From positions 1 to 35,303 of IMG/VR virus record IMGVR_UViG_3300031774_000067: 35,303 nucleotides of DNA. The stretch is one strand, 5' to 3'. Below the pieces are notes generated by a model. That model worked only from the letters and a program-made list of their open reading frames with translations. It searched no databases and was not told the DNA's origin. Numbering within the stretch: position 1 is the stretch's first letter; every line of letters begins with the position of its first letter. This document shows, piece after piece, positions 1-35,303 of this stretch. The DNA comes from a virus. A program made the translations under genes and the position numbers.

Positions 1-1314
1 TACAAATATACAAATCTAAAAAATGGTAGAATTTATATAGGAATTCACTTAGAATCACATAAACCATATCATACATCAAGTAAGGATGAAGATTTTTTAA
101 AAGATAAAGCTGAAAGAGGAGCTCAATTTAAGTTTGAAATATTAGATTGGGGTTCGTTTGAAGAATGTGAAGATATTGAAAATAATCTTTTAGAATCAGT
201 AGATGCGGCAAATAACCCACTTTACTATAATAAGTGGAATGGGAAGCCTGGTGTTAAGAAGAAAAATAAAGAATTTCAAAATCAAGTTACTAAAGAATTA
301 TTTTTACTTAGAAAAGGTAAAGTAAATGCTAAAGTAAAAATTCTATCTAAAGAATGTATTCAAGAACCCAAAACTTTTTTAGACCTGTATAATGAATATG
401 ATTTAGTTCAAATTAGAGATGAGCAAATTAATAGTGATAATGTAGAGGATATTAAAGATGCTATTACTTATAATTATGGGGATGTTGATTATCCAATTTA
501 TCTTCAAAATAGAATGTTTGAAGGAGTATTTTATCCATATCTTCTTATAAGTGGTAATCATACAATTTACACACCAGTATCTATGAAAGAACATTATCAA
601 TTTGAATCAACAGAGTATATTGTAATACCTGAAGATATACATAAAAATTATACTGATGCTGATTGGAGAGCTGTTGCTAATAATATGAATGTAAAAACAC
701 AAGTAATAGGTAAAACATATGATGAGTGGGATGCTCTTAAAGAAGCAATTGATGCCTATGAAGATGGTAATTCTTATTGTACCGAAGATGATTTTGCAAG
801 GTGGAGACTTATGGGTATTGGTAAAAAAATAAATTGGATTATTAAAAAGATTACAGACCATAAAGAAGAAAAAAAACAAAACAGTAAAGGGTTGGTTAGA
901 GTTAACTACAGTACACCTGAAGGAACTGCTCTGTTATCTAAAAAAATAAAAGAAAGAACAAAGGATAAAAGATTGATTATTGATATGGCATCTGGTACTC
1001 CAAGTTTACATAGAATTCTTAATGAATATATTAACAGACAAAAAGAGAGATTTGATGATGGTTTGGAGTTATACAATGAAATATATGTGTTTGTACATCA
1101 TTCTAGTAGAGCTCAAATTGAAAGTTTTAAAACTCTTAAAAATGGTGTATTAAATCACAAAGAGTTTTTTAATGATGTTAACATAGATGATGAATTTAAA
1201 GATAAAATGAAGGGTAAGATGATTACACCTAATATTGAGTTTGAAGAACTTCCTTTATATATGAAGGGTGCAAGATTAAAAAGTTTATTATCCAAAGAAC
1301 TAAAAGTAGCATAA
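1..1314 (+). CDS. GIY-YIG nuclease-like protein with ParB-like domain (5' partial)
   Basis: The frame is open from base 1, so the gene begins upstream of the window; the first internal ATG (514) is not the start. The first in-window residues contain the GIY-YIG hallmark (YTNLKNGRIYIG), followed by a Glu-rich helix (FEECEDIENNLLE) where the family carries its metal-binding Glu. From about in-window residue 134 the protein changes character: VQIRDEQINSDNVEDI and then LISGNHTIYT (about 183-191) resemble the ParB/sulfiredoxin fold, in which a GNH-type motif follows a short strand. The C-terminal third is unrecognised. GIY-YIG domains cut DNA; ParB-like domains bind nucleotides or DNA. TAATG couples it to the next gene. 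The GIY-YIG call is good and the ParB-like call moderate. It could be a homing-type or genome-processing nuclease. Confidence 0.72.
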   Translation, partial: YKYTNLKNGRIYIGIHLESHKPYHTSSKDEDFLKDKAERGAQFKFEILDWGSFEECEDIENNLLESVDAANNPLYYNKWNGKPGVKKKNKEFQNQVTKELFLLRKGKVNAKVKILSKECIQEPKTFLDLYNEYDLVQIRDEQINSDNVEDIKDAITYNYGDVDYPIYLQNRMFEGVFYPYLLISGNHTIYTPVSMKEHYQFESTEYIVIPEDIHKNYTDADWRAVANNMNVKTQVIGKTYDEWDALKEAIDAYEDGNSYCTEDDFARWRLMGIGKKINWIIKKITDHKEEKKQNSKGLVRVNYSTPEGTALLSKKIKERTKDKRLIIDMASGTPSLHRILNEYINRQKERFDDGLELYNEIYVFVHHSSRAQIESFKTLKNGVLNHKEFFNDVNIDDEFKDKMKGKMITPNIEFEELPLYMKGARLKSLLSKELKVA

Positions 1315-1517
1315 TGAAAGTAAAGAAACATTTTTTCTTTAGTAATCGGTTAAGAGGTGAGAATCACCCAAAAGCAAAACTAACTAACCAAGATGTACTA
1401 CAGATAAGAGAACTCTATTCAAAGGGATTCTCTACTTCTGTAATCGCAAGAAACTATAAAGTTAGTAAATGGAACATAGAAGAAATAGTAAATAATAGAA
1501 CATGGACACACTTATGA
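1314..1517 (+). CDS. Small helix-turn-helix protein resembling the tail of HNH homing endonucleases
   Basis: The product is 67 residues. Residues about 15-67 (ENHPKAKLTNQDVLQIRELY, then SVIARNYKVSKWNIEEIV and NRTWTHL) form a classic HTH segment. It is very like the DNA-binding C-terminus of phage HNH homing endonucleases, where 'NHPxAKLT' and 'xTWxH' flank the helices. No HNH catalytic motif is present, so it is either a stand-alone DNA-binding protein or a homing-endonuclease remnant kept as a small gene. The start codon overlaps the previous stop (TAATG), and the end overlaps the following methyltransferase start. This suggests translational coupling among a nuclease, a DNA-binding protein and a methyltransferase. 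Confidence 0.7.
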   Translation: MKVKKHFFFSNRLRGENHPKAKLTNQDVLQIRELYSKGFSTSVIARNYKVSKWNIEEIVNNRTWTHL

Positions 1518-2746
1518 AAGTAACAACTAAGGATTACTTAGAACAATTTAAAGATATGGAGCCATACTTCGAAATTAACGAAGAACAATGGACTTATATA
1601 AAAGAAACATTTCCGAAGGATGAAGTAAAGGAATGTTTGGCGGATATTCTTATGGATTATGAACTACCAACTGCAGAAATATCTGAGTTGGATGCATATA
1701 AGGATTTTATGAAGTTAAAAGGAATCCGTTGGAATGAATTACTTAGAGAAAATGAGTGGTTTCAAAGAAAGGCAAGTGAATCAACGTATCCACTAACATT
1801 CAGAGGTAAACCACAATATATTCGTAGATTGAACTCAGGTAATAACGCATCAAACTACTTCCAACAAGAAAATCGATGGGGTGTTGATGGAACGGTATCA
1901 CCTGGTCCAAAGAGAACTTGGGAAACGAGAAAGTTTATGGTAACACTTATGGGTGGATTATATACTCTAAAGTTTCCAAAGGTAACAAGAAACGAATTAA
2001 GAGTTTGTTTAAGTTTGAGAAAGTATATATGTTCGGCATTCAAACCGAATGTAGCAAAAGTGTTCTATGAAATGATGGAATCTGAAAACGTATTAGATTT
2101 TAGTGCAGGTTGGGGTGATAGATTCGCTGGATTTATGGGTGCATCAAACACTAAACATTATGTTGGGTTAGACCCACGTAAAGAGAATCATCCATTATAT
2201 CAAATGCAAGGTGAGTTCTATAACAAACACTTAGGATTCTTTGAAGAAGATAAAAAGTGGGAGTTCCATTGTACACCTGCTGAGGATTTTGATTTTACTC
2301 CATATGAGAATCATTTTGATATGGTATTCACATCACCACCGTATTTCTCAGTAGAAAGATATTCATATGATGATACTCAGAGTTGGATTAGATATAAAAC
2401 AATCGATGAATGGAATAAGAACTTCTTACACGCAACTTTAGAAAGAATATGGCCATCGGTTAAAAAGGGTGGTTATATGGCAATAAATATTGCAGATGTA
2501 TATGGTTCATCAGGTGGCGAGAGACGGTATTTAGAAATTACTAATCCAATGAACGACTTTATTCAGTCACTCGGCGGTACTTATGAGGGGTGTTTGGGTA
2601 TGGAAATGGCTAAACGACCTGGTTCTGTAGGAGCTGGTCTAGTGATAGAAGGTGATAGGGATAGATACACCGAAGAAGAACTAAGAAAACACGATGAAAA
2701 TGTAGGTAAAACTTTTTGTGAACCAATATGGATTTGGAAAAAGTAA
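1514..2746 (+). CDS. DNA methyltransferase (SPPY-type), first of two paralogues
   Basis: This is a class I SAM-dependent amino-methyltransferase. The SAM-binding motif I (DFSAGWGDR, about residues 195-203) is followed by a DP acidic motif (GLDPRK), and the catalytic motif IV is TSPPYF (about 273-278), as in N6-adenine/N4-cytosine DNA methylases. The N-terminal ~190 residues are probably the recognition or accessory part. I take the start as the ATG at 1514, which makes an ATGA overlap with the previous stop; an ATG at 1502 would add four residues. A paralogue with the same SAGWG and TSPPYF motifs lies at 6806, beyond the polymerase and clamp genes. The target sequence cannot be read from the protein. 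A methylase acting on another nucleic acid is possible. Confidence 0.82.
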   Translation: MKVTTKDYLEQFKDMEPYFEINEEQWTYIKETFPKDEVKECLADILMDYELPTAEISELDAYKDFMKLKGIRWNELLRENEWFQRKASESTYPLTFRGKPQYIRRLNSGNNASNYFQQENRWGVDGTVSPGPKRTWETRKFMVTLMGGLYTLKFPKVTRNELRVCLSLRKYICSAFKPNVAKVFYEMMESENVLDFSAGWGDRFAGFMGASNTKHYVGLDPRKENHPLYQMQGEFYNKHLGFFEEDKKWEFHCTPAEDFDFTPYENHFDMVFTSPPYFSVERYSYDDTQSWIRYKTIDEWNKNFLHATLERIWPSVKKGGYMAINIADVYGSSGGERRYLEITNPMNDFIQSLGGTYEGCLGMEMAKRPGSVGAGLVIEGDRDRYTEEELRKHDENVGKTFCEPIWIWKK

Positions 2747-2758
2747 AGATATTGAAAT

Positions 2759-2798
2759 ACATAGAGAATGTTACTCTATGTTAGGGGAATAGTTCCTC
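2759..2798 (+). promoter_or_regulatory. Two adjacent hairpins in the leader of the outer-membrane protein gene
   Basis: ACATAGAG and CTCTATGT form a perfect 8-bp stem with a 7-base loop (2759-2781). Almost abutting it, GGGGAA pairs with TTCCTC around a 3-base loop (2784-2798, one G-T pair). They lie between the methyltransferase stop and the signal-peptide gene at 2827. There is no T-run after either stem, so these look more like an mRNA-stabilising or regulatory leader than a terminator. The function is inferred. Confidence 0.4.
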
Positions 2799-2826
2799 GA
2801 CTAACTAATTAAAAAAAACAATTATT

Positions 2827-3240
2827 ATGAGAAAATTATTATTAACTTTAACGCTAGTAATTGGAATGATTATTTCAATGAACGCTCAAAATGCAAAAGG
2901 TGATTGGTACATTGGTACTGGTGACATTGCAAATGTAGCATGGACTGATTGGGCTGTAGCTCCAACTGTTGGATATGCGTTTACAGATAACCTAATGGTA
3001 GGTGTTGATGTATCACAAGCAGATTCAACTGAGGACTTAAGTATTGATGTTCACGCAAGATACTTTTTTAAAGGATTCTTTGCGTATGCTGCTACTGAAG
3101 GTTTTGAAACTGATGCTCTTAAATTAGGAGTTGGTAAAATGTTTACATTCCACAAGAGTGTATTCGTTGACCCAAAAGTAGTTTATGATTCAGCATTAAA
3201 AACAACAAACCTTCAATTAGGAGTTGGTTTAAAATTCTAA
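2827..3240 (+). CDS. Small secreted outer-membrane beta-barrel protein
   Basis: The product is 137 residues with a clear Sec signal peptide (charged MRK, hydrophobic core, ending near MNAQ; the AQ junction is typical of Bacteroidota). The mature part alternates aromatic and polar residues in short strands (YAFTDNLMVGVDV, VHARYFFKGFFAYAAT) and ends in NLQLGVGLKF. The terminal Phe and final strand match the BAM recognition signal of outer-membrane barrels. It is short for a barrel, perhaps eight strands. The gene stands alone: two leader hairpins precede it and a strong terminator follows, so it is probably a separate transcript. A phage could use it to alter the host surface, for example receptor masking or superinfection exclusion; that role is inference. 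Confidence 0.72.
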   Translation: MRKLLLTLTLVIGMIISMNAQNAKGDWYIGTGDIANVAWTDWAVAPTVGYAFTDNLMVGVDVSQADSTEDLSIDVHARYFFKGFFAYAATEGFETDALKLGVGKMFTFHKSVFVDPKVVYDSALKTTNLQLGVGLKF

Positions 3241-3260
3241 TGATGAATATTAAGAAGTTT

Positions 3261-3294
3261 AGGAAGGCCGTTTCAATTATGAAACGGCTTTCTT
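3261..3294 (+). terminator. Intrinsic terminator after the outer-membrane protein gene
   Basis: A stem of about 15 bp has its core GCCGTTTCA/TGAAACGGC perfectly paired around an ATTA loop. It extends outward through AGGAAG/CTTTCTT with two G-T pairs. The right arm is T-rich and an A/T-rich stretch follows. It lies 20 bases past the stop codon and just before the promoter for the polymerase operon, so it separates two transcription units. Confidence 0.85.
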
Positions 3295-3302
3295 AAATTA
3301 AA

Positions 3303-3334
3303 TTTGGATATATAAAAAATAATTCGTATATTGT
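3303..3334 (+). promoter_or_regulatory. Predicted Bacteroidota-type promoter before the polymerase operon
   Basis: TTTGG (-33 element, TTTG at 3303-3306), then exactly 20 nt, then TATATT (starting 3327) preceded by TTCG. The same arrangement occurs at 6020, 10989 and 27029. It lies directly after the terminator, where a new transcript should begin. The predicted RNA start (about 3338-3341) falls downstream of the GTG at 3333, which bears on the start of the next gene. Confidence 0.6.
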
Positions 3335-3515
3335 GGTAACATTTACATTTAAGGGTAAGACTTATGAAATCATATCAAATGATGTTATGAGAACACCAAA
3401 AGATTTACTTAGAGATTTTAAATATTGTTTAGAGGTTAACGATTACCAAACAATTAAAAATAGAATTACAAATGGCCTTATGTGGGGTTGGTTAAAAGAA
3501 ATAAAAAATAGTTAA
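3333..3515 (+). CDS. Small unknown protein preceding DNA polymerase
   Basis: I do not recognise this 60-residue protein. It begins MVTFTFKGKTYEI if the GTG at 3333 is used. It is mixed alpha/beta with a basic middle (TPKDLLRDFKY) and an aromatic C-terminus (GLMWGWLKEIKN). The start is uncertain: GTG lies inside the predicted -7 promoter element, and a terminator blocks upstream read-through. Translation may therefore begin at the ATG at 3387 (42 residues). The stop overlaps the polymerase start (TAATG), so it is translationally coupled to the polymerase and may be an accessory factor or a leader peptide gene. Confidence 0.55.
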   Translation: MVTFTFKGKTYEIISNDVMRTPKDLLRDFKYCLEVNDYQTIKNRITNGLMWGWLKEIKNS

Positions 3516-6031
3516 TGTATCAAAACTTATATTACGAAAAAGATAACGGTATCATCCATTGTTGGGATGACCAAAAAGGTTACTTTACTTCTAAATTCCG
3601 TAGATATGCATATTACAGAGATGGTAATGGAGCACATGAATCTATACATGGGGAACGATTAAAGAAAATAAATTTTTGGAAAAAAGAAGATAATCTGAAA
3701 CTATATGAATCAGATGTTAATGAGGTTACTCGTTTCTTAATCGATGAGTATGGTGATTCTGATGAAGTATCAGTAGGACACGTTACCTTAACATTTGATA
3801 TTGAGGTTGAAATGAATAGTGGATTGCCTAATACTGATGAAGCAAAGAATACTATGACATCTGTAGCATTTCACGATTCAGCAACTAATGATTATTCAGT
3901 TTATGTATTGAATGAAGGAAGTGAAATTAACAAAACTATAAAAGGAGCTAAGGTTCGTTCATTTAGAACCGAAGAAGATATGTTGGTAGCATTTGTAAAT
4001 GCTTGGGAAGAAATATCACCAACTATAATCACTGGGTGGAATATTGATTTCTTTGATGTTACCTATCTTTACAACAGATTGAAAAGAGTATTAGGTACTA
4101 AACAAGCAAATAGATTATCACCAATTGGTAAAGTTCATTGGAACAAATATCGTAAGAGATATATTATCGCAGGTGTATCCGCTTTAGATTACATAGCACT
4201 TTATAAAAACTTTACATATACTCAACTACCAAACTATCGTTTGGATACGGTGGCTCAAAAAGAGTTGGGTAGAGGTAAGATTGAATATGAGGGTAACTTA
4301 GACCAACTATTCAGAGATGATATTGAAAAATTTATTGAGTACAACTTAGTAGATGTTGAATTGGTAGTGGATATGGATAAGAAACTACAATTCATTGATT
4401 TGGCGAGAGCCATATGTCATGCAGGCCACGTTTTCTATGAGGATTTCTTATTCTCATCGAAATGGTTAGAGGGTGCGATTTTAACATTCCTTAGAAGAAA
4501 TGGAAGGGTTGCACCTAATAAACCACTTCGTAAAGCTCGTAACGAAGATGGTTCAGAGGGTGAAGATAAATTCATAGGAGCATATGTAAAACAACCAAAA
4601 CCTGGTCTTTACAAATGGGTATATGATTTAGATTTAACTTCACTATATCCATCAATCATTATGAGTATCAATATATCACCTGAAACCAAAATGGGTAAGG
4701 TAAAAGGATATACTGCAGAATCTCATATGAAAGGTGAGTTGAAATCTTACTCAATCATAGATAATGAGGGTAATGAATCACAACCAATACCAAAAGAAAA
4801 CTTTATGAGTTTTATACAACAACAGAAACTATCAGTAGCTTCTAATGGTGTTTTATATAGAACTGATAAAGTAGGTATCATACCTGAGATTCTTAATGTT
4901 TGGTTTGATAAGAGAGTTGAGTATAAGAATGAGATGAAGAAGTTTGGTAAAGCAGGTAATGATGAAAAGTATAAATTCTTTGCTCAAAGACAGTTAGTAC
5001 AAAAGATTATGTTGAATTCCCTTTATGGAGTATTGGGATTACCAGCATTCAGATTCTACGATGTTGATAATGCAGAAGCAGTAACACTTACAGGTCAAAC
5101 TGTAATTAAAACTACTGAGAAGATTGCAAATCAATATTATAGTAAAATTATTGGAGAGGAAAAGGATTATAATATCTATGTAGATACTGATTCGGTATTC
5201 TATCAAGCCGCACCATTAGTAAAGGTTAGGAATCCTGAGATTGATGAAAACTCAGATGAACAAATGATTCCTGCGATTCTATCAGTTGCACAAGAAGTTG
5301 AAGGACACATCAACAAAGTGTATGATACAATGGCATTAAAAATGTTTAACATTCATTCACATCGATTTGATATCAAACAAGAAACTATTGCCAAAGGTGG
5401 ATTTTGGGTATCAAAGAAAAGATATGCACAATGGATTATCAATGATAATACTGTTGATTGTGATAAATTAGATGTAAAAGGTTTGGATGTAAAACGGAGT
5501 TCGTTCCCAACATACTTCAAAGAAGTTATGGGTACGGTGTTAATGGATATTCTGAAATCTACAGATAAAAATGAGATTGATGATTATATCCTCGCTAAGA
5601 AAGATGAAATGACAAAACGTAATTTCATTGATATTGCTAAAAACTCAGCTGTTAAAGGTATGAGTAAGTACACCTTTAAGAAACAAGCAATTGGTGAGTT
5701 TCAAAAAGGTACACCTGCTCACGTAAAGGCGGCGATAACGTATAATCAACTACTCAAATACTATAAAGTACCTTACAAGTATGAGCCGATGAAGGATGGT
5801 GATAAGATTAAGTGGGTATATCTAAAAAATAATCCGTTAGGACTGGATTCGGTTGGAATGACTGGTTACAATGACCCAAAGGAGATTTTAGATTTAGTAA
5901 AAGGGTATATTGATTATGATTTGATTTGGCAAAAAGAGTTGGAAAATAAATTAGATGATTTCTATTTGGCAATGGGTTGGGATAAACCTTCACCTAATAT
6001 GAAAAAAGCTTCACAATTCTTTGGATTTTAA
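3515..6031 (+). CDS. 43: Family B DNA polymerase (T4 gp43-like) with 3'-5' exonuclease
   Basis: This is the replicative phage DNA polymerase, 838 residues against 898 for T4 gp43. The exonuclease motifs are Exo I FDIEVE (about residue 93), Exo II GWNIDFFDVTYLYNR (about 173-187) and Exo III YNLVDVEL (about 274). Polymerase motif A is DLDLTSLYPS (about 372-381), motif B is KIMLNSLYG (about 497-505), and motif C is YVDTDS (about 555-560), with both catalytic Asp groups intact. The C-terminus ends in SQFFGF, resembling the short hydrophobic tail with which T4 polymerase contacts its clamp. The clamp gene follows after 58 bases with its own predicted promoter, and the clamp loader is further downstream. 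Confidence 0.97.
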   Translation: MYQNLYYEKDNGIIHCWDDQKGYFTSKFRRYAYYRDGNGAHESIHGERLKKINFWKKEDNLKLYESDVNEVTRFLIDEYGDSDEVSVGHVTLTFDIEVEMNSGLPNTDEAKNTMTSVAFHDSATNDYSVYVLNEGSEINKTIKGAKVRSFRTEEDMLVAFVNAWEEISPTIITGWNIDFFDVTYLYNRLKRVLGTKQANRLSPIGKVHWNKYRKRYIIAGVSALDYIALYKNFTYTQLPNYRLDTVAQKELGRGKIEYEGNLDQLFRDDIEKFIEYNLVDVELVVDMDKKLQFIDLARAICHAGHVFYEDFLFSSKWLEGAILTFLRRNGRVAPNKPLRKARNEDGSEGEDKFIGAYVKQPKPGLYKWVYDLDLTSLYPSIIMSINISPETKMGKVKGYTAESHMKGELKSYSIIDNEGNESQPIPKENFMSFIQQQKLSVASNGVLYRTDKVGIIPEILNVWFDKRVEYKNEMKKFGKAGNDEKYKFFAQRQLVQKIMLNSLYGVLGLPAFRFYDVDNAEAVTLTGQTVIKTTEKIANQYYSKIIGEEKDYNIYVDTDSVFYQAAPLVKVRNPEIDENSDEQMIPAILSVAQEVEGHINKVYDTMALKMFNIHSHRFDIKQETIAKGGFWVSKKRYAQWIINDNTVDCDKLDVKGLDVKRSSFPTYFKEVMGTVLMDILKSTDKNEIDDYILAKKDEMTKRNFIDIAKNSAVKGMSKYTFKKQAIGEFQKGTPAHVKAAITYNQLLKYYKVPYKYEPMKDGDKIKWVYLKNNPLGLDSVGMTGYNDPKEILDLVKGYIDYDLIWQKELENKLDDFYLAMGWDKPSPNMKKASQFFGF

Positions 6032-6051
6032 ATATATTTTTTGTATATTAG
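6020..6051 (+). promoter_or_regulatory. Predicted promoter for the sliding clamp gene
   Basis: TTTGG (TTTG 6020-6023), a 20-nt spacer, then TATATTAG (6044-6051), matching TAnnTTTG at five of six fixed positions. The -33 element sits in the last codons of the polymerase gene. The clamp ATG at 6090 is 38 bases downstream, leaving an A-rich leader of normal length. This is the best-placed copy of the recurring motif. Confidence 0.68.
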
Positions 6052-6089
6052 TATAATATTAAATTTTAAAAAGTAAAAATAAGTAAATT

Positions 6090-6803
6090 ATGGAAAAAAG
6101 TCGTATTAATCGATTCGTACAAAAGTACAATCTTGCTGGTTTAATTGAATCAGTAAAATGGGATGTAGAGGGGACAACTCTATCTACATCATTTATTTCA
6201 GATGATAAATCGGTATTGGGAACAGTAACAACAACAGATTTTGATTTTGATAAAGGAAGTTATGGTGTTTATGATACTACTAAGTTCACAAAAATGTTAT
6301 CTGTATTAGAAAACGATATTGAGTTATCAACTACAAATGTAGAGGGTAAAGTAGTATCACTTAATATTTCAGATAAAGGAACATCTGCAACTTATATGTT
6401 GGCAGATTTATCAGTTATTCCTGTAGTACCTGATTTAAAACAATTACCTAACTTTAATGTGGATGTTACAATTGATTCTACATTTATTACAAGATTCAAT
6501 AAAGCAAAAGGAGCTTTAGCTGATGAAAAGAACTTTACGTTTGAATGTAAAGGTGGTAGTGGTAAAATAATTATTGGACACTCAAATATCAATACCAATA
6601 GAATCTCTATTGATGTTGATTGTAAGTGTGATGGGGATATAGACCCAATCTCTTTCTCTGCAGATTTCTTAAAAGAAATCCTAAATGCAAACAGAGATGC
6701 AAAAACAGCTAGTTTGAAGATTTCAACTGATGGTTTGGCCCACCTACACTTTGAAGTTGATTCTTACATATCAGATTATTACTTAGTTCAAATACAGGCA
6801 TAA
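6090..6803 (+). CDS. 45: Sliding clamp, DNA polymerase processivity factor (gp45-like)
   Basis: The product is 237 residues, close to T4 gp45 (228). The call rests on size, strand-rich sequence, position between polymerase and clamp-loader genes, and a gp45-like pattern. That pattern includes an early GVYDTTKFTKMLSVLENDIELS segment, where the family has a phenylalanine/leucine-rich helix after 'YDxxKF', and a C-terminal strand ending SDYYLVQIQA. Two clamp-fold repeats are expected, about 1-115 and 120-237. Three such subunits should ring the DNA and tether the polymerase. It has a private predicted promoter, suggesting higher expression than the polymerase, as clamps usually need. Confidence 0.88.
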   Translation: MEKSRINRFVQKYNLAGLIESVKWDVEGTTLSTSFISDDKSVLGTVTTTDFDFDKGSYGVYDTTKFTKMLSVLENDIELSTTNVEGKVVSLNISDKGTSATYMLADLSVIPVVPDLKQLPNFNVDVTIDSTFITRFNKAKGALADEKNFTFECKGGSGKIIIGHSNINTNRISIDVDCKCDGDIDPISFSADFLKEILNANRDAKTASLKISTDGLAHLHFEVDSYISDYYLVQIQA

Positions 6804-6805
6804 GA

Positions 6806-8437
6806 ATGAATCATTTTTACGAAAGGTCACAATTTTCCAAATTTCAATCAAACACAACTTATCATCAGTTATTAGAAATGACTGATGGTGAGTTTACTGA
6901 TTGGGCCAGAACTTTACGAAAAGAAGTTACTGAGCAGTGGGATGTATTTGGAACACCACCTGTGATTGGTAGAAATGAGGATGGTATCATTAAGAGTTTT
7001 AAGAAACTTAAATCTAATCCTGCAGATTATTGGGAAAAGGATTTAAGTGGGGATGATTTATCATTAGGTATTATTAAGAATTTTAACAAAGATGCATCAG
7101 TAGTAAATCAATTCTTTCCAACAATGTTGAAAACAAAGATTTCAACAGGCAAATCTGCGGATGGTGGATTATCTATATACGACCATTTCTCAGACCCAGA
7201 GTTAGAAGAAAAGTTTGTTAGAATTATGAAACGAGCTGTTAAGAGGGATTCAATGTACTCTTGGTCACGTTCAGTTATTGATAAACGAGATGAGAATCCT
7301 TTTTGGAATGGACAAGGTGCTATTGATTTTATCAAAGATGTACATGATGGAAAAGTATTTAATGGTAAGTATTCTAATTTAGCTATTTGGATTTCAAAAG
7401 TAAACACAAGAACTCTTGAAAACTTCGGTACATTCAACAAAGAATATATTGGTAGTAAGAATCTTTATTTAAACTCAGAACAGGTACAGAAATTAAAAGA
7501 TGATGGTTATCTTTCAGATACTCAATTATCAAATATTGATGAAATTGCAGATAGTTGGACATCTGAAGCTGGTACAACACAACATTATGCATATCAGATA
7601 AGATGGTATGAAAAAGACTCAGGTATCTTTCCTAAGATATTACAAGTATTCAGATTAAGTTGTGGACAACCTGCGGTAAACTTTCCAGCATTAACTGCGA
7701 AGTGGATTTATGAAAACTACACATCACATATCGATACCGATGAACCGTTACATATTTACGATTCATCTGCAGGTTGGGGTGGTAGAATCATAGGAGCAAT
7801 GAGTAGTAGAAAGAAAACTCACTATATCGGTACAGACCCTAATCCTGATAATTTCATTGATGAGTTAGGTATTACAAGATATGAGTATGTTGCAAACTTC
7901 TATAACAAAAATTGTGTTGATGATTATTCAGATAAACTTACATCATTCTTTGATGTAAAACCACAATCAAATACTTTTGAAGTATTCCAAGATGGCTCTG
8001 AGTTGATTCAAAACAATCCTGAGTTTCAAAAGTACAAAGGTAAGTTAGATATATCATTTACATCACCACCTTACTTTAATAGAGAACAATATTCACAAGA
8101 TGAAAAACAATCATTTAAGGCATATGGGGAGTATGAAGATTGGAGAGATAATTTTCTCAAACCAACTCTAACTACAATCTATGATTATATGAAAAATGAT
8201 AGATACATCTTATGGAATATTGCTGATATCAAAATAGGTGAAAGTACTTACTATCCATTAGAACAAGATTCAATTGATATCTTAGAAGAATTAGGTTGTG
8301 AGTATAAAGGTAAACTAAAGATGTTAATGACACGAATGGTTGGGTTAGACCCATCTAAGAGTGGAATTAAAAATGCAGTAGAGTATGACGGTAAATCATA
8401 CAAATTTGAACCAATATTTGTATTTCATAAAAAATAA
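6806..8437 (+). CDS. DNA methyltransferase (SPPY-type), second paralogue with long N-terminal domain
   Basis: The product is 543 residues. The catalytic part is C-terminal: motif I SSAGWGGR (about 320-327), acidic IGTDPNPD, and motif IV FTSPPYF (about 417-423) followed by NREQYS. It parallels the 1514 gene, which has SAGWGDR, GLDPR, FTSPPYF and SVERYS in the same order. The two are clearly homologous, but this one carries a roughly 300-residue N-terminal region that I do not recognise, perhaps for target recognition or protein contact. It lies two bases after the clamp gene and three before the clamp loader, so it is embedded in the replication operon. This fits methylation of newly made phage DNA. 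Target unknown. Confidence 0.82.
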   Translation: MNHFYERSQFSKFQSNTTYHQLLEMTDGEFTDWARTLRKEVTEQWDVFGTPPVIGRNEDGIIKSFKKLKSNPADYWEKDLSGDDLSLGIIKNFNKDASVVNQFFPTMLKTKISTGKSADGGLSIYDHFSDPELEEKFVRIMKRAVKRDSMYSWSRSVIDKRDENPFWNGQGAIDFIKDVHDGKVFNGKYSNLAIWISKVNTRTLENFGTFNKEYIGSKNLYLNSEQVQKLKDDGYLSDTQLSNIDEIADSWTSEAGTTQHYAYQIRWYEKDSGIFPKILQVFRLSCGQPAVNFPALTAKWIYENYTSHIDTDEPLHIYDSSAGWGGRIIGAMSSRKKTHYIGTDPNPDNFIDELGITRYEYVANFYNKNCVDDYSDKLTSFFDVKPQSNTFEVFQDGSELIQNNPEFQKYKGKLDISFTSPPYFNREQYSQDEKQSFKAYGEYEDWRDNFLKPTLTTIYDYMKNDRYILWNIADIKIGESTYYPLEQDSIDILEELGCEYKGKLKMLMTRMVGLDPSKSGIKNAVEYDGKSYKFEPIFVFHKK

Positions 8438-8440
8438 GAA

Positions 8441-9370
8441 ATGACAAGAAAAGAAAACACATTGTGGGTTGAAAAATACAGACCCGATACATTGGAAGGG
8501 TATGTTGGTAATGAACATATCTTAGAAAAAGTAAAAATTTATATAGAGAATGAAGATGTACCACATCTACTTCTTTATGGACAGGCAGGTACTGGGAAAA
8601 CAACATTAGCAAAAATCATAACAAATCAGATTGATTGTGATGTTATGTATATAAATGCTTCTGATGAAAACTCAGTAGATGCAGTAAGAGATAAGATTAG
8701 AGGATTTGCAGCAACAATTGGTTTTAGAAAATGGAAGGTTATCATCTTAGATGAATCTGATTATCTAACACCAAATGCACAAGCGGCACTTCGTAATCTA
8801 ATGGAAACATTCTCAACATCTACAAGATTCATTTTGACTTGTAACTATGTAGAGAAAGTGATTGACCCGATTCAGAGTAGATGTCAAACATTTGGAATTA
8901 CACCACCATCTAAGAAAGAGGTGGCAATCCGAATGAAACATATCTTAGATACTGAAGAAGTGAAATATGAGATGGGTGATTTGGTAACTTTAGTGAATAG
9001 TGGGTATCCTGATATTCGTAGAGTTCTCAACGCTGCTCAAAGACAAGTAGTGAAAGGTGAGTTGAAGATTGATAAAACATCAACAATTCAAGCAAACTAT
9101 ATGGATGAAGTTTTAAACTTATTAAAATCGAATGGAAGTGTAAAAGATACATTTACATCCGTTAGAAAAGTGATAGCTGATTCCAAAGTAAAAGATTTTA
9201 CACCATTCTACAGATTCATGTATGATAATGTAGATGATTACGCAAATGGTAAAGTGGGTAACACTATACTAAAGATTGCAGATGCTCAATACAAAGATGC
9301 ATCTGTAGTGGATAAAGAGATTAACATTATGGCGATGATGTTAGAAATAATAATAGACATAAAACAATAA
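8441..9370 (+). CDS. 44: Clamp loader ATPase large subunit (gp44-like)
   Basis: This AAA+ ATPase opens the sliding clamp and loads it on primed DNA. It has 309 residues against 319 for T4 gp44. It starts with the RFC-family box WVEKYRPDTLEGYVG. Walker A is GQAGTGKT (47-54), Walker B is VIILDESD (100-107), sensor 1 lies near ILTCNY (131-136), and the SRC arginine-finger motif is at 146-148. The C-terminal helical collar follows. In T4 four copies of gp44 combine with one gp62, and the gp62-like gene is at 9821. Three bases separate it from the methyltransferase upstream. Confidence 0.95.
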   Translation: MTRKENTLWVEKYRPDTLEGYVGNEHILEKVKIYIENEDVPHLLLYGQAGTGKTTLAKIITNQIDCDVMYINASDENSVDAVRDKIRGFAATIGFRKWKVIILDESDYLTPNAQAALRNLMETFSTSTRFILTCNYVEKVIDPIQSRCQTFGITPPSKKEVAIRMKHILDTEEVKYEMGDLVTLVNSGYPDIRRVLNAAQRQVVKGELKIDKTSTIQANYMDEVLNLLKSNGSVKDTFTSVRKVIADSKVKDFTPFYRFMYDNVDDYANGKVGNTILKIADAQYKDASVVDKEINIMAMMLEIIIDIKQ

Positions 9371-9381
9371 AAGGAGAAATT

Positions 9382-9552
9382 ATGGCAAAATCAAATGAAC
9401 TATTCGAACAGATAAAAGATTTATTTGTTGAATTTGAAACAAATCACAATGGTACAACTAAAGCATCTAAAGGTAGAGCTAGAAAAGCTATTGGTGAAAT
9501 TAAAAAGTTAGTAACAGATTACAGAAAATCATCTGTAGAAGAAAATAAGTAA
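9382..9552 (+). CDS. Histone H1-like (Hc1 family) DNA-binding protein
   Basis: This 56-residue gene is preceded by a good Shine-Dalgarno sequence (AAGGAG, 9371-9376). The protein starts MAKSNELFEQIKDLFVEFET. It then carries the Hc1 signature of Bacteroidota: small and basic residues (TTKASKGRARKAIGEIKKL), then a DYRKSSVEE ending in which 'FRKVSVEE' is usual in the family. Hc1-like proteins coat and condense DNA. In a phage it could compact progeny DNA, shield it, or act on the host nucleoid. It sits between the two clamp-loader genes, so it is expressed with the replisome. It was probably acquired from the host lineage. Confidence 0.85.
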   Translation: MAKSNELFEQIKDLFVEFETNHNGTTKASKGRARKAIGEIKKLVTDYRKSSVEENK

Positions 9553-9554
9553 TT

Positions 9555-9821
9555 ATGGCAAAAAAAGGAAAAGTAATCGGTATGGGTGGTAATAAACAAA
9601 AACCACCTCAAGCCCAACTAAAATTAGACCCTACAAAATTAGATACTGTAGAATGTGATAATTGTGGTGGTGTATTTTTTGAAGAAGTACAGATGTTTAA
9701 AGAAGTACCTGCGGTTCAATCACCTACAGGTCAAAAAACATTATTGCCGATACCTGTACTCAGATGTGTAGAGTGTGGTAATGTTCCTGAAAGATTTTTA
9801 CCAAAAGAACTATTGGGTTAA
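9555..9821 (+). CDS. Small zinc-ribbon protein
   Basis: The product is 88 residues. Two Cys pairs, CDNC (about 34-37) and CVEC (about 71-74), flank a strand-rich centre and would bind one zinc in a ribbon fold. The N-terminus is basic, flexible and Gly/Lys/Gln-rich. It lies within the clamp-loader cluster and its stop overlaps the gp62-like start (TAATG). Such ribbons often bind nucleic acid or polymerase partners; a transcription or replication accessory role is possible but not shown. I do not recognise a named family. Confidence 0.7.
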   Translation: MAKKGKVIGMGGNKQKPPQAQLKLDPTKLDTVECDNCGGVFFEEVQMFKEVPAVQSPTGQKTLLPIPVLRCVECGNVPERFLPKELLG

Positions 9822-10255
9822 TGGCAAAGGCAAAAACTATATTTGAACACCTATCTGGTATTAAAGAAAAAAAGGTAAAGTGGAATTCGTTATCTGATAT
9901 GGATAAGAAAACCTTTTCACCATTTATCATTAATAGATGGTTAAGTATGAATATGGGGTTATTACCTATCGTAAACATCTTACAGAAATATACTATTGGG
10001 TTATTATCTGCTAGAGATGTTTATAAGGTATATTTTGATTACCTACCTAAACAAAAAACATTTGATAAATACATCAAAGGTAAAAAGGAAGGTAAACATA
10101 ATAAAGAAATGTTATCACATCTATCTGATTGGTACGGTGTATCTAAACGTGAATGTATAGATTATTTAGATATCTTATCAAAAGATGATGTGATTAATAT
10201 TCTTATGAAATATGGATTAACAGAAAAAGAATCAAAAAAATTATTAAAAAAATGA
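9821..10255 (+). CDS. 62: Clamp loader small subunit (gp62-like)
   Basis: The product is 144 residues, helical and lysine-rich. The stretch KVKWNSLSDMDKKTFSPFI followed by INRWLSMNMGLLPIVN matches the N-terminal pattern of gp62-type subunits in T4-like marine phages, as do YLPKQKTFDKYIKGKK and the later YGVSKRECIDYLDIL. In T4, gp62 is the single non-ATPase subunit that completes the gp44 ring. It is shorter than T4 gp62 (187). Position after gp44 and two small genes supports the call. The start uses a TAATG overlap, and the end overlaps the next ATG. Confidence 0.8.
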   Translation: MAKAKTIFEHLSGIKEKKVKWNSLSDMDKKTFSPFIINRWLSMNMGLLPIVNILQKYTIGLLSARDVYKVYFDYLPKQKTFDKYIKGKKEGKHNKEMLSHLSDWYGVSKRECIDYLDILSKDDVINILMKYGLTEKESKKLLKK

Positions 10256-10551
10256 GTGAAGATTTAAAAACAGCAGCATCTGGTTCAGATAATTCTAATA
10301 AGTTAGAATTAGGATTAGATATCAAAAACGACCCATCTTATTGGAACTTTAGAGTTTTAAAATATGAAATAGATGGTCAACAGGTATGTGGAATACATGA
10401 AGTTCAATATAATGTTGATGGCGACATTGTTGGGTATGGTGAATATCCAACTGAAATTTATGGTGAAGATATAGAACAACTTAAAGAAGGTGTTGATAAA
10501 CTTAGAGAAGCGTTTTCAAAAGATGTAATCGAATTACCTATTGAAGAATAA
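10252..10551 (+). CDS. Small conserved phage protein of unknown function
   Basis: The product is 99 residues. After a polar N-terminus it has a compact pattern: DPSYWNFRVLKYEIDGQQVCGIHEV, then YNVDGDIVGYGEYP and a helix EDIEQLKEGVDKLREAF. Proteins of this shape (WNYRV.. .. IHEVYYD.DG.. ..LK..L) recur as hypotheticals in T4-like marine phages, from memory of the family. No catalytic motif is visible. Its ends overlap both neighbours (ATGA, TAATG), so it is translated with the clamp-loader and DUF1599 genes. Confidence 0.68.
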   Translation: MSEDLKTAASGSDNSNKLELGLDIKNDPSYWNFRVLKYEIDGQQVCGIHEVQYNVDGDIVGYGEYPTEIYGEDIEQLKEGVDKLREAFSKDVIELPIEE

Positions 10552-10961
10552 TGGCAGAGATACTAAGAGAGGCAAAAACAAAAGTAGTTCACAGAGGTGA
10601 ACGAACTTTGAAAGAAGAAAAAGAAGAAACTGCAATTCAGTATTGTGAAAGATTATATCCTGAAACCACAAAAGAGTTTCAAAAGATTTTGGATGAAATG
10701 TATGAAACATTTTGTAAAAAACAAAGAAACTATGGGCCAGGTAACATCTCTGTTGGAACTAACTTAGAATCTGATGAAGATATTAAATTATCTTTAGTTG
10801 GATTGTGGTTTAGAAAGAATGATAAAATACAACGATTAAAGCAATTGGTTGTATTAGGACAACCTGATGAGGTTGGTGAGAATATACAAGATACCTATGA
10901 GGATTTATCAGTATATGGAATTATCTCTCAGATAGTTCAAAGAAAGAAATGGGCTAAGTAA
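10551..10961 (+). CDS. DUF1599 / Nmad1-type protein (nucleotide-modification associated)
   Basis: The product is 136 residues and helical. The family pattern is plain: FCKKQRNYGPGNIS (about 54-67; 'K..DYG' in relatives), SLVGLWFRKNDKIQRLKQL (about 81-99; 'G...R..DKi.RL.nL'), and IQDTYEDLSVYGII (about 114-127; 'DT..DL..Y..i'). This is DUF1599, also named nucleotide modification associated domain 1, related in style to MazG-like all-alpha NTP pyrophosphohydrolases. By family it may act on a nucleotide pool or support a modified base in phage DNA. It ends the replication operon; a new predicted promoter follows. Confidence 0.8.
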   Translation: MAEILREAKTKVVHRGERTLKEEKEETAIQYCERLYPETTKEFQKILDEMYETFCKKQRNYGPGNISVGTNLESDEDIKLSLVGLWFRKNDKIQRLKQLVVLGQPDEVGENIQDTYEDLSVYGIISQIVQRKKWAK

Positions 10962-10988
10962 AAACTTAACAATTTAATAACATTAAAA

Positions 10989-11020
10989 TTTGGTAGTTTC
11001 AAATAATTTTCGTATATTAG
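10989..11020 (+). promoter_or_regulatory. Predicted promoter abutting the nuclease start codon
   Basis: TTTGG (TTTG 10989-10992), a 20-nt spacer, then TATATTAG (11013-11020), preceded by TTTTCG. The ATG of the next gene is at 11025, only 4 bases past the -7 element, so an RNA starting at the usual distance would be leaderless or nearly so. The region 10962-11024 otherwise has no hairpin. Confidence 0.62.
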
Positions 11021-11024
11021 ACAT

Positions 11025-11972
11025 ATGAAAGATACAAAGATAAATAATGTCTTTAGACTTGGGGTAAAAGAACCACAACCTACTGATAAAAAAGTATCGT
11101 ACTCCCAATATACAATGTATGCCAACTGTCCTCATCAATGGAAGTTGAACTATATGGATGGACTCCGAACATTCGACCCATCCATACATCTTGTATTTGG
11201 GACTGCGATGCATGAAACACTACAAGAATGGTTAGATGTACTTTATAACAAATCCCCTAAAGAAGCTGGTGAGTTAGATTTAGGTAAGATGTTATATGAA
11301 AGTATGGTTGATGAGTATAAAAAGATGAGAGACCAAACATCTGTAGAATTCAGTAACCCATCTCAGATGGAAGAATTCTTAGAGGATGGAATCAACATCT
11401 TAAACTTCGTTACAAAGAATCGTTTAGATTACTTCAATACTCGTCATATGAAGTTGGTGGCTATTGAATTACCTATTTATTCCAAAGCTTTAGAATCACA
11501 CAATGTATATATGATGGGGTTCTTAGATTTGGTATTTGAAGATACATACGAAAACAAACTACAGATTTGGGATATCAAAACATCCACCAATGGTTGGAAC
11601 AAATGGATGAAAGCAGATAAAACCAAAACAGCACAATTGGTATTATATAAGAAGTTCTTATCAGAACAATATGGTTATCCAATTGATAAAATCAGTACAA
11701 AGTATTTTATCGTAAAACGTAGGTTGATGGAAGGAATGATGTTCGCTCAAAAGAGAGTACAAACATTTGAACCTGCTAGTGGTAAACCTACATTAAATAA
11801 GATTACAAAAAGTTTCGAAGATTTCGTTAGGAACTCATTCAATGAGGATGGTTCTTATAGAACTGAATCAGAGTATCCTGCAATGGCTGGTAAAAACAAT
11901 AAGAATTGTAAGTGGTGTCCATTCAAAAATGATTACGATAAATGCCCAAAAGAAAATAGACATAAAGTATGA
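11025..11972 (+). CDS. PD-(D/E)XK nuclease with Cys cluster (Cas4/RecB/AddB-like)
   Basis: The product is 315 residues. It begins with the SYSQYTMYANCPHQW box typical of RecB/AddB/Cas4 nucleases. It continues with GTAMHE (about 59-64, family GxxxH), an acidic GFLDLVFE (about 166), the catalytic pair WDIKTS (about 182-187, DxK), and the Q..LY motif QLVLYKKF (about 204). One Cys near residue 35 and three near the C-terminus (CKWCPF, then CP) could hold a 4Fe-4S cluster, as in Cas4 and AddB. Such enzymes resect or trim DNA ends. In a phage, recombination, replication-fork processing or host DNA degradation are all possible. No cas1 or cas2 gene is nearby. The next gene starts by ATGA overlap. 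Confidence 0.88.
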   Translation: MKDTKINNVFRLGVKEPQPTDKKVSYSQYTMYANCPHQWKLNYMDGLRTFDPSIHLVFGTAMHETLQEWLDVLYNKSPKEAGELDLGKMLYESMVDEYKKMRDQTSVEFSNPSQMEEFLEDGINILNFVTKNRLDYFNTRHMKLVAIELPIYSKALESHNVYMMGFLDLVFEDTYENKLQIWDIKTSTNGWNKWMKADKTKTAQLVLYKKFLSEQYGYPIDKISTKYFIVKRRLMEGMMFAQKRVQTFEPASGKPTLNKITKSFEDFVRNSFNEDGSYRTESEYPAMAGKNNKNCKWCPFKNDYDKCPKENRHKV

Positions 11973-12502
11973 GAAAGTTAATGTTATTATTACTACCTGT
12001 TTCATTTGGAATGGGTGGTTCAGAACCATACATAGAATCGGTTGAATCATTAGAACCGACTAAGATTGAAGTTGAGATAGTTGAACCCACATTTGTAAAA
12101 CCAACATATACCTTAGATGTTGAACCATTGATTCAAGCGATGATTATGGTAGAAAGTGAGGGTAATGATTCTGCTTATCATAAAGGAGAAAAAGCAGCAG
12201 GTTGTTTACAAATCAGACCTATAATGGTTAGAGAAGTAAATCGTATATTAGATATTCAGAACTCTGAATTAGAATATACATTAGAGGATAGATGGAGTAG
12301 AGAGAAATCAATTGAAATGTTTCACATTGTGAATGGATATCACAACAAAAATAGTACATATGAAGAAATCGCACGAGCTTGGAATGGTGGTCCGAACTGG
12401 TTTAAGAAAAGTCTTACAAAAAGATATTGGAAACGGGTACAAAAGCAACTTAAAAAACAACAAAAAAATGAACGTAGCAATACTGAGTTCACCAAAGTAT
12501 GA
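11969..12502 (+). CDS. Secreted lytic transglycosylase-like (SLT) protein
   Basis: The product is 177 residues. An N-terminal hydrophobic segment (RKLMLLLLPVSFGMGG) looks like a signal peptide or anchor. A Glu/Pro/Thr linker follows, then an SLT-like core: IQAMIMVESEGND (catalytic Glu likely E62), GEKAAGCLQIRPIM (about 73-86, the family's 'GxxQI.P'), and EEIARAWNGGPNWFKKS near residue 130-147, which matches the 'YN.G' region. It would cleave the glycan strand of peptidoglycan in the periplasm. It is far from the endolysin and holin genes, and is coupled to a nuclease by ATGA. It may therefore serve entry, envelope remodelling or virion function rather than final lysis. The C-terminus is basic and Gln-rich. 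Confidence 0.75.
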   Translation: MRKLMLLLLPVSFGMGGSEPYIESVESLEPTKIEVEIVEPTFVKPTYTLDVEPLIQAMIMVESEGNDSAYHKGEKAAGCLQIRPIMVREVNRILDIQNSELEYTLEDRWSREKSIEMFHIVNGYHNKNSTYEEIARAWNGGPNWFKKSLTKRYWKRVQKQLKKQQKNERSNTEFTKV

Positions 12503-12863
12503 GAACGTTAGAAAGTTAAGAGAGTTTCTGTACACAATAAAGGAAAAATTAGGAACTGATGTTAACATTATAACAAGAGGTAACAAAAATGGTGGAGAAA
12601 AATATATTAGGAAATACGCAATTGAATTTGGGTTTAGATATACCGAATATAATCCAGCACATACTGTTAGAAACCTTTATAGTGGAATGAGTGATGAATA
12701 TTATGGACAACGATTTCATCCAACCCAAACACTACATCAGTATGATTGTGTTGTAAAACACGCAGACAAATTGTTTTACTTTGGTGGTATCAAACCATCA
12801 GAACAAAAACACTTTGAAAAGATGTTAGAAAGATTTAACAAAAAAGTTAATTATATAAATTAA
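12468..12863 (+). CDS. SLOG-like protein (DUF2493/YspA type)
   Basis: The product is 131 residues. I chose the ATG at 12468 (MNVAILSSPKY) because the fold begins there; the open frame extends back to 12333, but that part lies inside the previous gene. The Rossmann-like order is: first strand AILSSPKYENVRKLREFL, then VNIITRGNKNGGEKYIRKYAIEFG ('sGG..GaD..a..yA' in relatives), then YTEYNPAH, and a late strand ADKLFYFGG. SLOG proteins bind nucleotides or nucleotide-derived ligands. The overlap with the upstream gene is 35 bases. In phages these small DUF2493 proteins have no settled role. Confidence 0.72.
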   Translation: MNVAILSSPKYENVRKLREFLYTIKEKLGTDVNIITRGNKNGGEKYIRKYAIEFGFRYTEYNPAHTVRNLYSGMSDEYYGQRFHPTQTLHQYDCVVKHADKLFYFGGIKPSEQKHFEKMLERFNKKVNYIN

Positions 12864-12896
12864 TTATTATATTTATTAGAAAAGAGAAAACAAGTT

Positions 12897-14297
12897 ATGA
12901 GTGATAAAAAGAAAAAACCTCTGATACTTCTATTATCAGATGATTTAAGATTACATAGTGGTATCGCCACAATGTCAAAGGAGATGGTTCTCCATACAGC
13001 ACATAAATATGATTGGTTACAAGTTGGAGCAGCGGTGAAACATCCTGATGAGGGTAAGTTTTTCGATGTATCTGATGATGTAAATGCAGAGAGAGGTATC
13101 TCTGATGCATCAGTTAGAATCATACCATCAAGTGGTTATGGTAATCCTGATTTAATTAGACAGATTCTAATTAATGAGCCTGTGGATGCAATCCTACACT
13201 TTACAGACCCACGTTTTTGGGGTTGGTTATATAATATGGAAGATGAGATTCGTAAACACGTTCCAATTATGTATCTAAACATATGGGATGATTTACCAGA
13301 CCCAATGTGGAACGCTCCGTTCTATGGAAGTTGTGATTTACTTATGAGTATTTCAAAACAAACATACGGTATTAATCGTAGGGTTATGAAAAAGTATGGT
13401 GAACATTATGAAGATTGGCAAATGAAATACATACCACATGGAGTATCTGAAAAGTTCAAACCAATTAAACATCTTCCTGATGGTAAAGAATTAGTTGAAG
13501 AAATGAGACGTAAGTTAGATATTCCTGAAAATAAAGATTTTATCGCTCTATGGAATAATCGTAACATTAGAAGAAAAAGTCCTGGTGATTTAATCTTAGC
13601 TTATAAAGAGTTTTGTGATGGACTACCAAAAGAACAATCAGATAATTGTTTATTGTTATTACATACACAAGTATCAGATGAAAATGGAACAAATCTTTTA
13701 GAAGTAATTGAAAATATTTGTCCTGATTATGATGTAATGTTTACCAATTCTCAGTTTAGTACAGATGATTTAAATGTATTATATAATATGTGTGATGTTA
13801 ATCTTAATATTGCATCTAATGAAGGGTTTGGATTGGCAAGTTGTGAATCTGTAAATGCAGGAACACCAATCATTGTTAACGTTACAGGTGGGTTACAAGA
13901 CCAATGTAACTTTACTATCGATGGTAAGTACATTACTGAAGATGATTATGTTGAATTAGGTTCACTACATGATAAAAAGAGATTACCACAAAATTTAAGT
14001 TGGGGTAGTTGGGTAATCCCTGTATGGCCATCAAATCGTTCCCTACAAGGCTCACCACCGACACCATATATCTTTGATGACAGATGTTCGTATGAAGATG
14101 TTGCAAAAGCACTTAGACAATGGTATGATACCAAAACAGATAGACGAGTAGAATGTGGATTGGAAGGTTCAGAGTGGATGAAATCAAAGGAAGCTGGTAT
14201 GAGTGCTAAGAATATGGGTGAGAGATATATTGAGGCAATCGATACTACATTTAAAAATTGGAAACCTAAAACAGAATTAGTATTATGGAAAGTATAA
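12897..14297 (+). CDS. Glycosyltransferase, GT-B fold (GT4-like)
   Basis: The product is 466 residues and opens the sugar island. A short basic N-terminus is followed by LILLLSDDLRLHSGIATMSK, the GT4-type 'phosphate-binding' beginning, then WNNRNIRRKSPGDLILAY at the domain boundary. The nucleotide-sugar motif EGFGLASCESVNAGTPIIV (about 307-325) has the E-x7-E spacing of GT4 enzymes. It transfers a sugar from a nucleotide-sugar donor at the cytoplasmic side. Acceptor and sugar cannot be read from sequence. It overlaps the next GT4-like gene by 13 bases. Thirty-three A/T-rich bases precede it, without a convincing copy of the phage promoter motif. Confidence 0.87.
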   Translation: MSDKKKKPLILLLSDDLRLHSGIATMSKEMVLHTAHKYDWLQVGAAVKHPDEGKFFDVSDDVNAERGISDASVRIIPSSGYGNPDLIRQILINEPVDAILHFTDPRFWGWLYNMEDEIRKHVPIMYLNIWDDLPDPMWNAPFYGSCDLLMSISKQTYGINRRVMKKYGEHYEDWQMKYIPHGVSEKFKPIKHLPDGKELVEEMRRKLDIPENKDFIALWNNRNIRRKSPGDLILAYKEFCDGLPKEQSDNCLLLLHTQVSDENGTNLLEVIENICPDYDVMFTNSQFSTDDLNVLYNMCDVNLNIASNEGFGLASCESVNAGTPIIVNVTGGLQDQCNFTIDGKYITEDDYVELGSLHDKKRLPQNLSWGSWVIPVWPSNRSLQGSPPTPYIFDDRCSYEDVAKALRQWYDTKTDRRVECGLEGSEWMKSKEAGMSAKNMGERYIEAIDTTFKNWKPKTELVLWKV

Positions 14298-15616
14298 AAA
14301 AAGTATGTGTAATTAGTTGTCCTATATCTACAAGAAGTGGATATGGTTCAAGAAGTAGAGATTTCGTAAGAGCTCTAATAAAAGTAAGACCTGATTGGGA
14401 TATTAAAATCTTATCTCAGAGATGGGGTAATACACCAATGGATGCACTTAAAGTAGGTAAGGATGATGATTTATTAAACAGAATCTATATACCAGAACAG
14501 AAACCATCAAAACCAAATGTTTGGATTCAGATTACAGTTCCTAATGAATTTCAACCTGTAGGTGATTATAATATAGGTGTAACTGCAGGTGTTGAAACAA
14601 CTGTAATGCCAGCTCATTGTTTAGAGGGTATTAATCGTATGGATAAAGTATTAGTTTCATCTAACTTTTCAAAACAATGTGCTGAAAATACAGTCTTTGA
14701 TAAAAAAGATGAAAAAAGTGGAAAGACACTTGGAACTTTAAAATGTGAAAAACAAATTGATGTATTATTCGAAGGATATGATACTAAGATTTATGATAAC
14801 AAAGCACCATCTGAACCAAGAATAAATGATACATTATCTAAGATTGATGAATCATTTTGTTTCTTATTTGTAGGACATTGGTTGAAGGGTGATTTTGAAC
14901 ATGATAGAAAAAACATTAGTGGATTGATTTGGACATTCTTACAAGCATTTACTAACAAAAAGAACGCACCAGCTCTAATTCTAAAGACAAGTAGTGGTGG
15001 AACATCTTTACCTGATAGACATCGTATCCGAAGAATAATTAAAGATATGAGAAGTAAATTACCAGGTAGATTACCAAACGTTTATTTACTACATTCTGAT
15101 TTAACAGATAAAGAAGTAAATGCATTATACAATCACCCAAAGGTAAAAGCTCACGTTTCATTTACGAGAGGTGAAGGATTTGGTAGACCTTTATTAGAGG
15201 CAACTATTAGTGGTAAACCGATGGTAGTATCAGCATGGAGTGGACATATGGATTTCTTAAATCCTGAATATATTTCTTGTATTACAGGTAAAATGGATAA
15301 AGTACATAAATCAGCCGCTGATAAATTTTTGTTGAGAGATTCTGAGTGGTTTACAATTGATTACTCAATTGCAGGTGGTACTATGAAAGATATTCATAAA
15401 AACTATAAAAAGTATTTAGAAAAATCAAGAAAACATAGACAATACACAAAAGAAAGATTTACATTTGATAAAATGGCTGAAGTGTTAGATATTCATCTAA
15501 AAGATGTAGATAGTAAACCTCAAACGGTTGGATTATCATTACCAAAATTAAAAAAAGTTGAAAAGAAAGTAGAAACACCAAAGGTTAATTTACCAAAATT
15601 AAAAAAGGTTAAATAG
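14285..15616 (+). CDS. Glycosyltransferase, GT-B fold (GT4-like)
   Basis: The product is 443 residues. The start MESIKKVCVISCPISTRSGYGSR gives the Gly-rich first loop, and FTRGEGFGRPLLEATISGK (about 292-310) is the GT4 donor-binding E-x7-E motif, followed by PMVVSAWSGHMDF. In the middle, FLFVGHWLKGDFEHDRKNI resembles the inter-domain segment. The C-terminal tail is low-complexity: LPKLKKV appears twice around a KKVETPK linker, giving a basic, perhaps membrane- or partner-binding, end. Its stop TAG shares a G with the GTG start of the next gene. Confidence 0.86.
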   Translation: MESIKKVCVISCPISTRSGYGSRSRDFVRALIKVRPDWDIKILSQRWGNTPMDALKVGKDDDLLNRIYIPEQKPSKPNVWIQITVPNEFQPVGDYNIGVTAGVETTVMPAHCLEGINRMDKVLVSSNFSKQCAENTVFDKKDEKSGKTLGTLKCEKQIDVLFEGYDTKIYDNKAPSEPRINDTLSKIDESFCFLFVGHWLKGDFEHDRKNISGLIWTFLQAFTNKKNAPALILKTSSGGTSLPDRHRIRRIIKDMRSKLPGRLPNVYLLHSDLTDKEVNALYNHPKVKAHVSFTRGEGFGRPLLEATISGKPMVVSAWSGHMDFLNPEYISCITGKMDKVHKSAADKFLLRDSEWFTIDYSIAGGTMKDIHKNYKKYLEKSRKHRQYTKERFTFDKMAEVLDIHLKDVDSKPQTVGLSLPKLKKVEKKVETPKVNLPKLKKVK

Positions 15617-16128
15617 TGGCAGGATTTTACAATACCCATCTAAGAAAAACATCAGACCCTACTCCAATTAGTAAAACTAAGATGGAGAGGGGTATGGTGG
15701 TTAAGATAAAGTATCAAAAGAGAGATAAATCTACAGGACTATATTTAGTATTCGTTCTTCAACCAAAGTGGCCTAATACAACAGAAGGTAAACTACATGG
15801 GTTATCATTAGATGCAATACCACCTAACAAAATAAAAGAAATATCTGAAATTTATGATGAGGTTGTATCTCAATCATCTAAAGTTAAAAAGTTAGATTTA
15901 GCTAAGATTCAAATCAATGAGGGTTCTAAAGTATTCTACACATCAGAAATCAAAACTGAAAAACAATTAAGAGCAGGTTATAGAACATTCAATCTATTAG
16001 ATATTAAATCTATTCAAGCAGTTAACTATGATTGGGGTAAATTTGATAAGATAGCAGATAGAGATGCGAGAAGAAAACAAATAGAAGAAGAAGCTAGACA
16101 AAGGAGAGATGCTGCACAAAATAAATAA
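15616..16128 (+). CDS. Unknown phage protein with SH3-like N-terminal region
   Basis: The product is 170 residues, with a GTG start at 15616 (the frame's first codons MAGFYNTHLRKTSDPTPIS look like a genuine N-terminus, and TAGTG couples it to the previous gene). RGMVVKIKYQKRDKSTGLYLVFVLQPKWP and then KLHGLSLDAIP suggest a small beta-barrel of the type that binds a partner or nucleic acid. The C-terminal 40 residues are a charged helix (RDARRKQIEEEARQRRDAAQ). I do not recognise a function. It is the only gene of the sugar island without a visible enzyme or transferase signature. Confidence 0.7.
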   Translation: MAGFYNTHLRKTSDPTPISKTKMERGMVVKIKYQKRDKSTGLYLVFVLQPKWPNTTEGKLHGLSLDAIPPNKIKEISEIYDEVVSQSSKVKKLDLAKIQINEGSKVFYTSEIKTEKQLRAGYRTFNLLDIKSIQAVNYDWGKFDKIADRDARRKQIEEEARQRRDAAQNK

Positions 16129-16131
16129 ATT

Positions 16132-16758
16132 ATGAAAATAAGTTACGCAATTACAGTATGTAATGAGTTTGTAGAAATACAAAACCTCATACCATTTCTT
16201 TTGAAACACAAAAGACACGAAGATGAAATCGTAGTTCTATACGATTCTAAAAATGGTGATAAACGAATAGAAGAATTTCTAAGAGCAAAATCTATTAATG
16301 CTGAATTCCAATGGTTCAAAGATGAGTTCGATGGGCATTTCGCTAATTGGAAAAACAAACTAAATTCTTTTTGTGGTGGTGATTGGATATTCCAAATCGA
16401 TGCAGATGAGATTCCAAATGAAATATTGATAGAAAATCTACATGAGATTCTAACAAAAAATACTACAGTTGTAGATGTTGTATTAGTTCCAAGAGTAAAT
16501 ACAGTCGAAGGATTAACCGATGAACATATCCAAAAGTGGGGATGGAATGTAGATGAAAAAGGTTGGGTTAACTGGCCTGATTTTCAATATAGATTATATA
16601 AGAAATCTGATGATATAAAATGGGTGAATAAAGTACATGAAGTATTAGAAGGATTCAAAACAATATCACATCTACCAATTGATGAAGATTTAGCATTATA
16701 TCATCCGAAAGAAATCAAAAGACAAGAGAAACAAAATGCTTATTACAATACTTTATGA
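16132..16758 (+). CDS. Family 2 glycosyltransferase, GT-A fold
   Basis: The product is 208 residues. MKISYAITVCNEFVEIQNL is the usual GT2 first strand, and WIFQIDADEIPNEIL (about 84-98) supplies the DxD metal/nucleotide-sugar motif (DADE). KWVNKVHEVLEGF and LYHPKEIKRQEK resemble the C-terminal part of the SunS-like/beta-1,4-glucosyltransferase-like GT2 group. It lacks membrane helices, so it is a cytoplasmic transferase. Its stop is overlapped by the next start (ATGATG). Confidence 0.85.
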   Translation: MKISYAITVCNEFVEIQNLIPFLLKHKRHEDEIVVLYDSKNGDKRIEEFLRAKSINAEFQWFKDEFDGHFANWKNKLNSFCGGDWIFQIDADEIPNEILIENLHEILTKNTTVVDVVLVPRVNTVEGLTDEHIQKWGWNVDEKGWVNWPDFQYRLYKKSDDIKWVNKVHEVLEGFKTISHLPIDEDLALYHPKEIKRQEKQNAYYNTL

Positions 16759-18494
16759 TGAAAATAGGTATTATAGGAAAAGGTTACTTCGGTAAAAAAA
16801 TACATAATACATTAGATGGTAAGTATGATATTAGGTTTTTTACTGGTAGGGATATGGATATCACTTATGAAATCGAATGGGTTGTTATCGCAACATCAGT
16901 AGATTCACACTATGAATTATGTAAAGAGTTTATAAGAAATGGTGTTAATGTATTCGTTGAAAAGCCAATGACATTATCTTGGTCTGAATCAAAAGAGTTA
17001 TTTGATTTAGCTGATAAGTACGAAGTAAAAGTTTATGTTGATGATGTATTCACATATACTGAAACCTTCAGACGATTAAGGACACAGAATTTAGATTACA
17101 ATCCATTATACTTTGATTGGAAAAAGTATGGTTCATTTGGTGATACTATTTTTAATGCCCTAACATATCACGACATCTATATGGCCTTATCATTAGGTTA
17201 TAATTTAGATGGTGAAATTGATTTTGAACATAACAGAGTAAACCAAAAATCATTTAGAATTGGTAATGTACATTTTAGATATGATAGAACTAATCCTAAA
17301 AAACAAAAAACTCTTACTGTAAATAATAAAACATATGATTTTAGAACAAATCTAAATCCATTAGATTCTATGTTTTATAATGTATTTAATGGTAATGTAA
17401 ACTTTACTAAAAATAATCGTTTAGCTTTAGAATCACAAAAAGTATTAGATGATTTAAATTTTAGAAAACCAAAAGTAGCCGTAGTTGGTGCTGGTATATT
17501 TGGTATTACATCAGCTCTTAAATTAAGTGAAAATTTAAATGTTGTTTTATTTGAAAAAAATGATGATATATTACAAAATGCTAGTTCTATAAATCAATAC
17601 AGATTACATAGAGGATATCACTATCCAAGAAGTATAGAAACTGCATTAACCTCAAAGGAAGGGACAAACACATTTACGGATGTATTTAATGAATGTGAGA
17701 TGAAAGATACAAAGCAATTCTATGCAATAGCATCTATGGGTTCTAAGGTATCACCTGATGAGTATATAAATTTTATGGATAAATGTGATTTACACTACAG
17801 AGTAGTTGAAAATGATTTAGTTACATCAAATGTTGCGGAACTATATGAGGTTTTTGAGGGATTGTTTGACCCTTGTAAACTATATAATTCCTGTAAAAAA
17901 TATTTAGATAATTCGGAAGTAGATTTAAGATTAGGAACTCCATACAACGATGATTGGAATTATGATTATGTTATAAATTGTACATATTCAAATTTAAATG
18001 AAGTGTTTAATGGAGATGAAATATATCAGTTTGAAGTATGTGAAAAACCAGTAGTAAAATTACCAACTAAATACAAAGGTAAAGGTATTGTTGTGATGGA
18101 TGGGCCATTTACTTGTATAGACCCATACTCAGATACAGATTACCATGTTGTTGGTAATGTTGTACATGCAATACATTCAACAAATGTTGGTAAATATCCT
18201 GAAGTTGATGATAACATAAAACCATTTTTAAACAAAGGATTAATAAAGAATCCAACAATAACAAAATTTCCATTGTTCAAAGAATCACTAAAACATTTCT
18301 TTGGAATTAATGAGGTAGAACATATTGGTTCAATGTACACTATAAGAACTGTACTTGCAAACAGAGATTTTGATGATGCCAGACCTTCGATTGTAAAAAA
18401 AGAATCGATAGGTAAATATTCAGTATTTTCAGGTAAAATATCAACAGCCGTTGATACTGCTAATGAGTTAAATCAATATATAATGAAACAATAA
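16755..18494 (+). CDS. Fusion: Gfo/Idh/MocA-type oxidoreductase + FAD-dependent (DAO-like) oxidoreductase
   Basis: The product is 579 residues in two enzyme halves. Residues 1 to about 235 are a Gfo/Idh/MocA-like NAD(P) enzyme: GIIGKGYFGKKI (Rossmann loop), then VFVEKPMTLSWSESKEL, the family's EKP catalytic-lysine motif. Residues about 238-579 start a second dinucleotide-binding fold, VAVVGAGIFGITSALKLSEN, with FEK at the end of the second strand and a SSINQYRLHRGYHYPRS segment, as in FAD amino-acid/sugar oxidases and UDP-galactopyranose mutase-like enzymes. Both halves look intact. It probably makes two redox steps on one sugar nucleotide, or on a sugar and a partner. Start is ATG 16755 or 16758. 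Confidence 0.82.
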   Translation: MMKIGIIGKGYFGKKIHNTLDGKYDIRFFTGRDMDITYEIEWVVIATSVDSHYELCKEFIRNGVNVFVEKPMTLSWSESKELFDLADKYEVKVYVDDVFTYTETFRRLRTQNLDYNPLYFDWKKYGSFGDTIFNALTYHDIYMALSLGYNLDGEIDFEHNRVNQKSFRIGNVHFRYDRTNPKKQKTLTVNNKTYDFRTNLNPLDSMFYNVFNGNVNFTKNNRLALESQKVLDDLNFRKPKVAVVGAGIFGITSALKLSENLNVVLFEKNDDILQNASSINQYRLHRGYHYPRSIETALTSKEGTNTFTDVFNECEMKDTKQFYAIASMGSKVSPDEYINFMDKCDLHYRVVENDLVTSNVAELYEVFEGLFDPCKLYNSCKKYLDNSEVDLRLGTPYNDDWNYDYVINCTYSNLNEVFNGDEIYQFEVCEKPVVKLPTKYKGKGIVVMDGPFTCIDPYSDTDYHVVGNVVHAIHSTNVGKYPEVDDNIKPFLNKGLIKNPTITKFPLFKESLKHFFGINEVEHIGSMYTIRTVLANRDFDDARPSIVKKESIGKYSVFSGKISTAVDTANELNQYIMKQ

Positions 18495-18495
18495 T

Positions 18496-19920
18496 ATGAT
18501 ATTTTATAGAACAGTAGATAACGAATTACATAATGCAGCTGTAGTTCCAAATGTAGGTTTTTCACTAGATGATGCATCATACATACCTGATGAATATTTA
18601 GGAAAAGAAAACTTTGTAATCCTAAGAACTTGTTTTGGGTTGGGTGATTGGGGAATCGTATCAGCATTTCCAAAGAAGTTAAAAGAGAAATATCCTGATT
18701 GTAAGGTATGGATTCCGTCACCAAAGTTACTAAAACATTTATTTGGTCACTTAGAAAGCAATTGGAGCTCGTGGGATGACCCGTTTAAAGTAGTTCATAC
18801 GATATTTGATAATAATCCTTATGTTGATGGGTTCATTGATGAATTCGTAGGTGAAGTATTCAATGACCACTATAAATTGTATGAACATCCAAGAGAAGAT
18901 GTGCCTTTATTAGAACAGATTCTAAAGTTTTGGCAGTTTGATAACTTTGATGGTATTGAGCCTGAAATTTATTGGAGTGATTCGGAAAAAGAATTAGGTG
19001 ATAAAATTATCAAAGAACATACAGATGGTAACTTTGGTACATTACTAATAGCAAACAGATATAAAAACGATTCAGTTGATTTGATACAAAACAAATTAGA
19101 TGAATATGATTTACCTATGTTCTATTGGACTTCTGAAAAAGATAGTGGGTTTAAATTTAAAAAAGCTTTGGATTTAAGACACATTGATATTAGAGTACAG
19201 ATGTATATAAAATCTAAAGCTAAATTTAATGTAGGAAATCAATGTGGTGTTAATGATACTATATCAAACTATGCACCTACATTTAGTGTTCCAAAGAATC
19301 AACTAAAATCTAATATAGTTAAATCACAAAACTATATGTACAAAGAGGTTACAAAAGTATTAAATGATTTACCTGATAAATGGGAAGTTAAAACAACAAC
19401 ATCCAAAAAGTGGAAAGAGGCGTTGTATAATTTTATTAAGTATCACAATATTAAATCAGTTTTAGAGATAGGAACATCATTAGGACATACTACATATTTT
19501 GTGGCTCATTTTGTTGATAAAGTAACAACTTTAGAGTATAATTTACCCAGAGTAATTGCAGCTAAAAAGTTATCTGAGAAACACAATAACATAAATTTTA
19601 TACATGGTAATGCATATAATCTGTGGAATTTTGATTACCACGATTTAGTAATAATTGATTGTATCCACGATTATAATCATATCAAAAAAGATATTGAAAA
19701 TGCAATAAACTTAGGCACTAAATATATTGCATTCGATGATTATGGTTTATTTCCTGAATTGAAAAAGGCAATAGATGAATCAATAAATTCAGGTAGAATA
19801 GAATTAGTAAGTAAAATAGGATACCCAGCAGGTACACATTTTTATATGTCGAAATCAACTAACGCTACATCTGATAAAGTATTGGCAGATAGTGAAGGTT
19901 TAATTTGTAGAGTATTATGA
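18496..19920 (+). CDS. Fusion: GT9-like domain + SAM-dependent methyltransferase
   Basis: The product is 474 residues. The N-terminal part (to about 280) contains NFVILRTCFGLGDWGIVSAF and KYPDCKVWIPSP, the opening pattern of heptosyltransferase-like (GT9) proteins, and ends with KFNVGNQCGVNDTISNYAP, where that family has its late donor-site loop. From about residue 305 there is a class I methyltransferase: SVLEIGTSLGHTTYFVAHF (motif I, about 320-338), then TTLEYN and LVIIDCIHDY, as in the Methyltransf_24 group. It could add and methylate a sugar, or the first half may have lost transferase activity. GT9 assignment is moderate; the methyltransferase is firm. Confidence 0.75.
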   Translation: MIFYRTVDNELHNAAVVPNVGFSLDDASYIPDEYLGKENFVILRTCFGLGDWGIVSAFPKKLKEKYPDCKVWIPSPKLLKHLFGHLESNWSSWDDPFKVVHTIFDNNPYVDGFIDEFVGEVFNDHYKLYEHPREDVPLLEQILKFWQFDNFDGIEPEIYWSDSEKELGDKIIKEHTDGNFGTLLIANRYKNDSVDLIQNKLDEYDLPMFYWTSEKDSGFKFKKALDLRHIDIRVQMYIKSKAKFNVGNQCGVNDTISNYAPTFSVPKNQLKSNIVKSQNYMYKEVTKVLNDLPDKWEVKTTTSKKWKEALYNFIKYHNIKSVLEIGTSLGHTTYFVAHFVDKVTTLEYNLPRVIAAKKLSEKHNNINFIHGNAYNLWNFDYHDLVIIDCIHDYNHIKKDIENAINLGTKYIAFDDYGLFPELKKAIDESINSGRIELVSKIGYPAGTHFYMSKSTNATSDKVLADSEGLICRVL

Positions 19921-20615
19921 GAATAGCAGTTTATACATCAATATTTGGTGGATATGATAATATCATAGATGACCAATTAAAAATGGATGGAGTTGATTAC
20001 ATTTGTTATACAGATGCTGATATAAAATCCGATATATGGGAAGTTAGGAAATCAACACCACTTTATACAGACCCTAATCGTAATGCAAAAAAGTACAAAG
20101 TATTACCACATAGATATTTGAGTGAGTACGATTGGAGTGTATGGATTGATGGTAACATAAAAATCCATTCAGATATCAGACCACTATGTAGTGGTGAGCC
20201 ATATAAGTTATATGACCATATGAAAGTATTTGATGCGAGAGATTGTATCTATGATGAAGCTGAAACTATTCTTAACTTTGGTAAAATTAACTCTGAAAGA
20301 AATCCACATAAAGGAATTAAAAATTGGAAAGATAACCCATCTCTTATTATGAAACAGATGGAACGATATCAGATGGAAGGGTATCCTACAAAAAACGGAT
20401 TGGCCACAACACCTATAATGGTTAGAAATCACAACCACTTAGATACCATCAAACACAACGAAGATTGGTGGAGTGAAATCAAACATAATTCAAAAAGAGA
20501 CCAGTTAAGTTTTAACTATATTGCTTGGAAAAATCAATTTAATTTTGTATATTTGGAAGGTGATTCACGAAATAATGATTATTTTGTGAGTATGGGTAAA
20601 CACATAGGAAAATAG
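19917..20615 (+). CDS. DUF616/MUCI70-like putative glycosyltransferase
   Basis: The product is 232 residues. RIAVYTSIFGGYDNI at the N-terminus, DYICYTDAD (about 29-37), then YKVLPHRYLSEYDWSVWIDGNIKI (about 62-85) are the conserved boxes of DUF616, whose plant and bacterial members are thought to be GT-A-like transferases. In them 'Y.S.WiDgni' supplies the acidic donor site. RDQLSFNYIAWK near the C-terminus also fits. The start overlaps the previous stop by ATGA. Cytoplasmic; acceptor unknown. A predicted internal promoter (20524) lies near its 3' end. Confidence 0.82.
   Translation: MRIAVYTSIFGGYDNIIDDQLKMDGVDYICYTDADIKSDIWEVRKSTPLYTDPNRNAKKYKVLPHRYLSEYDWSVWIDGNIKIHSDIRPLCSGEPYKLYDHMKVFDARDCIYDEAETILNFGKINSERNPHKGIKNWKDNPSLIMKQMERYQMEGYPTKNGLATTPIMVRNHNHLDTIKHNEDWWSEIKHNSKRDQLSFNYIAWKNQFNFVYLEGDSRNNDYFVSMGKHIGK
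20524..20555 (+). promoter_or_regulatory. Predicted internal promoter upstream of the 20618 gene
   Basis: CTTGG (CTTG 20524-20527), exactly 20 nt, then TATATTTG (20548-20555), which is a full match to the Bacteroidota TAnnTTTG element and is preceded by TTTTG as at other copies. The -33 element has one mismatch. It lies inside the DUF616 gene, 62 bases before the next ATG, and could reinforce transcription of the second half of the island. Confidence 0.45.
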
Positions 20616-20617
20616 TT

Positions 20618-22045
20618 ATGGTATATTCACCGATAAATTTAGATTACTTTTTGAATATGGAAATCGCCAATGGTGGTATCAGTAAACAAATCGTAACATT
20701 AAATGGTAAACTAAAAACAATTAGAGATTTAGTTACATATTGGAAGGATGCACCTACACCTGAGTTAACATCTGAAACTTGGCAATACTATAACTGTATG
20801 ATTGCAGGATTTAGAAAAGGTGTAGAAAATCATCACAATATCGGATGGGATAATCTTACAAAAGAATATTATGATTCATTAGAACCAATGGATGATGATG
20901 AGTTATCAGAATACTTAGAAAATAATCCTGTAGAGTTTAGTAACGGTTTTATAAAACATAGTTACCATCGAGCACTTGCTATGGTTGGTAGATTAATTAG
21001 AGGTGAGAGATACATTCCATTTTATATGGAAACATCTCAGATTTATGATTCACCTCGAAAGTTAGATGGTATAATGAGAACATCTAAATTAACATCAAAA
21101 ATAAAACATTTATCTAAATTAGATAAAATGGGTGTTAGTAGAGATGAATATTGTTTATGTCAGAGTTCCATCTTAACTGTTATGGGTGTTAGAGATAATG
21201 ATGATTTGGATATAATTATTTCATCTAAGTTAAGAAAACAAAATGTAAGATTTCCAAGCGGTATTGATATATTTGATGCTAATAGAAAGAAGTTTGATTA
21301 TTTTGGTGCAGCTGGTGATGATGACATATTAGAAAATTATTGTATCACTATTGATGGATATAAGTTCTTAGAACCACGTTTTTACTTTGCAAGAAAGAAT
21401 ACACATACTGATAGAGATAAAAAAGATTGGGATGGTGTATCAAAGTTCTTTGAAAGAGAATCTGATTTAGGATATCCATTTAACTTTCAACCATACAAAT
21501 GGGGATTACCATATTTTAGACCTCATATCAAATCAACATCATTAGATTTAGAATCACTAACATTAGTAAAAGATAAATACAATAGAATAGCGGATGGTGT
21601 AAATCAAGGAAGAGCAGTTTATGCTGGTGATGGTTATTTTGTAAAGATATTTCATCCTGAATATTGTAGATTACAGAACTTTAGAGATGCATTAAGTAGT
21701 GGTTTCTTAAATGGATTAACACCTGCACTAACTCACATATTAGAAGATGATAACGGAAATATAAATGGTTACATTACTTTAAGTGGAGAAATGTTATCAG
21801 AAAGTGAAGTTGATTTTGAAAAGATTCCTCAATGGTTTATTAGAACTGTATTAAGAAATTGTCAAAAAAGAAATAAAGTATTTTATGATTTAGTTCCTAT
21901 CAATATAATTAGAGATTCATACTTTAATCAAATCAGTTTGATTGATTTAGAAAGTGTTTACGATTTGGATAAATTAGAAGATATGAAAAAACATAACGCA
22001 ACATTAAAACCAATAAAATTATTAGAATGGATTCAATCGGTATAA
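20618..22045 (+). CDS. Multi-domain sugar-island protein: nucleotidyltransferase-like + kinase-like domains
   Basis: The product is 475 residues. Residues about 105-130 (FSNGFIKHSYHRALAMVGRL and ERYIPFYM) form a conserved-looking box I cannot name. Around 185-210, SILTVMGVRDNDDLDIIISS has the G..D.Dl acid pair of minimal nucleotidyltransferase folds. The C-terminal part resembles a sugar or protein kinase fold: YFVKIFHPEYCRLQNFRDAL (about 340-359, lysine strand), FYDLVPINIIRD (about 423-434, replacing HDLHPxN), and ISLIDLESVYDL (about 441-452, replacing the metal-binding DFE). It might activate and phosphorylate a sugar or lipid-linked intermediate. Domain calls are by pattern only; no single family is recognised. 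Confidence 0.55.
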   Translation: MVYSPINLDYFLNMEIANGGISKQIVTLNGKLKTIRDLVTYWKDAPTPELTSETWQYYNCMIAGFRKGVENHHNIGWDNLTKEYYDSLEPMDDDELSEYLENNPVEFSNGFIKHSYHRALAMVGRLIRGERYIPFYMETSQIYDSPRKLDGIMRTSKLTSKIKHLSKLDKMGVSRDEYCLCQSSILTVMGVRDNDDLDIIISSKLRKQNVRFPSGIDIFDANRKKFDYFGAAGDDDILENYCITIDGYKFLEPRFYFARKNTHTDRDKKDWDGVSKFFERESDLGYPFNFQPYKWGLPYFRPHIKSTSLDLESLTLVKDKYNRIADGVNQGRAVYAGDGYFVKIFHPEYCRLQNFRDALSSGFLNGLTPALTHILEDDNGNINGYITLSGEMLSESEVDFEKIPQWFIRTVLRNCQKRNKVFYDLVPINIIRDSYFNQISLIDLESVYDLDKLEDMKKHNATLKPIKLLEWIQSV

Positions 22046-22848
22046 TCGGACAGGGTTTCGTAGGAAACGCAATATATCAAAAGTTTAAAAATTACTTTAC
22101 GGTATATACATATGATTTGGATAACACAAGATGTAATTCATCATTAGAACAAGTTAGAGAATGTAAAACAATTTTCATTTGTTTACCAACTCCTACTAAT
22201 TCACAAGGTGAATGTGATACTTCTATTATAGAAAGTGTTCTTGATGATTTAGATAAAAGAAGTTATCACGATATCGTAATCAAATCAACAGTTGTACCTG
22301 GTACTACAGAAAGATTAAATAAAAAATACAAAGATTTAAGTATTGTATTTAATCCTGAGTTCTTAACTGAGGCAAATGCTGTACAAGATTTTGAGAATCA
22401 AAATAGAATTGTATTAGGTGGGCCACGTCCAACTACTACAAAGATTAAAAGAATTTACACCAAAGTATTTCCTGGTGTTCATATTATCAAAACAGGTTCT
22501 ACTCATGCTGAAATGATTAAGTATGTAACAAACACATTTTTAGCTACTAAAGTATCATTCGCAAATGAAATATATCAGATATGTGAAAAGTTAGAATTAG
22601 ATTACGATAAAGTGATTGAGTATTCTACATTTGATGAAAGATTAGGTAAATCACATTGGGCAGTACCAGGACCAGATGGTGATTTTGGATATGGGGGACA
22701 TTGTTTTCCTAAAGATTTGAAAGCAATGATATCATTAGCACATGATTTAAATGTATCACCAAGAATACTAACAGCAGTTGATTGTAAAAACAATGATGTT
22801 AGAACAGATAGAGATTGGGAAAAGATGAAAGGAAGAGCAGTATCATGA
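22027..22848 (+). CDS. Short UDP-sugar 6-dehydrogenase (UDP-glucose/GDP-mannose dehydrogenase family)
   Basis: The product is 273 residues. NAD-binding loop GIIGQGFVGNAI (5-16), FICLPTP (about 51), KSTVVPGTT, the catalytic FNPEFLTEANA (about 109-119), the central-helix MIKYVTNTFLATKVSFANE, and the active-site GYGGHCFPKDL (about 222-232, nucleophile Cys) are all present. Full-length family members have about 400-450 residues; this one stops just after the central domain and lacks the C-terminal UDP-binding domain. The catalytic residues are intact, so it may still oxidise a UDP-sugar C6 to the uronic acid, perhaps with help from a partner, or it may act on another substrate. It overlaps the previous gene by 19 bases. 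Confidence 0.85.
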   Translation: MDSIGIIGQGFVGNAIYQKFKNYFTVYTYDLDNTRCNSSLEQVRECKTIFICLPTPTNSQGECDTSIIESVLDDLDKRSYHDIVIKSTVVPGTTERLNKKYKDLSIVFNPEFLTEANAVQDFENQNRIVLGGPRPTTTKIKRIYTKVFPGVHIIKTGSTHAEMIKYVTNTFLATKVSFANEIYQICEKLELDYDKVIEYSTFDERLGKSHWAVPGPDGDFGYGGHCFPKDLKAMISLAHDLNVSPRILTAVDCKNNDVRTDRDWEKMKGRAVS

Positions 22849-23609
22849 AGAATGTAGTATTCATACCAAACGTTGATTTAGGTAACGGAAGAAGTACACC
22901 ATATCATTACTCAGTAAAGAGTTGGAAGAAGTGGTGTGATAAGAACGATGTTATCTGTTTAGAGTGGACTGAACCAATTATGGATTCAGATACATTCCCA
23001 ATCATAATGCAACGAGAATGGGTATTTGATATTATAGAACATAATGAGATTGATTACGACCAGATTGCAATTGTAGATGCAGATACTATAGTTCATCCTG
23101 ATTGTCCCAACTTCTTTGAAGAAACTAATCACAAATATTCTGCTGTTGTAAACAATGGTTGTTATGAGTGGGTAACTCGAAGTGTAAGAGGATGGGGTGA
23201 GGCTATGTTTCCAAATGAACCATTGGTAAAACCATACGATTATTTTAACACTGGATTTGTAGTTGTAAACAAAAAACATAAACCATTCTTTGATGAGATA
23301 AAAGATTTATATCTAAACAGAGGTGAAGAAATAAAACATTACAGAGATACCATAAAAGCAAGTACAGGTCAAACTATGGTAAACTTTATGTTAAAGAAAA
23401 ATAATATAGAAGTAACCAAATTATCTGAAGGATACAATCTACAAGATTTATTTAGAAAGAATTTATTACACATACCCAATCACTCTTGGTTTAGTGATGA
23501 ACTACATTTTTTAAATGCAGGTTGGGTATATCATTTTAACGCAATTCCACAAAACGATAGACACGTATCGTATTGGATGGAAAGAACATACAAACACTTA
23601 TATGAATAG
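22845..23609 (+). CDS. GT-A type glycosyltransferase-like protein
   Basis: The product is 254 residues from the ATG at 22845, which makes an ATGA overlap with the previous stop; the longer frame from 22815 lies inside the upstream gene. It begins MKNVVFIPNVDLGNGRST, and has IAIVDADTIVHPDCP (about 73-87), a DxD (DAD) donor site. Later, YFNTGFVVVNKKHKPFFDEI is the 'NaG.~~~' segment common in GT8-like and similar nucleotide-diphospho-sugar transferases, followed by HFLNAGWVYHFNA near the end. Cytoplasmic. Sugar and acceptor unknown. Confidence 0.75.
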   Translation: MKNVVFIPNVDLGNGRSTPYHYSVKSWKKWCDKNDVICLEWTEPIMDSDTFPIIMQREWVFDIIEHNEIDYDQIAIVDADTIVHPDCPNFFEETNHKYSAVVNNGCYEWVTRSVRGWGEAMFPNEPLVKPYDYFNTGFVVVNKKHKPFFDEIKDLYLNRGEEIKHYRDTIKASTGQTMVNFMLKKNNIEVTKLSEGYNLQDLFRKNLLHIPNHSWFSDELHFLNAGWVYHFNAIPQNDRHVSYWMERTYKHLYE

Positions 23610-24372
23610 AACAATACACATACTATCAGTACATTATGAAAATCCATTTTGGATTGATATACAATTAGAACAACTGAAAAAACATCTAAAAGTTCCTTAT
23701 AAAACTTATATGGCTCATGCAAATATGCCTGAAGATTTAAAAGATTATAGTAACGATTTTGATGTTGTTATATCAGACCCTCGTAAAAAGTTCCACAATA
23801 CAGATGGACATAAATTATTATTACCACATATCAAAGAAAATATAAAACCTAATGATATTGTTGTAAAGTTAGATTCTGATGCATTCTTTATTAAGGATGT
23901 AGATGAATCCTTATTTGATTTAGTAGATGAGCATGGGTTTTTATCTATACACGAACCACGACATGAATTAGATTTGAATTACAAAACTCCACATCCTGTA
24001 TTTTACGCATTTAAAGGTGAGTACTTATCAGATGGATTGGATGTACAACTATGTACAATCAGAGTTGAGAACTCTAATTGGTGGGGAAGTGTTAATGGTT
24101 GGATAAGAAGTAAAAATATTGATTGGTTTGCATTAGAAAGAAGTAATGAAACAAATTTACATCCAATATATTTTGCCATCTATGGTGATTTGATATACCA
24201 CAATTGGGCTGGTTCGAGATTAATGAGAACGAGAGAAGATAGAAGAAGAGCGGCCAACGAAGGAATAAGTTTAGATGAGGTGATAAGACAGAACCATCAA
24301 CTAAATGAATCAGTTCTAAAGGCGTTGGATACTGATGTAGATGAATTTATAAAAGTATTAAAAACAAAGTAA
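23602..24372 (+). CDS. GT-A type glycosyltransferase-like protein
   Basis: The product is 256 residues from the ATG at 23602 (MNRTIHILSVHYENPFW), which overlaps the previous stop by 8 bases. The upstream extension of the frame to 23515 falls inside the preceding gene. DIVVKLDSDAFFIKDVDESL (about 85-104) has the DxD motif (DSD). The rest shows FLSIHEPRHELD and later IYHNWAGSRLMRTREDRRR. It is another probable nucleotide-sugar-dependent transferase; a close relative of its 22845 neighbour is possible but similarity is not obvious by eye. Confidence 0.7.
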   Translation: MNRTIHILSVHYENPFWIDIQLEQLKKHLKVPYKTYMAHANMPEDLKDYSNDFDVVISDPRKKFHNTDGHKLLLPHIKENIKPNDIVVKLDSDAFFIKDVDESLFDLVDEHGFLSIHEPRHELDLNYKTPHPVFYAFKGEYLSDGLDVQLCTIRVENSNWWGSVNGWIRSKNIDWFALERSNETNLHPIYFAIYGDLIYHNWAGSRLMRTREDRRRAANEGISLDEVIRQNHQLNESVLKALDTDVDEFIKVLKTK

Positions 24373-24374
24373 AT

Positions 24375-25508
24375 ATGAAAATAAGAAAAACAATGTTACC
24401 TGTACTAAGACCGTATGGGGGTAAAGAAGAAATAGAAGCATTAACTGAAGTTATTGAAAGTGGTTGGTGGGGTAAAGGCCCTAAAGTTGCAGAGTTCGAA
24501 AAGAAGTTTGCGGATTTAGTTGGAGCAAAATATGCAGTTGCAGTTACATCCAACTCACATGGACAAGATTTGGTTATGAAAGCTTTGGATATCAAAGATG
24601 GTGATGTAATCAATCCTACGATATCATTTATGGCAACGGCAATGATTCCATTATGGCAAGAAAACATAACTACAAATGTAGTTGATGTAGACCCATATAC
24701 AATGAATATGGATGTTGAGGATGTACGAAGAAGTATTACTCCAAATACAAAAGCAATTATTGCTGTAAATCAGGCAGGTGTACCAGCACCTATTGATGAA
24801 ATCAGAGAATTTTATGATGGATTGATAATTGAAGATTGTGCTCATAGTTGTTATACTGAAGGAGCAGGACTTAAAGGTGATATTGCAATCTGGTCGTTTC
24901 AAGCAGTTAAAACAATGCCTTGTGGGGATGGTGGTATGATTACATTGGATGATGAAGAACTATACAACAAACTAAAAGAGATGACTTGGTTCGGTGTATC
25001 ATCTACATATTCCAGAGTTGCAAAAGAAGATACAGTTACAGGTAAACCAGGTTACACTTGGGATTACGAAGTAGATAAGATTGGATACAAATGTTATATG
25101 ATTGATATAAATGCAGCAATCTGTTTGGAACAACTTAAAAAGTTACCACAAATATTAGATTGGAGAAGGCACGTTCAAAAAAGATATAACGAAGGGCTAT
25201 GTGAACACGTTGAAAGACCACCACATACTGAAACAGTACAATACTATTGCGCAAAAGTACCTTCCGAACATAGAGGTGATTTAATTGATTATCTTGCAAG
25301 TAAAAATGTACATACTTCTGTACACTTTAAACCATTACACAAATATGAGATAATTCAAAAACACTTAACTCATAAAGATAGAGAATGGCCAAATGCAGAA
25401 AAAGAGTGGGAACGATTAATATCACTACCTGTTCATCCAGCGATGACAGAAGAAGATATTGATTATGTAATCTATTGGGTAAATCAATACTTTAAAGAAA
25501 ATGGGTAA
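24375..25508 (+). CDS. DegT/DnrJ/EryC1/StrS-type sugar aminotransferase
   Basis: The product is 377 residues. This PLP enzyme puts an amino group on a keto-sugar nucleotide. It opens with PYGGKEEIEALTEVIESGWW and then GPKVAEFEKKFADLVGAKYA, the standard family beginning. AVTSNSHGQDLVMKAL binds phosphate, IIEDCAHSC (about 154-162) is the Asp that pairs with the PLP ring nitrogen, and SFQAVKTMPCGDGGM (about 174-188) carries the Schiff-base Lys. The C-terminal YWVNQYF helix is usual. It is full length. It follows dehydrogenase and MocA-like genes, which could make the keto-sugar. It overlaps the reductase gene by 8 bases. Confidence 0.93.
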   Translation: MKIRKTMLPVLRPYGGKEEIEALTEVIESGWWGKGPKVAEFEKKFADLVGAKYAVAVTSNSHGQDLVMKALDIKDGDVINPTISFMATAMIPLWQENITTNVVDVDPYTMNMDVEDVRRSITPNTKAIIAVNQAGVPAPIDEIREFYDGLIIEDCAHSCYTEGAGLKGDIAIWSFQAVKTMPCGDGGMITLDDEELYNKLKEMTWFGVSSTYSRVAKEDTVTGKPGYTWDYEVDKIGYKCYMIDINAAICLEQLKKLPQILDWRRHVQKRYNEGLCEHVERPPHTETVQYYCAKVPSEHRGDLIDYLASKNVHTSVHFKPLHKYEIIQKHLTHKDREWPNAEKEWERLISLPVHPAMTEEDIDYVIYWVNQYFKENG

Positions 25509-26217
25509 TCTAATATTAGGATATGGTTTATTAGGTAAAGAGATGGTAAAACAGACCGGCTGGGACTACAAATGTAGAAAAAACGGATTTGATTTACTAA
25601 CATCTAACTTAGAGGATGAGATAATCAACTACATTGATTTACCACATGAAGGTAGAGTTGGATATTCAACACCACCTGTAATAGTGAATTGTGTTGGTAA
25701 TACCGATACATACTCATCTGATAAGAAATCTCATTGGGATGTAAATTATGTTGGAGTATCTAAATTGGTAGATTTCTGTAATAAATATAATATAAAATTA
25801 GTTCACATATCAACTGATTATGTATATGCTAATTCTAAGAATGGTAGAAGTGAAGAAGATATACCTGTTCATAATGAGGATTGGTATTCATATACAAAAT
25901 TATTAGCAGATGGTTATATAGAACTAAAATCAAAAAATTATCTAATAATCAGACCAGGTCATAAACCTAATCCGTTTCCCTATGATAAAGCTTGGGTTAA
26001 TCAGTTAGGTAATTTTGATTATGTTGAAACTATTTGTAAACAAATGGTAGATTTGATTGATGAGGATATGAGTGGTGTTTATAATATAGGAACTGAGATG
26101 AAATCAATGTATGATTTGGCTGTAAAAACTAAACCAAATGTTAAAGAAGCATTTAAACCAAATCACATACCAACCGATGTTACTATGGATATTTCAAAAT
26201 TTAGGAAAATAAAATGA
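25501..26217 (+). CDS. RmlD-like NAD(P)-dependent sugar reductase/epimerase (SDR)
   Basis: The product is 238 residues. This extended SDR enzyme has a glycine-rich loop ILGYGLLGKEM (5-15), VVNCVGNTDT (about 60-69), WDVNYVGVSKLVDFC (about 80-94), the Ser/Thr of LVHISTDYVYA (about 101-111), and the catalytic YxxxK in YSYTKLLADGY (about 129-139). The N-terminal pattern and STDYV box are closest to RmlD (dTDP-4-dehydrorhamnose reductase). It is shorter than RmlD (about 290), with a small C-terminal substrate domain. Together with the aminotransferase it could complete an amino- or deoxy-sugar nucleotide. Confidence 0.85.
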   Translation: MGNLILGYGLLGKEMVKQTGWDYKCRKNGFDLLTSNLEDEIINYIDLPHEGRVGYSTPPVIVNCVGNTDTYSSDKKSHWDVNYVGVSKLVDFCNKYNIKLVHISTDYVYANSKNGRSEEDIPVHNEDWYSYTKLLADGYIELKSKNYLIIRPGHKPNPFPYDKAWVNQLGNFDYVETICKQMVDLIDEDMSGVYNIGTEMKSMYDLAVKTKPNVKEAFKPNHIPTDVTMDISKFRKIK

Positions 26218-27125
26218 AGATAGCATTTTTTACAGAGATGGAGTTTAAAGGAAAGATTGATAAGAATCATCCTAATATGAGAACTGAATTTGCATGGATG
26301 TGTTCATTAGATGCAACACATATGAATCTAATGTATCATAGCACTGAAAAATTTGATTTAGGAATTGCTATAACTCCGAAAAATAATCCAACTGCGGTAA
26401 ACATTGAACATTTAAAAACAATGTGTGATAAGGTGGGTGTAATGCAAGAGGGCCCATTTTGGTTGTTCCAAGATTATGATTTAGAAAAACAAATACATTA
26501 TTATAATAATCTAATAGAATCTGATATAATCTTTACTCATAATGAGCAAGACAGAAAATACTATAAAGGATTAACAAATCACAAAGATGTAAGAGTACTA
26601 CCATCTCTAATGATTTCAGAAGCAGTTGGTGAGTTACCAACTGAAGATAGAAGTGGTATTATGATTGGTGGTAATATGGTTAGTTGGTATGGTGGGTTTG
26701 ATTCATTTATGTTAGCTAACTCAGTTACAGATGAAATCTATCAACCAAAGATGGGTAGAGCTCTACCTAACGAACAACAATTGGGTATCAACCAATTACC
26801 ATATCTACAATGGAATGATTGGGTAAAAGAATTAAACAAACGTAAGATGGGAATTCATATGATGAGAACTCATGCCGCTGGTACATTTGCACTTAATTGT
26901 TCATATGTAGGTATTCCTTGTGTTGGATATGAAGAATTAGATACTCAAAGATTACTTCACCCACATCTATCAGTAGAAAATGGTGATTTAGAAAAAGCAA
27001 GAGAATTAGTAAAAAAGTTGTGGAATGATTTGGATTTTTACAAAGAAAATTGTATATTAACACAACAACTATATAAAGAAAAGTATAGTGAAAATAAATT
27101 TAAAGAAAGATTAAAGTTATGCTAA
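26214..27125 (+). CDS. Probable glycosyltransferase, GT-B-like
   Basis: The product is 303 residues. The N-terminal half is MKIAFFTEMEFKGKI with a later GVMQEGPFWLFQDY and SDIIFTHNEQDRKYYKGL. The latter is the 'host-cell or chain terminator' segment often seen when GT-B enzymes describe a marked position. The C-terminal half has GIHMMRTHAAGTFALNCSYV followed by GIPCVGYEELDTQRLLHP, which replaces the GT4 E-x7-E region with a weaker version. I call it a GT-B-like transferase on overall layout and on neighbours; direct motif support is moderate. It overlaps both neighbours (ATGA; 7 bases). A predicted promoter lies in its 3' end. Confidence 0.62.
   Translation: MKIAFFTEMEFKGKIDKNHPNMRTEFAWMCSLDATHMNLMYHSTEKFDLGIAITPKNNPTAVNIEHLKTMCDKVGVMQEGPFWLFQDYDLEKQIHYYNNLIESDIIFTHNEQDRKYYKGLTNHKDVRVLPSLMISEAVGELPTEDRSGIMIGGNMVSWYGGFDSFMLANSVTDEIYQPKMGRALPNEQQLGINQLPYLQWNDWVKELNKRKMGIHMMRTHAAGTFALNCSYVGIPCVGYEELDTQRLLHPHLSVENGDLEKARELVKKLWNDLDFYKENCILTQQLYKEKYSENKFKERLKLC
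27029..27060 (+). promoter_or_regulatory. Predicted internal promoter upstream of the 27119 gene
   Basis: TTTGG (TTTG 27029-27032), exactly 20 nt, then TATATTAA (27053-27060), preceded by TTG. The first bases after the -33 element (TTTGGATTTT) are the same as in the clamp promoter at 6020. It lies in the 3' end of the GT-B-like gene, 58 bases before the next ATG. Confidence 0.5.
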
Positions 27126-28327
27126 GTAAAAAAGATATAAGTTTCATTCAACCGAGTAGGAATAATCTAAAGTACCTAAAGTGGTCTTATGATTCTATCA
27201 GAAAGAACGGTGGGCCAGAACCAACCATATGTGTTGCCGATGATTTCAGTAACGATGGAACTTGGGAATGGTGTGAAGATATGATGGTAAAAGACCCAAA
27301 CTTCAAAGCAATCAGAAATGATGGGCCAACAAGATTAGGACATACAATTCTATATGATGAGTTAGTTGAGATAGCTGATACTCCGATTGTAGGAATCTAT
27401 CACGCAGATATGTATCTTATGCCAAAAGCATTGGATTTCGTACTAAAACATATCAAACCTATGAATGTGGTATCGTTGACAAGAATCGAACCACCACTAC
27501 ATCCTGATGGGCCTGAAAAGATGTTAGTAGATTTTGGAATCGAACCTGAAGAATTCAAAGAAGAAGAATTATTAAAGTGGTTTGAAAAGGTACAGATGAA
27601 TCAGGCAACTAAACAAACTGAAGGAATTTTTGCTCCCTGGTTCATCTTCAAAGAAGATTTTACATCAATCAATGGACATGACCCACTATTCGCTCCACAA
27701 TCAAAAGAAGATACAGATATTTTTAACAGATTCCAATTGAACGGATATAAGTTTATTCAGACTTGGGGTGGTTGCGTATATCATATGACTTGTAGAGGTA
27801 GTAGATTTGCAGATGGGGCTGAAAGAAATCCTAACGGTGAAGTGTTTATGAAGAACAGAGAAACAAATGAATGGCTAACACAAAATATCCGTTCAACTCG
27901 TAACTTCCTTAGAAAGTGGGGACACTATTGTAAACATGATTCATTGATGAAACCAATAATTCCACCAAAGTATAATATTCAGTTTAACATAGAGAATTGC
28001 AATGAAAAATTGTTAGAGATATTAGAACCCTGGTGTGATGTAATAGTTACTGATTTAGATGAAGATATTGTACAAAAATATATTAAAAAAGAACAGCCAG
28101 ATACTCAGTTTGATTTGAGTAAAAGAATCAATGTAGATGTGGATTCTGATATAGAAGTTAGTTTTGATGCAAATAAATTATCAGAAAATTCTTATAAATT
28201 AATAACCGAACTATCTACCATACTTGAGTCCTCTAATATTGAGGTTGGTGAGTTTGAAGTGGACATATATAGAGTGGTTGTGAATAGGGTAAAAACATAC
28301 GAACATAATTTAATTTACAGAAAGTAG
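27119..28327 (+). CDS. Family 2 glycosyltransferase with C-terminal extension
   Basis: The product is 402 residues. DISFIQPSRNNLKYLKWSYDS and TICVADDFSNDGTWEW (about 34-50) are GT2 strands with the uridine-binding DD. GIYHADMYLMPKAL (about 92-105) holds the metal site (AD instead of the common DxD). DPLFAPQSKEDTDIFNRF and then GGCVYHMTCRGS fit the late acceptor/catalytic loop. About 120 further residues have no recognised domain and contain many Asp and Glu residues. It closes the sugar island and has its own predicted promoter, so it may be expressed separately from the rest. Confidence 0.85.
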   Translation: MLSKKDISFIQPSRNNLKYLKWSYDSIRKNGGPEPTICVADDFSNDGTWEWCEDMMVKDPNFKAIRNDGPTRLGHTILYDELVEIADTPIVGIYHADMYLMPKALDFVLKHIKPMNVVSLTRIEPPLHPDGPEKMLVDFGIEPEEFKEEELLKWFEKVQMNQATKQTEGIFAPWFIFKEDFTSINGHDPLFAPQSKEDTDIFNRFQLNGYKFIQTWGGCVYHMTCRGSRFADGAERNPNGEVFMKNRETNEWLTQNIRSTRNFLRKWGHYCKHDSLMKPIIPPKYNIQFNIENCNEKLLEILEPWCDVIVTDLDEDIVQKYIKKEQPDTQFDLSKRINVDVDSDIEVSFDANKLSENSYKLITELSTILESSNIEVGEFEVDIYRVVVNRVKTYEHNLIYRK

Positions 28328-28343
28328 TATAGTTATATGTGTT

Positions 28344-28583
28344 ATGATGTATTATATTTTACTTCCAGATGACACCGATGAAGGTGTACAATATTCCACA
28401 AATGTATTGGGTGAATCCTCTTTTAAAAACTTTTGGGCAGAACAAGGTTTTGGAATTTTTGAAAGATTAGTAAATAAATATCCTGATACATTAGATGAAA
28501 TAAAAATCAAAGATGAAAAATCTAAAGAATATACTGTAGAAGAATTTTTAAATATAATAGAGAAACTTAATTTGATTAAATAG
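28344..28583 (+). CDS. Small conserved phage protein of unknown function
   Basis: The product is 79 residues. MMYYILLPDDTDEGVQYSTNVLGESSFKNFW begins with a strand and then a turn. Small proteins with a 'Y.LlP.D......NvLGE.SF..FW' pattern occur among T4-like phages, from memory. The remainder is an acidic helix pair (GIFERLVNKYPDTLDEI; EEFLNIIEKL). No catalytic motif is seen. Two ATG codons are adjacent (28344, 28347). It lies in the gap between the sugar island and the lysis region. Confidence 0.62.
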   Translation: MMYYILLPDDTDEGVQYSTNVLGESSFKNFWAEQGFGIFERLVNKYPDTLDEIKIKDEKSKEYTVEEFLNIIEKLNLIK

Positions 28584-28590
28584 GAGAAAG

Positions 28591-28809
28591 ATGAAAATTG
28601 ATTATGATGCCTATGAGGATTTAGACGAAATGTTCTCAGAAATGGAACACAGCGAAAATCAAAAACGAAATAAAATCAGAAATGCAAAACAAAAGAAAAA
28701 AAACTACAATGAAAGAAACCTTCAACAACCACAAGGGTTGCCTTCCAATTGGAGAGAGGGTGATAGTCATATCGGTAGACAAAAAAAAGCAAGAAACTAC
28801 AATAGTTGA
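28591..28809 (+). CDS. Small charged protein of unknown function
   Basis: The product is 72 residues. A Shine-Dalgarno-like AGGAGAAAG stands directly before the ATG, which supports it as a real gene. The first 20 residues are acidic (DYDAYEDLDEMFSEMEHSE), then strongly basic and polar (KRNKIRNAKQKKKNYNERN), with a Gln/Pro/Trp segment. It is probably disordered or nucleic-acid binding. From 28709 its 3' part shares 101 bases with another gene in a different frame. Confidence 0.6.
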   Translation: MKIDYDAYEDLDEMFSEMEHSENQKRNKIRNAKQKKKNYNERNLQQPQGLPSNWREGDSHIGRQKKARNYNS

Positions 28810-28855
28810 CCCGTTTGGTACAGAGTGGGTTATACCTTCTGAGTATGTTTCTTAA
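28709..28855 (+). CDS. Small beta-rich protein overlapping its neighbour out of frame
   Basis: The product is 48 residues, starting at an ATG inside the preceding gene after an A-rich run and ending 46 bases past its stop. CLPIGERVIVISVDKKKQETTIVDPFGTEWVIPSEYVS reads as a compact SH3-like barrel strand order with a Trp/Pro core, far more protein-like than a chance frame. The continuing open frame past the neighbour's stop and the good composition support it, but no strong ribosome site is seen. Function unknown. Confidence 0.55.
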   Translation: MKETFNNHKGCLPIGERVIVISVDKKKQETTIVDPFGTEWVIPSEYVS

Positions 28856-28892
28856 TCCTTCCTATATTTATAATAAACAAATGGAGTAAATT

Positions 28893-29774
28893 ATGTTGTT
28901 AAAAGTAGGTTCAAGAGGTAACGAAGTAAAATTGTTACAAGAATTCTTAGGAATTGGAGCAGATGGTATCTTTGGTAAAGGTACAGAGTTTGCAGTAAAA
29001 GAGTTTCAAAAATTAAACGGATTAACAGTTGATGGATTAGTAGGGCCTGGAACTTGGGATTGTATGGGATTAGCAACAACTGATGATTCAGAAAAAACAT
29101 ATACCACCGAAAACGGATTGGTAATCAATAGACACTTTTTACCGCCAGGTGAATATAAAAGTGGAATCACAAAAAAAGAATATTGTTTCTTACACCATAC
29201 GGCAGGATGGCAGAATCCTTACAGAACTGTAGACCATTGGGGTAGAGATAGTAGAGGTGCAGTAGCAACCGAATTCGTATTAGGTGGTCAATCAATCAAA
29301 GGAAATGATGATAAGTACGATGGTGTTATGGTTCAAGCCTTTCCTGAAGGACATTATGGATGGCATTTAGGAAAGAATGGTTCACAACATATGCATACAC
29401 ATTCTGTAGGTATCGAAGTAAATAACTTTGGATACTTAAAGAATGGTAAAACATATGCAGGAACTACGGCAGTTGAATCACAAATCGTAACATTAGATAA
29501 ACCATTCAGAGGATTCAAAGAATGGCACAGATATTCAGATAAACAAATCGAAGCACTTCGTTTATGGATACTTTACATAGCAGATAGAGATGGAATTGAT
29601 GTTAGAAAAGGTTTAGTAGAGGAAATTAAGAAAAAAGGTGCAGATGGATTTGAGTTCAACGAAGATGCTTATTATGGTAGAGTAAAAGGTATGTGGACAC
29701 ATACAAATACTAGAAAAGATAAGTTCGATATGTTCCCACAATCTGAGCTCTTGGATATGTTAGTGAGTTTATAG
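28893..29774 (+). CDS. Endolysin: peptidoglycan-binding domain + N-acetylmuramoyl-L-alanine amidase
   Basis: The product is 293 residues. Residues about 2-62 form a PG_binding_1 domain (KVGSRGNEVKLLQEFLG, DGIFGKGTEFAVKEFQ, DGLVGPGTW). The rest is an Amidase_2 (T7-lysozyme-like) domain: YCFLHHTAGWQNP (about 97-109, first zinc His), HWGRDSRGAVATEFVLGG (about 116-133), the conserved YGWHLGK (about 149-155), and HMHTHSVGIEVNNFG (about 165-179, second zinc His). It cleaves the bond between MurNAc and L-Ala. No signal peptide is seen, so it should depend on a holin; candidates lie at 34647 and 34917. A GGAG-containing leader (ATGGAGTAAATT) precedes the start. Confidence 0.93.
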   Translation: MLLKVGSRGNEVKLLQEFLGIGADGIFGKGTEFAVKEFQKLNGLTVDGLVGPGTWDCMGLATTDDSEKTYTTENGLVINRHFLPPGEYKSGITKKEYCFLHHTAGWQNPYRTVDHWGRDSRGAVATEFVLGGQSIKGNDDKYDGVMVQAFPEGHYGWHLGKNGSQHMHTHSVGIEVNNFGYLKNGKTYAGTTAVESQIVTLDKPFRGFKEWHRYSDKQIEALRLWILYIADRDGIDVRKGLVEEIKKKGADGFEFNEDAYYGRVKGMWTHTNTRKDKFDMFPQSELLDMLVSL

Positions 29775-29855
29775 AATCATTTTAGTATTTTTAATTATTT
29801 TTTTACTATTTATAGGAGAAAAAGTATAACCAAATAACATTTACGGAAATTTTCT

Positions 29856-32852
29856 ATGAAAAAGTATTTAATTTATCTGTTAATGATGATTCCTTTCTTC
29901 GGAATGGCTCAATCAAACGACAGTTGGTTCAAAGTGGAAGTTCAGTTTGATTACTACGCTCCCAGTGAATCATTCGCACTATTAACTCAAACAGGCGATA
30001 CCTTAGTTAATTATCAACCTCAAAACCCATTTGAACTATGGTCAACTGTAGTTCAAGCGGATTCAGGAGATATCGATATCTCATTATTGGATTCTTACGG
30101 AGATGGTTGGCAAGGTGGCCCACAAAACAACAATTCAAACACAACGGCATTTATAAGAATATCAAATGAGTGTCAAGACACAATATTAGATTTAGATATA
30201 ACAGCATTGGGAAATTTTACTCAATATGATACATCTTTTGTTTTAGACCCATGTGCACCACCTGTTTGTAATATTCAAAATGAAACCACATATCAGATAT
30301 GTTTAAATGGGCCCAATTCAGCTGGTGAACAAGTATTAGTAGTATGGGAATGGGAAAACGAATGGTGTGACCCAGTCAATGTAATCTATGGTAACGAAGA
30401 AGGATGGGGGCCATTTACACAAGGTGTAAACCCAGGTGCTACCAATTATGGAATGTTGGCAGGTAACGGACAAATGCCACCTAATTGGGAAGTAGAACAT
30501 TATGCATATGTAGAATACGCAGATGGTTCAGTATCAGACACAATGACATTTACACCAACACCATGTATATCAGGATGTACAGATTCAACTCAAGAAGCAT
30601 TTAACCCTTGGGCTAATGAAGATGATGGAAGTTGTAACGTAACTGTTTGCGACCCAGCAACTGAATATCCAATCACAATGGAAATCACATTAGATAACTG
30701 GCCAAGTGAAACTGGTTGGACTATGAATAGTGGTGGTATTTTACAAGAAGTATTACCAGGTGAATATGATTACTCTGATTTTGGACAAACTTATACTTAC
30801 AATTTTTGTGTATCTCAAACAGCAGGATTTGAATTAATCCTTACAGATACATATGGTGATGGTATGGGTGGTACTCAAACATCTGGACCAGGTACAGTTG
30901 TTATAAAAGATTGTGCTGGTGATACTCTTTGGGAAATGACTAATCCAAACTTTGGAACTACACTTTATTCAGGTCAAACAATGGCAACTTCATGTCCTGT
31001 TATTCCTGATGTGTTCGGATGTACAGACCCAGATTATCAAGAATATAATGATTCAGCAAACGTAGATGATGGGAGTTGTGCTACACTTCACATTTATGGA
31101 TGTATGGATACAAACTCAATTAACTATGATTCAACAGCAACAAAACAATCGATTGTAGAACAATGTGATTACACATTAACTATAGAAGATGCTGGTGGTG
31201 ATGGTTGGGGTAACTCATACTTAGGTGTATCACAAGGTGGTGTACCTCTTGGAACTTATACAATGGGGCCAGGTTTATATGAACAATCATTCCAAATTCA
31301 ATTGGAAACAGATAAAGAAGTAGATGTTTACTATTTCGAAGTTAAAGGACCTCAACAATCAAATCAACAAGTAGAGTTTCAAACTTTACAAAACTCATTT
31401 ACATTAGAAAATGCAGATAGTGTTGTTCTATTACAAGAAGGACAGAATCCATTCTCTAATAACGGAGCAGATGCATTACAATCATTTGAAGCCCCATTCT
31501 ATACAGTTTATTCAGGATTACCTTATTGTGGTGATTATTGTATTCCAATCGTAGAAGGATGTATGGATTCAACTTCATTAAATTATAATCCTGATGCGAA
31601 TGTAGATGATGGAACTTGTATTCCTTATATTGAAGGATGTATGAATCCATTGGCATTTAATTATGATTCTACTGCAACTGTAGATGATGGTAGTTGTGTA
31701 CCTGTAGTTGTAGGTTGTATGGATGATACACAATTCAACTATGATTCTACAGCAAATACACCAGGTACTTGTGTTCCATTTATCTATGGATGTACAGACC
31801 CGAATTCATTTAACTATGACCCGAATGCTAATACAGACGATAGTAGTTGTGTACCAATCATTTATGGTTGTACAGACCCAACATCATTTAATTATGATTC
31901 TACAGCAAATACGGATGATGGTTCGTGTATTGCTAGAATCTACGGATGTACTGATTCAACTCAGTTCAACTACGACCCAACAGCAAATACAGATGATGGA
32001 AGTTGTCAACCATTTATATATGGGTGTATGGATGTTAACTCATTAAACTATGACCCAACCGCTAATACCAATCAGGTATCAGCAACGGATTTCACAAATC
32101 CTTGTATTCCTATTGTATATGGATGTATGGATTCAACATCATTTAATTATGACCCAACCGCAAATGTAGATAACGGAAGTTGTGTACCATTTATATATGG
32201 TTGTATGGATGTTAATTCGTTTAATTACGACCCAACGGCAAATGTAAACCAAGTATCAGCAACCGATTTATCGAATCCTTGTATTCCGATTGTGTATGGT
32301 TGTACTGATTCAACTTCAGTAAACTATGACCCGAATGCAAATGTTGATAACGGAAGTTGTATTACGGCAGTTGTAGGATGTACGGATGTAGCAGCTTACA
32401 ATTATGACCCGAACGCAAACGTATCTGATTCAACGGCTTGTTTATATGATGCAGGTTGTGTTGGTGGACCAGGTGAACCATATTGGTTAAACAATCCTTG
32501 TTATGCGTGGGTAATTGATGTAGACCAATACTGTTGTGATACAGAATGGGATTCAGATTGTGCATCACTATATGATTATTGTGTAGATGGATATCCATTA
32601 GATGTTGAAAGTTTAGGTGGAAACAGAATCGCTGTATTCCCAAATCCAACATCTGATAAAATTAATATAAGTACTACTTTGAAAGATGTAAATTATGTTT
32701 TATATGATTTGACTGGTAGAGTACTAAAAAGTGGTGAAGATGTTAAACAAAGTGAGATTGATATAAGTATCTATCCAAATGCTGTTTACTTACTTCAAAT
32801 AGAGTATGGTGGAAACATATACAATAAGAAAATTATAAAGGAGAACAGATAA
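29856..32852 (+). CDS. Giant secreted Cys-repeat protein with T9SS C-terminal sorting domain
   Basis: The product is 998 residues. It has a Sec signal peptide (MKKYLIYLL core, ending MAQ). The N-terminal half holds three copies of a D-x-x-GDGW/M-G type loop (DSYGDGWQGG, DTYGDGMGG, DAGGDGWGN), probably beta-sandwich modules. There are about 14 copies of a unit GC(T/M)D...(F/L)NYDP.AN.DDGSC, 11 of them in tandem (residues about 568-865). The last ~77 residues are a classic T9SS type A sorting domain: IAVFPNPTSDKINIS, then YVLYDLTGRVLKSG, DISIYPNAVYLLQI, and KKIIKENR. By family it should cross the inner membrane by Sec and the outer membrane by the host T9SS. Cys pairs may form disulfides outside the cell. 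Its leader (29775-29855) has no good ribosome site near the ATG. Role unknown. Confidence 0.9.
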   Translation: MKKYLIYLLMMIPFFGMAQSNDSWFKVEVQFDYYAPSESFALLTQTGDTLVNYQPQNPFELWSTVVQADSGDIDISLLDSYGDGWQGGPQNNNSNTTAFIRISNECQDTILDLDITALGNFTQYDTSFVLDPCAPPVCNIQNETTYQICLNGPNSAGEQVLVVWEWENEWCDPVNVIYGNEEGWGPFTQGVNPGATNYGMLAGNGQMPPNWEVEHYAYVEYADGSVSDTMTFTPTPCISGCTDSTQEAFNPWANEDDGSCNVTVCDPATEYPITMEITLDNWPSETGWTMNSGGILQEVLPGEYDYSDFGQTYTYNFCVSQTAGFELILTDTYGDGMGGTQTSGPGTVVIKDCAGDTLWEMTNPNFGTTLYSGQTMATSCPVIPDVFGCTDPDYQEYNDSANVDDGSCATLHIYGCMDTNSINYDSTATKQSIVEQCDYTLTIEDAGGDGWGNSYLGVSQGGVPLGTYTMGPGLYEQSFQIQLETDKEVDVYYFEVKGPQQSNQQVEFQTLQNSFTLENADSVVLLQEGQNPFSNNGADALQSFEAPFYTVYSGLPYCGDYCIPIVEGCMDSTSLNYNPDANVDDGTCIPYIEGCMNPLAFNYDSTATVDDGSCVPVVVGCMDDTQFNYDSTANTPGTCVPFIYGCTDPNSFNYDPNANTDDSSCVPIIYGCTDPTSFNYDSTANTDDGSCIARIYGCTDSTQFNYDPTANTDDGSCQPFIYGCMDVNSLNYDPTANTNQVSATDFTNPCIPIVYGCMDSTSFNYDPTANVDNGSCVPFIYGCMDVNSFNYDPTANVNQVSATDLSNPCIPIVYGCTDSTSVNYDPNANVDNGSCITAVVGCTDVAAYNYDPNANVSDSTACLYDAGCVGGPGEPYWLNNPCYAWVIDVDQYCCDTEWDSDCASLYDYCVDGYPLDVESLGGNRIAVFPNPTSDKINISTTLKDVNYVLYDLTGRVLKSGEDVKQSEIDISIYPNAVYLLQIEYGGNIYNKKIIKENR
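31557..32450 (+). repeat. Eleven tandem Cys-rich repeats within the T9SS cargo gene
   Basis: Each unit is about 25-33 codons, beginning GC(T/M)D or GCMN and containing NYDP/NYDS, AN or AT, and a DDGSC-type ending. Most are 26 codons; two (from 32022 and 32199) have an insert containing NQVSATD and are 33 codons. Looser relatives lie upstream near 30577, 31017 and 31099. The DNA copies differ by many synonymous changes. Confidence 0.9.
32022..32375 (+). repeat. Direct duplication of a 177-bp (59-codon) double repeat
   Basis: Unit 1 (32022-32198) and unit 2 (32199-32375) each encode one long repeat followed by one short repeat (GCMDVNS..NYDP.. then CIPIVYGC.DSTS.NYDP). I count 47 of 59 identical residues, and about 18 codons changed only synonymously. 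It is a higher-order duplication within the larger array. Confidence 0.88.
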
Positions 32853-32853
32853 A

Positions 32854-33975
32854 ATGAAAAAAATATTTATAGTATTATTATGTTTACCTTTCGTTATGTT
32901 AGGACAGGATACAAAAGTAATCCTTCCAGGTGTAGAACAGAAGAAAGAAGAAGTAAAAAAACCATCTGAATTTCAGAAGAAACTAAAAAGAGAGTTTAAG
33001 TTCTCTACATTCTATGTTGCATTCAATGGTAATAACTCTGTTTCAGATGTAACAAGTTATTCAGTAACAGATGGGTTGACATCAACTAGAACATCAACAC
33101 CATATGATTATTCAGCAGTATTTGGTATTAGAAAAATTCAAAGATTTGGATACGAACCAAATATTCAAAACAGATTTAAAAATGGTACTGAGAACTCATT
33201 CTCAGATGCCGCAACTATCGGTAGTAAATCAAAAGGATTTGAATATCTATTTGAATTAGATTATAGAAGGCAACAAGGTAAATCATTCCTTAGTCAAGAC
33301 CACTTCATAAGATATATTGCTGATAAGTATGTTTTAAAAGTTGAGTATTTAGAAGATGCATTTGCAGATATTAACTACTTTGAATCATCTCAGAGATATA
33401 GACATAAATTCAACAGAAAGTTCTCAGTAAATGTAGGTGCAGTACAGAGAATTTCAGAACCTTATGGATTCGACCCTTTAGCAGATTGGATATTACAGAC
33501 AGGTGATATTCACTTTACTAATTTAGCAATCGAAGAAATGGGTTATGGTGTAGATTTTTCTGATGTAGATAACATTCAATACTTAAATCCAGCTGGGAAT
33601 GTGGTTGCAACGAGTACCGAAGTATGGGAAGCTGTCGTTATTCCACAAGTTTTATCAGATTATGTTGCCAGAGAAAGAGCATTACTTCCTCAAAAATGGG
33701 AATACTCTTTAGTATTGGGCTTCGATTACTATTATTATAGTAAAGATTTTTGGTTACACTCTTGGGGTAACTTACTGCCTTATCACCTAAAAAGTGATAA
33801 ACAATACAGTTATCATAAGTACAATGGTGGAAATTGGATAGATTATTCAGGTGGTTTAGTATTTGGATATAGATTCACAAAATCATTAGGAATATTTACA
33901 GAAGGTAAATACCACAAATATTGGAATCGTAGTTGGTACGATTTCTCAATGGGTGTTAACTTTATAATATTATAG
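32854..33975 (+). CDS. Predicted outer-membrane beta-barrel protein
   Basis: The product is 373 residues. Signal peptide: KKIFIVLLCLPFVML, cleaved near GQD. A Lys/Glu-rich stretch follows (EQKKEEVKKPSEFQKKLKREF), then many alternating aromatic strands (YVAFNGNNSVS, FEYLFELDYRRQ, YVLKVEYLEDAF, WEYSLVLGFDYYYYSKDFW). The end is WYDFSMGVNFIIL, a typical final barrel strand with Phe close to the C-terminus. It follows the T9SS cargo by one base, with an AAGGAG site 20 bases upstream, so the two are cotranscribed. It does not show the N-terminal pattern of PorP/SprF partners, so a secretion-anchor role is only a possibility. Confidence 0.7.
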   Translation: MKKIFIVLLCLPFVMLGQDTKVILPGVEQKKEEVKKPSEFQKKLKREFKFSTFYVAFNGNNSVSDVTSYSVTDGLTSTRTSTPYDYSAVFGIRKIQRFGYEPNIQNRFKNGTENSFSDAATIGSKSKGFEYLFELDYRRQQGKSFLSQDHFIRYIADKYVLKVEYLEDAFADINYFESSQRYRHKFNRKFSVNVGAVQRISEPYGFDPLADWILQTGDIHFTNLAIEEMGYGVDFSDVDNIQYLNPAGNVVATSTEVWEAVVIPQVLSDYVARERALLPQKWEYSLVLGFDYYYYSKDFWLHSWGNLLPYHLKSDKQYSYHKYNGGNWIDYSGGLVFGYRFTKSLGIFTEGKYHKYWNRSWYDFSMGVNFIIL

Positions 33976-33985
33976 GGGTAAAAAG

Positions 33986-34270
33986 ATGGCAAAACAAATA
34001 GGAGAAGAAACTAAAATTACATTAGATTTAAAAACGATTGCTATGATTTTAGTTGGGGTTGCAACAGTAGTAGGTATGTGGTTCGCTTTACAAGCGGATA
34101 TAGAAGAAGCAAAAGAACTTCCAATAGCACCACCACCAGATGTAACTAGAATGGAATACGATATGAAAGACCAATTGATACGTCAAACAATTATGACTAC
34201 TCAAGAGGACGTTCAAGAACTTAAAGAAGATATGAAACGTATTGAAGAAAAAATAGACAAACTACGATAA
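33986..34270 (+). CDS. Membrane-anchored coiled-coil protein of the lysis region
   Basis: The product is 94 residues. A cytoplasmic N-terminus (AKQIGEETKITLDLKT) precedes one transmembrane helix (about 17-38, IAMILVGVATVVGMWFAL). Then follows a proline-rich turn (PIAPPPD) and a C-terminal coiled coil (QEDVQELKEDMKRIEEKIDKL). This layout (one helix plus coiled coil) is seen in inner-membrane spanin-like and XhlA-like lysis proteins; membership in either is not shown. A GGGG-type site precedes the ATG. Confidence 0.65.
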   Translation: MAKQIGEETKITLDLKTIAMILVGVATVVGMWFALQADIEEAKELPIAPPPDVTRMEYDMKDQLIRQTIMTTQEDVQELKEDMKRIEEKIDKLR

Positions 34271-34282
34271 AAAGGGGTTCAT

Positions 34283-34609
34283 ATGAAAAAGTTTTTATTA
34301 ATACCATTCATACTACTTAGTAACCTATTAGGAGCTCAAGTAGTAGTATTGCATTTTAATGCAGGATGGAATGAGGCTAACGATGTTACTTGGGTTGATG
34401 AGTTGGAAGATTGTGAGATTGAACATATTGATATTGCAAAAAAACCAAAGTTACAACAAAAATGGAAAGTAGTTGTTGTACCTACTGTACTAATTCTTCA
34501 GTACGATGAAGAAAAGAAACGGTATCAAGCTGATTTAAGTTTTAAGATGGCAGCGACACGAGAAGAAGTTCAAAATAAAATAGATGAAATAATAATGAGT
34601 GGATTTTAA
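34283..34609 (+). CDS. Secreted thioredoxin-fold protein lacking the CXXC motif
   Basis: The product is 108 residues. Signal peptide MKKFLLIPFILLSNLLGAQ is cut at AQ. The mature part matches the thioredoxin fold: VVVLHFNAGWNEANDVTWVDEL ('F.A.WC..C' in active enzymes), DIAKKPKLQQKWKVVVVPTVLIL with the cis-Pro loop VPT, and a final helix. The active-site CxxC is replaced by NEAN after GW, and only one Cys (about residue 48) remains, so oxidoreductase activity is unlikely. It may be a periplasmic binding or assembly factor. AAAAAGGGG precedes the start. Confidence 0.75.
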   Translation: MKKFLLIPFILLSNLLGAQVVVLHFNAGWNEANDVTWVDELEDCEIEHIDIAKKPKLQQKWKVVVVPTVLILQYDEEKKRYQADLSFKMAATREEVQNKIDEIIMSGF

Positions 34610-34646
34610 CATCTACTATACTTATCGATAGAAAGGAGTTACGTTT

Positions 34647-34892
34647 ATGAAATGGATTTGGAGAAAAATTATGGCTTTTGGAAACATATTTAAAGATGAT
34701 AACGACATCAATGAAAAAAATGTAATTGGGTTTATGTCATTCGCAGTAATGACTATATTCGCAATTGTAGATTTAACAACAGGATATTTCGGAAAAGATT
34801 TAGTAATCAATGAGTTTATATACAATTCATTTGTATGGATTACATTAGGATGTTTCGGAATCGCTGGTATAGAGAAATTCGCAAAAAACTAA
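34647..34892 (+). CDS. Two-helix membrane protein, possible holin
   Basis: The product is 81 residues. A strong ribosome site (AAAGGAG, 34632-34638) supports the ATG at 34647 over the ATG at 34671. A basic N-terminus (KWIWRK) precedes two hydrophobic segments, about 27-46 (VIGFMSFAVMTIFAIVDLTT) and about 58-76 (FIYNSFVWITLGCFGIAGI), joined by a short charged loop; it ends in EKFAKN. Class II holins have this size and two-helix layout, and it lies in the lysis region, but the sequence alone cannot tell a holin from another small membrane protein. Confidence 0.6.
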   Translation: MKWIWRKIMAFGNIFKDDNDINEKNVIGFMSFAVMTIFAIVDLTTGYFGKDLVINEFIYNSFVWITLGCFGIAGIEKFAKN

Positions 34893-34916
34893 ATAAAAAT
34901 AACTTACTTAATAACA

Positions 34917-35303
34917 ATGTTAAACATAGCGGAAGAAAAGATGATTTTACTTAAAAATACCTACCTAATAGGGGGAATGGGGATAACATCTCTATGTGCT
35001 TTCTTAGGAAGTTACCTTATGGATTTGACAATGGGTAATGCAGAACAATATATGGCAGTGATGTTAGTATTATTGTTAGATGGATTCTTCGGAGTAATCG
35101 CAGGGATGAAAAGAGAGGGTTTCAAGACCTATAAAGCTCTCAAAGTTTTGAAAAATATGTTTGCGTGGGTGGTAATCCTCACCGTTATATTATCAATCGA
35201 ATTAGGATTTAAGGGTACATCTTGGTTATCCGAAACAATTATAGCACCATTTATGGTATTTCAAATGATATCAGCACTCAAAAATGCATCAATGGCTGGA
35301 TTC
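34917..35303 (+). CDS. Holin-like membrane protein (3' partial)
   Basis: 129 codons are open from ATG 34917 to the window end, so the C-terminus is missing. It has an N-terminal amphipathic segment (EEKMILLKNTYL), then hydrophobic segments ITSLCAFLGSYLM, YMAVMLVLLLDGFFGVIAGM, FAWVVILTVILSIEL and APFMVFQMISAL. The LDGFFGVIAGMKREGFKTYKALK segment matches the turn of the phage holin 4 family, where 'D...G...A.k....sS.k...G' recurs. It would form membrane lesions that free the amidase endolysin. Coordinates of the end are unknown. Confidence 0.68.
   Translation, partial: MLNIAEEKMILLKNTYLIGGMGITSLCAFLGSYLMDLTMGNAEQYMAVMLVLLLDGFFGVIAGMKREGFKTYKALKVLKNMFAWVVILTVILSIELGFKGTSWLSETIIAPFMVFQMISALKNASMAGF

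Follow-up and report, generated by a model that had tools for sequence, protein, structure and literature searches.

The 35,303-base window analysed here, a virus contig taken over its whole length, contains no GATC, and the avoidance of this tetranucleotide is a property of a lineage of predicted T4-like phages and not of the window alone. The best-supported reading is that a single site has been strongly selected against, most simply through host restriction at GATC. We think it likely that the driver is long-lasting GATC restriction by the defence enzymes of a probable Bacteroidota host, the phage having purged the site synonymously.

An earlier note on this DNA had claimed that GATC is wholly absent where base composition predicts some 90-110 copies. 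An exact count over the window returned 0, and the composition-based expectation was computed as 98.4; from trinucleotides, the basis of all expected counts below unless otherwise stated, it is 167.3. The deficit holds under each control applied. In 200 order-2 Markov simulations, GATC averaged 168.4 copies (range 132-208), and in 1,000 codon-synonymous shuffles of 39 ORFs (33,996 coding bases of the window) it averaged 108.4 (sd 6.5, minimum 89). The avoidance is synonymous, with codons escaping by several routes: before a codon starting with C, Asp is written GAC in 51 of 51 cases; behind a G-ending codon, ATC serves for none of 126 Ile; and none of 568 xGA codons has TC next. The suggestion that depletion concerns a single site stands in part. 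AGCT, TGCA and ATAT lie near expectation (observed/expected 1.07, 1.01 and 1.11) and GTAC at 0.75, but CTAG (14/73), CATG (34/144), CCGG (1/13) and CGCG (0/4) are low too. Against the codon control, AATT (292 vs 407), TTAA (272 vs 329), TCGA (41 vs 76), TATA (277 vs 322) and ACGT (35 vs 57) are mildly low. The GATC deficit is by far the strongest among the window's palindromes.

Judged by its gene content, the window appears to be part of a T4-like phage. All on the plus strand, it carries together a gp43-like family-B DNA polymerase (PolB; 3515..6031; PHROG 262, E = 8e-190), used here as the lineage marker, a gp45-like sliding clamp (6090..6803; PHROG 223, E = 3.6e-13), a gp44-like clamp-loader subunit (8441..9370; PHROG 168, E = 4e-81) and a gp62-like clamp-loader A subunit (9821..10255; Pfam Phage_clamp_A, E = 3e-7, over the cut-off). 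T4-type virion genes were seen in relatives of this 35-kb fragment and named by eye, i.e. without a library search. Two related putative DNA methyltransferases flank the polymerase and clamp genes, one at 1502..2746 (plus strand; Pfam N6_N4_Mtase, E = 1.3e-4, below the cut-off; PHROG 67 and 498) and one at 6806..8437 (plus strand; PHROG 498, E = 1.6e-8; no Pfam family matched). Both contain a TSPPY motif, read here as a methyltransferase motif. Neither matched an NCBIfam family, and no PDB relative was found for the first, which matches the corresponding genes of contigs G013 and G015 at 39-41%. Because the first was found in only 2 of the 15 relatives searched, it is not the cause of a lineage-wide avoidance, and the window's methyltransferases were rejected as its explanation.

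The extent of the avoidance is seen in the best 80 viral loci bearing PolB, where the GATC observed/expected ratio is at most 0.11 in all 80 and the count is zero in 60. Over these loci 44 GATC were observed against about 6,106 expected; the rows are not independent, several coming from near-identical contigs and two (L001 and L073) matching the window's PolB at 100%. The next palindrome, CTAG, falls to such a ratio in 22 of the 80. Long contigs behave alike: GATC observed/expected is 0/671 in G001 (181 kb), 1/699 in G005 (167 kb), 0/383 in G007, 1/466 in G008, 2/408 in G006 and 0/357 in the named phage Mel-JY01 (190 kb). Some avoiding members retain 13-34 sites, G009 having the most residual GATC among avoiding contigs. 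Contigs of the lineage reach 187 kb. Mel-JY01 is recorded from a cyanobacterium and shares the trait, and therefore one host group may not explain the avoidance. No paper on Mel-JY01 was found in the PMC literature, the lineage is undescribed in the titles and abstract openings among the matches listed, and the part of PMC11267871 consulted holds nothing bearing on it. A near-DNA search of the phage collection with window bases 1-25,000 returned no match.

We then placed the trait on a PolB tree of 88 rows (66 different PolB sequences), built by a quick method that carries a long-branch warning for Mel-JY01, G316, G312 and the cyanophage-type rows. Avoidance changes label twice on this tree against 5.8 times in shuffles, and none of 500 shuffles was as low. 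GATC is retained in cyanophages and in contig G316; the latter and the cyanophage-type rows fall outside the avoiders. Contig G312, with 497 GATC against 848 expected, is nested within them. Most simply, G312 would have regained GATC, and avoidance would therefore be old but reversible.

Further palindromes are missing from individual sub-lineages. G005 has CATG 0/530, G006 has ACGT 1/109 and TTATAA 0/63, and G001 has CTAG 17/365, while Mel-JY01 has no CTAG, GAATTC, GATATC, CTGCAG or GCCGGC. The deficit is thus centred on Type II-like palindromes, GATC throughout and, depending on the sub-lineage, CATG, ACGT, CTAG, TCGA, TTATAA or GAATTC. Two caveats apply: against the codon control palindromes in general are mildly short, and some words that are not palindromic, e.g. 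CCTCC, are low too. Such losses fit host Type II restriction.

The hosts of these phages are probably Bacteroidota. This is pointed to by a type IX secretion sorting domain in the predicted protein at 29856..32852 (plus strand; Por_Secre_tail, Pfam E = 1.7e-10; TIGR04183 E = 5e-12); a possible outer-membrane beta-barrel protein at 2827..3240 (plus strand; PF13505, E = 2.9e-5, below the cut-off) is a weak further clue. A host search with the sorting-domain protein gave one weak match, in Psychroserpens burtonensis, which serves as an entry to its order only, and Flavobacteriales were therefore taken as a working proxy. The three genome samples of this order (292-296 genomes) are taken as largely the same genomes and include their centre, G016, itself a Sau3AI carrier. 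The MutH/Sau3AI model matched 9 of 292 genomes (carriers include G016, G095 and G307), the DpnI model 6 of 292 (4 over the cut-off) and the DpnII model 2 of 296 (1 over the cut-off); over the cut-off, Sau3AI-, DpnI- and DpnII-type genes occur in 13 distinct genomes. In the phylum, Sau3AI was found in 8 of 395 genomes, 6 over the cut-off. The MutH-model matches listed as loci are frames of 417-481 aa, Sau3AI-sized rather than MutH-sized, and a C5 methyltransferase adjoins the Sau3AI-type gene in both loci opened out of the 9 genomes matched. One operon (G050) combines a C5-methyltransferase, a Sau3AI-type gene and a DpnI-type third gene, their function being predicted. The Dam-type family PF02086, which covers other specificities as well, matches 9 of 22 Flavobacteriales sampled. 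Sau3AI- and DpnI-type genes, the kind of GATC system sought in candidate hosts, thus exist in the proxy order but are uncommon there.

Eight other phages of Bacteroidota hosts, counted over part of each sequence, are not uniform in avoidance, with GATC observed/expected of 17/86 in P12002L, 4/17 in P2559S, 18/30 in 11b, 21/35 in FCL-2, 22/32 in phi4:1, 60/74 in phiST, 70/76 in phi14:2 and 76/76 in P12024S. An excerpt of a sea-ice study likewise describes a Polaribacter prophage with frequent GATC, in a genus without a known GATC enzyme (PMC12570018).

Under the preferred reading, host enzymes cutting at GATC would have driven synonymous removal of nearly every site across the lineage. The candidate agents are Sau3AI/DpnII-type enzymes, which cut unmodified GATC, DpnI-type enzymes, whose target is adenine-methylated GATC, or some so far unrecognised enzyme. 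Should every site that is left reduce survival on entry by a similar factor, selection would keep its strength at low site number, and the 0-2 copies seen in several long contigs would be accounted for. Methylating the adenine would fail against one or the other enzyme type, so that site loss would be the only escape from both, and this could explain why GATC avoidance is constant while other palindromes come and go. Opposite methylation needs at GATC are described for DpnI and DpnII of Streptococcus pneumoniae in the excerpted text of PMC4687349, whose authors propose that site loss helps; here the argument is applied to phages, and its counterpart is the single operon of predicted function with Sau3AI-type and DpnI-type genes. 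The scarcity of known GATC endonucleases in the proxy order counts against restriction as the cause, as do the avoiders with 13-34 sites, the uneven counts in other phages of Bacteroidota hosts, the Polaribacter prophage and the recorded origin of Mel-JY01. The interpretation first offered thus fares unevenly: selection through GATC restriction gains from the trait being lineage-wide, most simply reversed once and accompanied by other palindrome losses, and its second option, a phage-encoded nuclease, is disfavoured.

A sub-case of host restriction, possible but doubtful, is that the agent is a GATC-directed defence unrecognisable as Sau3AI, DpnII or DpnI by sequence, since the known enzymes seem too rare to be the obvious agent. 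Tentatively, such a defence could be widespread in Bacteroidota hosts despite the rarity of known Sau3AI, DpnII and DpnI genes in the sampled genomes, and could have been strong and lasting enough to clear GATC from a deep phage lineage whose genomes reach about 190 kb, as well as from one bacterial chromosome or more. The chromosome in question is that of the Flavobacteriales genome G025: its 110 kb contain 3 GATC where about 318 would be expected, and none of the matches to the MutH, DpnII, DpnI, Dam-type or C5 methyltransferase models lies in it. The value pooled over chromosomes takes in G025 together with the Sau3AI carriers G016, G095 and G307. However, GCGC and TCGA are scarce in G025 as well, less so in the window (TCGA 45/64), and G025 need not be a host; the sample comprised about 22 genomes, the G025 assembly may be incomplete, and it yielded one N6/N4-type methyltransferase and no nuclease candidate.

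A GATC-specific nuclease of the phage's own, which would degrade host DNA and oblige the phage to lack the site, is improbable, even if this would account for a lineage-wide trait whatever the host. In its favour, a conserved HNH protein (107094-107702 in G001) is 72-93% identical across G001-G008 and absent from G009. Its family also occurs in GATC-bearing phages, the ratio being at least about 0.5 in 26 of the best 80 viral loci out of 126 confirmed, G312 and G316 among them; the homologue in GATC-free Mel-JY01 appears, by eye, to lack the DH pair. The HNH protein was therefore rejected as a self-avoidance nuclease, and no recognisable site-specific nuclease was found that is both conserved in avoiders and absent where GATC is present. 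Five avoiding genomes share 65 genes, 10 of them missing from G312; no site-specific nuclease was recognised by eye among the 10, in which small proteins of unknown function remain, and one of those missing, a UvdE-like repair gene, occurs in G316, which is rich in GATC, but not in Mel-JY01. The existence of avoiding members with residual sites also speaks against self-cleavage. The MutH model had no match in the window, nor the DpnII model in 17 phage records. Dam-type methyltransferase as a phage protection was likewise discarded, since searches of 16 and of 14 virus records (G312 included, Mel-JY01 outside the set) matched none.

It is very unlikely that adenine methylation, host proteins that bind GATC or mismatch repair, rather than restriction, lie behind the avoidance, as debated for phiX174. 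That 5.4-kb E. coli phage wholly lacks GATC, as the window does, where about 20 copies are expected, and the excerpted part of PMC5014478 discusses mismatch repair as one factor; here the phages are large and T4-like with probable Bacteroidota hosts. The PF02086 matches would suit such an action, but the Sau3AI-sized frames and adjoining C5 methyltransferases speak against it, and losses of other palindromes would be left unexplained. Least probable of all is a mutational process without selection: C-to-T change at 5-methylated GATC is chemically plausible, yet zero of several hundred sites in 181-kb and 190-kb genomes seems more extreme than a bias with ongoing input normally gives, palindromes of different composition vanish in sub-lineages, and codons escape by several routes.

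To our knowledge, phage K has no GATC. Staphylococcal kayviruses, large phages like those studied here, are said in an excerpt of PMC6445280 to avoid the Sau3AI system; their hosts and enzyme are known, whereas ours are candidates. GATC-free viruses are already known, phiX174 and haloviruses among them. According to excerpts, haloviruses PH1, SH1 and HHIV-2 have zero GATC and low CTAG, a loss of Type II palindromic sites for which host restriction is invoked (PMC3622292), and GATC is low in all 46 phages whose hosts bear Type IIM GATC enzymes (PMC6286503). In contrast to what these excerpts describe, the present case is a deep lineage with contigs of up to 187 kb, the 190-kb Mel-JY01 and a GATC-containing nested member. 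Distinctive here are the breadth, the almost complete loss even from large genomes, and the probable reversal. With a deep large-phage lineage from many metagenomes, nearly purged of GATC and with a GATC-bearing relative nested in it, the nature of the selecting agent can be put to the test. A rule worth testing is also suggested, namely that sites attacked both methylated and unmethylated are removed rather than methylated, and the further palindromes missing from sub-lineages could record past hosts of uncultured phages.

GATC does not occur in the 35,303 bases of the window (exact count, 0), as the earlier note had claimed, and its estimate of roughly 90-110 copies from base composition agrees with the computed 98.4; trinucleotide counts raise the expectation to 167.3. 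Both controls gave the same picture: 200 order-2 Markov simulations yielded a mean of 168.4 GATC (span 132-208), and 1,000 synonymous-codon shuffles, made over 39 reading frames and 33,996 coding bases, a mean of 108.4 and a minimum of 89. The route of avoidance is silent codon choice: Asp is written GAC at all 51 places where a C-initial codon follows, none of the 126 Ile codons that come after a final G is ATC, and xGA codons are never followed by TC (0/568). Depletion of a single site was borne out only in part. GATC is the most extreme low palindrome, and AGCT, TGCA and ATAT occur at normal frequency, but depletion also touches CTAG (14 observed/73 expected), CATG (34/144), CCGG (1/13) and CGCG (0/4), and the codon control shows a mild deficit of several more, e.g. 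AATT (292 against 407). GGCC is commoner than expected (27 against 14; in coding sequence 26 against a codon-shuffle mean of 13.1), an over-representation that CCGG, CGCG and GCGC do not share.

The avoidance is real, extreme and lineage-wide. At least 593 relatives were confirmed in IMG/VR by their family-B DNA polymerase (PolB), and the best 80 of these loci, which include near-copies, hold 44 GATC against ~6,106 expected, with none in 60 of the 80 and a top observed/expected ratio of 0.11. For CTAG, the palindrome that comes next, the ratio is ≤0.11 in 22 of these best 80 loci (range 0-0.64). Among long related virus contigs, joined from stretches, GATC counts (observed/expected from trinucleotides) are 0/671 in the 181 kb of G001, 1/699 in G005, 0/383 in G007, 1/466 in G008, 2/408 in G006, 0/244 in G013, 0/186 in G015, 1/270 in G012 and 3/228 in G010. 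The site is partly kept in G004 (13/658), G002 (20/677), G003 (20/661) and G009 (34/494); positions 1-8789 of G009 (L143) hold 14 of its 34 sites, and this first 8.8 kb looks as if recently acquired or wrongly joined. Microcystis phage Mel-JY01, the nearest named phage by PolB (49%), has 0/357 in 190 kb. GATC is kept in the parts read of cyanophages S-CRM01 (268/274) and P-SSM7 (228/240) and of two marine single-cell viruses (174/233 and 227/260).

A PolB tree was built from 88 rows, of which 66 differ. With a ratio below 0.15 taken as GATC-poor, 82 rows qualify and 6 do not; the label changes 2 times, against 5.8 in shuffles, and none of 500 shuffles was as low. Outside the GATC-poor set lie four cyanophage-type rows and contig G316 (522/656); within it lies contig G312 (497/848), with sites in every 10-kb bin (12-50 per bin). 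The simplest account is that avoidance was gained once, above Mel-JY01, and lost once, in G312, on a tree made by a quick method that carries a long-branch warning for the cyanophage-type rows, G316, G312 and Mel-JY01. From this placement of the GATC-rich rows, avoidance is probably old and can disappear while shared replication genes remain. A second contig, G313, is partly relaxed (23/223).

Among the genes of the window, itself a virus contig, are T4-like replication genes for a family-B polymerase, the sliding clamp and the two clamp-loader subunits, together with one for a PD-(D/E)XK exonuclease. A large phage protein (29856-32852) has a type IX secretion sorting domain at its end, which points to Bacteroidota as the host group; it also carries many copies of a GCTDPTSFNYDPTANTDDGSC-like repeat unit. 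Positions 12897-27125 hold a long gene run resembling, by eye, glycosyltransferases and sugar-nucleotide enzymes, and family searches with three of its genes matched a DegT aminotransferase, an oxidoreductase fusion and a UDP-glucose/GDP-mannose dehydrogenase.

Host restriction at GATC, which the earlier note had proposed, is the most likely cause and in our judgement a probable one, taken as restriction in general with enzyme and host presumed. Site avoidance is a known phenomenon; its breadth here is unusual. Passages of published reports describe zero GATC in haloviruses PH1, SH1 and HHIV-2, where restriction is invoked (PMC3622292), and in phiX174 (PMC5014478), low GATC in 46/46 phages of hosts with Type IIM GATC enzymes (PMC6286503) and in 38/42 prokaryotic genomes with such enzymes (PMC4687349), and kayviruses said to avoid Sau3AI (PMC6445280). 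A contrary case, likewise from part of a report, is a Polaribacter prophage with frequent GATC, in a genus without a known GATC enzyme (PMC12570018).

In Flavobacteriales, a proxy only for the hosts, DpnII-type genes were found in 2/296 genomes (1 over cut-off), MutH/Sau3AI-type in 9/292 and DpnI-type in 6/292 (4 over cut-off). Together these give 13 distinct genomes over cut-off: genes of GATC-enzyme type do exist in the proxy group, but in few of the 292-296 genomes sampled; across the phylum, Sau3AI was found in 8/395 (6 over cut-off). Inspection covered two of the nine MutH/Sau3AI loci. In one genome (G016) a C5 methyltransferase adjoins the Sau3AI-type gene; in the other (G050, L172 98-3160) C5 methyltransferase, Sau3AI-type and DpnI-type genes stand three in a row. 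The Sau3AI-type enzyme of G050 is just over the NCBIfam equivalog cut-off and its PDB match is Sau3AI; the DpnI-type protein (162 aa) is over the Pfam cut-off, matches DpnI in PDB and lacks the DpnI_C domain. Sau3AI cleaves GATC regardless of adenine methylation, and DpnI cleaves adenine-methylated GATC. Judged from sequence, the trio could jointly attack GATC in both adenine-methylation states. Since Sau3AI cuts either state and DpnI the methylated one, adenine methylation would offer no protection against such enzymes and losing the site would, although this is an argument rather than a result.

Known GATC enzymes are nevertheless scarce in Flavobacteriales and the phylum, which speaks against a simple host-restriction story; the most interesting point is that they seem too uncommon to act as the agent. 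Nor is GATC uniformly low in the parts read of eight further phages that infect Bacteroidota (17/86 and 4/17 at the low end; 18/30, 21/35 and 22/32 in between; 60/74, 70/76 and 76/76 at the high end). Stretches taken from 20 Flavobacteriales chromosomes have a pooled GATC of 974/1,321. Within the restriction reading, an unrecognised GATC enzyme is a tentative candidate for the agent, which we think rather improbable. One Flavobacteriales-sample genome (G025; L215, L234-L238) has 3 GATC against ~318 in 110 kb and is also poor in GCGC (9 against ~150) and TCGA (32 against ~170). It was absent from the genomes hit by the DpnII, MutH, DpnI, Dam-type and C5 methyltransferase models. A single methyltransferase of N6/N4 type is present, and within 3.7 kb (L356) none of the genes around it is nuclease-like by eye.

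The alternative raised in the earlier note, that the phage encodes its own GATC-specific nuclease and must therefore be without the site, fared badly and has low odds. MutH had no match in the window, DpnII none in 17 phage records, and Dam-type methyltransferase none in 16 and 14 virus records in two model searches. A conserved HNH protein (G001 107094-107702) is 72-93% identical in G002-G008 and without counterpart in G009; it was ruled out as a self-avoidance nuclease because, among the best 80 of 126 homologue loci, 26 have a GATC ratio of ~0.5 or more, including G312 and G316. Sixty-five genes are matched in five avoiding genomes, and 10 of these lack a match in G312: by eye, a tail-fibre-like protein, a ribonucleotide reductase subunit, a thioredoxin, a ClpP-like protein, a UvdE-like repair nuclease, a membrane protein and four small unknowns. 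GATC-rich G316 has three of them (the UvdE-like gene, the membrane protein and one unknown), and Mel-JY01 only 3/10; it is the remaining small unknowns that keep a phage nuclease alive. The first of the window's two putative methyltransferases cannot explain the lineage, because it is found in only 2/15 relatives.

Sub-lineages are short of other Type II-like palindromes as well. CATG is absent from G005 (0/530) and G007 (0/297); ACGT (1/109) and TTATAA (0/63) are low in G006, CTAG (17/365) and TTATAA (1/89) in G001, TCGA in G008 (21/228) and CCGG in G312 (3/119). Mel-JY01 lacks CTAG, GAATTC, GATATC, CTGCAG, GCCGGC and GGACC besides GATC. This mosaic of absent Type II-like palindromes fits a succession of host restriction systems, with GATC the constant element. 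In Mel-JY01 (L183-L192), recorded from Microcystis, five genes look methyltransferase-like, judged by eye and from motifs. Some non-palindromic words are low as well, e.g. CCTCC: CCTCC/GGAGG, which is like a ribosome-binding sequence, is strongly depleted in G001 (1/99), G006 (2/49), G010 (4/40), G012, G013 and G015.
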